A DNA stretch of 64,000 bases from Bacilli bacterium (GCA_017541885.1 JAFXYF010000015.1:1-64000); one strand, 5' to 3'. Numbered from the stretch's first letter, positions 1 to 64,000 are shown. Numbers and translations are program-made. Notes: generated by a model from the letters alone, not told the origin.

Positions 1-1428
1 GATTTAGGAGATAAGTTTGATACAAGTAATGTAACAAATATGTATCAAATGTTTTATAGGACTGGATACAATAGTTTAGTTTTTACACTTGATTTAGGAG
101 ATAAGTTTGATACAGGAAATGTAACAAATATGTATAATACATTTGGTTATGCTGGATATAGTAGTCCTGTTTATACACTGAATTTAGGTGATAAATTTGA
201 TACAAGTAATGTAACTAATATGGCATGTTTGTTTTATGCAAATGGTTATTCAAGTAATGTTTTTCAATTAGACTTAGGTGATAAGTTCGATACAAGTAAT
301 GTAACTAATATGAGTGGATTATTTGATTATACTGGTTATAGGAATTCTTCATTTACACTAGATTTAGGTGATAAGTTTGATACAAGTAACGTAACAAGTA
401 TGGCTCAGATGTTTTGGTATACTGGATGTAATAGTCAAATATTTACTTTGGATTTAGGTGATAAGTTTGATACTAGTAATGTTACTAGTATGTATGCAAT
501 GTTTGAGTATACTGGTTCAAAATGTCCAGTATTTACATTAGATTTAGGAGATAAGTTCGATACCAGTAATGTAACTGATATGCAGCAAATGTTTGATGAA
601 ACTGGCAAAAATAGTTTGGTGTTTACACTAGATTTAGGAGATAAATTTGATACAAGTAAAGTTACAAATATGGGGAATATGTTTTCTGAGGCAGGTTATA
701 AGAGTACAGTATTTACAATTAATTTAGGTAATAAATTTGATACAAGTAATGTAACTAATATGAGTAGTACATTTGCATATATGGGACATGATAGTACAGT
801 ACTTACATTAGATTTAGGGGATAAGTTTGATACAAGTAGTGTGAAAAGTATGTTTTGTTTATTTGGTGGAGTAGGTTATAGTAATCCAAACTTTACATTA
901 AACTTAGGAGATAAGTTTGATACAAGCAATGTTACTAGTATGCATCAAATGTTTGATGAAACAGGTTTTAGTAGTACTATCTTTACCTTAGATTTAGGAA
1001 ACAAATTTGATACTAGTATAGTGACAAATATGAATAGTATGTTTAAAAATACCGGACATGATAGTACTATATTTACTCTGAATCTAGGAAATAAATTTGA
1101 TACAAGTAGAGTTACTGATATGAGGTGTATGTTTTATAGAACCGCTTATAGTAATCCAAACTTTACTTTAAGTTTTGGAAATATGTTTAATACAAGTAGT
1201 GTAACTATAATGAATGGAATGTTTAATCAAATAGCATATACTAATAATGGTTTTGAATTAGATTTAACTTCATTTGATTTTAGCAGTGTTACGGATTATT
1301 CTAGTATTTTTGGTGGATTTAAAGCGACTCAGAAAATTTATGTTAAAGATGCTAATGATCAGGCATGGATTATTAATAATGCTGGTAATAGTAATTTAAC
1401 TACAAGTAATGTATTAATTAGAACATAA
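1..1428 (+). CDS. BspA-like (DUF285) surface repeat protein, 5' end missing
   Basis: The reading frame is open from base 1, so the gene starts upstream of the window; 475 residues are visible. It consists of a perfect 90-bp (30-residue) tandem repeat with units starting at 1, 91, 181 and so on to 1171, plus a degenerate last unit at 1261. The unit core is LGDKFDTSNVTNM followed by MF and a TGY-like turn, the hallmark of BspA-like/DUF285 leucine-rich-type repeats found in secreted adhesins of gut and oral bacteria. The C-terminal cap (KIYVKDANDQAW..., ending NVLIRT) is nearly identical to that of the next gene, so the two are tandem paralogs. No LPXTG motif or C-terminal membrane segment is seen. 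The function is inferred as cell-surface binding; the ligand is unknown. Confidence 0.85.
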   Translation, partial: DLGDKFDTSNVTNMYQMFYRTGYNSLVFTLDLGDKFDTGNVTNMYNTFGYAGYSSPVYTLNLGDKFDTSNVTNMACLFYANGYSSNVFQLDLGDKFDTSNVTNMSGLFDYTGYRNSSFTLDLGDKFDTSNVTSMAQMFWYTGCNSQIFTLDLGDKFDTSNVTSMYAMFEYTGSKCPVFTLDLGDKFDTSNVTDMQQMFDETGKNSLVFTLDLGDKFDTSKVTNMGNMFSEAGYKSTVFTINLGNKFDTSNVTNMSSTFAYMGHDSTVLTLDLGDKFDTSSVKSMFCLFGGVGYSNPNFTLNLGDKFDTSNVTSMHQMFDETGFSSTIFTLDLGNKFDTSIVTNMNSMFKNTGHDSTIFTLNLGNKFDTSRVTDMRCMFYRTAYSNPNFTLSFGNMFNTSSVTIMNGMFNQIAYTNNGFELDLTSFDFSSVTDYSSIFGGFKATQKIYVKDANDQAWIINNAGNSNLTTSNVLIRT

Positions 1429-1456
1429 AAAAAGAACTTTTTTGGTTCTTTTTTTA
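1429..1456 (+). terminator. Rho-independent terminator after the first BspA-like gene
   Basis: An AAAAAGAAC/GTTCTTTTT hairpin followed by a T-tract begins directly after the stop codon and ends about 50 bp before the next start codon. Confidence 0.75.
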
Positions 1457-1507
1457 TTGAAGAAGTATTGTAAAAATATTATAATTAATATAATAGGAGA
1501 TATTGTA

Positions 1508-3910
1508 ATGAGGACTAGAAGTAGAAGAAGATTTAATAATAAAAAATATAGAATCTTTGCCATTCTAGTTTTTGTGTTGTTCTTAGGAATTGGTTATTCT
1601 ACTCTTGGAAGTGAATTAAGTATTTCTGGTAGAATTAATGTTGCTAGATTAAAAGAACCAATTATAAGAGCAACTTCATATGATGATACTACTGCATTTA
1701 GATATGTTGCATATAGATTTAATATTAAAACAATTACTTTAGATGATGAGATTAATCCGCCTTCTGGAGTAGTTAATTCGTGGGATATAAGTGAAGCTAG
1801 AAATGGAAATGTAATGGCTTATATTACTACAAATCAAGATGATAATACAATGTATGATTTATATATCCAAGGTGATGGACATTTATATGCTAATGAAGAT
1901 AGTAATTATTTGTTTGCGAAGCTTCGTGGAGTTGATGTAATAAATGGAATTGATAAATTAGATACTTCAAGGGTAACTAATATGGATCACATGTTTTATG
2001 AAACTGGATTTAATAGTACAATTTTTACTTTAGATTTAGGAGACAATTTTGATACTGGTAGTGTTACTAATATGCAGTATATGTTTTATAATGCTGGTTA
2101 TACTTCTCCTGCTTTTACTCTAGATTTAGGGAGCAATTTTGATACAAGTAATGTAACTACAATGGCTTATATGTTTTATCATACTGGTTACAATAGCACT
2201 ACTTTTACTTTGGATTTGGGAGATGGTTTTGATACTGGCAATGTTACTACTATGATAGATATGTTTGATGGTGTCGGGGCAAATAGTTCAGTATTTACTT
2301 TGAATTTGGGAGATAAATTTGATACAAGTAAAGTAACAAACATGCAGAATATGTTTAGAAGCGTTGGCTATGGAAGTCAATCGTTCACACTTAATTTAGG
2401 TAATAAATTCGATACAAGTAGTGTTACAACTATGAATGCCATGTTTGCCTATACTGGGTATAGCGGGTCTTCTTTTACTATAGATTTGGGAGATAAATTT
2501 GATACGAGTAATGTTAAAAACATGCAGGATATGTTTCAACGTATTGGAGATAATAGTACAATTTTTACTTTAGACTTGGGAGATAAGTTTGATACAAGCA
2601 GTGTAACAAATATGAGTAATATGTTTTATGGTACTGGTTATTCAAATAATAGCTTCATTCTGGACTTGGGAGATAAATTTGATACAAGCAATGTTACAGA
2701 TATGAGCTCTATGTTTCAAGAAACGGGTTATAATAGTTCATCCTTTACTTTGAACTTAGGAAACAATTTCAATACATATAATGTAATAAATATGAATAGT
2801 ATGTTTTATAGAACTGGTTATAAAAGCCTAATATTTACTTTGGATTTAGAAGAAAAATATGATACAAGCAAAGTAACCAACATGAGTAAAATGTTTTATC
2901 AAACTGGATTTAATAGTACAATTTTTACTTTGGATTTAGGAGACAATTTTGATACAAGTAGTGTAATTAATATGAGTAGTATGTTCTATACAACAGGCTT
3001 CTATAGTAATATTATTACATTAGATTTAGGAAATAAATTTAATACTAGTAGTGTAACTGATATGAATAATATGTTTTATCGTACTGGATATTCAGGCACT
3101 AGTTTTACTTTAAATTTAGGTAACAACTTTGATACAAGTAATGTAACAAATATGGCTAATATGTTTCAGGAGACTGGAAGTTATAGCACTACTTTTACAT
3201 TAGATTTAAAAGATAAATTTGATACAGGAAAAGTAACAAATATGAAAAACATGTTTCGGCAAACAAGTGATGATAATCCTAATTTTACTATAAATTTAGG
3301 TTCAAATTTTGATACAAAAAATGTGACAAACATGAATGGCATGTTTTGTAGGACTGGTTATTCTAGTACGATATTCACTCTTGACTTGGGGAACGAGTTC
3401 GATACTGGAAATGTAACAGATATGGCTAAAATGTTTGATAATCTTGGATTTAGTAATACAACGTTTACATTGAATTTAGGAAATAAATTTGATACAAGTA
3501 ATGTTACTGATATGCAGCAAATGTTTGATGAAACTGGCAAAAATAGTTTGGTGTTTACACTAGATTTAGGAGATAAATTTGATACAAGTAATGTGACAAA
3601 TATGAATGGCATGTTTTATAAAGCTGGCCAGAATAGTACAGTGTTTAGTTTAGACTTGGGAGATAAATTTGATACAAGTAATGTTACAAACATGAATCAA
3701 ATGTTTTATGATACTGGAAATAGTAATGCTTCTTTTGAAATTGATTTAACCACTTTCGATTTTAGTAATGTTACTAATTATTCTAATATCTTTCAAGGAT
3801 GGAATACTACTAATAAGATTTATGTTAAGAATGCTTCAGATCAGAGTTGGATTATTAATAATAGTGGTAATAGTAATTTGACTACAAGTAATGTTTTGAT
3901 TAGAACATAA
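1508..3910 (+). CDS. BspA-like (DUF285) surface repeat protein, complete
   Basis: This is an 800-residue protein. I start it at ATG 1508 because AGGAGA lies 8 bp upstream; the frame extends back to TTG 1442, but that codon lies inside the preceding terminator. The N-terminus is basic (RTRSRRR), followed by one hydrophobic segment at about residues 15-35 and then LSISGRINV, a secretion/anchor region common in Bacilli surface proteins. A non-repetitive domain (about 40-170) precedes 20 units of the 90-bp repeat, in phase from 2033 to 3743 with the last unit degenerate. The C-terminal cap matches the upstream paralog. It is probably a membrane-tethered surface adhesin. Neighbouring repeats differ mostly at non-core positions, but some units are near-identical (see findings), which suggests ongoing repeat exchange. 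Confidence 0.88.
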   Translation: MRTRSRRRFNNKKYRIFAILVFVLFLGIGYSTLGSELSISGRINVARLKEPIIRATSYDDTTAFRYVAYRFNIKTITLDDEINPPSGVVNSWDISEARNGNVMAYITTNQDDNTMYDLYIQGDGHLYANEDSNYLFAKLRGVDVINGIDKLDTSRVTNMDHMFYETGFNSTIFTLDLGDNFDTGSVTNMQYMFYNAGYTSPAFTLDLGSNFDTSNVTTMAYMFYHTGYNSTTFTLDLGDGFDTGNVTTMIDMFDGVGANSSVFTLNLGDKFDTSKVTNMQNMFRSVGYGSQSFTLNLGNKFDTSSVTTMNAMFAYTGYSGSSFTIDLGDKFDTSNVKNMQDMFQRIGDNSTIFTLDLGDKFDTSSVTNMSNMFYGTGYSNNSFILDLGDKFDTSNVTDMSSMFQETGYNSSSFTLNLGNNFNTYNVINMNSMFYRTGYKSLIFTLDLEEKYDTSKVTNMSKMFYQTGFNSTIFTLDLGDNFDTSSVINMSSMFYTTGFYSNIITLDLGNKFNTSSVTDMNNMFYRTGYSGTSFTLNLGNNFDTSNVTNMANMFQETGSYSTTFTLDLKDKFDTGKVTNMKNMFRQTSDDNPNFTINLGSNFDTKNVTNMNGMFCRTGYSSTIFTLDLGNEFDTGNVTDMAKMFDNLGFSNTTFTLNLGNKFDTSNVTDMQQMFDETGKNSLVFTLDLGDKFDTSNVTNMNGMFYKAGQNSTVFSLDLGDKFDTSNVTNMNQMFYDTGNSNASFEIDLTTFDFSNVTNYSNIFQGWNTTNKIYVKNASDQSWIINNSGNSNLTTSNVLIRT
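2033..3832 (+). repeat. 90-bp in-frame tandem repeat array (20 units)
   Basis: Units recur exactly every 90 bp with no spacer, and the reading frame stays open throughout. The core is gatttaggagataaatttg followed by atacaagtaatgt. The last unit (3743) is degenerate. The same array occupies 1-1350 in the upstream paralog. This is a coding repeat, not CRISPR. Confidence 0.92.
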
Positions 3911-3938
3911 AAAAAGAATCAATTGTTTGATTCTTTTT
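3910..3938. terminator. Bidirectional terminator between convergent genes
   Basis: The stem AAGAATCAA/TTGATTCTT is flanked by an A-run and a T-run, so it can terminate both the + strand BspA-like gene and the - strand regulator whose stop codon abuts it. Confidence 0.75.
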
Positions 3939-4574
3939 TTAATAGTGTAGAGTTATTCTATTTCCATTTGCTTCGATGAAGCCTTCTTCTTTTAGATATT
4001 TTAATTCTCTTGTCATTGCACTTCTATCTACTGAGAGGTAACTTGCTAGTTCTGTGTATGATAGGGGAATCTTTATTTTTTTAGATCCATCTCCTGTTTT
4101 TTGATCAATATATTTAAAATAAGCTAGAAGCTTATCTCTTGTAGTTCTTTTTGTTAATAATTCTACTCTTATATTTCTTGTGTTTAATTGTTCTGTTAAA
4201 AGACGTATTAAGTTTTTTACAAAGATAATGTAATAATCATTTTTTATTATTTCATTGTTTGTTATTTGATCATACTCGATAAAAGTAATGGCAGTATCTT
4301 CTTTAGTAATACAGGTTACTCCTTCTGCTTTAATAGATGATGTTAGTGTTCCAAAGACTTCTCCTTCTTCTAACTCTTCAATTACTGTTTTATTTCCTTC
4401 ATAATCAGTATGAACTAATTCTATTGATCCATAATCTATTAGAGCAATGAAATCGTCTCGGTTTACATTTGACAAGACGTTTACATCTTTCTTAAATTTT
4501 TGAGTATTAGCTCTTAGAATTTTCTTTAATTTCAACATATTATTTTCAGAAATATTTTCGAAAAGTTTTGCCAT
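3939..4574 (-). CDS. Crp/Fnr-family transcriptional regulator
   Basis: This is a 211-residue protein with the two-domain Crp/Fnr layout: an N-terminal cyclic-nucleotide-binding-like beta barrel (about 20-115, with EELEEGEVFGTL in the position of the family's roll-and-glycine segment) and a C-terminal winged helix (about 150-205) whose recognition region reads SYTELASYLSVDRSAMTREL. Only one cysteine is visible, so it lacks the cluster cysteines of classical FNR; the signal it senses cannot be told. It is transcribed divergently from nrdD, and a perfect palindrome (4612-4633) overlaps its own -35 (TTGCAA, 17 bp, TATAAT). Autoregulation and control of nrdDG-dut are therefore likely, but this is inference from position. 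Confidence 0.85.
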   Translation of the reverse strand: MAKLFENISENNMLKLKKILRANTQKFKKDVNVLSNVNRDDFIALIDYGSIELVHTDYEGNKTVIEELEEGEVFGTLTSSIKAEGVTCITKEDTAITFIEYDQITNNEIIKNDYYIIFVKNLIRLLTEQLNTRNIRVELLTKRTTRDKLLAYFKYIDQKTGDGSKKIKIPLSYTELASYLSVDRSAMTRELKYLKEEGFIEANGNRITLHY

Positions 4575-4611
4575 TTTTTATCACCCTAAAAAAATTATAA
4601 CAAAAAATGTA

Positions 4612-4633
4612 AAGTGTTGCAAATGCAACACTT
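4612..4633. promoter_or_regulatory. Perfect 22-bp palindrome, likely operator of the divergent regulator/nrdD promoters
   Basis: AAGTGTTGCA-AA-TGCAACACTT is a perfect 10-bp inverted repeat with a 2-bp centre. On the - strand its TTGCAA is the -35 of the regulator gene, 17 bp from TATAAT. On the + strand an extended -10 (TGGTATATT, 4650-4658) for nrdD lies downstream. The inner core TTGCAAATGCAA recurs as its reverse complement at 41858-41869. It also resembles a terminator (hairpin plus TTTTTT), but no + strand gene lies between it and the terminator at 3910. Confidence 0.65.
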
Positions 4634-4696
4634 GTTTTTTAAGTTTGGTGGTATATTTAAGATGCGAATAAATTTAATAGAAAGAGGTCAAGGGCT

Positions 4697-6886
4697 ATGA
4701 AAGTAATCAAGAGAGATGGACATATGGTCGAATATATGCCATCTAAAATTGAAGAAGCCATCGAAAAAGCAAATTTGGAAGTGAATGAAGAAGATAGGGC
4801 TTCTTCAACACAAATCAAAAATATCATTAAGTATATTGAACATTTAGGTAAGAAAAGAATATTAGTCGAAGATATTCAAGATATTATCGAAATGAAACTT
4901 ATGAGTATTGGAAAGTTTGCTTTGGCAAAACACTATATTACTTATCGTTATACTAGAGAACTAGTTAGACGTAGTAATACTACTGATCAATCTATTAGAG
5001 AGTTAATAGATGGTGGTAGTGAATATTGGAATACCGAAAATTCTCACAAAGATGCGAAGGTAGTAACTACACAAAGAGACTATTTAGCGGGTATTACAAG
5101 TACCGATATAACAAAAAGGTTTTTGCTTCCTGAGGATATTGTGGAAGCTCATGAAGCAGGTATAATACACTTCCATGATGCAGATTATTATGCACAAAAT
5201 GCATTACATAACTGTGATCTTATCAACTTGGATGATATGTTACAAAATGGAACTAATATGAATGGAGTTATGATTGAAAAACCTCATAGATTTTTAACTG
5301 CTATGAGTATTGCAACTCAATTAATAACTGCAGTTACTTCTTCTCAATATGGAGGAGCAACAATTACTCTTACACATTTAGCTCCTTTTGTAAGACTAAG
5401 TCGTGAATATTATGAGAAACGTTATAAGAAACGTAAATTAACTAAAGAACAAATTGAAAAGTTTGTTGATGAAGATTTAAGAAAAGAAATTACTGATGGA
5501 GTACAAACTTTCCAATATCAAATAAATTCTTTAACTAATACAAATGGACAAGTTCCTTTCTTAAGTGTAAATATGTATATTGGTGAAACGGATGAATATA
5601 AAGAAGAACTTGCGATGATTATTGAAGAATTCTTAAAACAAAGAATTGAAGGTATGAAGAATGAGAATGGTGTATGGATTACACCAGCATTCCCTAAACT
5701 TTTATATGTCTTAGAAGAGGATAATATTAATCCTAAGGGTAAATATTATTACTTAACTAAATTAGCTGCACAATGTACAGCTAAGAGAATGGTTCCAGAT
5801 TATATTTCTGAAAAAGTAATGAGAGAATTAAAGAAGAATGAAAATGGTGAAGGAGACTGTTATCCTTGTATGGGATGTAGAAGTTTCTTAACACCTGATA
5901 GAACAATTCATTTAGGTAATATTGCGAAGGCTAAAAATTATGTTCCTGGAAAAGGAAAATATTATGGACGTTTTAATCAAGGAGTAGTTACATTAAATTT
6001 AGTAGATGTTGCTTTATCTAGTGATAAAGATATTAATGATTTCTGGAGAATTCTTGATGAAAGATTAGAAATATGTCATAGAGCATTACAATGTAGACAT
6101 AAACGTTTATCTAGAGTTACTAGTGATGTTGCCCCAATATTGTGGCAACATGGAGCACTTGCTCGTCTAGAGAAAGGAGAATCTATTCGTGAATTATTAC
6201 ATCATGGATATTCTACTATTTCTTTAGGTTATGCAGGACTTTATGAGTGTGTTAAATATATGACAGGACACTCTCATACTGATAATGGTAAAGGTAAAGA
6301 GTTTGGACTTCAAGTAATGCAAAAACTTAATGATGCATGTAAAGTATGGAAAGAAGCTGAAGACATTGATTATTCTGTTTATGGTACACCCATTGAGTCT
6401 ACTACTTATAAATTTGCTAAATGTTTAAGAGAAAGATTTGGTGTAATTAAAGGTATTACTGATAGAGATTATATTACTAATAGTTATCATGTACCAGTAT
6501 TTGAAGAGATTGATGCTTTTACTAAATTAAAATTAGAGAGTGAATTCCAAAGACTTAGTCCTGGAGGAGCAATATCTTATATTGAAACTGCTGATCTTAC
6601 TGGTAATATTGATTCTGTATTAGAAGTTATTAAATTTATATATGACAATATTATGTATGCAGAATTAAATACTAAATCTGATTATTGTCAGGTTTGTGGA
6701 TATGATGGAGAAATACTAATAGATGATAATCTAGAATGGTATTGTCCAAACTGTGGAAATAGAGATCAAACAAAGATGAATGTAGCTCGTCGTACTTGTG
6801 GATATATTGGAAATAATTTCTGGAATAAGGGAAGAACTCAAGAAATTAAAGAAAGAGTTATTCACTTAGATAATAAGGATCTATAA
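4697..6886 (+). CDS. nrdD: Anaerobic ribonucleoside-triphosphate reductase
   Basis: This class III glycyl-radical enzyme makes deoxyribonucleotides without oxygen. It has 729 residues, normal for the family. In order: an N-terminal ATP-cone (about 1-90, beginning MKVIKRDGHMVEY), the catalytic barrel with the cysteine motif CYPCMGCRSFL (Cys388, Cys391, Cys394), a C-terminal zinc ribbon (Cys664/Cys667 and Cys683/Cys686), and the glycyl-radical loop RRTCGYIGN with Gly702 as the expected radical site. The stop codon overlaps the start of nrdG, the activase. GAGGTC 8 bp upstream supports ATG 4697. It is probably controlled through the palindrome at 4612-4633 by the divergent Crp/Fnr-type regulator. 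Confidence 0.97.
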   Translation: MKVIKRDGHMVEYMPSKIEEAIEKANLEVNEEDRASSTQIKNIIKYIEHLGKKRILVEDIQDIIEMKLMSIGKFALAKHYITYRYTRELVRRSNTTDQSIRELIDGGSEYWNTENSHKDAKVVTTQRDYLAGITSTDITKRFLLPEDIVEAHEAGIIHFHDADYYAQNALHNCDLINLDDMLQNGTNMNGVMIEKPHRFLTAMSIATQLITAVTSSQYGGATITLTHLAPFVRLSREYYEKRYKKRKLTKEQIEKFVDEDLRKEITDGVQTFQYQINSLTNTNGQVPFLSVNMYIGETDEYKEELAMIIEEFLKQRIEGMKNENGVWITPAFPKLLYVLEEDNINPKGKYYYLTKLAAQCTAKRMVPDYISEKVMRELKKNENGEGDCYPCMGCRSFLTPDRTIHLGNIAKAKNYVPGKGKYYGRFNQGVVTLNLVDVALSSDKDINDFWRILDERLEICHRALQCRHKRLSRVTSDVAPILWQHGALARLEKGESIRELLHHGYSTISLGYAGLYECVKYMTGHSHTDNGKGKEFGLQVMQKLNDACKVWKEAEDIDYSVYGTPIESTTYKFAKCLRERFGVIKGITDRDYITNSYHVPVFEEIDAFTKLKLESEFQRLSPGGAISYIETADLTGNIDSVLEVIKFIYDNIMYAELNTKSDYCQVCGYDGEILIDDNLEWYCPNCGNRDQTKMNVARRTCGYIGNNFWNKGRTQEIKERVIHLDNKDL

Positions 6887-7380
6887 TGAGATACGCTAAG
6901 ATTCGTAAAATGGATATTGCGAATGGTCCTGGAGTTAGAGTTTCTATCTTTTTACAAGGATGTGCATTTCATTGTAAAGGATGTTTTAATCCTGAGACTT
7001 GGGATTTTGATGGTGGATTAGAACTTACTGATGATGTGATTTCTGAAGTGATAGAACTTTGTAGTCTTGATCATATTACTGGTTTATCTATTTTAGGAGG
7101 AGAACCAATGCATCCTAAAAATAGAGAAGCTACTTTAGAAATTGCGAAAAGATTTAAAGAAAAATATCCAAAGAAGAATATTTGGTGTTGGAGTGGATTC
7201 TTGTTTGATAGAGATTTAAAAGATTTGGAAGTATTAAAATATATTGATGTTTTAGTTGATGGTCAATTTGTCGAAGAAAAGAGAAATCCAAAACTTAAAT
7301 GGAGAGGATCATCTAATCAAAGAGTAATTGATGTTAAAAAAAGTTTAAAAAAAGGCGAAATAGTTTTATTTTGTGAATAG
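6886..7380 (+). CDS. nrdG: Anaerobic ribonucleotide reductase activating protein (radical SAM)
   Basis: This 164-residue radical-SAM activase generates the glycyl radical on NrdD using S-adenosylmethionine and a reduced 4Fe-4S cluster. The cluster motif CxxxCxxC is visible as Cys26, Cys30 and Cys33 (GCAFHCKGCFN). SILGGEPMHP carries the GGE motif that binds the SAM amino group. The start overlaps the nrdD stop by one base (TAATG), so translation is probably coupled. The length is typical of NrdG. Confidence 0.96.
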   Translation: MRYAKIRKMDIANGPGVRVSIFLQGCAFHCKGCFNPETWDFDGGLELTDDVISEVIELCSLDHITGLSILGGEPMHPKNREATLEIAKRFKEKYPKKNIWCWSGFLFDRDLKDLEVLKYIDVLVDGQFVEEKRNPKLKWRGSSNQRVIDVKKSLKKGEIVLFCE

Positions 7381-7388
7381 GTGAATAT

Positions 7389-7850
7389 ATGAGAAAAAGA
7401 GGATTTGAAGTTTGTAAAGGATTTGAAGATAAGAATATTAATTTACCTGTTAGAAAAACAGCTCATTCTGCAGGATATGATATAGAATGTGCAGAGGATA
7501 CTGTTATTCCTAAATTTGTTCCTGGAATTAATCCAACATTAATTCCTACAGGATTAAAAGCTTATATGGGTGATGATGAAGTATTATACTTATATAATCG
7601 TAGTTCTAATCCTAAGAAGAAGGGATTAATACTAGCTAATAGTGTTGGAGTAATAGATGCTGATTATTATGGTAATCCTGATAATGATGGACATATAATG
7701 TTTGCTTTTTACAATATTAAAGATGAAGATATTGTTATTAAAAAGGGAGAAGCAATTGGTCAGGGAGTATTTGCTCCATACTTAATTTGTGATGGAGATA
7801 ATGCTGTTGGAACTAGAGAAGGTGGATTTGGTTCTACTGACAAGCATTAA
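7389..7850 (+). CDS. dut: dUTP diphosphatase (trimeric dUTPase)
   Basis: This 153-residue enzyme converts dUTP to dUMP plus diphosphate, keeping uracil out of DNA and feeding dTMP synthesis. All five trimeric dUTPase motifs can be seen: AGYDIE (1), NRSSNPKKKG (2), NSVGVIDADYYG with the catalytic-region Asp and Tyr (3), GEAIGQGVF (4) and the C-terminal REGGFGSTD arm that closes over the substrate (5). It follows nrdG by 8 bp with AGGTGA in the gap, so nrdD-nrdG-dut form one dNTP-supply operon. Confidence 0.93.
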   Translation: MRKRGFEVCKGFEDKNINLPVRKTAHSAGYDIECAEDTVIPKFVPGINPTLIPTGLKAYMGDDEVLYLYNRSSNPKKKGLILANSVGVIDADYYGNPDNDGHIMFAFYNIKDEDIVIKKGEAIGQGVFAPYLICDGDNAVGTREGGFGSTDKH

Positions 7851-7852
7851 TT

Positions 7853-7881
7853 GCAATACAAATATTTTCATGCTATACTTT
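7853..7881 (+). promoter_or_regulatory. Promoter of the SH3 lipoprotein gene
   Basis: TTGCAA, a 17-bp spacer and TATACT (with the extended -10 TGc) lie in the short gap after dut. The start codon at 7907 with AAAGGGA follows at a normal distance. Confidence 0.7.
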
Positions 7882-7906
7882 ATATATGCTAGAAAGGGAT
7901 GTTTCT

Positions 7907-9034
7907 ATGGATAAAAGAGTTAAAGTTGGAATTGCTGGATTAATGATTGGATCAGTATTATTACTTACTGGATGTAATTTAAAACATGATGAAAGAGAAG
8001 GTACAATGCTTAATAATCCTAGCATTGTAGAACCAGCACAAAATGCAGATATAATTGAAGAATCTGTTAAAAATATTGATGCAGTTGCTGAAGCAGAAGT
8101 AAGTGTTGATGTATACAGTTTATTAGAAAATAAGGATTATCATTTGAATATGTTTCCTGATTTTGAAAAGGATACTTTAGATAGTCATAAATATTCAACT
8201 TTTAAACATAATTTAGGTGTTACTAATATGGAGACTGATTTCCGTACTGGACCTAGCTTAGATTATAAAGTAATGGAAACTCTTCCTGCTGACACTGCTG
8301 TTGACTTAATTGCTAAATGTGATAACGGATGGGTACTTGCTCAAAGAAATGGATCTTTAGGATTCTTAAAGGGAGAGTATGTTCGTGAAGTAAACGAAGA
8401 AGCAATTTATGATGATATGAGAGCTTTACCAGAACTTATTCCTGTAGTACAAGCTAAAACTGATACTTCTATTCGTACTGAAAGTAAAAATGATGGTACT
8501 GAGATATTTACTCTAAAAAGAGGACAATCTGTACGTATGATTCGTAAACTTGATAATGGTTGGTATGAAGTTATTGCAAGTGGTGGAGTATCATTTGTTA
8601 ATGGAAATGATGTTAAAGAAGCTATTCAAGTTGAGGGTGATGCTTTACAGTTAGTTTCTTTAAATAAGGATACAACAGTACTTGATGTTCCTTATGGAAT
8701 GGATATGGGTACTATTAATCAATATGAAGTGTTGAAAGTATATGGAGAAATTGAAGGTTTTTACTATGTAGAAGGAGCAGGACATATTGGTTATGTTCCT
8801 AAAGAAAATTGTAAATCACTAAATGGTACTTTAGTTGTAGTAGATGTAAGTGATCAATCAATTAGCTTATATGATGGTACTAAGTTAAAACTTGAAACTG
8901 ATATTGTTACAGGAAAAGATGCTGTTACTGGTATGTTTGATTATACTGGTAAAATAGATGGAGTATCTAGTAATGATTTAAATAAGATTGATGAAAATGT
9001 AAACTTAGGTGATCAAATAATTGTAAAGCCTTAG
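7907..9034 (+). CDS. Lipoprotein with bacterial SH3 domains and a truncated L,D-transpeptidase-like end
   Basis: This is a 375-residue protein. I choose ATG 7907 over the upstream ATG 7886 because AAAGGGA precedes it and it gives a clean signal peptide: MDKRVKVGIAG... with lipobox LLTGC (Cys23). Two or three SH3b-like modules follow (about 100-165, 180-240, 240-300), e.g. METDFRTGPSLDYKVMETL, which in this fold bind cell wall or peptides. The C-terminal 80 residues (VVVDVSDQSISLYDGTKLKL, VTGKDAVTGMFDY) read like the start of a YkuD L,D-transpeptidase domain. They end before the catalytic HxxG and SxGC segments, so transpeptidase activity is not expected. It is anchored on the outer face of the membrane. 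Its role is unknown; its position just ahead of spore genes may be coincidental. Confidence 0.75.
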   Translation: MDKRVKVGIAGLMIGSVLLLTGCNLKHDEREGTMLNNPSIVEPAQNADIIEESVKNIDAVAEAEVSVDVYSLLENKDYHLNMFPDFEKDTLDSHKYSTFKHNLGVTNMETDFRTGPSLDYKVMETLPADTAVDLIAKCDNGWVLAQRNGSLGFLKGEYVREVNEEAIYDDMRALPELIPVVQAKTDTSIRTESKNDGTEIFTLKRGQSVRMIRKLDNGWYEVIASGGVSFVNGNDVKEAIQVEGDALQLVSLNKDTTVLDVPYGMDMGTINQYEVLKVYGEIEGFYYVEGAGHIGYVPKENCKSLNGTLVVVDVSDQSISLYDGTKLKLETDIVTGKDAVTGMFDYTGKIDGVSSNDLNKIDENVNLGDQIIVKP

Positions 9035-9054
9035 ATAAATTTAGATCTAATAAT

Positions 9055-9090
9055 AAGAGGTTTTGTCGAAACGATAGAATCTCTTTTTTG
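9055..9090 (+). terminator. Terminator after the SH3 lipoprotein gene
   Basis: AAGAG and CTCTT form the outer stem of an imperfect hairpin with inner GTTT/AAAC pairing, followed by a T-run. Confidence 0.6.
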
Positions 9091-9122
9091 TTTGTTTTAT
9101 TATTCTTTTAGAAAGGAGGCAT

Positions 9123-9722
9123 ATGGAAGAGGTTTTAGACTACGAAGGTTTAATATATAGTATTATTAATAAATATTCCAAACGATTTGATAAAGATGAT
9201 TTGTATCAAGTGGGTATGATTGGATTAATTGATGCTTATAAACATTATGATAATTCTTTTGATACTAAGTTTTCTTCTTTTGCTTATTACTATATATTAG
9301 GAGAGGTGAATAAATATATTCGTAATAGTAGTAGTTTAAAAGTAAGTAAGAATTTAATTGAAGTAAAAACTCGTATATTAAAAGTGAAAGATAGTATGAT
9401 GCAAAAACTTGGAAGAGAACCTACTAATATGGAAATTGCATTATATTTAGATTTAGATGTTAGTGTTGTTGATGAAGCAATGCTTACTGATAATATTGAA
9501 TCTATTGATAGAGAAATTCCTACTTATGATGATACGAGTGCTGAAATATTAGATTTAAAAGATGAGATTTTAAAACTTCCTATCGAAGAGAGAAGACTGA
9601 TAATTGCGAGATACTATAATGAGATGACTCAACAAGAAGTATCTAAAATGCTTGGGATTAGTCAAGTACAAGTATCTAGATGCGAAGCAAAAATATTAAA
9701 AAAACTTAGAACTAGATTATAA
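9123..9722 (+). CDS. Sporulation-type RNA polymerase sigma factor (SigF/SigG group)
   Basis: This 199-residue sigma-70-family protein has region 2 (DDLYQVGMIGLIDAYKHYD and FSSFAYYYILGEVNKYIR), region 3 and region 4 with the helix-turn-helix TQQEVSKMLGISQVQVSR. The GISQVQVSR motif is characteristic of the SigF/SigG/SigB group. A strong AAAGGAGG sits before ATG 9123. In Bacillus subtilis sigF lies directly upstream of the spoVA genes, and here too spoVAC-D-E follow, which favours SigF or SigG. Its usual partners SpoIIAA and SpoIIAB (anti-anti-sigma and anti-sigma) are not next to it. I cannot decide between SigF and SigG from sequence alone. Confidence 0.82.
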   Translation: MEEVLDYEGLIYSIINKYSKRFDKDDLYQVGMIGLIDAYKHYDNSFDTKFSSFAYYYILGEVNKYIRNSSSLKVSKNLIEVKTRILKVKDSMMQKLGREPTNMEIALYLDLDVSVVDEAMLTDNIESIDREIPTYDDTSAEILDLKDEILKLPIEERRLIIARYYNEMTQQEVSKMLGISQVQVSRCEAKILKKLRTRL

Positions 9723-9737
9723 TTCTAAGTTTTTTTG
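9700..9737 (+). terminator. Terminator overlapping the 3' end of the sigma gene
   Basis: ACTTAGAA (9704-9711) pairs with TTCTAAGT (9723-9730), followed by seven T. The 5' arm lies inside the last codons of the sigma gene, so the sigma factor and spoVAC may be separate transcripts or linked by partial read-through. Confidence 0.65.
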
Positions 9738-9760
9738 TACATATTAATAATGGTGATTAA

Positions 9761-10207
9761 ATGAAGAATACAAAATATGATCATTTAGCTGATAAGCATA
9801 AACCTAAAGAGAATAAGATAGAACATGTGATTATTTCTTTTTTATCGGGTGGAATGATTGGACTTTTAGGAGAAGTAATTATTGAAGTATTAGTTAAAAG
9901 CTTTCCACTATCAAGAAATGATGCATCTTCAATAATGATTGTATTAATGATTTTTTTAGCAAGTTTATGTACAGCTTTAGGATTTTTTGATAAATTAGTT
10001 GGAATATTTAGATGTGGGTTATTAATTCCAATTACAGGATTTGCTCACTCTATGACTAGTAGTGCTTTGGATTATAGAAAGGAAGGACCTATTTATGGGA
10101 TTGGATCTAATATGTTTAAACTGGCGGGTAGTGTTATTTTGTATGGAGTTGTTTCTGCTTGGATGTTTGGAACGATACGCTTCTTGATTGAGGGGTTGAT
10201 GAAATGA
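9761..10207 (+). CDS. spoVAC: Stage V sporulation protein AC (dipicolinate channel subunit)
   Basis: This 148-residue integral membrane protein has about four hydrophobic segments and the SpoVAC signature FLSGGMIGLLGE and IPITGFAHSMTSSALDY. SpoVAC forms the mechanosensitive part of the channel that moves Ca-dipicolinic acid into the developing spore and releases it in germination. The start is ATG 9761 with GGTGA upstream. The stop codon overlaps spoVAD by four bases (ATGA), showing a tight operon. The length matches the roughly 150-residue family. Confidence 0.95.
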   Translation: MKNTKYDHLADKHKPKENKIEHVIISFLSGGMIGLLGEVIIEVLVKSFPLSRNDASSIMIVLMIFLASLCTALGFFDKLVGIFRCGLLIPITGFAHSMTSSALDYRKEGPIYGIGSNMFKLAGSVILYGVVSAWMFGTIRFLIEGLMK

Positions 10208-11193
10208 CATTTAATTTTGATAGTGTTTATATTGATGAGTGTTCTACTGTTTGTGGACCTTATGAAAAGAAGGGACCCTTGAGAAGGTATTTTGATAAAA
10301 CATATAATGATTTAGATATGGGAGAAGATTCTTGGGAATTAGCAGAAATAAAATTAGTTAAAGATGCTTTAAGTATGATTCTTAAAAAGAGTGGATATAA
10401 AAAAGAAGATATTGATTTAGTAATTGGAGGAGATTTACTTAATCAAATAACTGCTTCTACTTATGGTACTTGTGGAGTAGGTAATGGTTTTATAGGAATA
10501 TATGGAGCTTGTAGTACTAGTACTTTAGGATTATTAGTGGGAGCTTCATTAATTAATTCTTCTTATATTAATAATGTAATATGTGTTACTTCTTCTCATA
10601 ATTTAAGTAGTGAGAAACAATTTAGATATCCGACTGAGTATGGTGCTTTAAGACCAATATCCGCAACTTTTACTTCTACTGGGGCAGGGGCTTGTTTATT
10701 ATCTAGAGATGTTAGTGATGTAAAGATAGAGTCAGCAACTATTGGGAAAATAGTGGATTATGGACAAGATGATCCTAATGATATGGGTCGTGTTATGGCT
10801 CCTAGCATCATTGACACTTTAACTAAACACTTAGAAGATACAGGAAGAGATGTTAATTATTATGATTTAATCGTGACTGGAGATTTAGGTAAATATGGAA
10901 TGGAAATTGTAAAGGATTATTTTTTAACTGAGAAGGGAATAGTCTTATCTAATTATAAAGATTGTGGTGTTATGCTTTATGATTTAGATAAACAAAAAGA
11001 TGTAAAAGCAGGAGCAAGTGGTCCTGCATGTTCTGCTCTTGTTACTTATTCATATATTTATTCAATGCTTAAAGAAAAGAAATTAAATAGAGTACTTGTT
11101 TTAGCAACTGGAGCACTTTTTTCCCCAACTATGGTTTTTCAAAAACAATCTATTCCTTCAATTTGTCATGCTATTAGTTTGGAGGCGGTTTAG
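10204..11193 (+). CDS. spoVAD: Stage V sporulation protein AD (dipicolinate-binding)
   Basis: This 329-residue thiolase-fold protein is close to the family's 338 residues. It shows conserved segments such as YGACSTSTLGLLVGASL and SFTSTGAGA-like TFTSTGAGACLLS. In spore formers SpoVAD sits on the outer side of the inner spore membrane and binds dipicolinic acid for the SpoVA channel. It begins within the spoVAC stop codon and ends directly at the spoVAE start. It differs from true thiolases in lacking an enzymatic role in this context (family knowledge). Confidence 0.95.
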   Translation: MTFNFDSVYIDECSTVCGPYEKKGPLRRYFDKTYNDLDMGEDSWELAEIKLVKDALSMILKKSGYKKEDIDLVIGGDLLNQITASTYGTCGVGNGFIGIYGACSTSTLGLLVGASLINSSYINNVICVTSSHNLSSEKQFRYPTEYGALRPISATFTSTGAGACLLSRDVSDVKIESATIGKIVDYGQDDPNDMGRVMAPSIIDTLTKHLEDTGRDVNYYDLIVTGDLGKYGMEIVKDYFLTEKGIVLSNYKDCGVMLYDLDKQKDVKAGASGPACSALVTYSYIYSMLKEKKLNRVLVLATGALFSPTMVFQKQSIPSICHAISLEAV

Positions 11194-11544
11194 ATGTATT
11201 TAATTAATTCTTTCTTATTTTGTGGGGCGATTTGTGCTATCGCACAAATCATAATTGATAATTCGAGACTAACGCCCGGGCATGTTACAAGTTTATTTGT
11301 AATAATTGGTTCTTTTCTTGATACATTTAGTATTTATGACATAATAATAAAAAAAGTAGGTGGAGGAGCTCTTTTACCTATTACTAGCTTTGGACATTCT
11401 TTAATTCATGGAGCTTTGGCTTCTGCTCATGAGGTAGGATTAATGGGAATTCTTATGGGGATGTTTCATTTAACGGCTACAGGTATTACTGCCGCAATTA
11501 TATTTTCGTTTTTCTTTGCTTTAATATTTGATCCTCAAGATTAG
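11194..11544 (+). CDS. spoVAE: Stage V sporulation protein AE
   Basis: This 116-residue membrane protein has three or four hydrophobic segments and the SpoVAE/SpoVAEb pattern LTPGHVTSLFVIIGSFLDTF and LLPITSFGHSLIHGAL; it is distantly related to SpoVAC. It starts at the base after the spoVAD stop. With SpoVAC and SpoVAD it makes the conserved minimal C-D-E core of the dipicolinate channel. spoVAA, spoVAB and spoVAF are not present nearby. Confidence 0.93.
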   Translation: MYLINSFLFCGAICAIAQIIIDNSRLTPGHVTSLFVIIGSFLDTFSIYDIIIKKVGGGALLPITSFGHSLIHGALASAHEVGLMGILMGMFHLTATGITAAIIFSFFFALIFDPQD

Positions 11545-11626
11545 TGTAAAATATATGTAATTGTTGTGTATATAATGTGTTAATTTACAAAAAGTAGTGT
11601 ATAATCAAAATAGGATAGTGATTATT

Positions 11627-11827
11627 ATGGAAATGGCAACAATTTATTATATAATTTTGGGAGTGTCTATTGTATCTTACTTAGTAGGATTATTTTTAGC
11701 GCATTTTGAAAAGAAGGGTAAAATTGCCGTATTATCTCATATGGGTAATGCGGGATTTGTAAATGTATACGGTGTTAACCAACCAGTTCCAGAAGAAGAA
11801 CGCTATATTGATGAAGAAATAATATAA
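11627..11827 (+). CDS. Small single-membrane-segment protein, unknown
   Basis: This is a 66-residue protein with one hydrophobic helix (about residues 5-24, YYIILGVSIVSYLVGLFLAH) and a short polar tail ending in acidic residues. I start it at ATG 11627; the frame extends back to GTG 11597, but a -10 box (TATAAT) lies between them, so the upstream codon would not be transcribed. GGATAG provides a weak Shine-Dalgarno. No family is recognised. It stands alone between spoVAE and a bidirectional terminator; a spore link is possible only by proximity. Confidence 0.6.
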   Translation: MEMATIYYIILGVSIVSYLVGLFLAHFEKKGKIAVLSHMGNAGFVNVYGVNQPVPEEERYIDEEII

Positions 11828-11830
11828 AAT

Positions 11831-11857
11831 AAAAAAAGGTAGATATCTACCTTTTTT
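11831..11857. terminator. Bidirectional terminator
   Basis: AAAAAAAGGTAGATATCTACCTTTTTT is a near-perfect palindrome with A- and T-runs between two convergent genes. Confidence 0.8.
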
Positions 11858-12158
11858 AATTTACTTTAGAAATGTTTATAATAGATTCCATATCATCGTC
11901 TTTGGCGATGATATTTTTATGTTCTTGTTTACATTTTTCACATTTATAAATAATTTTATATGTATCTTTATATTTTTCTATACCGATTGGTTTTAATAAA
12001 CCTTTACAATTGTTTTCTCTATCTCCTGGATTAATATCAACATGTTTAGAATATAAACAATGAGGACAATGATCCCTAGAAGTATATCCTAAAGGTTCTA
12101 CTTCTTTTCCACAGCTTTCACAAATGAATCCTTCATCTAGTTCATTAAATCTTTTCAT
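11856..12158 (-). CDS. RNHCP-domain zinc-ribbon protein
   Basis: This 100-residue protein carries the RNHCP motif as RDHCPHCLYSKHVDINPGDR, followed by C-x-G and KPI as in the family. It has further CxxC pairs at the N-terminus (CESCGK) and the C-terminus (CEKCKQ), so it probably binds two zinc ions. The family's biochemical role is not known; a nucleic-acid or ribosome-associated role is a guess. Its promoter reads divergently from scpA: TTGCAT, 17 bp, TATAAT, with GGTGATACT before the start codon. Confidence 0.85.
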   Translation of the reverse strand: MKRFNELDEGFICESCGKEVEPLGYTSRDHCPHCLYSKHVDINPGDRENNCKGLLKPIGIEKYKDTYKIIYKCEKCKQEHKNIIAKDDDMESIINISKVN

Positions 12159-12216
12159 AGTATCACCAACTTCATTATATATTTTGTTTAGAAGAAATGC
12201 AAAAGAATTTGTTTTA

Positions 12217-12225
12217 TGTTATAAT
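12217..12225 (+). promoter_or_regulatory. Extended -10 promoter of scpA-scpB
   Basis: TGtTATAAT stands 24 bp before ATG 12249, with GGAGTG as ribosome binding site. No clear -35 is seen, as at most promoters of this window. Confidence 0.65.
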
Positions 12226-12248
12226 GAGAAAGAGTCGGAGTGAAGTTT

Positions 12249-12962
12249 ATGGAAATAGATTTTAAAATTAATGATTTTGAAGGTCCACTTGATTTATTAC
12301 TTCATTTAATAAAAGAAGCTAAGATGGATATCATGAATATTGAAATCGAAGAGATTACTAGACAATATATGGAATTTCTTGATAAACAAGAAAAGATGAA
12401 TCTAGAAGTATCTTCAGAGTATCTTGTTTTAGCATCTGAATTATTAGAAATAAAATCTAGATTATTACTTCCTAGAAATAATACTCCTGAAGAAGAAGTA
12501 GAAGAAGATCCGAGAGAAGAATTAATTAATAGACTTTTAGAATATCAAGCTTATAAAGATATTACTAAAGTATTACAAGAGAAGGAATTATTAAGAAGAG
12601 ATATTTATACAAAGATTCCAGAAAATATTCACAATTATGTAGAAGAGAATCATGAAATACATGCAGATGTTACTTTAGATGATTTAGTAAAAGCTTTACA
12701 AAATTATTATCAAAGAAAGAATGATAATAAACCATTAAATACTAAGGTAACTGTAAATGAAATATCTGTTTCTTCTAGAAGACATGATATAAAGAAATTA
12801 TTAAAGAGTAAAAAGAGAGTATCATTCTTTGAGTTATTCCCTGTTATGACTAAGGAATATATTGTAGCGACTTTTTTAGCAATTCTTGAAATGGCTAAGA
12901 ACAGAGAACTTGTTATTAAACAGGAAAACAACTTTGAAGATATAATTTGCGAGGTGGTATAA
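12249..12962 (+). CDS. scpA: Segregation and condensation protein A
   Basis: ScpA is the kleisin of the bacterial SMC-ScpAB condensin, bridging the SMC heads to organise and segregate the chromosome. The N-terminal signature FEGPLDLLLHLIKEAKMDI is unmistakable, followed by the acidic middle and a C-terminal winged-helix part (SFFELFPVMTKEYIVATFLA). I start it at ATG 12249 (237 residues) because GGAGTG lies just ahead and most ScpA begin this way; GTG 12240 is part of that site. The stop overlaps the scpB start by one base. Confidence 0.95.
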   Translation: MEIDFKINDFEGPLDLLLHLIKEAKMDIMNIEIEEITRQYMEFLDKQEKMNLEVSSEYLVLASELLEIKSRLLLPRNNTPEEEVEEDPREELINRLLEYQAYKDITKVLQEKELLRRDIYTKIPENIHNYVEENHEIHADVTLDDLVKALQNYYQRKNDNKPLNTKVTVNEISVSSRRHDIKKLLKSKKRVSFFELFPVMTKEYIVATFLAILEMAKNRELVIKQENNFEDIICEVV

Positions 12963-13540
12963 TGCATAAAGCAGTACTAGAAGGTTTACTATTTGTTGTT
13001 GGAGAAGATGGACTTACTCTAGATCAAATAGAAGATGTATTAGGAGTAGATGAAGAAACTGCTAAAAATACAATAATGGAATTAAAAAAAGATTATGAAG
13101 ATGAGTCTAGAGGACTTAGAATAGATTTTTTAGGAAATAGATTTAAGATTACTACTAAATTTGAACACAAAGAATATTATCAAAAATTATTAGAGAATCC
13201 TGAAACTAATTTTTTAAGTCAAGCTGCGCTTGAGACTTTAGCAATTATTGCTTATAATGAGCCAATTACTAGAGTACAAGTTGATGCAATTAGAGGAGTT
13301 GATTCAACTTCTACTATTAGAAAACTTGTTGCGAAGGGCTTTATTAAAGAAGCTGGTAGAAGTGAACTTCCTGGAAGACCAATTCTTTATGAAACAACTC
13401 ATGAGTTCTTAGATTACTTTGGTTTATCCACAATAGAAGATTTACCTAATATTGAAGAAATAATGAAAAGTGTTTCTGAAGAAGAAAAAGATGAGAACAC
13501 TGATTTATATACATCTAAATATACTGAAGAGGTTGAATAA
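12962..13540 (+). CDS. scpB: Segregation and condensation protein B
   Basis: This 192-residue double winged-helix partner dimerises on ScpA in the SMC complex. Typical blocks are visible: LEGLLFVVGEDGLTLDQIEDVLGV at the start and LETLAIIAYNEPITRVQVD with IRGVDSTSTIRKLVAKGFI later. The start is ATG 12962 inside the scpA stop (TAATG), with GAGGTGG upstream within scpA. The acidic C-terminal tail (about 165-192) is not conserved in general. Confidence 0.95.
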   Translation: MHKAVLEGLLFVVGEDGLTLDQIEDVLGVDEETAKNTIMELKKDYEDESRGLRIDFLGNRFKITTKFEHKEYYQKLLENPETNFLSQAALETLAIIAYNEPITRVQVDAIRGVDSTSTIRKLVAKGFIKEAGRSELPGRPILYETTHEFLDYFGLSTIEDLPNIEEIMKSVSEEEKDENTDLYTSKYTEEVE

Positions 13541-13570
13541 AAATACTATAAAAATAGTATTTTTTATTTT
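13541..13570 (+). terminator. Terminator of scpAB
   Basis: AATACTAT-aaaa-ATAGTATT followed by a T-tract, directly after scpB. Confidence 0.75.
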
Positions 13571-13578
13571 TACTTTTA

Positions 13579-13587
13579 TGTTATAAT
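13579..13587 (+). promoter_or_regulatory. Extended -10 promoter of tRNA-Leu
   Basis: TGtTATAAT lies 20 bp before the mature tRNA 5' end and immediately after the scpB terminator T-run. Confidence 0.7.
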
Positions 13588-13606
13588 AACTTTGTTATTT
13601 AGTTTT

Positions 13607-13692
13607 GCTCTCATGGCGGAATGGTAGACGCGGCAGACTCAAAATCTGCTTCTGGTAACAGAGTTTCGGTTCAAGTCCGAATGGGAGCACCA
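13607..13692 (+). tRNA. tRNA-Leu (anticodon CAA), CCA encoded
   Basis: This 86-nt class II tRNA has acceptor stem GCTCTCA/TGGGAGC, D-arm with TGGTAGACG, anticodon stem GCAGA/TCTGC enclosing loop CTCAAAA (anticodon CAA, reading TTG), a long variable arm as expected for leucine, T-arm with GGTTCAAGTCC, discriminator A and a genome-encoded CCA at 13690-13692. Confidence 0.95.
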
Positions 13693-13701
13693 TAAAAAAA
13701 T

Positions 13702-13727
13702 AAAGAACATTATTGTTCTTTTTTTAT
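13702..13727 (+). terminator. Terminator of tRNA-Leu
   Basis: AAAGAAC-attatt-GTTCTTT and a run of T, starting about 10 bp after the tRNA 3' end. Confidence 0.75.
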
Positions 13728-13770
13728 TTGTTTGTTATAATCTTTACTGTATTTTATTTGGGGTGAATTT

Positions 13771-14502
13771 ATGAGTTTACTTATTACCTTTATATTAGGA
13801 CTATTCTTTTTAATAGGAGTAGGTGTAGTCTATTTTAATAAGAATAGAAAACTTGTTGAAATATTATCTATATCTATTGCTTTAGGAACTATGTCTGCTT
13901 TAGTTATATTTGATTTAATTCCAGAATTACTTGAACATATGGAAGAAATATCTTTTATATGGATAGTATTATTAGTTATTCTTGGAGTTCTTATATTAAA
14001 GGGATTAGATTTATTTGTACCTGATCATGATGATCATGATGCTCCTCATAAATGTAGTGAGGAAAATCTTGTACATATTGGAATTGTTTCTTTAATTGCG
14101 ATTGTTTTACATAATATTATTGAAGGAATGGCAGTTTATAGTTTATCTGTTGAATCTTTAAAAACGGGTTTCTTAATTGCTTTAGGAGTTGGTCTTCATA
14201 ATATTCCAATGGGTATGGTTATTGCATCTACTATGGAACATGAGAGTAAGTTTAAAAAAATAATTTCATATTTACTTGCGTGTTTATCAACTTTTGTTGG
14301 TGGATTAATTATGTTACTAATACATAGTGTTGTGACTGATTTTGTTGTTGGAATACTTATATGTATTACTTTAGGTATGATTATATATATAGTTTTATTT
14401 GGACTTATTCCTCATTTATTACATAGTAAAGATAAGAAAACTTCTATACTGGGATTTATTCTTGGAATTATAATCATTATTATTAGTAGTTTATTTGAAT
14501 AA
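13771..14502 (+). CDS. ZIP-family divalent metal transporter
   Basis: This 243-residue polytopic membrane protein has eight predicted segments. The paired metal-site motifs of ZIP proteins are clear: LHNIIEGMAV in segment 4 and LHNIPMGMVIAS in segment 5. A histidine/aspartate-rich cytoplasmic loop (VPDHDDHDAPHK) precedes them. ZIP proteins import zinc or related divalent metals into the cytoplasm; the metal cannot be told from sequence. It is a monocistronic gene with extended -10 TGtTATAAT (13733-13741), GGGGTGAA as ribosome binding site, and its own terminator. Confidence 0.9.
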   Translation: MSLLITFILGLFFLIGVGVVYFNKNRKLVEILSISIALGTMSALVIFDLIPELLEHMEEISFIWIVLLVILGVLILKGLDLFVPDHDDHDAPHKCSEENLVHIGIVSLIAIVLHNIIEGMAVYSLSVESLKTGFLIALGVGLHNIPMGMVIASTMEHESKFKKIISYLLACLSTFVGGLIMLLIHSVVTDFVVGILICITLGMIIYIVLFGLIPHLLHSKDKKTSILGFILGIIIIIISSLFE

Positions 14503-14527
14503 AAGATATGTTTCATATCTTTTTTAT
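14501..14527 (+). terminator. Terminator of the ZIP gene
   Basis: AAAGATAT-gtttc-ATATCTTT and a T-run overlapping the stop codon. Confidence 0.75.
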
Positions 14528-14563
14528 TTTGTGTTATACTTGTAATGAATAGGAGAGAGATAC

Positions 14564-15826
14564 ATGGAATTTGTTACATTAACTGAAAAAGAGTTTTTAG
14601 ATTATTCATTAAATAGTCCTTATACTAGTTTCTTTCAAATGCCTTTATGGGCAGAAGTTAAAAAGGACAATGGATGGGATTCCTATTTTGTTGGATTAAA
14701 AGATGGAGATAAAGTTGTAGCAGCAACATTACTTCTTTCTAAAAAGATTAAGTTCTTTAAGAATATGTTTTATGCTCCTAGAGGATTCTTATTAGATTAT
14801 AATAATTTGAGTATTTTAGAAGAGTTTACTGATGGTATTAAAAAATTCTTGAAAGATAAGAATGCATTATTTTTAAAAATAAATCCTTATATAGATTATC
14901 AAGAACGTACTGTGGATGGAGAAATTGTTCCTAATACGGAGAGAGATGATCTTATGAATAAATTAAAAGAATTAGGATTTGTTCATAATGGTTTTTATAT
15001 TGATCAAGATAAGAAGACTGATCTTGAACCGAGATGGATATCTGTTCTTGACTTAGAGGGGCTTGAATCAATAGATGATGCTTATAAGAATATGAGAAAG
15101 AGCTGTAAATGGAGAATTAATAATTCTCGTAAGAATTCTTTAGAGATTGTTGAAGCAGATATGGATAATCTATTTGAATTTAAAAATTTAATGAAACATA
15201 CTGCAGAGAGACGTGAATTTGTAGATAGACCTTTATCATATTATCAAAATATGTTTAAGATATTAGATCGTGAACATTTAGTTAAAGTATTGCTTGTTAA
15301 AATTCATTTTAATGAATTACATGAAACTTCTAAGAAGAATTTAGAAGAAAATGAAGCTATGGCTAAAGAATTAAAAGAAAAGGGTAATAAAGAAAAACAA
15401 TTAAAAGAAGTTGAACTTGAACATGAAAGATTAATTGAAAAGATTAAAATACTTGAAGATACTATTAAAGAATATGGAGAAGAGAAGATAATTGCTGGTG
15501 GATGGTATATGTTATATGGTAGAGAGATTAACTACTTATTTGGTGCTAGCTACAAACAATTTATGAAATATAATTCTCAATATTTACTTCAATATGAAAT
15601 GATTGATTATGCAATTAAGAATGGATATAAAGCATTTAACTTCTATGGAATAGACGGAAACTTCGATGAGAGTTCTAAAGGATTTGGTTTATTTGATTTT
15701 AAAAGAGGCTTTAATGCTTGTGTACATGAGCTTGTTGGAGAGTTCGATTTAGTAATTGATAAGAGCAGATATAAACTATATAGACTATGCTTTACACTTT
15801 ATAAAAAAATTAAAAAGATTTTTTAA
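14564..15826 (+). CDS. FemAB-family peptidoglycan interpeptide-bridge aminoacyltransferase
   Basis: This 420-residue protein has the size and layout of FemA/FemX/MurM enzymes, which add amino acids from aminoacyl-tRNA to the peptidoglycan stem peptide. The start (TSFFQMPLWAEVKKDNGW) and end (GYKAFNFYGIDGNFDE, GLFDFKRGFNACVHELVGEFDL) match the two GNAT-like halves of the family. Residues about 245-305 form a highly charged coiled-coil insert, the helical arm typical of FemA. It is a single gene with promoter TGtTATACT (14532-14540) and AGGAGAG before ATG 14564. The amino acid added is unknown. A tRNA gene lies about 900 bp upstream but there is no evidence that they are linked. Confidence 0.88.
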   Translation: MEFVTLTEKEFLDYSLNSPYTSFFQMPLWAEVKKDNGWDSYFVGLKDGDKVVAATLLLSKKIKFFKNMFYAPRGFLLDYNNLSILEEFTDGIKKFLKDKNALFLKINPYIDYQERTVDGEIVPNTERDDLMNKLKELGFVHNGFYIDQDKKTDLEPRWISVLDLEGLESIDDAYKNMRKSCKWRINNSRKNSLEIVEADMDNLFEFKNLMKHTAERREFVDRPLSYYQNMFKILDREHLVKVLLVKIHFNELHETSKKNLEENEAMAKELKEKGNKEKQLKEVELEHERLIEKIKILEDTIKEYGEEKIIAGGWYMLYGREINYLFGASYKQFMKYNSQYLLQYEMIDYAIKNGYKAFNFYGIDGNFDESSKGFGLFDFKRGFNACVHELVGEFDLVIDKSRYKLYRLCFTLYKKIKKIF

Positions 15827-15856
15827 AGAATTAACATTGTTTTAATTCTTTTTTTC
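15824..15856 (+). terminator. Terminator of the FemAB gene
   Basis: AAAGAATTAA-cattg-TTTTAATTCTTT and a T-run at the stop codon. Confidence 0.75.
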
Positions 15857-15857
15857 A

Positions 15858-15992
15858 TGTTATAATTTTTATAGGATAGGTTGTCTTGAAACTAGCCATA
15901 CTATTTATAGGACATTTATAGGTGTATACTTTGTAAAATATGTAAACTTTTTTATTTAGAGTATTGTGTTTTTAAAAAAGTTTGTCTATAAT
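15858..15992 (+). promoter_or_regulatory. Complex promoter region of the surface-filament locus
   Basis: The 238-bp gap before 16065 holds two promoters: an extended -10 TGtTATAAT at 15858-15866, and TTGTGT-17 bp-TATAAT at 15964-15992. Between them the octamer TTTATAGG occurs three times (15868, 15904, 15915); the last two are 11 bp apart, about one helical turn, as expected for a direct-repeat binding site. No ORF of useful length is visible. Regulation by a DNA-binding protein is inference. Confidence 0.5.
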
Positions 15993-16064
15993 TATTGTTA
16001 GATAGATAGTAGGGAAGGTGGATTTGGCGAAAGATAGAAAATATAGATAGATGGTGGGTTAGAT

Positions 16065-16772
16065 ATGAATGATGTAGAAGTAAAAGCAGAGACAATTTAT
16101 AAAAGGGAACTGATAAAAAAGATAGTAAAAATATCTTTACTACTATTACTGATTATTATATCTATTATCTATTTAGTTCTATATGTTGCTTATCAAAGTG
16201 GACGATTTACAGTTTCACTGGATAAGAACTTGTCAAATCAAAAAAGTGTTTACCTTTCTGAAAGTGGAAAGATTTCAGATAAGACTAGACGTCTTTCTGC
16301 AGAAACTATCAATTATATGGACAACATCTCTAAAGATTGGATACCTGAGGATGTAGATACTGAATCGGATGGTTCTCATAATGGTGATAACTATATTGCC
16401 TATACCTTTTATGTAGTAAACGGTGGCAATGAAACGGTTCACTATTGGATGGAGATGGATGTAGATGATACGATTAGAAGAGTAGATGAAGCTATTCGTA
16501 TTATGATATATCGTAATGGGGAACCTGTTGTTTATGCAAAAAAGAGTGAGAAAACAGGAGATGCTGAGCCAGATACAAAAATGTTTGTTTCCGATAATAT
16601 TGCCCTATTGGAACAAAGAAAGAATTTTAAACCAAAAAGTAAGGATCGCTACACGGTAGTCGTTTGGATTGAAGGCGATGATCCAGAGTGCAAGAATGAT
16701 TTGCTTGGTGGGGAAATTAAGATGCATATTGATATAACAGAAGAGCATCTAAGTGGCAAAAAAGAAAAGTAA
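16065..16772 (+). CDS. Membrane-anchored TasA/camelysin-like protein
   Basis: This 235-residue protein has a long basic N-terminus, one hydrophobic segment (about 20-45) and an extracellular beta-rich domain. The segment DNYIAYTFYVVNGGNETVHYWMEMDVD resembles the TasA/camelysin fold made from SipW-type precursors. It begins the SipW/TasA-like locus, 13 bp ahead of the next gene, and both sit behind an elaborate promoter region. Its base use is less AT-rich than that of its neighbours (more GGC, ACG, GTC codons). It is probably a minor subunit or anchor for the abundant protein encoded next, but this is inference. Confidence 0.6.
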   Translation: MNDVEVKAETIYKRELIKKIVKISLLLLLIIISIIYLVLYVAYQSGRFTVSLDKNLSNQKSVYLSESGKISDKTRRLSAETINYMDNISKDWIPEDVDTESDGSHNGDNYIAYTFYVVNGGNETVHYWMEMDVDDTIRRVDEAIRIMIYRNGEPVVYAKKSEKTGDAEPDTKMFVSDNIALLEQRKNFKPKSKDRYTVVVWIEGDDPECKNDLLGGEIKMHIDITEEHLSGKKEK

Positions 16773-16785
16773 GGAGTATATTTTT

Positions 16786-17787
16786 ATGAGTAAGAATAGT
16801 AAAAAAGAAAGCCAAAGAAAGAAAAGAAGATTATTTTTAGCCATCATAATGATTTTATTTGTAGGTGTTGTCTTAACTACAAGTACTTATGCATGGTTCA
16901 CAGCTAACAGAACTGTTACTGTTGATGCAATCGATGTTACTGTTACTACATCTGAAGGTTTACAAATCTCTACAGATGCTACTAACTGGAAATCTGTTGT
17001 AACAAATGCTGACATTACTGGAGCAAGTTGGAGTGGTGTTAATAACCAATTACCACAAGGAACTAACTTATTATCACCAGTATCAACTGATGGTACAGTA
17101 GATTCAAATGGTTATATGGAAATGTTCAAAGGAACTATTGAATCTGATGCTACTACAGGTAACAACTTATTAACAGCTGTTAAGTCTACAGAGACTAATG
17201 GTACAGCTGGAGATTTCGTTGCATTCGATTTATTCTTCCAATCAACTCAAGAACAAGACATTTATTTAACAAGTAATTCAAGTGTTGTTGCAAAAGGAAC
17301 TTCAACAGGTATTGAAAATGCTGCTCGTGTTGCATTAATTAAAGAAGGTAGTGTAGCTTATGGTTCAGCTGCATCTGCTGCATATGCTTTAAAGGGTAGT
17401 CAATCTAAGTTCATTTGGGAACCAAATTATGATGTACATACTACTGCTGCAATTGCAAATGCATTAAATAACTATGGCGCAACAATTCCTGCAACTGGTG
17501 GATCTAAAGTTGCATATAAAGGTGTAACTGCTGCAATTCCAACTGGTGTTCCATTAAATAGTACAGCTAGTGCTTATTTCGCTGATGTTAACCCTGCTAC
17601 AACAGGAAGCTTAGCAAGCGGTATTCCAACAACTGCATATTTAAGTTTATTTAAAGTTGCTGCTGGTATTACTAAAGTAAGAATTTACATGTGGATTGAA
17701 GGACAAGATTACGATTGTGAAGACCGTGCTTCAGGAGGATCATTAACATATAGCTTACAATTCAGTATTGATGACAAAGCTGCATAG
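16786..17787 (+). CDS. Abundant TasA-like surface/filament protein (SipW-type signal peptide)
   Basis: This is a 333-residue protein. ATG 16786 is preceded by AAGGAG; the frame runs back to 16753 only inside the previous gene. After a very basic start (NSKKESQRKKRRLF) comes a hydrophobic segment and the sequence TTSTYAWFTANRTVTVDAID, the classic SipW-substrate junction of TasA/CalY-like proteins. The mature part is rich in A, T, S, G and N with few charges. Codon choice is shifted toward AAC, TTC, CCA and ACA relative to neighbours, which usually marks very high expression, so this is the best candidate for the major structural subunit of the locus. A strong terminator follows. Confidence 0.7.
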   Translation: MSKNSKKESQRKKRRLFLAIIMILFVGVVLTTSTYAWFTANRTVTVDAIDVTVTTSEGLQISTDATNWKSVVTNADITGASWSGVNNQLPQGTNLLSPVSTDGTVDSNGYMEMFKGTIESDATTGNNLLTAVKSTETNGTAGDFVAFDLFFQSTQEQDIYLTSNSSVVAKGTSTGIENAARVALIKEGSVAYGSAASAAYALKGSQSKFIWEPNYDVHTTAAIANALNNYGATIPATGGSKVAYKGVTAAIPTGVPLNSTASAYFADVNPATTGSLASGIPTTAYLSLFKVAAGITKVRIYMWIEGQDYDCEDRASGGSLTYSLQFSIDDKAA

Positions 17788-17803
17788 TAATTAAGCGTAT
17801 TTT

Positions 17804-17836
17804 AAAAGCCTTCTCTTTTATAAGGAAGGCTTTTTA
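17804..17836 (+). terminator. Strong terminator after the major TasA-like gene
   Basis: AAAAGCCTTC and GAAGGCTTTTT form a GC-containing stem with a T-run, the most stable terminator of the locus by eye. Confidence 0.85.
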
Positions 17837-17855
17837 TTCTATGAGGTGAGAGACA

Positions 17856-18098
17856 ATGATAGATTTAGAAGAAATAAAAGGATTAGATGATAAGACATTA
17901 GTAGCATTATATCAATTAGTTACTGACCATATTAAGTTTCTAGATAACTCTGTTCTTGAACTTTCTGTAGATGAAGATAGTGCTGAAGAAGAAGAGGAAG
18001 AAGAGAATACTGATGACTCTGAGGCTGAAGGCACTGACGAAGAATCTAACGATGAAGAATCTGAAGATGAAGAAGAGGATGGTGAAGAAGATGAATAA
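17856..18098 (+). CDS. Small highly acidic protein, unknown
   Basis: This is an 80-residue protein. Residues 1-42 are predicted helical (IDLEEIKGLDDKTLVALYQLV), and the remaining half is almost only Glu, Asp and Ser. GAGGTGAG precedes ATG 17856. The acidic tail is encoded by an A/G-rich stretch that also carries the ribosome binding site and start of the next gene, which overlaps by 8 bp, so the two products are likely made together. Such tails often act as chaperone-like or DNA-mimicking partners; no function can be assigned. Confidence 0.65.
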   Translation: MIDLEEIKGLDDKTLVALYQLVTDHIKFLDNSVLELSVDEDSAEEEEEEENTDDSEAEGTDEESNDEESEDEEEDGEEDE

Positions 18099-19713
18099 TT
18101 TGGAACAATTCTCTATAGTTGCAGAAATGAAGAATGATAAAGAGTTTATTGAAAACTTTGTTTTAGAGACTGATAAAGGTACTAAAAGAATGAAAGAAAA
18201 ATTCTATAATCATGCTGCAACTCAAAGAAATGAATGGATTGCTAATAAAAGAGGCGGATATGTTCAAATATCTAAAGGATTATTTGAGGAAATTTCTAGA
18301 AGATTCCCTGCTTTAATGCCAAATGATTGTTCAGAAACATATCAAAAAATGGCTGTTAGTGTTGATAAATTATTATATGTTGCTAGATTAGACTCTGATA
18401 GCTCTAATGCTTTTAAGCTTGATTTGTCATTTATTCTTGCATCTATTAATGATTTAACATCTTTAGAGGATTTAAATTTAAAAATAAGACAATTTATTAA
18501 GAAATTTGGAGAATGTGGAGTTCATTTAACATTAGAAGATTTTAAATATACTATGTTTACTGAAATGTATATGACTACATTCTTTGAAAATTCTGATTAT
18601 GATTCTGTAAAAGATACATTTGAGAAGATCTATTTTAAGTGTCCTGATATTAAATTACAATTAAAGATGAATCTACAATATTTAGTTAATAAATATGACA
18701 AACAATTGGGTACTTATGTTGGTCTATTAAAGGCTCAAATGTTTAATGATAATGGCATTCCAGAGGGTGGAGATGCTGTTGCTAGATATGTAAAAGCTCG
18801 TTATGAAATGGGAGATCAGATTGCAACTGATGAGTTTTATAATGCTAAATTATTCTTAGATGGTAATAAGAAAATTGATGATTATTTAGCTGGAGCTTCT
18901 ACTAGAACTAAAATATATAATTCATTTGCTTTAAATGAAGATTATAATTCTTATTCTGATGAAGAAAAGAAGTTATTTAATGATGCAATGATGGGATTTT
19001 ATTTAACACTTAATGAGTTAAAAAAATTCTATCGTTATGAGTTTATTTTAAAAGAATTAGTAACTTTCTATAAAGATAAAGCTAGTGCTAAAGGTGCTTA
19101 TCTTGCAAAGAAAAAAGAAGTTGAAAAAGAAGAAAAAGTTAGGGAAGGATTATATGGTCAATACCGTAAGGCTTTAGGTATTGGATTCTTAGCTAGAAAG
19201 AATGAAAATAAGCAAAAAATTGTTATGTTAAACATGAATGCTCATATTCGTAAATTAAAAGAATTATATGATCAATTATATGAGTTAGAAATTCATAATG
19301 AAGTTAGTGAATTAGAGGATTCTTCTAGTATTTATGATTTATTCTTAACATCTCTTAAATCTTTTGCATTCTTAGAGAAGTGTTTTTCTAATGAAGATTT
19401 TGCTGATAAGAGTTTAGAAGAAAATGTTAAAGAATATTTAAAATTTATTTATAATCCAGATAATGGTTTCTTAAGAAAAATTAATGGATTAGCTGATTAT
19501 AATATTACTGATGTTGTTGCTGAAAAATATAGATTATTAAACTTAAATATTACTAGTGAAATTGTATCTGCTGATACTATTGATGCAACCTTCTCAGATG
19601 TTCAATTTATTAACTTAATTCAGAACATTGAAAGAAGCAGAATTTCACTTGATACAATTGATAATTTATGTAAAATGCAAACTATTATGAAGACTAAATC
19701 TGAAGAACAATAA
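18091..19713 (+). CDS. Cytoplasmic helical protein of unknown function in the surface locus
   Basis: This is a 540-residue protein. I place the start at ATG 18091 (MNNLEQFSIVAEMKND), because upstream of it this frame only reads the acidic gene out of frame. There is no signal peptide or membrane segment; the sequence looks almost all helical, with a lysine-rich region at about residues 330-395. I recognise no domain. It overlaps the small acidic gene and lies between the major TasA-like gene and a SipW-type signal peptidase. A chaperone or assembly role is possible by context only. Confidence 0.65.
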   Translation: MNNLEQFSIVAEMKNDKEFIENFVLETDKGTKRMKEKFYNHAATQRNEWIANKRGGYVQISKGLFEEISRRFPALMPNDCSETYQKMAVSVDKLLYVARLDSDSSNAFKLDLSFILASINDLTSLEDLNLKIRQFIKKFGECGVHLTLEDFKYTMFTEMYMTTFFENSDYDSVKDTFEKIYFKCPDIKLQLKMNLQYLVNKYDKQLGTYVGLLKAQMFNDNGIPEGGDAVARYVKARYEMGDQIATDEFYNAKLFLDGNKKIDDYLAGASTRTKIYNSFALNEDYNSYSDEEKKLFNDAMMGFYLTLNELKKFYRYEFILKELVTFYKDKASAKGAYLAKKKEVEKEEKVREGLYGQYRKALGIGFLARKNENKQKIVMLNMNAHIRKLKELYDQLYELEIHNEVSELEDSSSIYDLFLTSLKSFAFLEKCFSNEDFADKSLEENVKEYLKFIYNPDNGFLRKINGLADYNITDVVAEKYRLLNLNITSEIVSADTIDATFSDVQFINLIQNIERSRISLDTIDNLCKMQTIMKTKSEEQ

Positions 19714-19734
19714 AAGTAGTTAAAAAAGTGTTAA

Positions 19735-19778
19735 AAAAACTATAAAAAGTGAGTAAAAAGGCTTTTATAGTTTTTTTG
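19735..19778 (+). terminator. Terminator before the signal peptidase operon
   Basis: AAACTATAAAA and TTTTATAGTTT pair across a 15-nt loop, followed by T. An extended -10 TGgTATAAT (19784-19792) starts the next unit. Confidence 0.75.
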
Positions 19779-19823
19779 TTTTATGGTATAATGTAATATG
19801 AGAATAGATTGGCGGTGACTGAG

Positions 19824-21044
19824 ATGAATAGAGTCAGAAAAATCTTAAAAACTATTGCAACTTCTCTATTGGTTGTCTTGGTTTTATTGTGTGTTTATAC
19901 ATTTGTTGTCACTGATATTATGAAGAAGGATTATGTTAATGTTTTTGGTTATACATACTTCGTAGTTGCTTCAGGATCTATGTCAGGTACAATTGAAGTT
20001 GATGATATCATTTTTGTTAAAATTACAAAGGATGTTAAGAAAGATGAAATCATAACTTTTATTGATGATGATAAGAATTTAATTACTCACAGATTGGTTA
20101 ATAAAAATGGAGATAAATACATTACTAAAGGTGATGTTAATAACGTAAGTGATGATCCAATTACAAAAGATCAAATAGTTGGAAAAGTACAATTGGTTGT
20201 ATCTCCTTCATTCATACTTAAATCAGTTGCGATATTCTTAATTGTATTTATTCTATTAGCTTTAGTAAATTTTGATCAGATAGTTAAAAAATATATTGTT
20301 AAAACTCCAACAAAAGGAAATGAAAAACTACCTGATAATATATTTGCTAGTCCAAATAAAAAATATGAAGAACCTTCTTCTGGACTTACTGTTACTATTA
20401 ACATTGGTGAGATGGAAAAAATCAATAAAGATAGTGAAGTAATAAAAAAAGAAGAAGAGAGTGAAATATTTAGATGTGATGATTACTTTGTATTTGAACC
20501 TTCAACATCTAAGAAAAAATATACATTTGAGAAAGAGACAGTTGATTTAGTAATATCTGTTCTTAAATGTAAAAGTAGTAATCTAGCTAGTGCTAGAATG
20601 AACAAGAAATGGTTAACAAGATATCAATATGTCTACAAATTATGTCATATGATTCTTTACAATGATACTCAAGGATTAATAAGTGAGATTGCTAATCCTC
20701 CGTTTAGAGAAATATATGATTATGATCTTGATAAGATGGGGTTAACTGAAGCAATTAGAAATCGTATTTACGATTTACCAATTCATTTATTCTTAAGACT
20801 TCTTACTTATTGTATTTTATACAATGATGATGAGATGTTTGATGGAATATACAAAATATTAAAATACAAAATGATGAATGATAAGAATGATACATTTAAA
20901 CAAATTTCTAGTACTGATCGTCATTCAATGCAAGAATTAAAATCATTAATTGCATTTATGAAAAATGTATCGAATAGATTTGATAAGAAACATGTCTTTG
21001 AATTAGACAAAATAGAAAAGATGGTTAAAATTCAAAATTATTAA
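19824..21044 (+). CDS. SipW-type signal peptidase I with a long cytoplasmic C-terminal extension
   Basis: This is a 406-residue protein. Residues 1-165 form an ER/archaeal-type signal peptidase: a membrane segment, catalytic Ser52 in VASGSMSGT, His89 in ITHRL (His replaces the usual bacterial Lys), box KGDVNNVSDDP, and a second membrane segment at about 140-160. SipW-type enzymes process TasA-like precursors. The remaining 240 residues are predicted cytoplasmic, with a charged linker and a helical domain (about 230-406) that I do not recognise; ordinary SipW is about 190 residues. The start is ATG 19824 behind GGCGGTGA. The giant surface protein follows 21 bp later, probably as a co-transcribed substrate. 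Confidence 0.9.
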   Translation: MNRVRKILKTIATSLLVVLVLLCVYTFVVTDIMKKDYVNVFGYTYFVVASGSMSGTIEVDDIIFVKITKDVKKDEIITFIDDDKNLITHRLVNKNGDKYITKGDVNNVSDDPITKDQIVGKVQLVVSPSFILKSVAIFLIVFILLALVNFDQIVKKYIVKTPTKGNEKLPDNIFASPNKKYEEPSSGLTVTINIGEMEKINKDSEVIKKEEESEIFRCDDYFVFEPSTSKKKYTFEKETVDLVISVLKCKSSNLASARMNKKWLTRYQYVYKLCHMILYNDTQGLISEIANPPFREIYDYDLDKMGLTEAIRNRIYDLPIHLFLRLLTYCILYNDDEMFDGIYKILKYKMMNDKNDTFKQISSTDRHSMQELKSLIAFMKNVSNRFDKKHVFELDKIEKMVKIQNY

Positions 21045-21065
21045 AAATGATAGGAAGTGAGAACA

Positions 21066-24000
21066 ATGAAGAAGAAAAATATTGAAGCAAGAAAAATCTT
21101 TTTCCTTCTTGTTCTTGCTTTCTTTTTGGTTTTCTTTTCACTTTCAATTTATACTGTTTTATCTGGTATCTTCTCATTTGCTGAATTAGAAGGTTGGGAT
21201 GGAAAGAAAGTTGCAGAGTCTTTCTCTAAAGGAAATGGTACTGAAGAAAATCCATATGTAATTCATGATGCTTCTGAATATATGTACTTCAAGAGTTTGA
21301 TTGAAGGAGATACATATGAAGCATATCAAGATAAATATTATATCTTAGATGCTAATATTGATTTCAATGGTCATGAAATAACTCCAATTGGAATAGTTAA
21401 TTACGAAAAACCTGAAGATGTAATTGTTCATGGAGAAGGTACTGAAGGAGAAGTTATTTCTGATGAACCTAAAGTAGAGGAGACTAAGGTTCTAGAATCT
21501 GGTGAAAGCTCTACTGAAGAATCTACTGAAGAAAAAGAAGAGACTCCTGTTAATGAAGAAGTTGCGACAGAAGAAGTAGAAGAAGCAAAAAATAATGACA
21601 GAATATTTAAGGGTGTACTTGATGGACAAGGATATTCTCTTATGAATTTCAAAATGGTAGAAGGTTCTAAAATAGAAGAGGCTTCTTATTTTGCTTTATT
21701 TAGTAAGGTTTCTGAAGCAGAGATTAAACAGTTAAATGTGGAAAATTATAAATATGAAATTCCTGAGCTTGATAAAGTAGTTGTTTCTTTGTTTACTGGT
21801 ATTTCTGAAAAGAGTAATCTTGATGTTATTATTCTTAGTGATTTTAATATCAAAGTTAAAAAAGCTGAATCAATTACAATTGGTTTAATTGCTGCAGAGT
21901 CTGATGAAGATACTAAGATTAACAGAGTTTATATTAATGGTGAAATTGATGATATTAATAATGGAGTAGTTCGTTATTATGACAAAGGTGAAGCTACAAA
22001 TATTATTTCTGATGTTAAATATGATGGAACTATTCTTAGTGAGAATGTAAAAGACTTATATCTTGTTAAAGATGGTGTTATTACATTAAAGGGTGAGGAA
22101 ATTGATTCAGATGACTTAATTGAAATATTAAGTAAAGAAATTGATTCTAAATATTTTTGGTCATTTGATAATGGAAGATTTAAATTTACTACTCATGATT
22201 TAGATGTAGTTGATGTTCCTGCTGAATCTCAAACATTTGCTTTCTCTATACAAGGAGCAGGAAATATTTCATTACATGCTACTGGAAAAGAAGGAACTAA
22301 TGTTTATATTAATGATTTAACTAGTGATTACAATTACTATATGGGTCGTAATTATACAGAGATTACTAATACTACTGGAACTATTCCTAATGGTACTGAT
22401 AGAGGACTTTATTCTAATAGTAATTTAGCAACTGTCTATATTCGATATAGTTCAGCTGATATTAATGATGCTAATGTTGCTGGTAGAATTAGTGCTTCTG
22501 AAGATTATAGAAACATGTATTATTATAAGAGGATTCCTGTAGTATCTGGTTATGTTGAATTTGACTTAATTTATAATCCTTGGGCATATCGTCCAAATAA
22601 TAGAGCATTTAATGGATGGACTACTGATGATACAAATGCAGTTATTACACTTGATATAGATACTTATGTAAGACATGTAAAAATACCAATCAGTGATGTT
22701 AGTACACCTTATTCAATTACATTCTATTCAAGTTGGACTACTGCAACTGTTGTTAATAGTACGAGTGATTTTTCTGATTTAAAATCAGCTGGAATGACTC
22801 CTTTAAGTCCTTCTGTTGCAGAAGATTTAACTAATTATTATTGTCCTGGACATGTTAATAGATATAATTATTATCCAACATCTAATACATTATATTCCCG
22901 TACAGGTACAAAGATAAATTCTGGAGCATACTGTAGTGCATATGGTGGATGCGATTACATTAATAGATGTAGTACTAATGAATATAGTTCTGGAACAACT
23001 TATTATAATGTAACTCCAATTCAAAATAGTAATAATGTTACAGTTTCAGTATTTACTCCTACAATTACAGGAGCAATTAGTTATTATCAAAATGGTGGAT
23101 CTGCTGCTGGATACTTTAAACAAGTAACTAGTGGAAGTACAAATGTATATTCTGCTACTGGTTCAAAGTTATCAAGTTGTAGTGGAACTTGTTATCAATT
23201 AATGCAAGCAGGAGATACTTTAGTAAATGGTACAACATATTACTATTTAACAACTCGTGATACTAATATTTTCTATCCATCTTCTACAAGTGCAATTAAT
23301 ACGAGTGGTATTACAGTAAATAAACCTATGACTATTACTGGTCTTCATAATGGAACTGATAATAGTGCAAATCGTACGTTAAATGTTAATAATACTTGGT
23401 CGATGGGTGCTGATTGTCGTATTGAATATTTGACGGTTTATACTCAATCATATGCATCTACTACTTCTTCATCATTTAGTGCAAATGGTAGTAAGATTGC
23501 TGGTAATTTCCATAATTTAAAAATTGGTAGAGGACTTAAAAACGAGACTGATTATTGGGGTGATGAGTATTTAACTGCTACTTCGTTTGTTGGTGGTATT
23601 AATGATGATACATCTAGTCTTGAAAAATATACTTTAATTGTTGAGTCTGGTAAATATCAAAATGGTTCTGGAGTAGGTTATTCATCTGCTGATTATCATT
23701 ATGTAAATGCTTATGTTACTTTAGGAAATGATTTTGATCGTATTTCTGGTAATAATGATGAACCTAGAGTTGAGTATTGTTATTCTGGTTCTTGGGCATC
23801 TACTTTATTTAATTCAACTAGTGAATCAAATTCTTATAATAAGCCTGCTATTTTAACAACAGTTAAGAGTGGTTATTATGGTGCTGGTGAAGCTGACTAT
23901 GCTGCTGGTATCTATGTAGGTGGTCGTGGAGCTGGTTCACACTATGCATTACGTGAAGCTGTTGTTGAAGGTGGAGTAATTTACAACTTAATTGGTGGAC

Positions 24001-27000
24001 CGCTTTCAAATGCTTCTAGAGCTGGTAAAAATGACGTTATTATTAATGTTAAAGGTGGAACAATGGATTTCATCTTTGGTGGAGCTGGTGCTTCAAATAC
24101 TGTTGGTAATCGTATCTTAAATGTTACTGGTGGAACAATTAATTATAGTGTACTTGCAGGTTCTAATGCTTTTGAGTATTCTGCAAATACTAATAATCCA
24201 TATGGTAAGATTGATGGTGATACATTAACTTATGTTGGTGGATCTGCAAAAGTAGGAGACACAACTGGTAGTGAATATAACATTTCTGCTGGAAATGTAT
24301 TCGGTGCAGGTAATGGACGTAATGGTGAGTTAGATGTTGGATCTGTTAATAATTCAACTGTAATTATTGGAGCTTCTGCTGATATTTCAGGTAGTGTATA
24401 TGGTGGAGGTAACTTCGGTGCTGTTGGTGGAAACATGACTGGTACTTCTACATATACTCCTGGAGGAGATGTTGCTCCTACTAACGGTGGTTTATATGAA
24501 GATGAAACTAATGATAATAATATTCGTTATTATGGTTCAGATCCAGATAACTATATGACTATTGGTGGAACAACTTATCGTATTATTGGTTTATTCAATA
24601 ATGTTGTTACTCCTGATGGTACAAAAGATTTAGTTCGTGTAATTAAACAGACAAGTTATAACTATAATACAAACTATGCTTGGTCTGATAACTATGTAGC
24701 AAATGGTCAAAACCGTAATTATTATAACTATTTTGTCCGTACAAATAATGATAAATCTGCAATGTACAATCTTTTAAATACTACATACTATAATGGCTTG
24801 AACGCTACAGCTAGAGGTTATATTCAAACGGCTACTTGGAATTATGGAGCTATTGATTCTCCTGATCATAATGCTTCTGCTTTCTATACTGCAGAGCATG
24901 GAAATACTGCTGGTAGTTCACAGTCAACAACTTCATATAGTTTCAATGTTGGACTTCCTTATGCATCTGATTATGGATTTGCAGCTGGTACTGATTGTGT
25001 TGGAACTAATTTATCTTCGTTTGCAGGTGATTGTGCTAACTGGATGGGTGATAGAATAACGGCAAGTGCTTGGACACTTACTCCTTCAACATATTATGAA
25101 GATATTTATAATGGTACTCGTCGTAATTATATGAGTTATCATTTATTCTTTATTAATGCGAATAATAATTTAAATAGAAATGGTGTTGCTTATCGTGATG
25201 GTACTCAATATAGATACCGTTCTTATACTGTGTTCCCATCATTCTATATTAAAGATAATATTAAAGTTACAGGTACAGGTACAAGTAGTGATCCATTTGT
25301 TATTTCAAATGATGGTGAGTTATTAACTGATGTAATTGATGATCTTGCTCATCCTGAGGTTCCAATTGGTGATTATGTGCCAATTGAAGATGATGGTACA
25401 TATACTCCTGGAACTGATTATCAAGCAACTGCTCATATCAAAATTTTAGGTGGAACAATTAGTGATTCTGTTTATGGTGCTGGAAATAATAATGGTTCTG
25501 GTAACAAAAATGGAAGTAGGGTAACTAATACTAAGATTACGATTGATATGGAAGGTGGAACTGTTAATAAATCTATATATGGTGGTTCTAATGAAAAAGG
25601 TACTGTTTATGGAGATGTTTTAATCAATATAAATAATGGTACTATTAAAGAATCTGTATATGGTGGTGGAAAAGGTGGAGGAGCTAATGGTACTTATGTT
25701 TCTCGAAATGTTGATGTAAATATAGGTAGTGCTTCTACAACTGCTTTAACTATTACTAAGAATGTTTATGGTGGTTCTGCTTTTGGAACTGTTAATGGTA
25801 TTGCTCAAAATGAAGGTGCTAATGACAGTCATGTACGTGTTACTGTTAATAAAGGTACAATTTCTGGAAATGTATTCGGTGGTGGTGAAGGAGATAGTAC
25901 TTATACACCAATTGAATATGGAAATGTTTATGTTCATGTTAATGGTGGTTCTATTACAAAAGTCTTTGGAGGAAATGATTCCAAAGGATCACCTAGCGGT
26001 GTTGATATTGTTTACTTAAATGGTGGTACAATTGGAGATGCCTTTGGTGGTGGTAATAACACTGGTCAAACTAATTCAGATATTCGTCTTCAAGGAAGTA
26101 CAATTACTGGTAATTTATATGGTGGTTCTAATGCTTCTGGAGATGTTAGCAATACGTATGTTAAAGTAACAAGTGGTTCTGCAACTGAAGTATATGGTGG
26201 TAATAACTTAGGTGGTAAAGCTGGTAATACACATGTAAATATTACTGGTGGAACTATTTCAACTGCTGTATATGGTGGTGGTAAACAAGCTGACTCAACA
26301 CAAACTGATATTATAATTGATGGATGCACTGTTCCAGATGTTTATGGTGGTGGTAAACAAGCTGGAGTTGATACTACTACTAAGATTCAAATGACAAATG
26401 CAACTGGTGGTAAGATCTTTGGTGGATCTAATACTTCTGGTGATGTAGGTACAAGTAGTGTTACTATTGAGGGTTCTACTGTAACTGATGTATATGGTGG
26501 AAATAACTCTGGAGGAACTACTACAACTACTAATGTTACACTTACAACTACAAATGCTACTAATGTATATGGTGGTGGAGATCAAGCTTCTTCAACTACA
26601 TCAAATATTACTGTTAATAGTGGAACTATTACTAATGTATATGGTGGAGGTAATAAAGCTGGAGTTGATGATACTCATATTACTGTTAATGGTGGATCTA
26701 TTACTAATCTATTTGGTGGTTCTAATACATTAGGTGATATTGATGAATCTAATATTAGTATTACTGCTGGTACAATTGGTACATTATATGGTGGTAATAA
26801 CTTAGGTGGTACTACTACTGATGCTAAAATAGTTGCTACAGGTGGTTCTGCTTCTACTGTTTATGGTGGAGGTAATAAAGCTCCTGTTGGTTCTACAGAT
26901 CTTAACTTAGATCATATGACTTTAGGAACTGTATTTGGTGGAGGTAATGAAGCCCCTGTTAATGGAGATGTTAATTTAGTAATAAGTAATTCAACTGCAA

Positions 27001-30000
27001 CAGGTAGCATCTATGGTGGTGGTAATGCTGCAGGTGTTATGGGTGGAGTTACACTTGATATTGATAGTACTAGTGTTACTGGAAATGTTTTTGGTGGTGG
27101 AAACGAAGGTATTGTACAAGATGATACAGATGTACATATTACTAGTACTTCAGTTGGTTCAAATATCTTTGCTGGAGGTAATGGTTCTACTGCTGTTGTT
27201 CAAGGAAATTCTTCTATTACAATTGATGGAAATACTGTAGTAGGTAGTGCTTCTACTGTTGCTCCTGCTGCTGGATGTGTATTTGGTTCAGGAAATGCTG
27301 CAGCTACTGGAACATCTTCTACTTCTAGTACTACAACAGTAAATATTGTTGGAGCTGAAGTCTTCGGTAATGTTTATGGTGGTGCTAAAATGTCAGTTGT
27401 TTATGGTGCTACTGAAATAAATATTGGTACTGATGCTGTTGCTGATAGTTCACTAACTGAAGGCAAAATTCATATTCATGGATCTGTCTTTGGTGGAGGT
27501 GAGTCTAATGCATCAGGAAATACAAACTATGACTATACATTCATATCTGTTACAGAGGGAATCGATATTAATATTGATGGAACTGGTTATGCAGGTAATT
27601 CACATGCATTCGCTATAAACGGAAGTATCTTTGGTTCAGGTAATGCTTCATCTTCTGCAGGTGAGGCTCATGCCATAATCAAAAATTTAGGTACTACAGC
27701 AGCTCCTAATAGAGCAATATCTATTCAAAGATTTGCTACTATGGTAATGGATCATTCGGTTGTTGAGTTATTAGGTGCAAAAGATAGAACTAATGACTTA
27801 GTTGATTTTGAATATTCATTTAACCAAATTGATAAATTAACAATTAAAAATGGTACAACATTGTATTTACAACATAATGCTAACCTTTTAAAAGAATTCT
27901 ATAGTGGAGTCGATGTTGGTGGTAACTTAGTTAAGGCTGCAGTTACTATTGATGATGATACTAAGACTGTTACTAAGAATGTTGATAATCGTTTATATAT
28001 GCTTTCTGGAGAAAAGTTAAATGTTGCTGTTAACCAAGCTGCTACTGCTTATGGTAAAGTTCAAGGTATGACTTTCTTCGGAATGTATACTTCTGGAGTT
28101 GCAGATCCTTATCATACTGGTATGTATGCTGAGACATATAACTATGATGATGATGCTAATGCTTCTCTTGCAATCATTGGTGGTAGTTATGTAATTGGTT
28201 TAAAACTTGATGATCATGATATTACTGTTGATGGTTTCTATACTAATAATCTTGATGGACAAACATATTCTAAGATTATTACAGAATATATTAATCCTAC
28301 GGCTATCGGTACTACTGGATATCGTTGGGTTATTGGTTTTGAAGCAATTGAATATGAAGTTCCATTAGTAATTTCTAAATATTCATCTTTAGGTACTGCT
28401 CAACTTTCAATGATTGACTTTGCTCGAGGTAATACTACATTTACTGTTTTAGGTTTTGATAGTTCTGGACTTGAAGAAGATGTTGAATTAGTTGATTCTA
28501 ATTTAGTTCCGAGAATTGCAAGTACTGAAGAGGAAGCAAATAGTATCTTTGGTCTTTCAATGAAAGTAGAGACTCAAGAGTGGACTGGTTTTGGTACAAC
28601 TAAATTGTTAAGTGCTAATGGAGGAGAGTATACTGGTGGAGAAGTTTATTCTACTGACTCTCGTCAGGTTGCTCCGTCTGTTATGTTCTATGCATACCAT
28701 GCTAAGAACTTCTCGAGAACTGAAAAATTAGGTGAAGGAGTTCTTACTTTACAAGCTTCTTATCCAAAGAATGAAATTGAAGATGAGATTAGATTTATTA
28801 CTATTACAATTAAGATTACTACTCGTAATCAAAATGATGGTACATTCTACGATGCTTCTATTACATATGATAAGAAGTATGAAATGCCGGCTGCTACTGA
28901 TGTATTTATTACAAATCAAAGTCAGTTTACTGCATACTTCTCATTAGTAGAATACTTTGAGAATTTTGCTGCAGCTTATGGTCAAAATAATGAATTCTAT
29001 CGTGTAGTTACATTCTCTAATCCATTACCTGTAAATACTATTATTACTATGTTAGATTTAAGTGCTAATAGTAGTAGACCAGAGTATTATTACTATAAGA
29101 TTACACCGACAATATATAATGCATCTGTTACAGAGTGGAACACTTATGGTGAAGTTGCTTATCGATTGTCTAACTTTATTAAGATGGATAGTACAAGTAC
29201 TAATAATACTTATAATGATGCGGCAGCTAACTTGTTGTATTATGATACGCCATCGAACATGGTTGATGAAGAGTTTATATTTATTGTTGATATGAAAGAT
29301 ACAACTGCTACTGGTGAACACTTAAATAATCACGTATCATTCGAACTTCGTAATGCTGATAACTGGGGTGTTATAAACGTTGTTTCTGGACGTGATGCTT
29401 TGATGAATTATAATACATTCAATAGTAGTAACGTTGTACTTAGTCAAACTTTCCAAGATGTGGATAATTATTTATACTATAATGTTGCAGATGAGTTTAA
29501 TTATTCTACTGAAGTATTGTATAATCAAACTGAAAATAGACAATCTATTATTGATACTAACTATGAGTATAGTAGTATGGGTCTTAACGTTACGATTTTT
29601 GACCGTACAGGAGAACAAGTAAGTTCAAGTTTACTTTTAGGTTCAAGTGTATGGATTGGTAATAACGAATACTTTGCTGATGGTGGAGGAGTCTTCCGTA
29701 TCAAGTTAGCAAATAAAGTATCTAATATTTCAAAACTTGCTAAACTTGTTATTGGTAGAAACTTACCTGCAGGTAATTATACTGTTCGTTATACATTGTT
29801 TGCTTCTGAAGATGGTCTTCATAATTCTACATATCAAAACTCTGTTTCTGAAGAGTTTAATGTTACAGTAGTATCTGCTGAAAACTATATTGCAGTTGAT
29901 TGTGCTGATACAACAAAACTTGTTTATGGAGAAACTGGTAAGAATCATGCTGGTACAAGAATAAATTCTTATACTGTTAAATATTTATCTGCACTTACTA

Positions 30001-30290
30001 ATCCAAACTTCAGAGTAGAAGTTTATAAACGTAGTACTTCAAATGCTGATTCTACTGTTTATAGTTCAGTACCATTTAGTGATTTATTTACAAATAATTA
30101 TACTGTTGCTTCTGGTAATGAGGTAACTCTACCAGTATCAACGGCAAATCCAAATCCACAATCATTTGATTTTGAACTTGCAACGGATTTAACTAGTGGT
30201 ACATATCGTGTAGTATTTAAGCTATATGATAATAATCAGCTTATTGATAGTGATACAAAAAATATCATTGTACAGAAAAAAATAGATTAA
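21066..30290 (+). CDS. Giant (3074-residue) glycine-rich solenoid surface protein
   Basis: ATG 21066 follows AGGAAGTGAG. An N-terminal membrane/signal segment (about 10-35) leads to a GLUG-like beta region (GNGTEENPYVI, later FKGVLDGQGYSLMNF) split by an acidic Glu/Thr/Ser insert (about 120-180). Next come an InlB-repeat-like stretch (NNRAFNGWTTD), a Tyr/Asn/Cys-containing region, and a solenoid with about 30 copies of a [VIL][YF]GGGN-type motif every 22-28 residues (mainly residues 1460-2200). A domain with TYRIIGLFN and GTGTSSDPFVI (about 1140-1445) is inserted into the solenoid. The last 800 residues are beta-rich and lack LPXTG or a C-terminal membrane segment. It is secreted or N-terminally anchored, probably matured by the upstream SipW-type peptidase, and likely an adhesin or scaffold. 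Confidence 0.85.
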   Translation: MKKKNIEARKIFFLLVLAFFLVFFSLSIYTVLSGIFSFAELEGWDGKKVAESFSKGNGTEENPYVIHDASEYMYFKSLIEGDTYEAYQDKYYILDANIDFNGHEITPIGIVNYEKPEDVIVHGEGTEGEVISDEPKVEETKVLESGESSTEESTEEKEETPVNEEVATEEVEEAKNNDRIFKGVLDGQGYSLMNFKMVEGSKIEEASYFALFSKVSEAEIKQLNVENYKYEIPELDKVVVSLFTGISEKSNLDVIILSDFNIKVKKAESITIGLIAAESDEDTKINRVYINGEIDDINNGVVRYYDKGEATNIISDVKYDGTILSENVKDLYLVKDGVITLKGEEIDSDDLIEILSKEIDSKYFWSFDNGRFKFTTHDLDVVDVPAESQTFAFSIQGAGNISLHATGKEGTNVYINDLTSDYNYYMGRNYTEITNTTGTIPNGTDRGLYSNSNLATVYIRYSSADINDANVAGRISASEDYRNMYYYKRIPVVSGYVEFDLIYNPWAYRPNNRAFNGWTTDDTNAVITLDIDTYVRHVKIPISDVSTPYSITFYSSWTTATVVNSTSDFSDLKSAGMTPLSPSVAEDLTNYYCPGHVNRYNYYPTSNTLYSRTGTKINSGAYCSAYGGCDYINRCSTNEYSSGTTYYNVTPIQNSNNVTVSVFTPTITGAISYYQNGGSAAGYFKQVTSGSTNVYSATGSKLSSCSGTCYQLMQAGDTLVNGTTYYYLTTRDTNIFYPSSTSAINTSGITVNKPMTITGLHNGTDNSANRTLNVNNTWSMGADCRIEYLTVYTQSYASTTSSSFSANGSKIAGNFHNLKIGRGLKNETDYWGDEYLTATSFVGGINDDTSSLEKYTLIVESGKYQNGSGVGYSSADYHYVNAYVTLGNDFDRISGNNDEPRVEYCYSGSWASTLFNSTSESNSYNKPAILTTVKSGYYGAGEADYAAGIYVGGRGAGSHYALREAVVEGGVIYNLIGGPLSNASRAGKNDVIINVKGGTMDFIFGGAGASNTVGNRILNVTGGTINYSVLAGSNAFEYSANTNNPYGKIDGDTLTYVGGSAKVGDTTGSEYNISAGNVFGAGNGRNGELDVGSVNNSTVIIGASADISGSVYGGGNFGAVGGNMTGTSTYTPGGDVAPTNGGLYEDETNDNNIRYYGSDPDNYMTIGGTTYRIIGLFNNVVTPDGTKDLVRVIKQTSYNYNTNYAWSDNYVANGQNRNYYNYFVRTNNDKSAMYNLLNTTYYNGLNATARGYIQTATWNYGAIDSPDHNASAFYTAEHGNTAGSSQSTTSYSFNVGLPYASDYGFAAGTDCVGTNLSSFAGDCANWMGDRITASAWTLTPSTYYEDIYNGTRRNYMSYHLFFINANNNLNRNGVAYRDGTQYRYRSYTVFPSFYIKDNIKVTGTGTSSDPFVISNDGELLTDVIDDLAHPEVPIGDYVPIEDDGTYTPGTDYQATAHIKILGGTISDSVYGAGNNNGSGNKNGSRVTNTKITIDMEGGTVNKSIYGGSNEKGTVYGDVLININNGTIKESVYGGGKGGGANGTYVSRNVDVNIGSASTTALTITKNVYGGSAFGTVNGIAQNEGANDSHVRVTVNKGTISGNVFGGGEGDSTYTPIEYGNVYVHVNGGSITKVFGGNDSKGSPSGVDIVYLNGGTIGDAFGGGNNTGQTNSDIRLQGSTITGNLYGGSNASGDVSNTYVKVTSGSATEVYGGNNLGGKAGNTHVNITGGTISTAVYGGGKQADSTQTDIIIDGCTVPDVYGGGKQAGVDTTTKIQMTNATGGKIFGGSNTSGDVGTSSVTIEGSTVTDVYGGNNSGGTTTTTNVTLTTTNATNVYGGGDQASSTTSNITVNSGTITNVYGGGNKAGVDDTHITVNGGSITNLFGGSNTLGDIDESNISITAGTIGTLYGGNNLGGTTTDAKIVATGGSASTVYGGGNKAPVGSTDLNLDHMTLGTVFGGGNEAPVNGDVNLVISNSTATGSIYGGGNAAGVMGGVTLDIDSTSVTGNVFGGGNEGIVQDDTDVHITSTSVGSNIFAGGNGSTAVVQGNSSITIDGNTVVGSASTVAPAAGCVFGSGNAAATGTSSTSSTTTVNIVGAEVFGNVYGGAKMSVVYGATEINIGTDAVADSSLTEGKIHIHGSVFGGGESNASGNTNYDYTFISVTEGIDINIDGTGYAGNSHAFAINGSIFGSGNASSSAGEAHAIIKNLGTTAAPNRAISIQRFATMVMDHSVVELLGAKDRTNDLVDFEYSFNQIDKLTIKNGTTLYLQHNANLLKEFYSGVDVGGNLVKAAVTIDDDTKTVTKNVDNRLYMLSGEKLNVAVNQAATAYGKVQGMTFFGMYTSGVADPYHTGMYAETYNYDDDANASLAIIGGSYVIGLKLDDHDITVDGFYTNNLDGQTYSKIITEYINPTAIGTTGYRWVIGFEAIEYEVPLVISKYSSLGTAQLSMIDFARGNTTFTVLGFDSSGLEEDVELVDSNLVPRIASTEEEANSIFGLSMKVETQEWTGFGTTKLLSANGGEYTGGEVYSTDSRQVAPSVMFYAYHAKNFSRTEKLGEGVLTLQASYPKNEIEDEIRFITITIKITTRNQNDGTFYDASITYDKKYEMPAATDVFITNQSQFTAYFSLVEYFENFAAAYGQNNEFYRVVTFSNPLPVNTIITMLDLSANSSRPEYYYYKITPTIYNASVTEWNTYGEVAYRLSNFIKMDSTSTNNTYNDAAANLLYYDTPSNMVDEEFIFIVDMKDTTATGEHLNNHVSFELRNADNWGVINVVSGRDALMNYNTFNSSNVVLSQTFQDVDNYLYYNVADEFNYSTEVLYNQTENRQSIIDTNYEYSSMGLNVTIFDRTGEQVSSSLLLGSSVWIGNNEYFADGGGVFRIKLANKVSNISKLAKLVIGRNLPAGNYTVRYTLFASEDGLHNSTYQNSVSEEFNVTVVSAENYIAVDCADTTKLVYGETGKNHAGTRINSYTVKYLSALTNPNFRVEVYKRSTSNADSTVYSSVPFSDLFTNNYTVASGNEVTLPVSTANPNPQSFDFELATDLTSGTYRVVFKLYDNNQLIDSDTKNIIVQKKID
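24300..27660 (+). repeat. In-frame glycine-rich solenoid repeats within the giant protein
   Basis: The coding motif tatggtggtggtaat and its variants recurs about 30 times at 66-84-bp intervals, interrupted at about 24480-25400 by an inserted domain. The encoded repeat [VIL][YF]GG[GSN]N...V.I.GGT[IV] suggests a beta-helix. Units are too divergent in sequence and spacing to be simple recent duplications. Confidence 0.8.
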
Positions 30291-30341
30291 TCTTTGAATT
30301 TATTGTATAATTGTGATAATATTAAGAAGGTGATATATAAT

Positions 30342-30938
30342 ATGAAAAAAGTTCTATCGTTTTTATGGTCTATTTTAGAATTTGTCATTATTGTTTATGT
30401 AATTGTAATGACTTCTATCTTACTAAGTAAAAACAAATATGGTTTTACTCAATTTGGTAATACAACTTTGTGTACTATTGATTTGGTTGATGAAAGAGGT
30501 ATTCAAGGTGTTAAGGCAGGAGATTTATTAATTGTAAAAAACAGTAATGATATAAAGGTTGGAGACGTTATATATTACTATGTTGTTTACAATGAATCTT
30601 ATGTTGTTCAAAATGCACCTGTTACTGATATTCAAGCAGATAAATATAGTGCAGTTTATACAATTGATGATGAGGAAGGTTCTCTAACTATATCTAGTGC
30701 TAGAGTTTTAGGTAAATATAATGTTATTTATCATAAGTTTGGTAAAATACTAGATGTATTAGAAAGTAGATTAGGATTCTTATTCTTAGTATTACTTCCA
30801 ATACTTGTAATCTTTATCTATCAAGTGTATGAATTAATCATGATTTTCCGTTATGAAAAAGTAGATGAAGAAGAACAAGATAAAAGAAATAATAAATTTA
30901 AGATAGTTGAAGAAGAAAAATCTGAAGAATCTGTATAA
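30342..30938 (+). CDS. Signal-peptidase-like membrane protein lacking catalytic residues
   Basis: This is a 198-residue protein with the overall plan of a SipW-type peptidase: N-terminal membrane segment (5-29), a beta domain with AGDLLIVKNSNDIKVGDVIYYYV, the late GKYNVIYHKFGKIL block and a second membrane segment (about 145-168). The catalytic serine motif (SGSM in the neighbours) is replaced by NTTLCTID, and the histidine motif (HRI/HRL) is absent, replaced by VVQNAPVTD. It is therefore probably an inactive pseudo-peptidase. ATG 30342 has AAGAAGGTGAT in front. It follows the giant protein by 51 bp, so it may bind or guide that protein or regulate the active enzymes; this is inference. Confidence 0.7.
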   Translation: MKKVLSFLWSILEFVIIVYVIVMTSILLSKNKYGFTQFGNTTLCTIDLVDERGIQGVKAGDLLIVKNSNDIKVGDVIYYYVVYNESYVVQNAPVTDIQADKYSAVYTIDDEEGSLTISSARVLGKYNVIYHKFGKILDVLESRLGFLFLVLLPILVIFIYQVYELIMIFRYEKVDEEEQDKRNNKFKIVEEEKSEESV

Positions 30939-30955
30939 AAAAATGTATAATTAGT

Positions 30956-30985
30956 AAAAAGGATTATTTTAATAATCCTTTTTTT
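30956..30985 (+). terminator. Terminator after the pseudo-peptidase gene
   Basis: AAGGATTATT/AATAATCCTT stem and seven T. The next extended -10 (TGtTATACT, 30987-30995) begins within 2 bp of the T-run. Confidence 0.8.
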
Positions 30986-31014
30986 ATGTTATACTGAATA
31001 TAGTAGGAGAGAGT

Positions 31015-31626
31015 ATGAAGAACATTTTTAGTAGAAAGACATTTTTAATACTAATGGCATTATGTGCTATAGCTTTTTTGTACTTTGGTGCTAAAGGTAC
31101 TTATACTGCCTATGAATCAATTGTACATGGTACTGCACATACTGATGTTTCACAAATTCATTTACTTATTAATGGTAATGAACTTGGGTCACAGGCCGTA
31201 ATAGATAATCAAATTATTCTTGATACTATTACATGGACTTCCACTCATACTAGAGAAGGGAAAATATCTCCAGGAAGTACGGGTTACTTTACTTTTGAAT
31301 TAGATCCTACTGGAAGTGAAGTAGCAATTCTTTATGATATCGAGTTTATTGATAAAGTAATGGATGATGATAAGATTATTACTTTTACTAATATTACTAG
31401 TGATCGTACTTTGGTTAGAACTGATGAAAGTACATATAGTGGAATTATTAGTTTAGCTGATATTGGTAATAATCAAAAGACTCATATTACTGTTTCATTT
31501 GAATTTGATGGTGATGAAGATATTATAGGAGATGCAATTCCTAATCAAGTGTATGAAGATTTATTTGAAGTGAACTTTCATGCAGTTCAATATCAAGGTG
31601 AAACTTTAACACCATATACAGGGTAG
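31015..31626 (+). CDS. TasA/camelysin-like membrane-anchored protein
   Basis: This 203-residue protein has AGGAGAG before ATG 31015. A hydrophobic segment (about 8-27) ends in KGTYTAYESIV, the position where SipW-type enzymes cut. The mature part contains DTITWTSTHTREGKISPGSTGYFTFELDPTGS-like beta strands; the ISPGSTGYF motif is typical of CalY/TasA-like proteins and recurs in the - strand gene ending at 38966. It starts a three-gene unit of similar proteins (overlap with the next of a few bases). It is a likely minor filament or anchor subunit. Confidence 0.68.
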   Translation: MKNIFSRKTFLILMALCAIAFLYFGAKGTYTAYESIVHGTAHTDVSQIHLLINGNELGSQAVIDNQIILDTITWTSTHTREGKISPGSTGYFTFELDPTGSEVAILYDIEFIDKVMDDDKIITFTNITSDRTLVRTDESTYSGIISLADIGNNQKTHITVSFEFDGDEDIIGDAIPNQVYEDLFEVNFHAVQYQGETLTPYTG

Positions 31627-31634
31627 TGATAAAA

Positions 31635-32246
31635 ATGAATGCATTACGTTCAAAAATTAGTCAGATTCCTTATTTTAAAGAGAAAGGTAGATTTCTCGTT
31701 TTTGTGTTGTTTATAGTTTTTGTTTTATTTGTAGCATATTACTTATTTAGAGTAGCTTATGCTAGATATGAACTTAGATCTAGTTTAGTATCTGATATTG
31801 ATAAAGCTTTATATATATTTGAGTCTGATGAAATACGTTTTAATCTGGATCCTACAGGTATTATTCCAAGTAATACACCATATACTTATCGTTTTAGTGT
31901 AGCTAACTTTAATGATGATCATGATAGTGATGTTGATATTAGTTATACAGTTACTGTTCGTACTACTACTAATTTACCAATAACTGTTAGTATGTATCGT
32001 AATGAATTACCTTCTTCTCCTGGAGCAGTTAATTTACTTACTGGAAGTACGGATGTTCAAGATGAAGATGGTGCTTGGTATCATGTATATTCACCTAGCT
32101 CTAGTTATTCAATGTATTATGCAAATGAAACAACTGATTATTATACTTTAGTGATTAATTTCCCAATAAATTATGCGAATGATTTAACTTATGTAAATTC
32201 TATTGAGAATATTGAAATTACTTTAGCATCTGAACAAATGGTATAG
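31635..32246 (+). CDS. TasA-like membrane-anchored protein
   Basis: This 203-residue protein has a basic N-terminus, a hydrophobic segment (about 18-42) and RVAYARYELRSS at the cleavage region, followed by an extracellular beta domain (NTPYTYRFSVANFNDDHDSD). I use ATG 31635; GTG 31626, overlapping the upstream stop, is an alternative coupled start. It is the second gene of a trio of like proteins. No enzyme motif is seen. Role as filament subunit or accessory inferred from context. Confidence 0.62.
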   Translation: MNALRSKISQIPYFKEKGRFLVFVLFIVFVLFVAYYLFRVAYARYELRSSLVSDIDKALYIFESDEIRFNLDPTGIIPSNTPYTYRFSVANFNDDHDSDVDISYTVTVRTTTNLPITVSMYRNELPSSPGAVNLLTGSTDVQDEDGAWYHVYSPSSSYSMYYANETTDYYTLVINFPINYANDLTYVNSIENIEITLASEQMV

Positions 32247-32256
32247 GGGGGTTATT

Positions 32257-33189
32257 ATGAATTTTATACGTAGACATAGAAAAACTAGTATTGCAGCAAT
32301 AATTTTCCTAAGCTTATTTGTTATAGTAGCAGTTGCTTTTGGTAAGTATATTCGTAATATTATTCAAAACTATATATTAGAGACACAAAACTTTTATTTC
32401 AATAGTTCAATTCTAAATATTAATGGAAAACATTATTCTATAACTAACTGGGATGGTGTTAACTCTTATCCATTAACAATAGATTTAAATAACCGTAAGT
32501 CTGATGATGTTTACACTAAAACTGATATTGTTTACACTATTTCAGTTAATTGTCCTTCTACAGTTACTTGTGCATTAAGTAAAAATGGGGATACAATTCA
32601 TCCTCTTGATCAAACTGATTCTTATACAATAACTGTTACTCCACATCAAAACTTTGGAGAGAACGATACTGTTACTGTATATACTGAAGTAACATCATCT
32701 TCTCCATATAGAAAGACTATGAGTGCAACTTATACAATAGGTGTTGAGAGAAGTGACTTTGGATATGAGATAGTTGATGGTGTAAATGAGAAGTACTTGA
32801 CAATCAACTTTACAAATGCAATTCCATTCTATGAAGTAGAAACTGCATTTGGAGATTATGCTGTAGGAGACTATGTAAGTTTAGATGATTATGCTTTACT
32901 TAGTCCAACTGATCAAGCAAATTGTTACTCAGCGATAGTTACGATTACTTATGATCCAACTGTGTTATTTGTTGATATGAGTAATAAATACTTTGTTCAT
33001 CGATTGTCGACAGGTTATGTAGAACAGACTATAAATGGTCATCAGTGGGTATCGGGATTCTCATTTAAAGTTAATGCAAGTTCGAGTAGTGCGATTAATT
33101 TTTACAAGGATGATATAACGCAAAATTATACATATCCGATAGTTAATTCGACACCTATAATAAATGTGTCTGTACAACTTGCAAATTAA
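32257..33189 (+). CDS. TasA-like membrane-anchored protein, larger form
   Basis: This 310-residue protein begins at ATG 32257 after GGGGGG. A hydrophobic segment (about 10-30) ends in VAFGKYIRNI, again a SipW-type junction (A-x-GKY). About 280 extracellular residues follow, beta-rich, with two cysteines in SVNCPSTVTCALS that could form a disulfide. It is the third of three consecutive similar genes. The extra C-terminal domain (about 170-310) is unrecognised; it may be a tip or anchoring subunit. Confidence 0.62.
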   Translation: MNFIRRHRKTSIAAIIFLSLFVIVAVAFGKYIRNIIQNYILETQNFYFNSSILNINGKHYSITNWDGVNSYPLTIDLNNRKSDDVYTKTDIVYTISVNCPSTVTCALSKNGDTIHPLDQTDSYTITVTPHQNFGENDTVTVYTEVTSSSPYRKTMSATYTIGVERSDFGYEIVDGVNEKYLTINFTNAIPFYEVETAFGDYAVGDYVSLDDYALLSPTDQANCYSAIVTITYDPTVLFVDMSNKYFVHRLSTGYVEQTINGHQWVSGFSFKVNASSSSAINFYKDDITQNYTYPIVNSTPIINVSVQLAN

Positions 33190-33209
33190 TGGATTTATTT
33201 CTATAAATA

Positions 33210-33218
33210 TGATATGAT
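33210..33218 (+). promoter_or_regulatory. Extended -10 promoter of the AAA+ operon
   Basis: TGaTATGAT stands 25 bp before GTG 33244, ahead of the five-gene unit 33244-38354. Confidence 0.5.
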
Positions 33219-33243
33219 ATTTAAGATAGGATAGGTGATTTTT

Positions 33244-34287
33244 GTGAATAACCTAATTACAGTTTTTATGAACTACAAATTAAATCGCCTTGTTGATTAT
33301 GGGGTTGTAGTCTATCAAAATGAATCTCCTTTTATAAGAGGAGTTTTTGGCAGTTATTTTCAAACTTATATCGACAACTATTATTATGGTATTTTCAATA
33401 CTATTGATAATGGATCCTATAATGAAGAAAATTTAAAATTAGAGTTTAATGGAATAATGGAAGAGATGCTTTATGATTATGAAGAATATAAAAATAAAGT
33501 TTCTCAAGAAGAATATTTAAATAATCAAAAAATAATTAGAGATTTAAAAGATATTGCATTATTAATAGTACCAATTGATACATTAGAATTTGATTCTGAA
33601 GATGATGTATCAGTTAAAATGGAGGATTTCTTTAATACTAGTAACTTAATGGTTGGAAATAGAAAAGATAAACTAATTAAGATGATTAAAGATACATATG
33701 TAATGCAGAAAAAACTATTAGATTATGAAAATCCTGATTTTACATTTGGAGAGAGAAGGTTTCATGAAGTAAGAGATTGTGTATGGATTGATTTAGTTCC
33801 TTCTATTCCATCTCTTGAAGGATATCGTAAAGGTTTAATTGATAAAGTTAATAGTGATAACTCTTTAGTACTTTCTAAATTAGAGTGTTTAGTTCAAATA
33901 ATATCTTTAATGTTACTTAAGAATTTCTTAGAGAAAAAAGAATCTAGAAAGATGTTTATTTCATTAGATGATTCATTAATTAGTAGATTGGGAATTGATG
34001 AAGATGTATTATCTTTAATTGATAATCCAATGTTTCAAAAAAATGTTTATTTAGCAGTTTCATACAATACGTATAGTAGATATAGAAATACATTTATTGA
34101 GGATTATAATTTTGCATTTACGCAAGACTTTAGTCATATCAATGATATATTTCAAAAGATTGATGCAATATACAACGAAGGATTTTCTCATTACTTGATT
34201 GTTACGGATTGTAGAGATGATGATAAAGATTATTTCATAAATTATAAAAATGAAGTTATGAGTGTATTAATGTTTGAGGAGGAATAG
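33244..34287 (+). CDS. Cytoplasmic protein of unknown function, first gene of the AAA+ operon
   Basis: This is a 347-residue protein. I choose GTG 33244, 5 bp after AGGTGAT, over GTG 33235, which lies within that site. There is no signal peptide or membrane segment; it is mixed helical with many charged residues. I recognise no domain. The C-terminal part (YLIVTDCRDDDKDYFINYKNEV) might be an alpha/beta core. Only one base separates it from the membrane-anchored McrB-like ATPase, so the two products are probably functional partners. Confidence 0.65.
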   Translation: MNNLITVFMNYKLNRLVDYGVVVYQNESPFIRGVFGSYFQTYIDNYYYGIFNTIDNGSYNEENLKLEFNGIMEEMLYDYEEYKNKVSQEEYLNNQKIIRDLKDIALLIVPIDTLEFDSEDDVSVKMEDFFNTSNLMVGNRKDKLIKMIKDTYVMQKKLLDYENPDFTFGERRFHEVRDCVWIDLVPSIPSLEGYRKGLIDKVNSDNSLVLSKLECLVQIISLMLLKNFLEKKESRKMFISLDDSLISRLGIDEDVLSLIDNPMFQKNVYLAVSYNTYSRYRNTFIEDYNFAFTQDFSHINDIFQKIDAIYNEGFSHYLIVTDCRDDDKDYFINYKNEVMSVLMFEEE

Positions 34288-34288
34288 T

Positions 34289-35845
34289 ATGGATACTTAT
34301 ATTAGATTTTTATTTGAATTTATGTCTGTGTTTTTTAAAGGTATCGCATCTATCTTCGGCGGAATCTTTAAAGGATTCATTCAAATGTTTAATATTCAAG
34401 AATACATGTATGTAATTGATTTCTATAAAAAAGATTTTAATGGAGGAGAGTGGGTACTTGTAATACTTGCAATTCTCGTAATGGTTATTATCTTAGGATT
34501 AATTGTTGCAGTATTTGTATTTATTATTAAAAAGATATTTAAATTTAGAAAAACTTTAGTAGATCAAGAATCTATGTTAAAAGAGATTGGAGAACTTAAT
34601 AAGAAAGTTGCTGATCTTGTTCAAGAAAAAGAAAAGATTCTTGCAATGAAGGTTTCTCAATTAGGTTTAAAACCTGGAGAGAGTCCTACAGTTGATACTG
34701 GTTCTAGTAGTGGTAGTGAAGGTGAAGAATCTACTGATGAAAATAACTTAGATGGAGATGCTGATAGTTACAGATTCAGTAAACTTCATTCTATTGACTT
34801 AGAGTATCGTGATTACAAAGTACAAGTTTATAACAATACATTTACTTTGGAAGAGTTGGTTGAAACATTTAGAAACTTCTGTGCTTCTAAATTAAGACTT
34901 TACTATACAACTAAAATGATTAGATTATTTATCTCAGGATTAAGTGCTACAAAACTTGTTATCTTACAAGGTATTTCTGGTACTGGTAAAACTTCCTTAG
35001 CATATGCTTGGGGTAAATTTATTAAGAACGACGCAATTATCGCATCAGTTCAACCGTCTTGGCGTGACCGTACCGAGTTATTTGGTTACTTCAACGAGTT
35101 CACTAAGAAGTTTAATGAAACTGATGTATTAAAAGGTTTATATATAGCAGGTTACACAGATGATGTATATGTAACTGTACTAGATGAGATGAACATCGCC
35201 CGTGTTGAGTACTACTTCGCTGAAATGTTATCTATTCTAGAAATGCCTTCTCGTGATGAGTGGATTATTGAGTTAGTTCCTAGTGCTTGGGATAACGACC
35301 CAATTCATTTACATGGTGGTAAGTTACAGATTCCTGGAAACATGTGGTATATCGGTACAATCAATAACGATGACTCTACATTCGCTGTTACTGATAAAGT
35401 GTACGACCGTGCTTTCCCAATTGATATCAATGATAAAGGTACTCCTTTTGAACCAATTGATACTGAAGCAATGAATATCAATAGTAGTTACCTTGAAGGA
35501 TTATTTGCTCAGGCAAAAGAGAAACATCCACTTACTAGTGAAATGGAACAAAAGATTGCCGATATGGACGATTATGTTATTAAACATTTCCGTATAGCTT
35601 TCGGTAACCGTATCGTTAAACAATTAAGAGATTTCGTTGCAACATATATTGAAGCTGGTGGTACAGAAGTTGATGCTGTTGACTACTACATTGCACGTAA
35701 GATCTTACGTAAATTTGAACAATTAAACTTAGCATATATTCGTGATGAAATCGATCCATTTATCGAGTTCTTAGACAAGAGCTTTGGTAAAGAAAACTTT
35801 ATGGAATGTAAAGAGTACTTATTAAGACTTAAGAAATTAATCTAG
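34289..35845 (+). CDS. Membrane-anchored McrB-like AAA+ ATPase
   Basis: This is a 518-residue protein; GAGGAGGA precedes ATG 34289. Residues 1-90 contain a hydrophobic region and a clear membrane segment (about 48-80), then a coiled coil (about 85-120) and an acidic Ser/Gly linker. The C-terminal 350 residues form an AAA+ domain of the McrB/MoxR branch: Walker A GISGTGKTSLA, Walker B with VLDEMNIARVEYYFAEML (the LDEMN-AR-EYYF signature of McrB GTPases), and sensor GTINNDDSTFAVTDKVYDRAF. McrB normally hydrolyses GTP to drive the McrC nuclease. Here the membrane anchor, the absent nuclease and the envelope neighbours point to another task. The AAA+ half uses CGT, GAC and TTC codons more than nearby genes. 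Confidence 0.85.
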   Translation: MDTYIRFLFEFMSVFFKGIASIFGGIFKGFIQMFNIQEYMYVIDFYKKDFNGGEWVLVILAILVMVIILGLIVAVFVFIIKKIFKFRKTLVDQESMLKEIGELNKKVADLVQEKEKILAMKVSQLGLKPGESPTVDTGSSSGSEGEESTDENNLDGDADSYRFSKLHSIDLEYRDYKVQVYNNTFTLEELVETFRNFCASKLRLYYTTKMIRLFISGLSATKLVILQGISGTGKTSLAYAWGKFIKNDAIIASVQPSWRDRTELFGYFNEFTKKFNETDVLKGLYIAGYTDDVYVTVLDEMNIARVEYYFAEMLSILEMPSRDEWIIELVPSAWDNDPIHLHGGKLQIPGNMWYIGTINNDDSTFAVTDKVYDRAFPIDINDKGTPFEPIDTEAMNINSSYLEGLFAQAKEKHPLTSEMEQKIADMDDYVIKHFRIAFGNRIVKQLRDFVATYIEAGGTEVDAVDYYIARKILRKFEQLNLAYIRDEIDPFIEFLDKSFGKENFMECKEYLLRLKKLI

Positions 35846-35878
35846 TAAGTAGTTAGTAATAAAAAGGAGGTGAGTAAG

Positions 35879-37033
35879 ATGATAGATGATCTTCTTGAAA
35901 ATGAAGAGGTTGAAGAAGAAGAGAACATTGAGGATAACGACCTGTTCCTTCGTAATTTGAACTCTACACTATATGTTAAAAAAGACTTCGATATGAAGGA
36001 ATTTGACTATGAGTGGCTTGATAAAATTGAAGATTGTATTCCTTATATTGATAATATTTTACGTAATCCAAAACGTTTCATTATCAATGAAGAGGAAATT
36101 GTTAAGGTTGAACTTGCTCGTAGAGTTACAGTTGAATCTGTTATCCATCTTACTCAGCACACTAACTTAATTCAAAAAATTGAAGATAATGGTGATGTTA
36201 AACCTTCTAAGATTTTGAATATTAACAAAGAGGAAAGTATGGATACTTATGAAAATAGATTTATCTTTACTCTAGTTAATAATACACGTATGTTTTTTGA
36301 ACAGAGACTTGAAGTTTCTGGTGGTAATAGTTATTGTTTTGATAAGAATAATTTAAAGTATGAAGCTAATACTAAAGTACATGGGGAAAACCTTAAAATA
36401 TCTATTGATGTTAGTGATGTAACTAAAGATATTATGGAACATTCTGGTGATAAAGGTGGAATGACTTTAGGAGAGAGAATTCGTAAAGCTAAACAGCAAA
36501 TTGATGGATTCTTTGGTACTGAAATGATTCAGACTTTAGCAAGACTTCATGTATCCCCAGTTCGTAGTCCGATTAAGAAAACAAACGTTATCTTAAAAAA
36601 CCCTAACTTTAGAAAAGCTGAAGAGTTATGGAACTATATTCAGTCTTTTGAAAGTAAGGATAAACGTAAAAAAGAAAATCGTGAATTCTTTGATAAAGGT
36701 ATATTAAAAGAAGAGTATGACCAAGCTTTCTTAATGGCTTTTATCGCAAATAAGAATTTTATTAGTACTAGTAGTTCTTCTACAGAGTTAGGTGTTATTC
36801 AACAAATGAGTCAGAGACTTATTGAAAACTTACTTGAGACAGACCCTGATCTTACAGAAGAAAAACTAGATGAAGTTTTTCATAAACAAATTGTTTATAT
36901 GAAAGATAAGAATGAAAAGAGAAGAAAAAGAATTTATTCTATTATTAAGAAGAGATTAGATAAAAATAATAAAGCATTAAATACTTTATTAAATACAATG
37001 AGAAAGAAGGCACCGAATGAAGAGAGTGTTTGA
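35879..37033 (+). CDS. DUF2357-like partner protein of the McrB-like ATPase
   Basis: This is a 384-residue protein; a near-consensus AAAGGAGGTGA precedes ATG 35879. After an acidic start the middle part (about 75-150) includes KEESMDTYENRFIFTLVN, which resembles the D-T-ENRF motif of DUF2357, a domain repeatedly found next to McrB-type AAA+ proteins and in McrC-like subunits. I see no PD-(D/E)XK nuclease motif. A basic helical tail (about 340-380) ends the protein, and the last 17 bp overlap the next signal peptidase gene. It is probably the AAA+ protein's adaptor. The family assignment is by recall of the motif and should be tested by profile search. Confidence 0.62.
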   Translation: MIDDLLENEEVEEEENIEDNDLFLRNLNSTLYVKKDFDMKEFDYEWLDKIEDCIPYIDNILRNPKRFIINEEEIVKVELARRVTVESVIHLTQHTNLIQKIEDNGDVKPSKILNINKEESMDTYENRFIFTLVNNTRMFFEQRLEVSGGNSYCFDKNNLKYEANTKVHGENLKISIDVSDVTKDIMEHSGDKGGMTLGERIRKAKQQIDGFFGTEMIQTLARLHVSPVRSPIKKTNVILKNPNFRKAEELWNYIQSFESKDKRKKENREFFDKGILKEEYDQAFLMAFIANKNFISTSSSSTELGVIQQMSQRLIENLLETDPDLTEEKLDEVFHKQIVYMKDKNEKRRKRIYSIIKKRLDKNNKALNTLLNTMRKKAPNEESV

Positions 37034-37598
37034 TAATAAGATATTTAAGACTGTTACTGGAGTAGTTAGAACATTTCTAATTATATTAATGGTATTCTAT
37101 GTAGGATTTGTTATTTTACAAAGATTATCTGGAAATAATAGTATTATGGGATATCGTTTCTTTACTGTCGCAACAGGATCAATGAAAGGTGTCTATGATG
37201 TTAATGATGTTATTGCAGTTCAAGACTGTGAAGTAAAAAATTTAAAAGTAGGCGATGATATTGCCTATATGGGTAGTCGTTCTGGATTAGAAGGAAAGAT
37301 TATTGTCCATAGAATTATAAGAATTGATGATGCAGCAGATGGAAGTCATATTTTAACTACAAAAGGTGTTAATTCTGCTGTAGAAGATCCAACAATTAAT
37401 GATAGTCAAGTACTAGGATGTGTACAAGGAAAAATTCCTGTAATTACACAAATTAATCATATAGTACGTAGTCAAGTTGGATTCTTTGCATTAATATTTA
37501 TTCCATTGGTACTTGTAATTGTTCTTGAAATATTACAAACAATTACAGATTATCAATTAGATAAAAATGAGATTCAAAGAATAGAGAATAATAAATAA
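37017..37598 (+). CDS. sipW: SipW-type signal peptidase I (second copy)
   Basis: This 193-residue protein has the normal SipW length. It has a membrane segment (about 14-36), catalytic Ser55 in VATGSMKG, His98 in IVHRII (Ser/His dyad), VGDDIAYM, and a second membrane segment (about 150-175). The box after the histidine reads TTKGVNSAVEDP, lacking the first Asp of KGDxN seen in the other copy, though a later Asp remains. It starts 17 bp inside the DUF2357-like gene and is followed after 12 bp by a TasA-like gene, its likely substrate. With two active copies in one locus, substrate division is plausible. Confidence 0.9.
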   Translation: MKRVFDNKIFKTVTGVVRTFLIILMVFYVGFVILQRLSGNNSIMGYRFFTVATGSMKGVYDVNDVIAVQDCEVKNLKVGDDIAYMGSRSGLEGKIIVHRIIRIDDAADGSHILTTKGVNSAVEDPTINDSQVLGCVQGKIPVITQINHIVRSQVGFFALIFIPLVLVIVLEILQTITDYQLDKNEIQRIENNK

Positions 37599-37610
37599 AA
37601 GGATGAGTTT

Positions 37611-38354
37611 ATGGATGAATTAGAGCTACAAGCTAGAAAGGAAAAACTTGATTCTCTTCAAAAGAAATTTAAGAGAAAAAAGTATATGGCACTGTTATTA
37701 GCACTTTTCACATTGGGTGTTAATGCTTTTGCGTGGTTTGTATTCTCATTTCATGCTGACTATACTTATGAAGGAAAAGTTTCTTCTTGGGATGTAGAAG
37801 TTAAAGAAGATGATCATCTAGTTAATAACTTTATTATTTCTGTTAATATGCAACCGGGTATGACGGATTTTGAAAAAGAGTATGAAATTAATAATCAAGG
37901 TGAAGTTGATGCTAGTGTTGATTATGAAATAACTTCTTTATCAATATTAGGAAGATCAATTAATCTACAGAATGTAGGTAACCCTGTTACTTATTTAGAA
38001 ACTTTTTATCCTTTTTCAATCTCTGTACAAAAGGATAAAGCTACTGTAGCTCCAAATGATACAGGACACTTTACTATTACTGTTAGTTGGGATTTTGAAG
38101 ATGCAACTGCATATTATAGATTGAATGAGATTTATGATTATAATAGTACATTTAAGTATTATAAATTATCTGGCTCTGATTATAATGAGTATACTGTAAC
38201 ATCTTCTAATTATTTATCAAATCGTAATACATTATATTTATTTAAAGATGATGCTGATACATACTTTGGTATGGCTTGTGGCAATTATCAAAGAGATACT
38301 GGTCTTAATTGCTTAGAAGCAACCATTGCATTATCAGTAGAACAAGCGGCATAA
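37611..38354 (+). CDS. TasA-like protein downstream of SipW
   Basis: This is a 247-residue protein starting at ATG 37611. A charged helical N-terminus (1-25) leads to the membrane segment MALLLALFTLGVNAFAWFVF and the junction FSFHADYTYEGKVSSWDVEV, close in style to TasA/CalY precursors. The mature domain is beta-rich with AEYEINNQGEVDASVDYEI-like strands. It is the last gene of the five-gene AAA+ unit, directly behind sipW, as tasA is placed relative to sipW in Bacillus. It ends at a bidirectional terminator. Confidence 0.7.
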   Translation: MDELELQARKEKLDSLQKKFKRKKYMALLLALFTLGVNAFAWFVFSFHADYTYEGKVSSWDVEVKEDDHLVNNFIISVNMQPGMTDFEKEYEINNQGEVDASVDYEITSLSILGRSINLQNVGNPVTYLETFYPFSISVQKDKATVAPNDTGHFTITVSWDFEDATAYYRLNEIYDYNSTFKYYKLSGSDYNEYTVTSSNYLSNRNTLYLFKDDADTYFGMACGNYQRDTGLNCLEATIALSVEQAA

Positions 38355-38384
38355 AAAAAAGATAGCTAATTGCTATCTTTTTTG
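38355..38384. terminator. Bidirectional terminator between convergent TasA-like genes
   Basis: AAAGATAGC-taatt-GCTATCTTT with flanking A- and T-runs. The stop codon of the - strand gene lies in the stem. Confidence 0.82.
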
Positions 38385-38966
38385 TTCGAAATGAATTGTT
38401 ACATTTATTTTTGTATCTTCATATGCTGATGTTTGAGCATATGTTGTATCTTCTGAATTATTCATTTCTTCAGTTGTTGGATCATCTACCCAAGCAAAGA
38501 AGACTCTTATGTTTGTTGCTGGTTTATTCTTTTGGATTTCTCCAACAATTCCAGTAGTTGGATTGTATGTTGAATATCCACCAGTACCTGCTATATAGTT
38601 TGTTATTTTTAAATCTTCAAGAGGAGTATTTGCATCAACTTCTCCTGTTATTGTATAAGTAAAATCAACATCTGCATATAATGCATTTATTTGGATATCG
38701 AAGTATCCTGTAGATCCTGGAGCAATTGTATCAGTTGCAACATAAGGATTTGCATCAAAAACAGGTGTTATTGCATTTGTTAGTGTTGTTTCGTTGTCGA
38801 TGGATTCATTATTTACGGTAATGTTCCAACTAGCAATTCTTCCTTGAATCTCTGAATCTACGTTTCTTCGGTACTTAGCATACGATGATTGAAATAAGTA
38901 GAGTAGGGAGATTGCTACGACGACTATAAACACGATTAGAAATAGTGCATCACTTTTCTTTTTCAT
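38373..38966 (-). CDS. TasA/camelysin-like membrane-anchored protein, opposite strand
   Basis: This 197-residue protein has a short basic start (MKKKSD), a hydrophobic segment (about 7-27) ending QSSYAKYRR, and SWNITVNNESID followed by IAPGSTGYFDIQINALYADVDFTYTI. The PGSTGYF motif matches the protein encoded at 31015. AGGTGAGAG lies before the start. Its transcription is opposite to the rest of the locus, so it is probably regulated separately. Confidence 0.7.
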   Translation of the reverse strand: MKKKSDALFLIVFIVVVAISLLYLFQSSYAKYRRNVDSEIQGRIASWNITVNNESIDNETTLTNAITPVFDANPYVATDTIAPGSTGYFDIQINALYADVDFTYTITGEVDANTPLEDLKITNYIAGTGGYSTYNPTTGIVGEIQKNKPATNIRVFFAWVDDPTTEEMNNSEDTTYAQTSAYEDTKINVTIHFEQKR

Positions 38967-39046
38967 AGTCTCTCACCTATTATTATTTTACCACAAAGGA
39001 TTTTTTTTTAGTAGTTTTTTTGATAATATATTTATAGGTGAAATGT

Positions 39047-39334
39047 ATGGAATTAGAGAATCAATTTAGATATTTAGTAGGTGGATACTATGGTGTTTCT
39101 CTTATGGATGACTATCCTTTAAAGGAGTTTGTATTAAAGGATATAGACAATTATATAAGAGATTTTATAGAGATAAATCCTATTGAAAACTTTGATTATA
39201 AAAGGGAAGCGGAGATTATTAAGGATAATGTCAGTGAGAGAGTAAAATTACAAGATGCTTTGCTTGTACTTCAAAAAATGAATGGTCCGATGGATTTAGT
39301 ATTAATGATTAAGAGTAGGTTAAAAAAGAAATAA
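39047..39334 (+). CDS. Small cytoplasmic protein, unknown
   Basis: This is a 95-residue protein. ATG 39047 follows AGGTGA; the frame extends to GTG 39038 within that site. It has no membrane segment and is charged and mostly helical (about 50-95: EIIKDNVSERVKLQDALLVL). No family is recognised. It lies at the edge of the surface locus on a unit of its own. Confidence 0.55.
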   Translation: MELENQFRYLVGGYYGVSLMDDYPLKEFVLKDIDNYIRDFIEINPIENFDYKREAEIIKDNVSERVKLQDALLVLQKMNGPMDLVLMIKSRLKKK

Positions 39335-39418
39335 ATTTACTTTACACTTTACATTATTAATAAAGACTTTTAATTCTATTTGAGCTGTATTATAATTATT
39401 TTATAAGGTAGGGATAAA

Positions 39419-40243
39419 ATGAAAAGAATATTAAAATTATCTGTTTTATTATTTTTAGTTATGATTGTTTGTAGCGGATGTGAAGGAGATGTTACTCGAG
39501 CAATACGTCATGAAGGATTCGCTATTGGTGATGAAGAAATTGTTTGTGAACCATTTTTTAGAGAAGAGAATAGAGAGTTAATTAAGTATATTACTGGAGA
39601 TCGTATTATTACTTCTAATGGTACTATTTATGAATTATCTTTAGGGCAAAAGTATTCTAGTAATTCTCATTGTAGAATAGCAGATACTAATTTAAAAGTA
39701 GTTGCGATGTTTGATGATAGAATTTTTAAAGCTGAAGATGGTAATCTTTATTCATTAACTGGACAAAATAATGGAGGAGATTATAAACAAATTACTTCTT
39801 CTGATAATGGATTAGCTTTATATGAATTATTATTAAAACCTAATGATGTAGTTAAAGCACAAACTGCAGATAGTAGTAATGGAATATATTATGTATTAAA
39901 AACTGATGGAAATGTTTATGCAGTTTCTATTGCGAAAGCTAATTATAATGCTCCACCTACAATTGTTGGTAGTGTAATAGTATATGGTAAAGAAGCTTAT
40001 GGTGAAAATATAGTTGATTTTAACTATGCTGGAGATAGTGGAGCAACTTTTGTACGTACTTATAATAAGGTATATCGTATGAAAGCTAGTAACTTTGAAC
40101 AATGTTCTAAATATGTTGATATTAAGTGTGAATATCAAATGATGGAAGCTCCTATGTTTGAAGAGCAAAAAGATTATATTGCAGCCTATAATGGATCTTT
40201 GATTGTTACTACTTATAAAAAATATTTTACATTAGCTAGTTAA
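39419..40243 (+). CDS. Lipoprotein with propeller-like repeats, unknown
   Basis: This 274-residue protein has signal peptide MKRILKLSVLLFLVMIVCSGC with the lipid-modified cysteine at position 21. Recurrent short blocks such as SNGTIYELS, EDGNLYSLTG and TDGNVYAVS are spaced 50-70 residues apart and look like blades of a small beta-propeller. The mature protein has several cysteines (CEPFF, HCRIAD, QCSKYVDIKC) that could form disulfides outside the membrane. No enzyme motif is seen. Promoter sequences are AT-rich and poorly defined; GGTAGGG precedes the start. Confidence 0.65.
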   Translation: MKRILKLSVLLFLVMIVCSGCEGDVTRAIRHEGFAIGDEEIVCEPFFREENRELIKYITGDRIITSNGTIYELSLGQKYSSNSHCRIADTNLKVVAMFDDRIFKAEDGNLYSLTGQNNGGDYKQITSSDNGLALYELLLKPNDVVKAQTADSSNGIYYVLKTDGNVYAVSIAKANYNAPPTIVGSVIVYGKEAYGENIVDFNYAGDSGATFVRTYNKVYRMKASNFEQCSKYVDIKCEYQMMEAPMFEEQKDYIAAYNGSLIVTTYKKYFTLAS

Positions 40244-40270
40244 AGCAAAAGATTATCTTTTGCTTTTTTT
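40244..40270 (+). terminator. Terminator of the lipoprotein gene
   Basis: AGCAAAAG-attat-CTTTTGCT followed by T. The next unit's extended -10 TGcTATAAT is at 40278-40286. Confidence 0.8.
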
Positions 40271-40308
40271 ATTTATATGCTATAATGTGAAGGAATTGAG
40301 GTGTCTAT

Positions 40309-41178
40309 ATGTTAGTTACTAATGATTGGAAGGATTATGAATGTATTGATGCATCTTTAGGAATGAAGTATGAAAGATGGGGAGATATATTTTTATTTAG
40401 ACCAGATCCTCAAGTAATTTGGGATAATGGTAATCTAGAAGAAAAATATAAAGGAAAAATAGATGCAATATATCATAGAAGTAATAAAGGTGGAGGCTCT
40501 TGGGAGAATCTAAAGAGTGTTCCAGCTGCTTGGACAATTAATTATAAAAATTTAACTTTTCATATAAAACAAATGGGATTTAAACATACTGGTTTATTTC
40601 CAGAACAAGCTATTAACTGGGAGTATATGATTAATAAAATTAAAAATGCTGGAAGAGAAATTAAAGTTTTAAATTTATTTGCATATACTGGAGGAGCTAG
40701 TGTTGCTTGTTTATCTGCTGGAGCTCATGTTACACACGTTGATTCTTCTCGTGGAATGGTTGATTGGTGTAAAGAAAATGTTAATAGTAGTGGATATCAA
40801 GGAGATCATGTTCGTTATATAGTTGATGATGTTGTAAAGTTTGTGCAAAGAGAAATACGTAGAGGTAATAAATATGATGCGATTATAATGGATCCACCAA
40901 GCTATGGAAGAGGAGCTAATGGAGAAGTTTGGGATATAGAAAGAGATTTAAATTACTTAGTTAGTATTTGTAGTGAAATTCTTTCTGATAAGCCATTATT
41001 CTTCTTAATTAATTCTTATACTACTGGACTTTCTTCTACTGTACTTGAAAATTTACTTAAAATTAAAATACTTAGTAAATTTGATGGTGTTGTATCTTGT
41101 GGAGAAGTTGGACTTCCTATTACTAATGGGGATTTTATTCTTCCTTGTGGAATTTATGGAAGATGGGAGAGTAAATGA
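40309..41178 (+). CDS. Class I SAM-dependent rRNA methyltransferase (RlmI-like)
   Basis: This 289-residue protein contains a Rossmann methyltransferase domain (about 110-289) with motif I LNLFAYTGGASVA, an acidic residue in HVDSSRGMVDWC, and DPPSYGRG as motif IV. This combination is typical of the Methyltrans_SAM family that modifies 23S rRNA or similar RNA. The N-terminal 100 residues differ from RlmI, with no clear PUA domain. The stop overlaps the next gene, a pseudouridine synthase, by four bases (ATGA), supporting an RNA-modification operon. The exact target base is unknown. Confidence 0.85.
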   Translation: MLVTNDWKDYECIDASLGMKYERWGDIFLFRPDPQVIWDNGNLEEKYKGKIDAIYHRSNKGGGSWENLKSVPAAWTINYKNLTFHIKQMGFKHTGLFPEQAINWEYMINKIKNAGREIKVLNLFAYTGGASVACLSAGAHVTHVDSSRGMVDWCKENVNSSGYQGDHVRYIVDDVVKFVQREIRRGNKYDAIIMDPPSYGRGANGEVWDIERDLNYLVSICSEILSDKPLFFLINSYTTGLSSTVLENLLKIKILSKFDGVVSCGEVGLPITNGDFILPCGIYGRWESK

Positions 41179-41831
41179 AAGATTTAAAAGTGTTATATGA
41201 AGATAATCATATTATTGTAGTAGTTAAACCTTTTAATGTACTTAGTCAGGGTGATAGTACAGGAGATAAATCTATAATGGATATGGTTAAAGAATATATA
41301 AAAATTAAATATCATAAACCTGGAAATGTATATCTAGGACTTGTACATAGATTAGATAGACCTGTTGGTGGAGTTATGGTTTTTGCTAGAAGTAGTAAAG
41401 CAGCTTCTCGTCTTACAAAAGCTTTCTCTGAACACTCTATTACTAAAAAATATTTAGCTATTGTTCATGGAAAGATGGATAAGAGTGGAGAAATGAGAGA
41501 TTTAATAGAAAAGGGTAATGATGGTAATAGTTTTGTAAGTAAGAATGGAAAAGAAGCAATTCTTGAATATGAGACTTTAGAATATAATGAGAAAATTGAT
41601 GCTAGTTTAGTATCTGTTACATTAAAAACTGGAAGACATCATCAAATAAGAGTTCAATTTGCTAGTAGAGGACATTATTTGCTTGGAGATCAGAGATATG
41701 GAGTTCTTGATAATACACAAATTTGTCTATTTTCTTATTACTTATCTTTTACTCATCCAGTTACTAAAGAAGTGTTAGAATTCAAGGAATTCCCTGAGAA
41801 AAAAGGATACTGGACAAGTTTTACAGTGTAA
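41175..41831 (+). CDS. RluA-family pseudouridine synthase
   Basis: This 218-residue enzyme converts uridine to pseudouridine in rRNA or tRNA. The family motif LVHRLDRPVGGVMVFA contains the catalytic aspartate (HRLDR), and later blocks TKKYLAIVHG, LKTGRHHQIRVQFAS and GDQRYG fit the RluA fold. It lacks an S4 RNA-binding domain, as in the short RluA/RluC-type forms. It is translated from an ATGA overlap with the methyltransferase. The target site cannot be predicted. Confidence 0.9.
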   Translation: MKDLKVLYEDNHIIVVVKPFNVLSQGDSTGDKSIMDMVKEYIKIKYHKPGNVYLGLVHRLDRPVGGVMVFARSSKAASRLTKAFSEHSITKKYLAIVHGKMDKSGEMRDLIEKGNDGNSFVSKNGKEAILEYETLEYNEKIDASLVSVTLKTGRHHQIRVQFASRGHYLLGDQRYGVLDNTQICLFSYYLSFTHPVTKEVLEFKEFPEKKGYWTSFTV

Positions 41832-41852
41832 AAAAATGTACAAAAAATAAAA

Positions 41853-41874
41853 CATTTGCATTTGCAAATGTTTT
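41853..41874. promoter_or_regulatory. Perfect 22-bp palindrome related to the nrdD-regulator operator
   Basis: AACATTTGCA-TT-TGCAAATGTT has the same 10-2-10 architecture as 4612-4633, and its 12-bp core is the reverse complement of that site's core. Its downstream TTGCAA half lies 17 bp from a -10-like TTATAG upstream of the Pro/Ala-rich gene, the same geometry as at the regulator gene. It could also be the terminator of the pseudouridine synthase gene (11-bp stem, ATTT loop, T-run), and both roles may combine. Confidence 0.5.
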
Positions 41875-41918
41875 TTGTTATTATATTTATAGATTATAGA
41901 ATAAAGGGAGTAGATATT

Positions 41919-42578
41919 ATGGATTTCGACTTTGGATGGTTTATGACTGTACCTGGTTTATTTATTACTGGGGGAGTTTTATTTTTAATTTTAGCTTTGA
42001 TTTTATTAATTGTTACAGGAAAGAAATCAAAGAAGGAAAAGTTAGCAAAAGAGGCTGCAGAAATGCAAGCACCTGCGCCAATGGCTGTACCTGGAGCACC
42101 TGCTCCAATGCCAGCTGCACCTGCTATGCCTGAACCTGCACCAGCAGCACCTATTCAAGATGCTAAACCTGCTGCACCTGTAGTTAATCCTCAAGTAGTT
42201 GCAAATGGAGTAGTTCCTGGACCTATGCCAGCAGCTCCACAACCTGCACCAGCACCTGTACAACCTACACAACCTGCTGTTGCTGTTCAACCTGCAATTC
42301 CTACAATTACAACTACACCAGCACAACCTACTGTTCCTGAGACAGTTGCACCTGTACATCCTGCTGGACCTCAACCTTATGGTGGAGCAAATCCTGCACC
42401 TGTTGCACCAGCTATGCCAGCTGCACCAGCACCTGCTGGACCTCAACCTTATGGAGGAGCTAATCCTATGCAACAACCTGTTAGTCCTGTTGCTCCAGTA
42501 GCACCAGTACCTGCAGCTCCAGCAATGCCTGCACAACCTGCACCTGCACCTGTTGCACCAGTTCCACCTCAACAATAA
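41919..42578 (+). CDS. Membrane protein with a Pro/Ala-rich low-complexity tail
   Basis: This is a 219-residue protein. ATG 41919 follows AAGGGAG; the frame extends to 41856 without a ribosome binding site. One membrane segment (about 10-33, FMTVPGLFITGGVLFLILAL) is followed by a lysine-rich stop-transfer (KKSKKEK) and about 180 residues that are mainly Pro, Ala, Val and Gln. The sequence AGPQPYGGANP occurs twice (about 146 and 170). Charge distribution suggests the tail is cytoplasmic, though a wall-spanning tail is possible. Function unknown. Confidence 0.7.
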   Translation: MDFDFGWFMTVPGLFITGGVLFLILALILLIVTGKKSKKEKLAKEAAEMQAPAPMAVPGAPAPMPAAPAMPEPAPAAPIQDAKPAAPVVNPQVVANGVVPGPMPAAPQPAPAPVQPTQPAVAVQPAIPTITTTPAQPTVPETVAPVHPAGPQPYGGANPAPVAPAMPAAPAPAGPQPYGGANPMQQPVSPVAPVAPVPAAPAMPAQPAPAPVAPVPPQQ

Positions 42579-42585
42579 GAAAAAT

Positions 42586-42612
42586 AAAAAAGTATTTTAA
42601 ATACTTTTTTTT
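42586..42612 (+). terminator. Terminator of the Pro/Ala-rich gene
   Basis: AAAAAGTATTT/AAATACTTTTT followed by T. Confidence 0.78.
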
Positions 42613-42668
42613 TGCTTTATTATTGGTTAACTATCAAAAAAATGGTATAATTTCATTAAGGTGATCTT

Positions 42669-43820
42669 ATGAAAAAAATATCAATTTTATCCTTACATTT
42701 AGGATATGGTGGTATTGAAAAATCGATAGTCTCTTTAGCAAATGTTTTATGTGAAAAATATAAGGTAGAAATTGCTACTTGCTATAGACTATATGATAAT
42801 TGTGTTTTTCCTTTAGATAAAAGAGTAAAGGTTAAATATTTAAATGATAAGACTATTGTTCCTAATCATGAAGCTTTAAGAGGAGCATTGAAGTCTCGCA
42901 ATATTATTAAAATAATTAAAGAGGGTTTCTTTGCGATGAAAGTTTTACGCCATCGTAAAAGCGGAATGGTTAATTACTTAAAGAAATGTGATAGTGATGT
43001 AATTATTTCTACAAGAGATATTTTTAATTTTTGGTCTGCTATGTATGGTAGAGATGAGGCTTTAAAAATAGGATGGGAACATAATCATTTTCATGACAAT
43101 ATAAAGTATGCAAATAAAATAATTGATAGTGCTAAAAACTTAGATTATTTAGTTTTAGTTTCTGCAGAATTACAAGAATATTACAAAAAGAATATGAAAG
43201 GAAATAAATGCATGTGTATTTATATTCCTAATTGTATAGATTCAATGCCTCCTAAGAAATCTTCTTTAACTGCAAAGAGATTAATTAGTGTAGGTAGACT
43301 TTCTCCAGAAAAGGGATTCTTAGATTTACTTCGAGTTTATCATATTCTTTATAAGAAGTATCCTGATTGGAAACTTGATATTATTGGTGATGGAAAAGAA
43401 AAGGAATTGTTAGAAGAATATATTAAAGTACATCATATGGAGAAATTTGTTAAATTACATGGATTTCAAAATAAAGATTATATTGATAAAGTTATGCAAG
43501 ACTCATCTATTTATTTAATGACTTCACATACTGAGTCTTTTGGAATAGTACTTATTGAAGCTATGAGTCATGGACTACCTTGTTTAGCAATGGACTCTGC
43601 AGAAGGGGCTCGTGAAATTATTACTAGTGGATATAATGGTTATTTAATTAAAAATAGAAATTATGAAGCAATGGTAAAGAAAATAGGAGATTTAATTAGA
43701 AATAAAGAAGAAAGATTAAAATTAGGGGATAATGCTCGTAAAAGTGTGGAGAAATATACTAGTGAAGCTGTAGGTAAAGAATGGTTTGCCTTAATAGAAG
43801 AGAGTGGTGTTTATGAGTAA
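42669..43820 (+). CDS. GT4-family glycosyltransferase
   Basis: This is a 383-residue GT-B glycosyltransferase. The N-terminal half starts with LSLHLGYGGIEKSIVSLA (G-G-x-E loop), and the C-terminal half has VGRLSPEKGFLDLL, the donor-binding ESFGIVLIEAMSHGLPCL (EX7E motif) and a final helix. Such enzymes transfer a sugar from a nucleotide donor to lipid-linked or polymer acceptors on the cytoplasmic side. Promoter TGgTATAAT is at 42643-42651, and AAGGTGAT precedes the start. It overlaps the next gene by 8 bp, forming an operon with the Alg14/Alg13-like pair. Confidence 0.92.
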   Translation: MKKISILSLHLGYGGIEKSIVSLANVLCEKYKVEIATCYRLYDNCVFPLDKRVKVKYLNDKTIVPNHEALRGALKSRNIIKIIKEGFFAMKVLRHRKSGMVNYLKKCDSDVIISTRDIFNFWSAMYGRDEALKIGWEHNHFHDNIKYANKIIDSAKNLDYLVLVSAELQEYYKKNMKGNKCMCIYIPNCIDSMPPKKSSLTAKRLISVGRLSPEKGFLDLLRVYHILYKKYPDWKLDIIGDGKEKELLEEYIKVHHMEKFVKLHGFQNKDYIDKVMQDSSIYLMTSHTESFGIVLIEAMSHGLPCLAMDSAEGAREIITSGYNGYLIKNRNYEAMVKKIGDLIRNKEERLKLGDNARKSVEKYTSEAVGKEWFALIEESGVYE

Positions 43821-44289
43821 AAAGAATGTAATGTTTATTGCATCAACTGGTGGTCACTTAGAAGAACTATTACAATTATCTCCTATGTTTGATAAGTATA
43901 ATTATCATTTAATTACTGAGAAGACTAAGTCTAATATGTATTTAAAAGATAAGTATAAAGATAAAGTATCTTATTTAGTGTATGGTACTAAACATCATAT
44001 GTTAACTTATCCTTTTAAATTACTTTATAACTGTTTTAAAAGTTTATATTTTTACTTAGTTTATGCTCCTGATTATATTATTACAACGGGGGTTCATACA
44101 GCTGGTCCGATGTGCTGTATAGGTAAAATATTTGGTAGTAAAGTAATCTATATTGAGACATTTGCGAATATGGTTACTAAGACTGCTACTGGTAAATTAA
44201 TTTATCCAATTAGTGATAAATTTATTGTTCAATGGGATAGTATGAAAAATTTATACCCTGATGCAGAAGTTGGGGGGTGGATTTTCTAA
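43813..44289 (+). CDS. Alg14/PssD-like glycosyltransferase subunit
   Basis: This is a 158-residue protein starting at ATG 43813. The start FIASTGGHLEELLQLSPMF, the middle ITTGVHTAGPMCCIGKIFG and the end TATGKLIYPISDKFIVQW... are typical of bacterial Alg14/PssD/CpsF proteins, the membrane-associated half of a bipartite glycosyltransferase. Its stop overlaps the start of the Alg13-like partner by one base. Together they probably add the second sugar to a lipid carrier in polysaccharide or glycan synthesis. Confidence 0.87.
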   Translation: MSKKNVMFIASTGGHLEELLQLSPMFDKYNYHLITEKTKSNMYLKDKYKDKVSYLVYGTKHHMLTYPFKLLYNCFKSLYFYLVYAPDYIITTGVHTAGPMCCIGKIFGSKVIYIETFANMVTKTATGKLIYPISDKFIVQWDSMKNLYPDAEVGGWIF

Positions 44290-45167
44290 TGATACTAGTT
44301 ATTTTAGGTACTCAAGATAAACAATTTCCTAGACTTCTTGAGGCAGTAGATAAATGTATTAATGATGGAATTATTAAAGATAGAGTAGTTGTACAAGCTG
44401 GACAAACAAAATATGAATCTAAGAATATGGAAATATTTGATTTAGTACCAGCACCTGAATTTGCTAAATTAATGGATGAAGCTGATCTTGTTATTACTCA
44501 TGGAGGAGCAGGATCTATTCTTACAGCTATTAAAAAGGGAAAAAAGATAATTGCAGCTGCTAGACTTGCAAAATATAAAGAACATCACAATGATCATCAA
44601 AAACAAATAATTGGAGAGTTTGCAAGTAGAGGATATATTCTTGAATTAGAAGATTTTGATGAATTAGGCGATATGATTAAAAAAATAAAAAAATTTAAGC
44701 CTAAAAAGTTTGAAAGTAATACCAAAAATATGATAAAATTAATTGATGATTATATTAAAGATAGCGACAATACTGCTTGGTATCATAAATATAAAGAAGG
44801 AATTTTATATTTATTCTTTGGAGGTTGTACTACTTTAGTTAATATTATTAGTTTTGCTATACTTAGATTATTTAAAATAGATGTTTATATTAGTAATGGA
44901 ATTGCTTGGATTCTTGCAGTATTATTTGCTTTTGTTACTAATAAAATATTTGTATTTGAAAGTAAAGGTAAAACTAAAAAAGAAACTTTACGTGAAATGA
45001 TTTCTTTCTTTGGATTTAGAGTTTTATCATTATTATTTGACATGGCTATTATGTATTTATTAATAGATATTATTCATGGAAATGAAATTGTTGCTAAAGT
45101 AGTTTCTAATGTAGTAGTAATTATATTAAATTATATTTTTAGTAAAGTATTTATCTTTAAAAAATAA
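44289..45167 (+). CDS. Alg13/PssE-like glycosyltransferase fused to a GtrA-like membrane domain
   Basis: This is a 292-residue protein. Residues 1-160 form the catalytic half: VILGTQDKQFPRLL at the start and LVITHGGAGSILTAIKKGK (donor site) and HHNDHQKQIIGEFAS later, as in Alg13/PssE. Residues about 168-292 hold four membrane segments with the GtrA pattern YLFFGGCTTLVNIISFAIL ... VTNKIFVFES. GtrA-like proteins flip or present undecaprenyl-phosphate-linked sugars. The two functions are normally separate genes, so the fusion suggests direct hand-over of a lipid-linked product to translocation. It starts at ATG 44289 within the upstream stop. Confidence 0.85.
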   Translation: MILVILGTQDKQFPRLLEAVDKCINDGIIKDRVVVQAGQTKYESKNMEIFDLVPAPEFAKLMDEADLVITHGGAGSILTAIKKGKKIIAAARLAKYKEHHNDHQKQIIGEFASRGYILELEDFDELGDMIKKIKKFKPKKFESNTKNMIKLIDDYIKDSDNTAWYHKYKEGILYLFFGGCTTLVNIISFAILRLFKIDVYISNGIAWILAVLFAFVTNKIFVFESKGKTKKETLREMISFFGFRVLSLLFDMAIMYLLIDIIHGNEIVAKVVSNVVVIILNYIFSKVFIFKK

Positions 45168-45185
45168 AAGGAGGCGTCCTTTATG
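45167..45185 (+). promoter_or_regulatory. Hairpin containing the ribosome binding site of the pilin-like gene
   Basis: AAAGGA (45167-45172) and TCCTTT (45177-45182) can pair around GGCG, placing the Shine-Dalgarno AAAGGAGG inside a stem-loop that ends directly at ATG 45183. Confidence 0.45.
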
Positions 45186-48100
45186 ATAAAGAAGAATAAT
45201 AAAGGGTTTACCCTTATTGAGGTTATTGCTGTTGTAGCATTGCTTGGTATTTTGGCTGTTTTTGCTGTTCCGAGAGTTTATGATTTAGTAACAAATAGTC
45301 GTAATAGAGTATATGTAGAAGATGCAATTCGTTTGATTGCTCAAGCACGTTACTCTATGAATGCTAAGAGTGTTAAAATAGAAAAACCAGATATTGGGGA
45401 GAGTATTGTATTTAGTATGAAATATTTAAGCTCTGGTGACTTTCAAAATCCACCTAATGGAGGTAGTTACTTAACAGAGTCTTCTTTCGTTGTTGTAAAA
45501 AATATTAGTGGAGATTATGCTTATTCCACAATGCTTGTTGAAAAAACCGCTAAAGGTCAATACATTGGAGTTGAGTTATCAACAGAAAATGCATTAAATG
45601 CAAAAGATGCAATTAAACATGTTAGAACATTTAGTGTTTCTGAATTAGGTTATGTTGATGAAGATGAAAGTATTGATAAAGGTGGTAAGTTTGTTAATTC
45701 TGGTTTCGTTAATGAGAACCTTAATAAGATTTCTAATGATGGTAATTGGAATCTAGATTCTGATGATATTATTGGATACTATAATAATGAAATTGATGAT
45801 CCTGATGTTGTTGTTGATACTTCATCTCCTAAAGTTACTGCTAAATTTAGTACTAGTGGATCATTACAAACAGTATTAAGTGTGTATGCAACTGATTCTG
45901 ATAATGTTACTAGTGAATTAAGAGTATTTGTTAAAATATCTAATTCAGAAAATGATACTTATCCAAATCCAAATACTGATGCTGGAGAACCTTATGGTAA
46001 TGAAGGATTCTATTCTAAGGATATTAATTTTGCTGATTATGGATTCTCTTATGATAATCCTACTACTGCATATGTTTATATCTTAGTTGCAGATCCTAAT
46101 AATAACTATACACGTAAGAGAATGACTTATGATATTCATGAAAATGAAGCACCTGTTATTAAATTGTTCTCTATTAGTCAATTAACAAATAAAGATTTTA
46201 AGATGCCTTCTGTAAAGGTTGCTTTAACAGCAACTGATGATATGGATAAGACTGAAGATTTATTTGTATGTTTTGCACAAGATAGTACACCTGAGACTTG
46301 TTCTCCATATAAAAAGTATTCTAATTTATTTGGAAATACTGGAAGTTATACATATACATTTAAAAATTCTAGAGGCGATGATATTACTGTACCTGATGGA
46401 AGTAGTCATACTCTAACAGTTTATGTTAAAGATTCTTTAGGATTAACTACTCATAAAGAGACAAGTTATCAATTATACAATAATGCTGGACCAAATATTG
46501 TAATTGGTAATTTTGGAACAAGTTGTGCTTATATGAAGAATGGAGTATGTCAATGTAATGGAGCAAGTTGTAATTCTTTAACTGCTGTTGTTAATTTAAA
46601 TGTTACAGATGATATTACTGATTCAGATGATGTTAAATTAAAAATTTATCATACATTAGAAAATGATAATACTCCTAAGGGTATAGTTGAAACTACTTTT
46701 GGTCAATTTAGAAATAGTGATCAGAAGTATACTTTCTCTGGTGGATATGATGGTAAAGCTAGAACAATTTATATAGAGGCAACTGATGAGTATGGTGTTA
46801 CTAATTCAGCTAGTAAAGTATTTACTGGAGTATATGAGGATTCTGCTCCTTCAATTACAGTTCCTGCTGGAAGAACTTTTATTACTTCTGCTGAGGATGC
46901 TTGTGATGGAATAAGTGGTTGTAGAGGAACTAATAGTTATAATGTTAATTTAAATTTCCAAGTTGAAGATGATATTACTAATACAGGAGATTTAAAAGTA
47001 TGTGTTTCTGAGCGAAGAGCTGATTGTGAAAGTAATAAGAAAGATTCTAATACTTTTGTTAAGTATTCAGAGTTTGATCGTACTTATGAATTTTCTCATG
47101 ATGATATAACTAATGGTTTATTATATCCTAATCCGGCTATTACAAAGAACTTATATGCAGCTGTAGTTGATGGTAAAGGAAACTATAAAGCATATAATAC
47201 TTTAAATCCAATTGAATATACTTTATATAACAATCATAAACCTGATATTACTGGTTCATTTGGAATTAGTTCAACTTCTTCTGAAGGTGGAAGAAATTTA
47301 AGAACGGTTAAAATTAATACTAGTGATCTAGAGGTGCTAGATGACTTTGAAAAATATACTGCTCGTTTCTGCTATTATATAAATGCTGGTGATGAGATTT
47401 GTACTCCATTTGAGAACTTTAATGGTTTAAAGAGTCGTTTATCTTCATTCTTTGAATATACTGATAGTGCTGGAAATCCAGTTAAGTATACTGGTCAAGA
47501 ATTTAAGAATTATTTTGAAGTTAAAGATAATTATGGAGAAACTGATAAGACTGAAGTTGTTAATTATAAATTGTTTGCTGATCAAAAACCTAGAATTAAT
47601 TCGTTTGTAGTAAAAAGTATAAACGATGATTATAATAGTAATATTTTTAATGCGACATTTGATATTTTGGATTATGAAGATTCATATTCAGTTTGTGTTG
47701 CACCTTATGGTACTACTTGTAGAGATGAGGATTATGTAAAGAATACTAATGGCGACTTATTTGATGGAGAATATGGTGGTACCTATACAATTGAGGTTAA
47801 TGGTCAATCTAAATTTGGTTGGAGTGAAAGCTATGAAGAGAGTAACCTTACTAAAACACTTGTTCTTCATGTAAAAGATACAAATGGTCAAACTGAAACT
47901 GCAACAACTACATATACTTTATATGAATTGTGTTCTACTACTGATTCAGAAAAATTAGTAGTTGTTGATGATACTTATAATCCTACTTTTGAAAATGGAA
48001 GAGAGATATCTGCTTCTGCTTGTCAGGGAATGTGTTTTAGACATTATATAACTACTAATAATGCTACTCATATTAATTATGAAACAAAGACTAATGAGAT

Positions 48101-49469
48101 AAAAGGTAACTATAAGAAGAAAATTACATATAGTGATAATTTGGTAAATAATTATTGTGATAAGTATCAAGAGGTTGAATTAATGTGTGATTATGTTGAT
48201 TGCTTTGTTACTGGTAATCAAGATAATGTTAATACTAATGTTATTGGAATGAAGTTAATTGATGAAAATAAAAAATGGTATTATTCTAATAATAAAGTTA
48301 GAAGAGAAGTATTAATTGATAAACCTTATTGTGAAAATCCTGGAACAGATGCTTATTTCTATCCTGGAGACTCAAGATGTAGTAATATTGAAGACATTTG
48401 TGATGCTGGTGCTAGAGCAGAATGTAGTCCTACTATTACTGCTGAATATGATGCTGTTGCGGCTGAAATAAATGCTGCTGAAGAGGCATACGAAACTGAA
48501 CTAGCAGCTTATAATCAAGAATATGTATCTGCGCTTGAAGACTATTTACTTACTAAATATGATAGTAGCTATGATTCAATTATTCATAAATGTACTCCTC
48601 ATGAGTTAGAAATAGATAGTATAGATACTGTTGGAATGTGTACTGCTGCTGAGAATTGTACTGCTTGTAAAAACCATACTTATACCGTTCCCGATGGTTA
48701 TACAGAAGAGGAATATTTACAAATGATGTGTACTCAGTTTGATGAAATAGAAGATGTAAATGCATGTCAAACTTTAAAACCTACTGGTGAGCAAGCTGAA
48801 TTATGTGATCTTGCAGTTGAATGTTCTGATTTTGAATATGAATCTCAACATATTAGAGGAAACTTTAGAGACAGTTATCTTGAAAGTCATCCAGAACCAG
48901 TTGAGCCATATGTTGTTTTCCCTGAAACATATAATAGTCCTGATTGGCCTGATATTTATGCAGATCTTATAGAAAGCGGTGAATATACTGAAGATCAAAT
49001 ATTCTTTGAATATGATAAAAATGCTCATATGGCAACTTGTGTAGAAACAAAAATGCCAACATGTAGAAATTATTATAATTTCTGTAATGCTCCATTTACA
49101 TCTTATAAAAAGAGAGTTAATTGTGATGAATTTCCTGATATAACACCAATCTATTGTCGTAGTAGTGATACAACTAATGGTTTGTGTTTAGAAAATGATA
49201 ATACTTGTACTTCAGGTGATACTGATTGTCAAAAAGTATGTTATCAGAATTATAATTGTCAAGATGAGTATGAAATTAGACCGGTTGTATTTACATGTAA
49301 TGGATATTATAAAGCTTATCAAGCAAAAAGTGATGGTACTAATATGACGTTACAAGAGATGCCACTTAAAGTTTGTCCTGACTTTATAAGATTGTTCCCT
49401 GCATTCTCAGAATACAAAGAGGGAGATCCAAAAGCTTATATCCGATTTAATCCGGATGAGATTGGTTAG
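45183..49469 (+). CDS. Giant protein with a type IV prepilin N-terminus
   Basis: This is a 1428-residue protein; ordinary pilins have 130-200 residues. The N-terminus NNKGFTLIEVIAVVALLGIL is a textbook prepilin signal: cleavage after Gly, Phe1, Glu5, then a hydrophobic helix. After a short pilin-like stalk come about six Ig/cadherin-like modules of roughly 115 residues (about 215-920), most with a DD-x-x-D motif such as TDDMDKTEDLFVCFA, followed by a C-terminal region of about 510 residues with 31 cysteines by my count. It is expected to be exported and processed by a prepilin peptidase and to act as an adhesive tip or surface-spanning fibre. No pilus ATPase, platform or prepilin peptidase gene is in this window. 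Confidence 0.85.
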   Translation: MIKKNNKGFTLIEVIAVVALLGILAVFAVPRVYDLVTNSRNRVYVEDAIRLIAQARYSMNAKSVKIEKPDIGESIVFSMKYLSSGDFQNPPNGGSYLTESSFVVVKNISGDYAYSTMLVEKTAKGQYIGVELSTENALNAKDAIKHVRTFSVSELGYVDEDESIDKGGKFVNSGFVNENLNKISNDGNWNLDSDDIIGYYNNEIDDPDVVVDTSSPKVTAKFSTSGSLQTVLSVYATDSDNVTSELRVFVKISNSENDTYPNPNTDAGEPYGNEGFYSKDINFADYGFSYDNPTTAYVYILVADPNNNYTRKRMTYDIHENEAPVIKLFSISQLTNKDFKMPSVKVALTATDDMDKTEDLFVCFAQDSTPETCSPYKKYSNLFGNTGSYTYTFKNSRGDDITVPDGSSHTLTVYVKDSLGLTTHKETSYQLYNNAGPNIVIGNFGTSCAYMKNGVCQCNGASCNSLTAVVNLNVTDDITDSDDVKLKIYHTLENDNTPKGIVETTFGQFRNSDQKYTFSGGYDGKARTIYIEATDEYGVTNSASKVFTGVYEDSAPSITVPAGRTFITSAEDACDGISGCRGTNSYNVNLNFQVEDDITNTGDLKVCVSERRADCESNKKDSNTFVKYSEFDRTYEFSHDDITNGLLYPNPAITKNLYAAVVDGKGNYKAYNTLNPIEYTLYNNHKPDITGSFGISSTSSEGGRNLRTVKINTSDLEVLDDFEKYTARFCYYINAGDEICTPFENFNGLKSRLSSFFEYTDSAGNPVKYTGQEFKNYFEVKDNYGETDKTEVVNYKLFADQKPRINSFVVKSINDDYNSNIFNATFDILDYEDSYSVCVAPYGTTCRDEDYVKNTNGDLFDGEYGGTYTIEVNGQSKFGWSESYEESNLTKTLVLHVKDTNGQTETATTTYTLYELCSTTDSEKLVVVDDTYNPTFENGREISASACQGMCFRHYITTNNATHINYETKTNEIKGNYKKKITYSDNLVNNYCDKYQEVELMCDYVDCFVTGNQDNVNTNVIGMKLIDENKKWYYSNNKVRREVLIDKPYCENPGTDAYFYPGDSRCSNIEDICDAGARAECSPTITAEYDAVAAEINAAEEAYETELAAYNQEYVSALEDYLLTKYDSSYDSIIHKCTPHELEIDSIDTVGMCTAAENCTACKNHTYTVPDGYTEEEYLQMMCTQFDEIEDVNACQTLKPTGEQAELCDLAVECSDFEYESQHIRGNFRDSYLESHPEPVEPYVVFPETYNSPDWPDIYADLIESGEYTEDQIFFEYDKNAHMATCVETKMPTCRNYYNFCNAPFTSYKKRVNCDEFPDITPIYCRSSDTTNGLCLENDNTCTSGDTDCQKVCYQNYNCQDEYEIRPVVFTCNGYYKAYQAKSDGTNMTLQEMPLKVCPDFIRLFPAFSEYKEGDPKAYIRFNPDEIG

Positions 49470-49480
49470 GAGTTGGTTTT

Positions 49481-50056
49481 ATGGAAAAGAAATTAAATGA
49501 AAAACAAAATAGAATAATAATTGTTGGTGTTATAGTTATTGTTTTTGTAGTATTAATATTATTCTTATTCTATTACCTTCATAAGAATGGTGTTTTGGGT
49601 AATAGTGGAGTTGACAGAGAAGTAAAATTAAAGGGTGTTTCTATGTTAGATGAACCTGTAATTATAGATCCTCATACGCTTGGTGAAAGCTGTACATCTG
49701 ATGCAAAAATATGTGTTAGAGATTTAGCAATTAAATATGAAATGACTGATGAGGCAAATAATTTATCTAGAGGTATTATTACTTATACTATTAATAGTGA
49801 TCTTAGTAATACTTTTGATAAGCCAATTCGTATTACTTTAGGAGGCTATAAGTTAGCTTTCTATTGTGGATCAATTTCAGCATATGGGTACTGTAGTGGT
49901 ACATTTGGATTTGAAAACTTTAATTTTGATTATACTAGTTTGGATACTTATGTAGTTGAATATACTGGTACCGGTGATAATCAAACATTGTATGATAATA
50001 TTGTTGCTGATGGTGCATATGATGATTTAATAGTTGATTATCCTCCTGGAGAATAA
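49481..50056 (+). CDS. Single-pass membrane protein next to the pilin-like gene
   Basis: This is a 191-residue protein. ATG 49481 follows AGGAGT 9 bp upstream. A membrane segment (about 13-33) separates a short basic inside part from about 155 outside residues with four or five cysteines (GESCTSDAKICVRD, FYCGSISAYGYCSG), likely disulfide-bonded. It ends YPPGE. It lies 11 bp after the pilin-like gene and before a strong terminator, so the two are co-transcribed. Role unknown; a pilin-associated protein is plausible. Confidence 0.6.
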   Translation: MEKKLNEKQNRIIIVGVIVIVFVVLILFLFYYLHKNGVLGNSGVDREVKLKGVSMLDEPVIIDPHTLGESCTSDAKICVRDLAIKYEMTDEANNLSRGIITYTINSDLSNTFDKPIRITLGGYKLAFYCGSISAYGYCSGTFGFENFNFDYTSLDTYVVEYTGTGDNQTLYDNIVADGAYDDLIVDYPPGE

Positions 50057-50070
50057 TATGTAAAATAATA

Positions 50071-50099
50071 AAAAAGACATTGTCAAATGTCTTTTTTTT
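50071..50099 (+). terminator. Terminator of the pilin-like unit
   Basis: AAGACATT-gtca-AATGTCTT and eight T. Confidence 0.82.
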
Positions 50100-50155
50100 G
50101 TGTCTAATTTATGACAAAGACTATTTATTTTGTTAAAATTATAATAGGTGATACT

Positions 50156-50722
50156 ATGAATACTCGTAAATTAGCATATTTATTTTTAAGTATTAGTCTT
50201 GTAATGATAGTTGCAGGAAGTTTTTCATCTTTCTTAATAGGACTTAGAGAAGATCATCAAAGGGTATTACGTAGAATGGATGATGTATCTGGTATATTTG
50301 AAGGATTTAGTACTAATACAACTATGTTTGAAGACTATAGGGATGAATTATATACAGAGGTATTAGGTAATGTATATTATGATACTATGTATAAAACAGA
50401 TGAGACTGTAAAAGGTAAACTTAATGAATATGAAGCAATTGTGGATGGTATTAAGAAAGATACTAAAAAGCTAGATTCTTTATGTAAACATGTTTATTAT
50501 CCTGATAGTGAGGTTAATAAAATGTGTACTAATTATAAGAGTATTTATGAACAAGTTGTGAATTATTATGTGACTGATATTCATACATATAATGATAATG
50601 TTGAAAAGTATAATGCTTATCAGGATACAATTAAAAAAGATTTGAAAATTAGGAAGTATCATACTGAATATGATTATATAGATTATAATGGTGATAATAT
50701 ATTTGATGGTAAAGAGGAGTAG
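50156..50722 (+). CDS. Single-pass membrane protein, unknown
   Basis: This is a 188-residue protein. ATG 50156 follows AGGTGATACT; the frame extends to 50111 without a ribosome binding site. One membrane segment (about 7-27, YLFLSISLVMIVAGSFSSFL) is followed by a charged, helical, probably extracellular region with two cysteines (DSLCKHVYYPDSEVNKMC). The C-terminus ends in YIDYNGDNIFDGKEE. No family is recognised. It is 3 bp from the NAGPA-like gene and likely acts with it. Confidence 0.58.
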   Translation: MNTRKLAYLFLSISLVMIVAGSFSSFLIGLREDHQRVLRRMDDVSGIFEGFSTNTTMFEDYRDELYTEVLGNVYYDTMYKTDETVKGKLNEYEAIVDGIKKDTKKLDSLCKHVYYPDSEVNKMCTNYKSIYEQVVNYYVTDIHTYNDNVEKYNAYQDTIKKDLKIRKYHTEYDYIDYNGDNIFDGKEE

Positions 50723-50725
50723 AGA

Positions 50726-51769
50726 ATGTTTAAGAGAAAGAAAAAGACAACTACTTACAAATGGCCTTTAAAACGTAAGATTGTTGCGTGGGTATCATTC
50801 TTATACATTGTTTTCTTTTCTTGTTTTCTATTTTTATTCTATGGACCAATTAATAGTTTTAAAGAGTTTTGGATTACTAGTGCGATGACTACTATGTCTC
50901 ATCAGTACTTAGCAACATGGATATATAGTGAATCTTATATTCAAGAAGTTCTTTCTAAAAATAGTGTTGTAGAAGTAGATGAGATTAGTGATCCTTCTCA
51001 GATAAAATTTAGAAAATACTCTAAAACAATTTATCGTAATGAATATGAAAAAGAAGTTTTAACACATGAAGATGATGATGTATATAAAGTTATTCCAATT
51101 AGTGGGAATGGATATCAAGGATATGTAGTTGCTATATATGATCCTTCGAGAATTCATATTGCGACTACTGCATATTTAGGAGAGAGAGGAGAATCTATTC
51201 TTACTGTTAGTAAAAGGGAAAAAGCTCTTGTAGCGATGAATGCTGGGGGATTCTATGATCCTGATTGGAATAGTAATGGTGCTCTTCCACATGGAACAGT
51301 TATTTCTAAAGGAAAAGTTGTAAGTGATTATATTGATTCCGGTAATGGAGGAGGTTTCATTGGTTTTACTAATGAAAATAAATTTATTCTAGGAAATATG
51401 ACTAAAGAAGAAGCTGTTAAGATTGGATATAGGGATGCAATTGAATTTGGACCATATTTGATTGTTAATGGAAAAAGGAGTTTTTTTAGAGGTAATGGTG
51501 GATGGGGTATTGCCCCAAGAAGTGCTATTGGACAAAGACAAGATGGTATAGTATTATTTGTAGTAATTAATGGAAGAACGGCAGCTAGTTTAGGTGCAGA
51601 TATGATAGATTTATGTGATATTATGGAGAACTATGGAGCTTATAATGCAGCAAATCTAGATGGAGGAAGTTCTTCAGAGCTTGTTGTAGAACAAAAAATT
51701 GTTAATAATCCTGTTGCTGGTGGAGATAATGGTTTAAGAGATATGTCTACTTTTTGGGTTGTTGTTTAA
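50726..51769 (+). CDS. Membrane-anchored phosphodiester glycosidase (NAGPA family), copy 1
   Basis: This is a 347-residue protein. A basic start and membrane segment (about 18-42) anchor a C-terminal extracellular domain (about 115-347) with NAGPA/PF09992 blocks: VAMNAGGFYDPD, EFGPYLIVNGK, GWGIAPRSAIGQRQDG, and AANLDGGSSSE near the end. Family members cleave sugar-phosphodiester bonds (in animals, uncovering mannose-6-phosphate). In bacteria, teichoic-acid-like or glycan-phosphate polymers are plausible substrates. It shares about the first 80 residues' pattern SAMTTMSHQYLA with copy 2 at 53769, marking them as paralogs. Confidence 0.82.
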   Translation: MFKRKKKTTTYKWPLKRKIVAWVSFLYIVFFSCFLFLFYGPINSFKEFWITSAMTTMSHQYLATWIYSESYIQEVLSKNSVVEVDEISDPSQIKFRKYSKTIYRNEYEKEVLTHEDDDVYKVIPISGNGYQGYVVAIYDPSRIHIATTAYLGERGESILTVSKREKALVAMNAGGFYDPDWNSNGALPHGTVISKGKVVSDYIDSGNGGGFIGFTNENKFILGNMTKEEAVKIGYRDAIEFGPYLIVNGKRSFFRGNGGWGIAPRSAIGQRQDGIVLFVVINGRTAASLGADMIDLCDIMENYGAYNAANLDGGSSSELVVEQKIVNNPVAGGDNGLRDMSTFWVVV

Positions 51770-51820
51770 TAATTTGTGATACAATATATTTAGTTGAGGG
51801 GTTTAGAGGAGAGTGAAAGT

Positions 51821-52216
51821 ATGCTTATATTAACTGATATTGCTTCTGCTTGTAATGATGCTGCTCTTGCGTCAATATTAGCAATTTTAAGAAGGATATT
51901 AAATTTAATTCAAATTATTGGACCAATTTTAGCTATTGTTAGTATGGTTATTCATATTACTATGTTAGTTAAAGATCCTGAAGATAAAAAGAGAATGAAG
52001 AAATTACATAATAGTATTCTTGCATTATTTATTCTTTTCTTTGTTCCTGTTTTTGTTAATGTTACAATGGGATTATTAGGAGACGGAACAACTTTTAGTA
52101 GTTGTTGGAATAATGCAATAGAACCTAGTAATAACAATGGTGAAAGATATGTTTCACCTTATGATGATAATCGTAAATCAGAGGTTTATACTAATCAGGG
52201 AGATTATCAAAAATAA
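51821..52216 (+). CDS. Small two-segment membrane protein, unknown
   Basis: This is a 131-residue protein. ATG 51821 follows GAGGAGAGTGAAAG; the frame extends to 51794 within the leader. Two hydrophobic helices (about 28-47 and 63-83) are joined by a charged turn (VKDPEDKKRMKKLHN), with a polar tail of about 45 residues holding a single pair-capable cysteine. The layout recalls VirB2/TrbC-like small membrane proteins or holins, but similarity is only in shape. It starts its own unit (TGaTACAAT at 51777-51785) between the two NAGPA-like genes. Confidence 0.6.
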   Translation: MLILTDIASACNDAALASILAILRRILNLIQIIGPILAIVSMVIHITMLVKDPEDKKRMKKLHNSILALFILFFVPVFVNVTMGLLGDGTTFSSCWNNAIEPSNNNGERYVSPYDDNRKSEVYTNQGDYQK

Positions 52217-52300
52217 GCCTTATAAAAGGTCAAAAATAAAGTGTAGGTCTTGTACTTACATTTTTCTTTTGGTATAATCATTTAAGATGGAGTGTTAAGT

Positions 52301-53764
52301 ATGGCAAAAGAAAAGAAGAACAAATTTTTATTCGTAGATGAGAAAAAATCTGCCAAAAAAGATACTACACCTGATACAGAAAATGAGACTAAAGAGAAGA
52401 AGAAAAAGAAGAATAAAAAAGAACATCATTACTATGGTCCTTTTGAATTTTCTTTTAACTTTATAAGTTTAGTTCTTGTAATTTGTGTTGGATTGTATTT
52501 TGGTGGAAGAAGTTTTTATTACTATAGTCTACAGAATCAAAAGACACGTGAAACTGCACAAACTTTAAATGGAGTAATTTTAGCTAATAATAAATTAGTT
52601 AAAGATGATACAGAAGGTCTACATCAAGATGAGAATGGATTCTTCTTTAAAGGAAATGTAACAAATAATTATGTTTGGTTTGCAAATAGAATGTTCCGTG
52701 TACTTAGAGTTAATGAAGATGATACGATTAAGTTAGTTTCAAATGATTTAGTTGCTTCTTTCATGTGGGGTGAAAAGCCAGACTATGATCGCTCAAATTT
52801 AAAAATATGGTTAACTGAAGTAGAAAAGATTAAAGAGTCTGGAGTATATTATAAGACTATACCTGCTCAAGATCGTTTTATTGTTAAGACTAAATATACA
52901 ATTGATAAATTAAATGAAGCTAAAGTAGAAAAAGGAGATATTATTTTAGAAGATGATATTGTAAGTATTACTTTAGGTGATTATATTGAAGCTGGTGGAA
53001 AAAACAGTTTCTTAAATAATGGTAAATTATATTATATTTTAGGTTATAACAACTATGATGAGAATCTATACATTGAGGAAGATGGAAGTATTATGAGTAC
53101 TGATACTATGGAAGGATATGGTATTAGAGCTGTATTTACTATGAATAAGAATATTCCTGTTTCTCAAGGAGATGGAACTAAAGATAATCCATATGTTATT
53201 GATCAAGGAGAAGATACAAACTATGTAGATAGTTATGTTAAGCTTGGTAATGATACATGGAAAGTATATGAACAAAAAGATGGTATTATTAAGATGTACT
53301 TAAATGGTTATATTACTGTTAATGGTAATCAATTAGTACGTAGATATAGTGCTCATGATAATAAATTTAATTACTTTGTTGAAGATAATATTGGATACTA
53401 TTTATATCATGATTATGTAAAAGGATTAAGTTATGGTAAATATATTGTTTCTAATAAATATCCTTATGGAGAATTAAGTGATGAAGTAGGATATTATTAT
53501 CCAAATGTTTATAAAGAAACATATAATGAGAGAATTGGTTTACTTAATATTTTTGATTATGTATCTAATAATGATATATGTGATTTCTTTAGGGATAATA
53601 CAGGACCTAGCATGAGTACTAGTCAATATACAGTAGCAGCTAATGGTTTACTTGAAGAAGTAGAAGTTACTGAACAAAAACATATTGTTCCAGTTATTTC
53701 TATTAAGACTAGTTCAATTAAAAATGGTAATGGAAGAATAGATAATCCTTATGTAGTGGAGTGA
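52301..53764 (+). CDS. Membrane-anchored surface protein with two 'DNPYV'-ended modules
   Basis: This is a 487-residue protein starting at ATG 52301 (GGAGTG upstream). A strongly basic, Lys-rich cytoplasmic stretch (1-50) precedes one membrane segment (about 55-75). The outside part has two similar modules, each with a YVWFANRMFRVLRV or YVKLGNDTWKVYE strand pair and each ending in a GDGTKDNPYVI or GNGRIDNPYVV turn. The same type of module is inserted in the giant protein at 21066 (TYRIIGLFN, SSDPFVI). No catalytic motif is seen. It is translationally adjacent to NAGPA copy 2 (4 bp). Confidence 0.65.
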   Translation: MAKEKKNKFLFVDEKKSAKKDTTPDTENETKEKKKKKNKKEHHYYGPFEFSFNFISLVLVICVGLYFGGRSFYYYSLQNQKTRETAQTLNGVILANNKLVKDDTEGLHQDENGFFFKGNVTNNYVWFANRMFRVLRVNEDDTIKLVSNDLVASFMWGEKPDYDRSNLKIWLTEVEKIKESGVYYKTIPAQDRFIVKTKYTIDKLNEAKVEKGDIILEDDIVSITLGDYIEAGGKNSFLNNGKLYYILGYNNYDENLYIEEDGSIMSTDTMEGYGIRAVFTMNKNIPVSQGDGTKDNPYVIDQGEDTNYVDSYVKLGNDTWKVYEQKDGIIKMYLNGYITVNGNQLVRRYSAHDNKFNYFVEDNIGYYLYHDYVKGLSYGKYIVSNKYPYGELSDEVGYYYPNVYKETYNERIGLLNIFDYVSNNDICDFFRDNTGPSMSTSQYTVAANGLLEEVEVTEQKHIVPVISIKTSSIKNGNGRIDNPYVVE

Positions 53765-53768
53765 TAGT

Positions 53769-54989
53769 ATGGCAAAAAAAGAAAAAGAGATAAAGACAAC
53801 TAATAAGGAAGAGAAAAAGAGAAAAAAAGAAGAGAAAAAAGTAGAAGAAAAGATTGTTAAAGAGGAAGAAACCTCTAAAGAAGAGAAAGTTTCTAAAGAA
53901 GAAAAAAAGGTTAAAGAAAAACCTGTAAAGAAGAAATTCCGTTTAAAAATCAGTTTCTTTACTATTCTTGTTTTCTTGATGGATCTTTGTGTAATAGCAG
54001 GACTATATGTAATTCATACAGAAGAGTTTAAAGCTTTTTGGATTCCTTCTGCAATGACTACTATGACTCATAAATATTTAGCTTATACTTTATATGATGA
54101 AGATGAAGTTAATAGAATTATGAGTGAGAATTATATAGAACAAAGTACTGAAGAAGTTAACTTAGATGATATTGTAATTAATCAAGGAGATTTATTTACT
54201 AAACGTTATACAAATAAGTATGATAAAGAAATATTTACTAAGACTCCTGGAAATGATGTTTACAAATTAATTCGTATTAATGAGTCTAAGTTTAAAGGAT
54301 GGTTAACTGTTATTTATGATCCTGCTGATGTAGAACTTGCTGTTAGTAGTAAATTAGGTAGAGCAGGACAATCTGTTAATACTTTAGTTCGTGATAATAA
54401 AGGACTTGTTGGTATTAATGGAGGAGGATTCGAAGACTTAGATGGTTGGGGTAATGGTTCTATCCCTTATGGTGCAATTATTAAAAATGGTCAACTTGTT
54501 TGGTCTCATTCTGGTGGATGGGGAAGTTTGATTGGATTTAATAAAGATCATAAGATGGTACTTACTTATAAGAAACCAGAAGAAGCAATTGCTGATGGTG
54601 TAATGGATGCAGTTGACTTTGGACCTTTCTTAATTGTTAATGGAAATGTTTCTAAGATTCACGGTGATGGTGGATGGGGAACTGCTCCTAGAACAATAAT
54701 TGCTCAAAGAAAAGATGGAGTAGTATTATTCTTAATTATTGATGGTAGAATGCCTGGATATAGTATTGGTGCTACTATGAATGATGTTATTGAAATACTT
54801 ACTCGTTATAAAGCTTATAATGCAGCTAACTTAGATGGTGGTGCTTCAACTACAATGAGTATTAATGGAAGTTTATGGAATAATCCTTATGCTGGAGGAG
54901 AATATGGTGGTAGAACTGTATCTAATGCATGGATTGTTACTAATAAACAAGGTAAGGCTGTAACTAATCCAAATAAGAATGATTATTAA
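53769..54989 (+). CDS. Membrane-anchored phosphodiester glycosidase (NAGPA family), copy 2
   Basis: This is a 406-residue protein. Residues 1-58 are almost only Lys and Glu (EKEIKTTNKEEKKRKKEEKK), an unusual charged cytoplasmic tail, followed by a membrane segment (about 60-82). The external domain has VGINGGGFEDLDG, DFGPFLIVNGN, GWGTAPRTIIAQRKDG and AANLDGGASTT, matching copy 1 at 50726 and the NAGPA family. The extension FKAFWIPSAMTTMTHKYLA is shared with copy 1. It probably acts on an envelope glycan phosphodiester, perhaps the product of the upstream glycosyltransferases; the substrate is inferred, not shown. Confidence 0.82.
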   Translation: MAKKEKEIKTTNKEEKKRKKEEKKVEEKIVKEEETSKEEKVSKEEKKVKEKPVKKKFRLKISFFTILVFLMDLCVIAGLYVIHTEEFKAFWIPSAMTTMTHKYLAYTLYDEDEVNRIMSENYIEQSTEEVNLDDIVINQGDLFTKRYTNKYDKEIFTKTPGNDVYKLIRINESKFKGWLTVIYDPADVELAVSSKLGRAGQSVNTLVRDNKGLVGINGGGFEDLDGWGNGSIPYGAIIKNGQLVWSHSGGWGSLIGFNKDHKMVLTYKKPEEAIADGVMDAVDFGPFLIVNGNVSKIHGDGGWGTAPRTIIAQRKDGVVLFLIIDGRMPGYSIGATMNDVIEILTRYKAYNAANLDGGASTTMSINGSLWNNPYAGGEYGGRTVSNAWIVTNKQGKAVTNPNKNDY

Positions 54990-55014
54990 AAAGTAGATTT
55001 TTTCTACTTTTTTT
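54988..55014 (+). terminator. Terminator of the NAGPA copy 2 unit
   Basis: AAAGTAGA-tttttt-TCTACTTT and T-run. The next extended -10 TGtTATAAT (55014-55022) begins in the T-run itself. Confidence 0.8.
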
Positions 55015-55044
55015 GTTATAATATGGGCTAATTGGGGGTGTCCT

Positions 55045-55980
55045 ATGAGAAAATTTATTGTTTCAGATATTCATGGTAACGGAGATATATATGACTCTAT
55101 CATGGGATATCTTGATAATATAGGTGTATCTGAAGATGTAGAATTATTTATTAATGGTGATCTAATTGATAGAGGTCCTGATTCTTTTAGAATAATTATG
55201 GATGTTAAAGAAAGAATTCAAGGAACTGGTAATGTTAAGATTAATTATCTTGGTGGTAATCATGAATTGATGATGTATAATGCATTAAGAAAAAAAAGAC
55301 CTGGAAAAAGAATTGGTCGTCTTAATAGTTGGATGTTAAATGGTGGATGGCCTATTGAAAATGAATTAGCTGCTCGTGAAGATGGGGATGAGCTTGGTAG
55401 TAAGTTAAAAGACTTTGTTGGAGATTTAAAGGTATATCATGTATTTGATGAGACAATTGAGAATAGAAAAATATTACTTGTACATGCTCAAGCTCCTAAA
55501 CGTGCTAAAAGATATGAAAAATTATATATAAAAGATAATAATATTGCGGTTGATAAAGCTGTTTGGACAAGACGAGAAAAAACAGATTTATTTACTTATG
55601 GAGTTAAGAGTCTTATGGATTTAAATAGAGTTGGACTTGACCCATACTTTACAATTGTTGGACACACTCCAGTGTCAAATGAAGATGGCTTCGAATATAA
55701 TAAAAAAGAACATTATTTAAATATAGATGGTGGATGTGCTGGATATGCGATTGGTAGATATGAATATAATCATGTTCCTTTAGTTGAAGTTAGAGATAAT
55801 TTCTTAGAACTATTAATATTTAATCATAACAACGAAATAGTAAAGGGATATTTCTTTAATGGAAATTTTTATCAGATGAAAGAGTTAGAACTTGAGTATA
55901 GAAAGATATTTTTAAATCCAAAATATAATGAACAAGAAAAAGTCTATAGAATGAAAATTAGAGAAAAATTAGACAGTTAA
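55045..55980 (+). CDS. PP2A-type metallophosphoesterase
   Basis: This is a 311-residue calcineurin-like phosphatase. The metal-binding motifs are in order: SDIHGN (1), NGDLIDRGPDS (2), LGGNHELMM (3), then VHAQA and VGHTPV with the late histidines. This set resembles bacterial Ser/Thr phosphatases and ApaH/PrpE-type enzymes. It may dephosphorylate proteins or hydrolyse dinucleoside polyphosphates; the substrate is not decided by sequence. It is a single gene with its own promoter and terminator. Confidence 0.88.
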   Translation: MRKFIVSDIHGNGDIYDSIMGYLDNIGVSEDVELFINGDLIDRGPDSFRIIMDVKERIQGTGNVKINYLGGNHELMMYNALRKKRPGKRIGRLNSWMLNGGWPIENELAAREDGDELGSKLKDFVGDLKVYHVFDETIENRKILLVHAQAPKRAKRYEKLYIKDNNIAVDKAVWTRREKTDLFTYGVKSLMDLNRVGLDPYFTIVGHTPVSNEDGFEYNKKEHYLNIDGGCAGYAIGRYEYNHVPLVEVRDNFLELLIFNHNNEIVKGYFFNGNFYQMKELELEYRKIFLNPKYNEQEKVYRMKIREKLDS

Positions 55981-56005
55981 AAACACATAATATGTGTTTT
56001 TTTTT
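55979..56005 (+). terminator. Terminator of the phosphatase gene
   Basis: AAACACATAATATGTGTTT palindrome and T-run. Confidence 0.78.
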
Positions 56006-56050
56006 GATTCATTTATGATATAATTGTTTATAGTATGGAGAGTGATGAAT

Positions 56051-59000
56051 ATGATGAAAATCATGGATGGAAATGAAGCTGCTGCTCATGTATCATATGG
56101 GTTTACAGAAGTAGCAGGAATATATCCAATTACGCCAGCAAGTCCAATGGCAGAATTAACTGATAAATGGAGTAGTGAAGGAAAATTAAATTATTTTGAT
56201 ACTCCTGTTAAAGTAGTAGAAATGGAATCTGAAGCAGGTGCTGCAGGTATGGTTCATGGATCACTACAAGCTGGAGCACTTACGACTACGTATACTGCTT
56301 CACAAGGACTATTATTAATGATTCCAAATATGTATAAGATTGCAGGAGAATTATTACCTTGTGTTATTCATGTAGCCGCAAGAAGTTTAGCTTCTCATGC
56401 ATTATCTATTTTTGGAGATCATCAAGATGTATATGCTTGCCGTGCAACTGGTTTTGCAATGTTAGCAGAAAGTTCAGTACAAGAAGTAATGGATTTGACA
56501 GGGGTAGCTCATTTAAGTGCTATCAAAGGAAGTGTACCATTTATTAATTTCTTTGATGGATTCCGTACTAGTCATGAACTTCAAAAAGTTGAAGTAATTG
56601 ATACAGATAAGTTAAAGAAATTAATTGATAATAAGGCATTAGCTGAATTTAGAGGTAGAGCAATGAATCCTAATAAACCTTCAATTAGAGGTACTGCTCA
56701 AAACCCAGATATTTATTTCCAAGCTACTGAAGTTCGTAATAAATATTATGATGCTATTCCTGATATAGTTAATAACTACATGGGAGAAATTAATAAATTA
56801 ACTGGTAAGAATTATAAACCATTTAATTACTATGGAAGTCCTAATGCAACTAAAGTTATTGTTGCGATGGGATCTGTTTGTGAAACTATTAAAGAAACAG
56901 TTGATTATTTATATAAAGAGAAAAATGAAGCAGTTGGATTAATGGAAGTTCACTTATATAGACCATTTAGTACTAAGTATTTCTTAAAAGAATTACCTAA
57001 GACTGTTAAGAAGATTGCAGTACTTGATCGTACTAAAGAGCCTGGTTCTAATGGTGAACCATTATTCCTAGATGTTTCTAAAACAATTAAAGAAGTAGAT
57101 GCTAGAGTATCAGTTTATGGTGGACGTTATGGTCTATCTTCTAAGAATACAACTCCTGCAATGATTAAAGGTGTATTTGATTTCTTAGATACTAGAGATG
57201 TTCATTCTAACTTTACTATTGGTATTGATGATGATGTTACTAATTTAAGTGTTAAATATGATGAAGAATTTATGTTACCATCTAAGAATGTTGAATTCTT
57301 AATTTATGGTTATGGTAGTGATGGTATGGTTTCTGCATCTAAAGATATTATGAAGATTACAGGAACTTATACAAATGCCTATGTACAAGGATATTATCAA
57401 TATGACTCTAAGAAGAGTGGTGGAATTACTATTTCTCATTTAAGATTTGGTAAGAAACCAATTAACTCTACATATTATGTAGAAAGAGCAAGTATTGTGG
57501 TATGTACAAAAGATAGTTATCTTAAGAGACTTAAGATGCTTGATAAGATTAAAGAAAAAGGAATATTTATTTTAAATACTGCAATGTCAGGTGATGAAGT
57601 ACTTGCTGCTATGAGTAATCATGATAAAGAAATCTTACAAAAGAAAGATGTAAGAATGTTTATTGTTGATGCTAGTAAGATTGCAAGTGATGCTGGACTT
57701 CCTGGAAAGATTAGTACTATTATGGAAACTATTATCTTTAAACTAGGAAAGATTGTTGACTTTGAATTTGCAGTAGGAAAGATTAAAGAGAATTTAACTA
57801 CTAAGTTTGCTAATAAGGGTGGAGATGTAGTTAAGAAGAATATCACAGCAATTGATAATTCACTTGATGCATTAACTCCAGTAAAAGTACCTTATGTAGA
57901 TTTTGATAAAGAATTTAATTCTAAGAAGAGTGTATTTGAAATTATTGATTCAATGGATGGAGATTCTCTTCCAGTTAGTACATTCTTAAAACATCCAAAT
58001 GGAGAGTTTGAAGCAGGAACATCTAAACTTGATAAGAGAGATAGTAGTGATGTTGCTCCAAGCTATTGTTCAGAAAACTGTATTGGATGTAATATGTGTA
58101 GTTTAGTATGTCCTCATGCAGTAGTAAGACCATTCTTACTTGATGAGAAAGAGGTACTTGATGCACCTGAGTCTGTTACTCGTAATTTAATGAATGCTAA
58201 TATTAAAGATAAAGATTATAAATTTACTATTGGTGTTTCTATTGAAGACTGTACAGGATGTGGATTATGTGCTGAAATGTGTCCTGGAAAGAATGGAGCT
58301 AAAGCTCTTGTCATGAAGATGAAACATGAATTACATGAAGATAAGAAAGAAGAAGAAGCTAAGTACTTATTTAATGAAGTTAAAACAAAAGAAAATGTAA
58401 TGCCAACTAATACTGTTAAGGGTAGTCAATTTGTTAAACCTAAATTTGAATTCCCTGGAGCATGTGCTGGTTGTGGTGAAACTCCATATCTTAAGTTATT
58501 AACTCAATTATTTGGAGATAGAATGATTGTTGCGAATGCAACTGGATGTTCTTCTATCTATGGAGCAAGTACTCCATCTATGCCATATAGTATTCCATGG
58601 GCAAACTCATTATTTGAAGATAATGCAGAATTTGGATTTGGTATGAAAGTTGCTGATGAAGCAATGAAGAATCAAATTGTTACTTTAATTAAGAATAATA
58701 GTGGATTAATTAAACGTAGTGAAAAAGAAATCTATGATAATTACTGTAAAGAACAAAGTGAGGAAAATGCTCGTGCATTACTTGAAATAATTAATGATAC
58801 TAAGATTGATAGATTATTAAAATTAAAAGAATTTATCTTACCTAAATCTGTATGGATGATTGGTGGAGATGGATGGGCATATGATATTGGATATAATGGA
58901 ATTGATCATGTATTATCTAATAAGAAGAATGTTAATATTTTAGTTCTTGATACTGAAGTATATTCTAATACTGGTGGACAAGCTTCTAAATCTACTAGAC

Positions 59001-59482
59001 CTGGAGCTGTTGCTAAGTTCGCAGCTGGTGGAAAAGAAACTGCTAAGAAGAATCTTGCTAAGATGGCTATGAGTTATCCACATGTTTATGTTGGAACTAT
59101 ATCTTTAGGAGCTAATCCAATGCAAGCTATTAGAGTTATGAAAGAAGCTGAAGCTTATGATGGACCATCTATTATAATTGCTTATGCTCCATGTATTGCT
59201 CAAGGAATTATTAGAGGTATGAAGAATTCTATTAATGAAGAGAAGGATGCTACTGCATCAGGTTACTTCCCAATCTTCAGTTATAATCCAACTAGTCGTG
59301 AATTTAAACTTGATAGTAAAGCTGATTTCTCTAAATATGAAGAGTTTATGCTTGGAGAAGATCGTTATAAATCTCTTGCTAAATTAAATAAAGAAGGAGA
59401 TAAATTACTAGATCAAAATAAAACACAAGCTGAAGAAACATATCATTATTATGAATCTCTTCAAGGAGAGCCTAAAGAATAA
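56051..59482 (+). CDS. nifJ: Pyruvate:ferredoxin (flavodoxin) oxidoreductase
   Basis: This 1143-residue single-chain enzyme oxidises pyruvate to acetyl-CoA and CO2, reducing ferredoxin, the central energy step of many anaerobes. Domains in order: the pyruvate-binding domain (GIYPITPASPMAE), domain II, the gamma domain, a ferredoxin-like domain with two 4Fe-4S motifs (CIGCNMCSLVC and CTGCGLCAEMC), and the thiamine-diphosphate domain (CAGCGETPY with the proximal cluster cysteines, and GGDGWAYDIGYNGIDH). ATG 56051 is chosen for its 10-bp distance from GGAG; 56045 is an alternative. It is monocistronic with promoter TGaTATAAT (56016-56024). Confidence 0.97.
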   Translation: MMKIMDGNEAAAHVSYGFTEVAGIYPITPASPMAELTDKWSSEGKLNYFDTPVKVVEMESEAGAAGMVHGSLQAGALTTTYTASQGLLLMIPNMYKIAGELLPCVIHVAARSLASHALSIFGDHQDVYACRATGFAMLAESSVQEVMDLTGVAHLSAIKGSVPFINFFDGFRTSHELQKVEVIDTDKLKKLIDNKALAEFRGRAMNPNKPSIRGTAQNPDIYFQATEVRNKYYDAIPDIVNNYMGEINKLTGKNYKPFNYYGSPNATKVIVAMGSVCETIKETVDYLYKEKNEAVGLMEVHLYRPFSTKYFLKELPKTVKKIAVLDRTKEPGSNGEPLFLDVSKTIKEVDARVSVYGGRYGLSSKNTTPAMIKGVFDFLDTRDVHSNFTIGIDDDVTNLSVKYDEEFMLPSKNVEFLIYGYGSDGMVSASKDIMKITGTYTNAYVQGYYQYDSKKSGGITISHLRFGKKPINSTYYVERASIVVCTKDSYLKRLKMLDKIKEKGIFILNTAMSGDEVLAAMSNHDKEILQKKDVRMFIVDASKIASDAGLPGKISTIMETIIFKLGKIVDFEFAVGKIKENLTTKFANKGGDVVKKNITAIDNSLDALTPVKVPYVDFDKEFNSKKSVFEIIDSMDGDSLPVSTFLKHPNGEFEAGTSKLDKRDSSDVAPSYCSENCIGCNMCSLVCPHAVVRPFLLDEKEVLDAPESVTRNLMNANIKDKDYKFTIGVSIEDCTGCGLCAEMCPGKNGAKALVMKMKHELHEDKKEEEAKYLFNEVKTKENVMPTNTVKGSQFVKPKFEFPGACAGCGETPYLKLLTQLFGDRMIVANATGCSSIYGASTPSMPYSIPWANSLFEDNAEFGFGMKVADEAMKNQIVTLIKNNSGLIKRSEKEIYDNYCKEQSEENARALLEIINDTKIDRLLKLKEFILPKSVWMIGGDGWAYDIGYNGIDHVLSNKKNVNILVLDTEVYSNTGGQASKSTRPGAVAKFAAGGKETAKKNLAKMAMSYPHVYVGTISLGANPMQAIRVMKEAEAYDGPSIIIAYAPCIAQGIIRGMKNSINEEKDATASGYFPIFSYNPTSREFKLDSKADFSKYEEFMLGEDRYKSLAKLNKEGDKLLDQNKTQAEETYHYYESLQGEPKE

Positions 59483-59504
59483 AAAGACCAAATGGTCTTT
59501 TTTC
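59481..59504 (+). terminator. Terminator of nifJ
   Basis: AAAGACCA-aa-TGGTCTTT followed by T. Confidence 0.78.
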
Positions 59505-59561
59505 TTTTCTTTTTTAAGTATTTGTGTTATAATATGTGCTATCTAAAAAAGGGATGATATT

Positions 59562-60023
59562 ATGAAAAAAAATAATAAAGATTATGAAGATGTTTTTGAT
59601 ACATTAGATGATTACTATGAAGAAGAAGGAGATTCTTTCTTTAGTTCAGAAATAGAGTCTGATTTAAGTGATGTTAATTATGATGATTTTAATAAAGTTC
59701 AAGTAATTGATGAAGATGAAGATGAAGAAGAACCTGAGGTAGAAGAGATTAAAACTGTTACTACTAAAACTACAACTAAAAAGAAAAAAACAACTAATAA
59801 AATAGAAGAAAAATTACTTGCAAATGAAGGATTAATGACTTTCTTAGATTTATTCTGGAAAGTATTTAGAATTATGGGTATTATTCTTGCAGTATTTATA
59901 GTTCTTTATTATTTAGTTAAAGGTATGTTTTCAAGTCTATTCATATATATTCTTTTATTAATACTTTCATTTGTATTTGGATTTGGATTTATGGCTTTAA
60001 TTAATAAAATGATGAATCCATAA
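59562..60023 (+). CDS. Acidic two-segment membrane protein, unknown
   Basis: This is a 153-residue protein. Residues 1-65 are highly acidic (Asp, Glu), followed by a Thr/Lys linker (VTTKTTTKKKKTT), then two hydrophobic segments (about 103-120 and 124-148). AAGGGATGAT precedes the start, and the extended -10 TGtTATAAT is at 59525-59533. No family is recognised. The acidic domain likely faces the cytoplasm. It is convergent with a putative small RNA on the - strand. Confidence 0.6.
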   Translation: MKKNNKDYEDVFDTLDDYYEEEGDSFFSSEIESDLSDVNYDDFNKVQVIDEDEDEEEPEVEEIKTVTTKTTTKKKKTTNKIEEKLLANEGLMTFLDLFWKVFRIMGIILAVFIVLYYLVKGMFSSLFIYILLLILSFVFGFGFMALINKMMNP

Positions 60024-60042
60024 TAATAAAAAAATATATAAC

Positions 60043-60073
60043 AAAAAAAGAGATGTCGGCCACATCTCTTTTT
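60043..60073. terminator. Bidirectional terminator
   Basis: The 12-bp stem AAAAAGAGATGT/ACATCTCTTTTT with loop CGGCC and runs on both sides serves the acidic membrane protein gene and the - strand RNA. Confidence 0.85.
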
Positions 60074-60181
60074 GCTTTTCATACTAAGAGGCTGCACCCC
60101 CTGAGGGCAGCCTCCAAAAAGAATAAAAAGGGGTTGGCTAGTGTGATACTAGCGACCAATTCGCCTAATTCCGAATTGGTG
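60043..60181 (-). ncRNA. Putative structured small RNA (about 139 nt), unknown class
   Basis: On the - strand a consensus-like promoter (TTGACA at 60216-60211, 17 bp, TAGTAT at 60193-60188) is followed by no ORF but by a series of GC-rich hairpins: CCAATTCG/CGAATTGG (60156-60179), GCTAGT/ACTAGC (60137-60153) and GAGGCTGC/GCAGCCTC (60088-60114), then the strong terminator at 60043-60073. The 11-nt loop of the third hairpin holds GGGG, which can pair with CCCC (60130-60133) upstream, suggesting a pseudoknot. The composition stands out from the AT-rich surroundings. I do not recognise SRP, 6S, tmRNA, RNase P or a known riboswitch. Confidence 0.6.
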
Positions 60182-60187
60182 ATACCT

Positions 60188-60216
60188 ATACTAATCGAAA
60201 AGTATCTATTTGTCAA
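60188..60216 (-). promoter_or_regulatory. Promoter of the - strand small RNA
   Basis: TTGACA-17-TAGTAT on the - strand, one of only two perfect -35 boxes noted in the window; the other belongs to the RNA at 62468. Confidence 0.68.
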
Positions 60217-60401
60217 TCAATTTTTATAAAATTTTTAAAAAATTATATAAATTTATTTCCCGTTAAAATGTTGTTTTATAAAGGTATTAGAGATTTATAA
60301 ATAAAATTTATAATGAGTGTTTTTTTCTTTAAAAAAAGAGGGGTTTATGTTATAATATGCGAAGAGAGAGACATATGACATTTGTTAAAGGAAGTGAAGG
60401 T
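60217..60401. other. AT-rich intergenic stretch before recG
   Basis: This stretch holds no ORF. It contains A/T homopolymer runs and, at 60348-60356, the extended -10 TGtTATAAT of recG. Together with the small RNA to its left it makes a 378-bp gap without protein genes. Confidence 0.6.
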
Positions 60402-62402
60402 ATGGCAGAGTTAAAAGATGTTAAAGGAATTGGACCGAAATCTTTAGCGTTACTTAATAAGATTGGTATTTATACTATTGATGATTTACTTACTCATTAT
60501 CCATTTAGATATGACTTTTTAGAGAGAAATGATCTTAATAAAGTAGAAGATGGAGAAAAGATTATTATTGATGGAAAAGTTGAGAGTGTTCCAATATTAA
60601 TGAGATTTAAAGCAGGACTTAATAAAATGAACTTTAGACTTGTTACTCAATCTGGAGTAGTTGGGGTTTCAATATTCAATAGAGCTTTCTTAAAAGCACA
60701 ATTAAGTGTAGGTACAGGGATTACTGTCATTGGAAAATTAGATAAAAATAAGAATGTTATTACTGCAAGTGATATTAAGATGGATATGTTATCTAATAGT
60801 ATGAAGATTGAGCCTGTATACCATTGCACTAGTGGTTTAACAAATAAGAATATGTCTACTTATATAAATATGGCTTTACTTATGTATGGTAAAGAAGCAG
60901 TTGATAATATACCTGATGAGTATATTCAAAAATATAATTTTTTAAATAAGAAAACTTCTTTAAATATAATTCATAATCCGAGTACTATGGAGAAATTAAA
61001 AGATGTTACTATTAGATTAAAATATGAAGAGTTATTTGAGTTTATGTTTAAGATTAATTATCTAAGACAAATGAATAAGAAACATAATAATGGATTAGAG
61101 AGAGTAATTGATAGAGATAAATTAAAAGAATTTATTGATAAAGTACCTTTTAAATTAACTAATGATCAAATGACTGCGATAAATGAAATAGTTGAGGATT
61201 TAGAAGCTCCTCATAGAATGAATAGATTATTACAAGGAGATGTTGGTTCTGGTAAGACAGTTGTAGCTTTTACTGGAATGTATGCTAACTACTTAAGTGG
61301 TTATCAAAGTGCATTAATGGCTCCAACTGAAATACTTGCAATGCAACATTATATTAATTTAAAAGATTTCTTAAAGGGAACTAAGGTAAATATTGCATTA
61401 CTTACTGGTTCTACTCCTAAGAAAGAAAAAACAGAGATTTATAATGGATTAAAAGATGGATCTATTAATATGGTAATTGGTACTCATGCTTTAATTCAAG
61501 ATGAAGTAGAATATCAAAATTTAGGTTTAGTTATTACAGATGAACAACATAGATTTGGTGTTCATCAAAGAGCTAATTTACAAAATAAGGGAATTACTCC
61601 TGATGTTTTATATATGAGTGCAACTCCTATTCCTAGAACTTATGCTTTAACAATCTATGGAGATATGGATGTATCTACTATTAAAGAAAGACCTAAGGGT
61701 CGTCAAAAGATTGATACATATGTTAAGAAAACTAGTGAAATTAAAGATGTATTAGAAATGATGTATAAAGAATTAAAAGAAGGACATCAAGTATATGTAA
61801 TTGCTCCTTTAATTGAAGAGAGTGAGAATAGTGATTTAACTACTGTAAATGAGTTAAGAGATCAAATGAAACTTGCTTTTAAGGATTTATATAAAATAGA
61901 TATTGTTCATGGTAAGATGGCTAGTGGTGCTAAAGATATTATCATGGATCAATTTAAGAAGAATGAAGTACAAATACTTATTTCAACTACTGTTGTAGAA
62001 GTTGGAGTAGATGTACCTAATGCGACTACAATGGTTATATTTGATGCTGATAGATTTGGTCTTTCTACACTACATCAGTTAAGAGGTAGAGTTGGAAGAG
62101 GTACTTCTAAGAGTCAATGTATCTTAATTAGTGATAGTGATACAGAACGTTTAAAGATAATGGAAAGAGAAGATGATGGATTTGTTATCTCTGAAGAAGA
62201 CTTTAAACTTAGAGGGCATGGAGATTTATTTGGTACTAAACAATCAGGTGATATGAGTTTTAAGATTGCTAGTATTAAGAGTGATTATAAGATACTGTTG
62301 CAAGCTAAGAAAGATTCTAAAGAGTATTTATTAAATAAAGATACTGATAATGATCCATTAAAGAATAGATTAATTAATGCTATATCTATAAAAGAGTCAT
62401 AA
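60402..62402 (+). CDS. recG: ATP-dependent DNA helicase RecG
   Basis: This is a 666-residue protein. RecG remodels stalled replication forks and Holliday junctions. The wedge/OB domain is at about 1-190 (start KDVKGIGPKSLALLNKIGIY), followed by the helicase core: GDVGSGKTVVA (Walker A), APTEILAMQH, TDEQHRFGVHQR (DEQH box), MSATPIPRTYALT, and DRFGLSTLHQLRGRVGRG. I prefer ATG 60402 (AAAGGA 9 bp upstream, natural RecG start); ATG 60357 lies immediately at the -10 box and cannot be well used, while ATG 60375 is possible. Its flanks hold two putative small RNAs. Confidence 0.95.
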   Translation: MAELKDVKGIGPKSLALLNKIGIYTIDDLLTHYPFRYDFLERNDLNKVEDGEKIIIDGKVESVPILMRFKAGLNKMNFRLVTQSGVVGVSIFNRAFLKAQLSVGTGITVIGKLDKNKNVITASDIKMDMLSNSMKIEPVYHCTSGLTNKNMSTYINMALLMYGKEAVDNIPDEYIQKYNFLNKKTSLNIIHNPSTMEKLKDVTIRLKYEELFEFMFKINYLRQMNKKHNNGLERVIDRDKLKEFIDKVPFKLTNDQMTAINEIVEDLEAPHRMNRLLQGDVGSGKTVVAFTGMYANYLSGYQSALMAPTEILAMQHYINLKDFLKGTKVNIALLTGSTPKKEKTEIYNGLKDGSINMVIGTHALIQDEVEYQNLGLVITDEQHRFGVHQRANLQNKGITPDVLYMSATPIPRTYALTIYGDMDVSTIKERPKGRQKIDTYVKKTSEIKDVLEMMYKELKEGHQVYVIAPLIEESENSDLTTVNELRDQMKLAFKDLYKIDIVHGKMASGAKDIIMDQFKKNEVQILISTTVVEVGVDVPNATTMVIFDADRFGLSTLHQLRGRVGRGTSKSQCILISDSDTERLKIMEREDDGFVISEEDFKLRGHGDLFGTKQSGDMSFKIASIKSDYKILLQAKKDSKEYLLNKDTDNDPLKNRLINAISIKES

Positions 62403-62433
62403 TGTAAATACCGACAAATTTCTAGAATTGCAA

Positions 62434-62462
62434 TTGACAATTTTAAAAATATCTTATATGAT
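62434..62462 (+). promoter_or_regulatory. Promoter of the + strand small RNA
   Basis: TTGACA (62434-62439), 17 bp, TATGAT (62457-62462). Confidence 0.68.
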
Positions 62463-62467
62463 TAAGA

Positions 62468-62572
62468 TGCGTGGTAGTATATATCACGCCGATATCTCTA
62501 ACGGTTTAATGTTAGAGTATATTCAACCGAACCCCCTGAAGAGGCCGTCGTGAGACGGTCTCACTTTTTTAT
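62468..62572 (+). ncRNA. Putative structured small RNA or leader (about 105 nt), unknown class
   Basis: This starts about 7 bp after a good promoter. Three hairpins follow: GCGTG/CACGC (62469-62489), CTCTAAC/GTTAGAG (62496-62517), and a GC-rich terminator GAGGCCGTC/GACGGTCTC (62541-62562) with six T. The loop of the second hairpin (GGTT, 62503-62506) can pair with AACC (62525-62528), making an H-type pseudoknot. There is no ORF. It lies upstream of the gene at 62639 on the same strand, so it may be a free small RNA or a terminator-type regulatory leader. No known riboswitch consensus is recognised. Confidence 0.58.
62541..62570 (+). terminator. Terminator of the + strand small RNA
   Basis: A 9-bp stem with one G-T pair, loop GTGA, then ACTTTTTT. 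Confidence 0.82.
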
Positions 62573-62638
62573 TATATAAAACTTGCTTTTTTTATTTATG
62601 AATGGTAGTATAAGAAACCAATAAAAACGGAGGTTATT

Positions 62639-63220
62639 ATGAATTTAGAGGGTTATATTAGTAATTATAAGAATCCACCTAAGAAAGAACGTCAATTAGA
62701 GTTTTCAGCTGTTGAATTATATTATTATAAGGATATTGATAGAAAGAAGAAAAAACTTCTTAGAGAAACATTTAAACATTTATGTAAAGATGATTTTTAT
62801 GATGCTTTAGAAAGAAGAGAAAAAGCAGTTGATACATCTGCTTATTATCAATCTGCTTCTGAGTCTGGAATTAGAGGATTAGTTAGAATTGAAACATGTA
62901 CTGAAAATGGAAAGTATGGTTTAACTAGACCTATAGAAGAAGAAAAGTTCTTTGCAGATTATAATAGTAGATATATGATTGGAGAACAAAAATATAAAGT
63001 AGTTGAGAGTATAATTAATTCATATACTTTTAATGATAATGAGCAAAATACTTATATGAAAATATTCTATACTGCAGATGGTTGTATTTTCTTAGACCGT
63101 TTTTCTGCTAAACAAATTGAAATAATGAATATTGATGAATTAGGTAATCATTTAGCTGAAATTTGTATTAAAGAAGAAGAGAGATTAGAAAGAATAAATG
63201 GAACTAATAAAGCAAAGTAA
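62639..63220 (+). CDS. Protein of unknown function, paralog of the next gene
   Basis: This is a 193-residue cytoplasmic protein; GGAGG precedes ATG 62639. No membrane segment or known motif is seen. It aligns along its whole length with the product of 63313: both have YYYKDI or YYDNI near residue 30, a KKKL-helix, KDDFYD or KDDYYD, YYQS-S-GIRGL or GVRGL-RIE, DYNSR-MIGEQKYK and FYTADG. The promoter (TTGCTT, 16 bp, TAGTAT) also has the same layout as that of its paralog. Function unknown. Confidence 0.7.
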   Translation: MNLEGYISNYKNPPKKERQLEFSAVELYYYKDIDRKKKKLLRETFKHLCKDDFYDALERREKAVDTSAYYQSASESGIRGLVRIETCTENGKYGLTRPIEEEKFFADYNSRYMIGEQKYKVVESIINSYTFNDNEQNTYMKIFYTADGCIFLDRFSAKQIEIMNIDELGNHLAEICIKEEERLERINGTNKAK

Positions 63221-63224
63221 TTAG

Positions 63225-63248
63225 AAGCAAGTATAACTTGCTTTTTTT
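63225..63248 (+). terminator. Terminator between the paralogs
   Basis: AAGCAAG-tataa-CTTGCTT and T-run. The 3' arm also supplies the TTGCTT -35 of the next promoter. Confidence 0.72.
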
Positions 63249-63312
63249 ATTATCTGATGTTAGTATATTGAGTCAATAGGAAGATAGTCACTTTCTATGG
63301 GGGAGGTATATT

Positions 63313-63900
63313 ATGAGATTAGAGGACTATATTGATAAAGCAAAGAATCCTGTTGTAAAAAAGCCTAAAATTGGATTTGCTGCTTTAGAGTTAGATTATT
63401 ATGATAATATTTCTAGTGATAAGAAGAAATTAATTGAGGCTGTATTTAATCATTTAAGTAAAGATGATTATTATGATGTACTTGATAGATATAATAAAGA
63501 AATGGCAAAATGTGCATATTATCAATCTGTTTCTACTGATGGTGTTAGGGGATTAATTAGAATTGAAATATGTGATTTATATGGTAGTTATGATTTAACT
63601 AGGGCAATTCCTAAAGATAAGTTTTTTGAAGACTATAATAGTAGACATATGATTGGTGAACAAAAATATAAAGAAGTTAAGGCTATGACTCATAGAGACT
63701 TTAATGATAGTTGTTTTGATCGTTATATGACTTTATTCTATACTGCTGATGGAGGAGTTTTCTTAGGAAAAGATAGTGCAGAAGAAATTGAAAAATTAAG
63801 TTTAGATAAATTAGGAGATCTTTTAGCAAATATTTGTATTAATGATGAAAAGAGTGCGGCTAGAAGAAAAGAGTTCAGTGAAAGAAATAAACTAAGATAA
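63313..63900 (+). CDS. Protein of unknown function, paralog of the previous gene
   Basis: This is a 195-residue cytoplasmic protein starting at ATG 63313 behind GGGGGAGG. It shares with its neighbour the conserved blocks GEQKYKEVKAM, DYNSRHMIGEQ, GVRGLIRIE and FYTADGGVFL, but has diverged in the N- and C-terminal thirds. It has its own promoter (TTGCTT, 16 bp, TAGTAT) and terminator, so it was probably produced by a duplication that included the upstream region. Function unknown. Confidence 0.7.
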   Translation: MRLEDYIDKAKNPVVKKPKIGFAALELDYYDNISSDKKKLIEAVFNHLSKDDYYDVLDRYNKEMAKCAYYQSVSTDGVRGLIRIEICDLYGSYDLTRAIPKDKFFEDYNSRHMIGEQKYKEVKAMTHRDFNDSCFDRYMTLFYTADGGVFLGKDSAEEIEKLSLDKLGDLLANICINDEKSAARRKEFSERNKLR

Positions 63901-63924
63901 GCAGATTATTATCTGCTTTTTTTA
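63900..63924 (+). terminator. Terminator of the second paralog
   Basis: AGCAGAT-tatt-ATCTGCT and T-run, directly followed by TGtTATAAT (63925-63933). Confidence 0.78.
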
Positions 63925-63939
63925 TGTTATAATTTTTAT

Positions 63940-64000
63940 ATGAAAGAATTAATTGATATAGATAATGAAATATTTAAATGTAATTTGTGTTCTAATATGG
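63940..64000 (+). CDS. Start of a protein gene cut by the window end
   Basis: An open frame from ATG 63940 reads MKELIDIDNEIFKCNLCSNM and runs off the window. The -10 TATAAT (63928-63933) ends 6 bp before the ATG and no Shine-Dalgarno is visible, so the mRNA would be leaderless or nearly so. The CNLC pair might belong to an Fe-S or zinc protein (for example a family-4 uracil-DNA glycosylase-like start), but 20 residues do not decide this. Confidence 0.45.
   Translation, partial: MKELIDIDNEIFKCNLCSNM

Follow-up and report, generated by a model that had tools for sequence, protein, structure and literature searches.

A conserved gene block of gut and rumen Bacilli in which a defence-type ATPase seems to be joined to SipW-type processing of TasA-like surface proteins

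The closest described relatives of the locus reported here are the CoCoPALM systems, named in 2024 by Bell et al. in one paragraph (PMC11090510), whose members are given there as those proteins of an NxD McrB clade that have an FtsB-like transmembrane and coiled-coil part and linked signal peptidases. In the text of that paper, CoCoPALM is thought to serve pilus assembly, with the signal peptidases as presumed pilus factors, and further study was deferred. Our full-text searches of the open literature returned no paper on CoCoPALM beyond that one, and no paper on SipW with DUF2357. A precedent for an EAL protein that acts on a filament ATPase is found in the FimX-PilZ-PilB system (PMC8389850).

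We analyzed a window of 64,000 nucleotides from Bacilli bacterium (GCA_017541885.1, JAFXYF010000015.1:1-64000), in which positions 16065-38966 form one conserved block of about 16 genes, whose hosts are Bacilli of the gut and rumen. All frames from 16065 to 38354 run in one direction with gaps of at most 95 bases, and the convergent gene 38373 closes the block. In our best model it is a system of the CoCoPALM type that is dedicated to a surface filament of TasA/thread-like kind, and in which a defence-type engine was seemingly reused to build or control such a structure. The original prediction had put the system forward as a candidate new one; the association is not wholly new, because its core had already been named CoCoPALM in 2024 (PMC11090510). 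All the elements that the prediction named are open frames where it had placed them, and the locus is real, conserved, and wider than was first thought. The genes, referred to by number in the text, are the following.

16065..16772, plus strand: secreted or anchored protein, candidate base or minor subunit (C-terminal WIEGxDxxC motif in common with 16753)
16786..17787, plus strand: candidate major filament subunit (16753), with a YA↓WFTANR junction (fold, tandem copies)
17856..18098, plus strand: small acidic protein (tblastn homologues in relatives)
18091..19713, plus strand: cytoplasmic protein, function unassigned (conserved in the genus)
19809..21044, plus strand: SipW-type signal peptidase with a C-terminal cytoplasmic domain (NCBIfam TIGR02228)
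21057..30290, plus strand: giant secreted repeat (solenoid-like) protein, candidate adhesin or tip (repeats)
30294..30938, plus strand: conserved, catalytically dead SipW relative (SipW model, Ser motif lost)
31015..31626, plus strand: small secreted protein, paralogue of 38373 (hhalign)
31626..32246, plus strand: small secreted protein, YAR junction (hhalign to 31015)
32257..33189, plus strand: secreted or anchored protein (fixed place before the AAA+ gene)
33235..34287, plus strand: EAL-fold (degenerate) cytoplasmic protein (predicted structure)
34274..35845, plus strand: membrane-anchored McrB-like AAA+ protein, NxD motif (alignment, McrB PDB match)
35870..37033, plus strand: DUF2357 (McrC N-terminal type) protein without nuclease (Pfam)
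37017..37598, plus strand: second SipW-type signal peptidase (TIGR02228)
37611..38354, plus strand: TasA/CalY-related small secreted protein, FA↓WF junction (CalY profile)
38373..38966, minus strand: convergent small secreted protein, YA↓KY junction, paralogue of 31015 (hhalign)

No terminator-like site was seen between the major subunit gene (16753) and the genes that follow, and no RNA family, including the c-di-GMP riboswitch, was found in the window except for one tRNA. Conservation beyond this genome, which we looked for in related genomes, is present both in the genus and in many families. Of 59 relatives searched, 29 carry the AAA+ gene, almost all belonging to the same genus, and about 20 genus genomes with differing flanks share the gene order from 16065 to 38373, some of the genus regions being cut by contig ends. 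In rearranged form, the block extends across many families of the class. The block order is also kept in 80 named loci, which come from MAGs, many of them from rumen or gut and carrying titles such as Bacilli, Erysipelotrichaceae, Bacillales, and some Clostridia. Relative to the AAA+ gene in these 80 loci, 32257 lies at -2 in 71, 33235 at -1 in 73, DUF2357 at +1 in all 80, the SipW gene (37017) at +2 in 75, and 37611 at +3 in 72; gene 38373 occurs in 60 of the 80, on the minus strand in the loci listed. The usual order in other families starts with a 16065-like gene, one to five 16753-like genes, SipW, AAA+, DUF2357, and SipW again, after which come a giant protein and more small proteins of the YAW/FAW type. 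Among these regions of other families, those of genomes G364, G152, and G154 have no DUF2357 gene directly after the AAA+ gene. Class-wide, the AAA+ gene is carried by 140 of 395 genomes and the 16753-type subunit by 83, and the former was present in 79 of the 83 subunit-carrying genomes (as counted by comparing the AAA+ list with the subunit list) against 61 of 312 others (Fisher p ~7e-39, kinship ignored). Gene order and co-occurrence hence bear out the proposal that the AAA+/DUF2357 pair, the SipW peptidases, and the TasA-like secreted proteins belong to one conserved system. The estimated contamination of the genome under study is 7%, and most genomes compared are MAGs. Composition and conservation are observed parts of our model, as are the catalytic residues and the gene fusions described below.

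At the core of the block, the AAA+ protein 34274 combines an N-terminal transmembrane segment, seen by alignment and hydropathy, with a Walker A motif (GISGTGKT), a Walker B motif (LDEMN), an NND sensor, and a DR pair, all of them invariant in an alignment of 11 divergent homologues, including the NxD sensor residues N364-N-D366. McrB is its sole PDB relative, and its partner 35870 matches DUF2357 in Pfam (E 1.4e-9, above cut-off), which agrees with the membrane-anchored ATPase and accompanying partner originally proposed. Two conserved blocks followed by a variable tail make up the 34 DUF2357 homologues aligned, in which no conserved catalytic residues of a PD-(D/E)xK nuclease were found; the pair therefore lacks the nuclease that would have tied it to restriction. 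No DNA-binding domain was found in either member, and PDB sequence searches with the DUF2357 and subunit profiles gave nothing useful. That these two genes are an McrBC-type anti-phage system merely lying beside surface genes might be argued from the homology to McrB and from the match of 34274 to the PADLOC candidate-defence model PDC-M26A (E 3.5e-36). We consider this highly improbable, as the pair shows no nuclease motif in the 34 homologues and a transmembrane segment instead of a DNA-binding domain, and as SipW and secreted genes make up its constant surroundings in many families. A restriction or defence reading is consequently disfavoured in spite of the PDC-M26A match and, by the sequence features tested, the core is of a known kind and no restriction system.

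The two Ser/His peptidases of SipW type that had been foreseen are supported by the family model and by conservation of the dyad. Genes 19809 and 37017 score 60.3 and 69.2 bits, respectively, against NCBIfam sigpep_I_arch (TIGR02228; cut-off 51.85 bits), and their matches to the SipW equivalog model fall short of its 190-bit cut-off. All 37 members of the 19809 family and 81 of 82 members of the 37017 family retain the catalytic Ser and His. As for 30294, its match to the SipW model is weak (E 1.4e-4) and the Ser motif is found in 0 of 68 members of its family, so that this protein is indeed a dead relative that has been conserved, and not the product of a sequencing error. No match was seen between the C-terminal domain of 19809 and either 33235 or the SipW-fused domains of relatives.

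With regard to the putative cargo, seven proteins had been credited with TasA-type starts, which is a generous count. Clear [YF]A[WKR] junctions are found in 16753, 37611, 31626, and 38373, looser ones in 31015 and 32257, and none in 16065; a strict automatic junction rule selected 3 of the 15 frames that lie in the region and none of the 36 elsewhere. The AF2 model of mature 16753, built from 42 sequences, has a pLDDT of 86.7 and a pTM of 0.88. Its best PDB match in VIA is an archaeal thread subunit, with a low Z of 5.3, followed by a similarly low 4.4 against TasA (5of1), and VIA also lists FimA and FimH, mixed with unrelated jelly-roll proteins. Foldseek likewise ranks the thread subunit Saci_0406 (7pnb) first (E 0.07), with bundling pili (7ueg) at rank 12 (E 0.53). 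Such fold scores alone would not prove the fold, and the TasA-likeness of the small proteins is settled in part only, because the structural match is weak. Taken together with the SipW peptidases, the YA↓W-type junctions, and the one to five tandem copies of 16753-type genes in relatives, however, the low scores favour a donor-strand-type subunit, and 16753 stays the best candidate for the major subunit, as initially suggested. Alternatively, the products might form a non-polymeric surface coat or adhesin complex that is secreted and whose release is controlled, as a giant repeat protein surrounded by many different small secreted proteins, and the weakness of the 16753 fold match, could indicate. 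This appears quite unlikely to us, given that up to five tandem 16753-type copies and SipW processing fit a polymer, and that a filament subunit is the best match in both fold programs.

At the sequence level, no protein of the window exceeds the cut-off of Pfam PF12389 (Peptidase_M73, TasA/CalY), and TasA membership by Pfam was rejected on this ground. The gene just downstream of AAA+ in genome G173 does exceed the Peptidase_M73 cut-off, and 1 of 26 members of the 37611 family matches this model. Compared with a CalY profile that contained no locus members, 37611 gave 85% (E 6e-6 over 82 columns), while a 97.9% match was set aside because the CalY set used for it held members of such loci; by sequence 37611 is the nearest of these proteins to TasA/CalY, if only partly. 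Profile comparison links 31015, 31626, 37611, and 38373 to each other, the hhalign values being 99.9% (E 1.5e-37) for 31015 and 38373 and 97% for 31626 and 31015. Protein 16065 compares with the 16753 family at 85% (hhalign, E 6e-6 over 35 columns), and its orthologue is found in almost all families directly before the 16753-like genes.

Of the remaining parts, the small acidic gene 17856-18098 was absent from the original list, and tblastn finds its homologues at the corresponding position in three relatives of the genus (G026, G003, and G031). The '580 aa' frame that opens at 17971 probably starts at 18091, and its product (18091..19713), which is conserved in the genus and in a few f1 relatives, has no family match. 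The solenoid-like protein has the stated length of 3074 residues when counted from the ATG at 21066. Its repeats are mostly of 24-26 residues, approximately between residues 1687 and 2037, with looser ones flanking them, and the protein has no Pfam family; giants of 1000-2400 aa are present in the loci of many relatives.

Three cytoplasmic proteins had been listed as unknowns, and for 33235 this no longer holds; because it is an EAL-fold protein, a link to signalling had been overlooked. In the AF2 model (26 sequences, pLDDT 91.9), residues 166-350 match EAL domains, the best 50 VIA rows are all EAL-containing proteins headed by FimX-EAL (Z 12.5), and the Foldseek probability against EAL proteins is 1.00. 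No Pfam EAL match was obtained for 33235 or the homologues scanned, nor does 33235 show the catalytic motifs EAL, DDFG, and LEITE, and this combination of an EAL fold with no sequence-level match is why we call the protein degenerate. As modelled, 33235 has an EAL-like fold and is not an active EAL enzyme. Its profile also gave no match to intact EAL or GGDEF-EAL proteins of other families, so that fold and position are what link it to them. A 33235-like domain is fused to a SipW peptidase in genomes G371, G012, and G020 (hhalign 99.8%, E 3e-30), and in G006 its fusion partner is the dead SipW relative (98%, E 2e-13). In other families, recognisable EAL proteins are encoded in the AAA+ locus itself, several of them being GGDEF-EAL proteins with an N-terminal transmembrane segment and no GGDEF motif. 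An EAL gene lies within about 10.3 kb of the AAA+ gene in 11 of 11 genomes of other families, picked for their AAA+ neighbourhoods and not for EAL genes, where 1.0 would be expected by chance; the corresponding p (about 10 to the -12.6) can serve only as a guide, because the distance limit was set after looking. The genome under study has no recognisable EAL protein and one GGDEF protein (motif DGNEF), whose identification as GdpP was dropped, Pfam having assigned it a solute-binding domain (just under cut-off) and GGDEF; no GGDEF protein was found in the AAA+-bearing relatives G371, G365, and G328.

Based on these results, we propose that pre-subunits would leave the cell by Sec and stay tethered through their single N-terminal helix until SipW cuts at the YA↓W/K-type junctions, freeing an N-terminal strand that could then join the next subunit by donor-strand exchange. 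Under the membrane, a hexamer of AAA+/DUF2357 might use NTP hydrolysis to pull on or remodel the complex of peptidase and pre-subunit, so that release and polymerisation would take place at one site and in order. Protein 16065 and the minor subunits may provide a base or cap, and the giant protein a tip or cell-linking adhesin. The EAL-like protein, at times fused to SipW, would connect regulation to peptidase and ATPase, by analogy with the action of FimX on PilB in type IV pili; where relatives have genuine EAL proteins the signal could be c-di-GMP, and here possibly only a protein-protein signal. We infer the filaments, the action of the ATPase on their assembly, and any ligand binding from organisms known as MAGs, and we would give this model as a whole, with SipW processing, a hexamer that drives or controls assembly, and an EAL-like relay, an even chance of being right. 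A broader claim, that across the class a restriction-derived hexamer of McrB/McrC type, anchored in the membrane and under the control of EAL (c-di-GMP-type) proteins, makes TasA-like subunits assemble by donor strands in an ordered way that is coupled to their cleavage by SipW, is possible and on balance doubtful. For filaments of this kind, we know of no assembly route that is NTP-driven and signal-controlled.

Unfolding or extraction of substrates is common among AAA+ proteins, and the pair could accordingly serve quality control or retrieval, pulling out of the membrane those pre-subunits that are uncleaved or stuck, or the peptidase itself, with filaments self-assembling as TasA does; the conserved dead SipW could in this case hold precursors. 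We judge this unlikely, as simple SipW-TasA/CalY operons, one of them in the same genome, have no adjoining ATPase, and such control is therefore not generally needed. It was retained mainly because TasA and BsaA filaments form with no ATPase in their operons (PMC9674648, PMC7395162). The same observation bears on our preferred model of driven or controlled assembly, in that TasA, Saci_0406 threads, and BsaA filaments have no such ATPase in the operons described (PMC9674648, PMC9715654, PMC7395162), and assembly may for this reason not need one. The weak fold match of the subunit, the lack of a sequence-level EAL match in 33235, and the AAA+-bearing relatives without a GGDEF protein also count against our model. 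The pilus role predicted in the text on this McrB clade (PMC11090510) speaks for our model.

If the model is true, a restriction-type NTPase has been turned into the engine or controller of a surface filament in Bacilli that are widespread in gut and rumen, and SipW/TasA-like systems come within the reach of c-di-GMP-type control. Loci related to this one are found in complete, single-contig genomes of other families, and those organisms may be in culture.

Among known systems, McrBC type IV restriction shares the homologous AAA+ domain and DUF2357 with this locus, which differs in that no nuclease or DNA-binding domain was found, in its NxD instead of NxxD motif, and in its membrane anchor. 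FimX-PilZ-PilB resembles it, by analogy only, in having an EAL-fold protein beside a filament ATPase, whereas here the ATPase family and filament type are others and no PilZ was found. With the archaeal threads (7pnb), for which no AAA+ partner is described (PMC9715654), and the bundling pili (7ueg), it has in common processing of the signal peptidase I type, at low fold scores. The SipW-TasA/TapA system of Bacillus, BsaA of Clostridium perfringens, and CalY of B. cereus also rely on a peptidase of SipW type and on small precursors in which the cut is followed by aromatic residues, with a presumed polymerising cargo as in the proteins studied here, but are short operons without ATPase, EAL protein, or giant protein. 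CoCoPALM comes nearest, with an NxD NTPase, an N-terminal transmembrane segment, a DUF2357 partner, and signal peptidases; the text that describes it mentions neither the SipW type nor a TasA-like cargo nor a partner with an EAL domain, some of which its supplement may list (PMC11090510). The 16-gene block differs from it in its dead peptidase, giant protein, and EAL-fold protein, and the SipW/TasA-like cargo and EAL link appear to be additions to CoCoPALM, which gains a concrete cargo of TasA/thread-like subunits (of weak fold similarity), a precise peptidase type in SipW, whose dead copy is conserved as well, and, in the EAL-fold proteins, a regulatory partner that was not expected.

Within the block of SipW-type peptidase, candidate TasA-like, AAA+ and DUF2357 genes (16065-38966), the frame at 17856-18098 encodes a small protein whose C-terminal end is a long acidic run; it overlaps the next gene, which lies in another frame and encodes a cytoplasmic protein (18091..19713), and homologues of the small protein were found in three relatives within the genus. 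Two more genes, of 98 and 274 aa, follow the block at 39038-40243, the longer of them lipoprotein-like. This pair lies 3' of the block in many genomes of the genus and has been lost from that place in others, and its genes are probably neighbours of the block rather than members of it. In genus member G033 (stretches L046/L047), nine unrelated frames are inserted between the homologues of the catalytically dead SipW relative and of the small secreted protein 31015, the block being otherwise intact around them.

Further variation was seen at the AAA+ loci of relatives. In the large-genome relative G088 (L120 7556-13500), one DUF2357 gene is flanked by two AAA+ relatives, and the next gene encodes a secreted protein of 1676 aa; nothing near these AAA+/DUF2357 genes matched SipW. 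The system here has another, tandem arrangement. Five other genomes (G207, G364, G152, G098 and G089) carry two AAA+ copies on a single contig, about 15 kb apart, as if the whole locus had been duplicated in tandem.

A single GGDEF protein was found in the block's own genome (L211 1435-3480; G000:C3:62000-65500); its 681 aa comprise a solute-binding-like domain, just below the Pfam cut-off, and a GGDEF domain with the motif DGNEF, and a GGDEF frame of comparable length (680-687 aa) is present in the genus genomes checked.

The same assembly also holds, on contig G000:C14 (L001 1480-2629), a separate small operon in which a CalY/TasA-type gene, whose product matches Pfam M73 above the cut-off (E 2.3e-6), precedes a gene for a short SipW-type peptidase. 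Therefore, either a system of the ordinary SipW-CalY/TasA kind is also present in this genome, or the contig is a contaminant.
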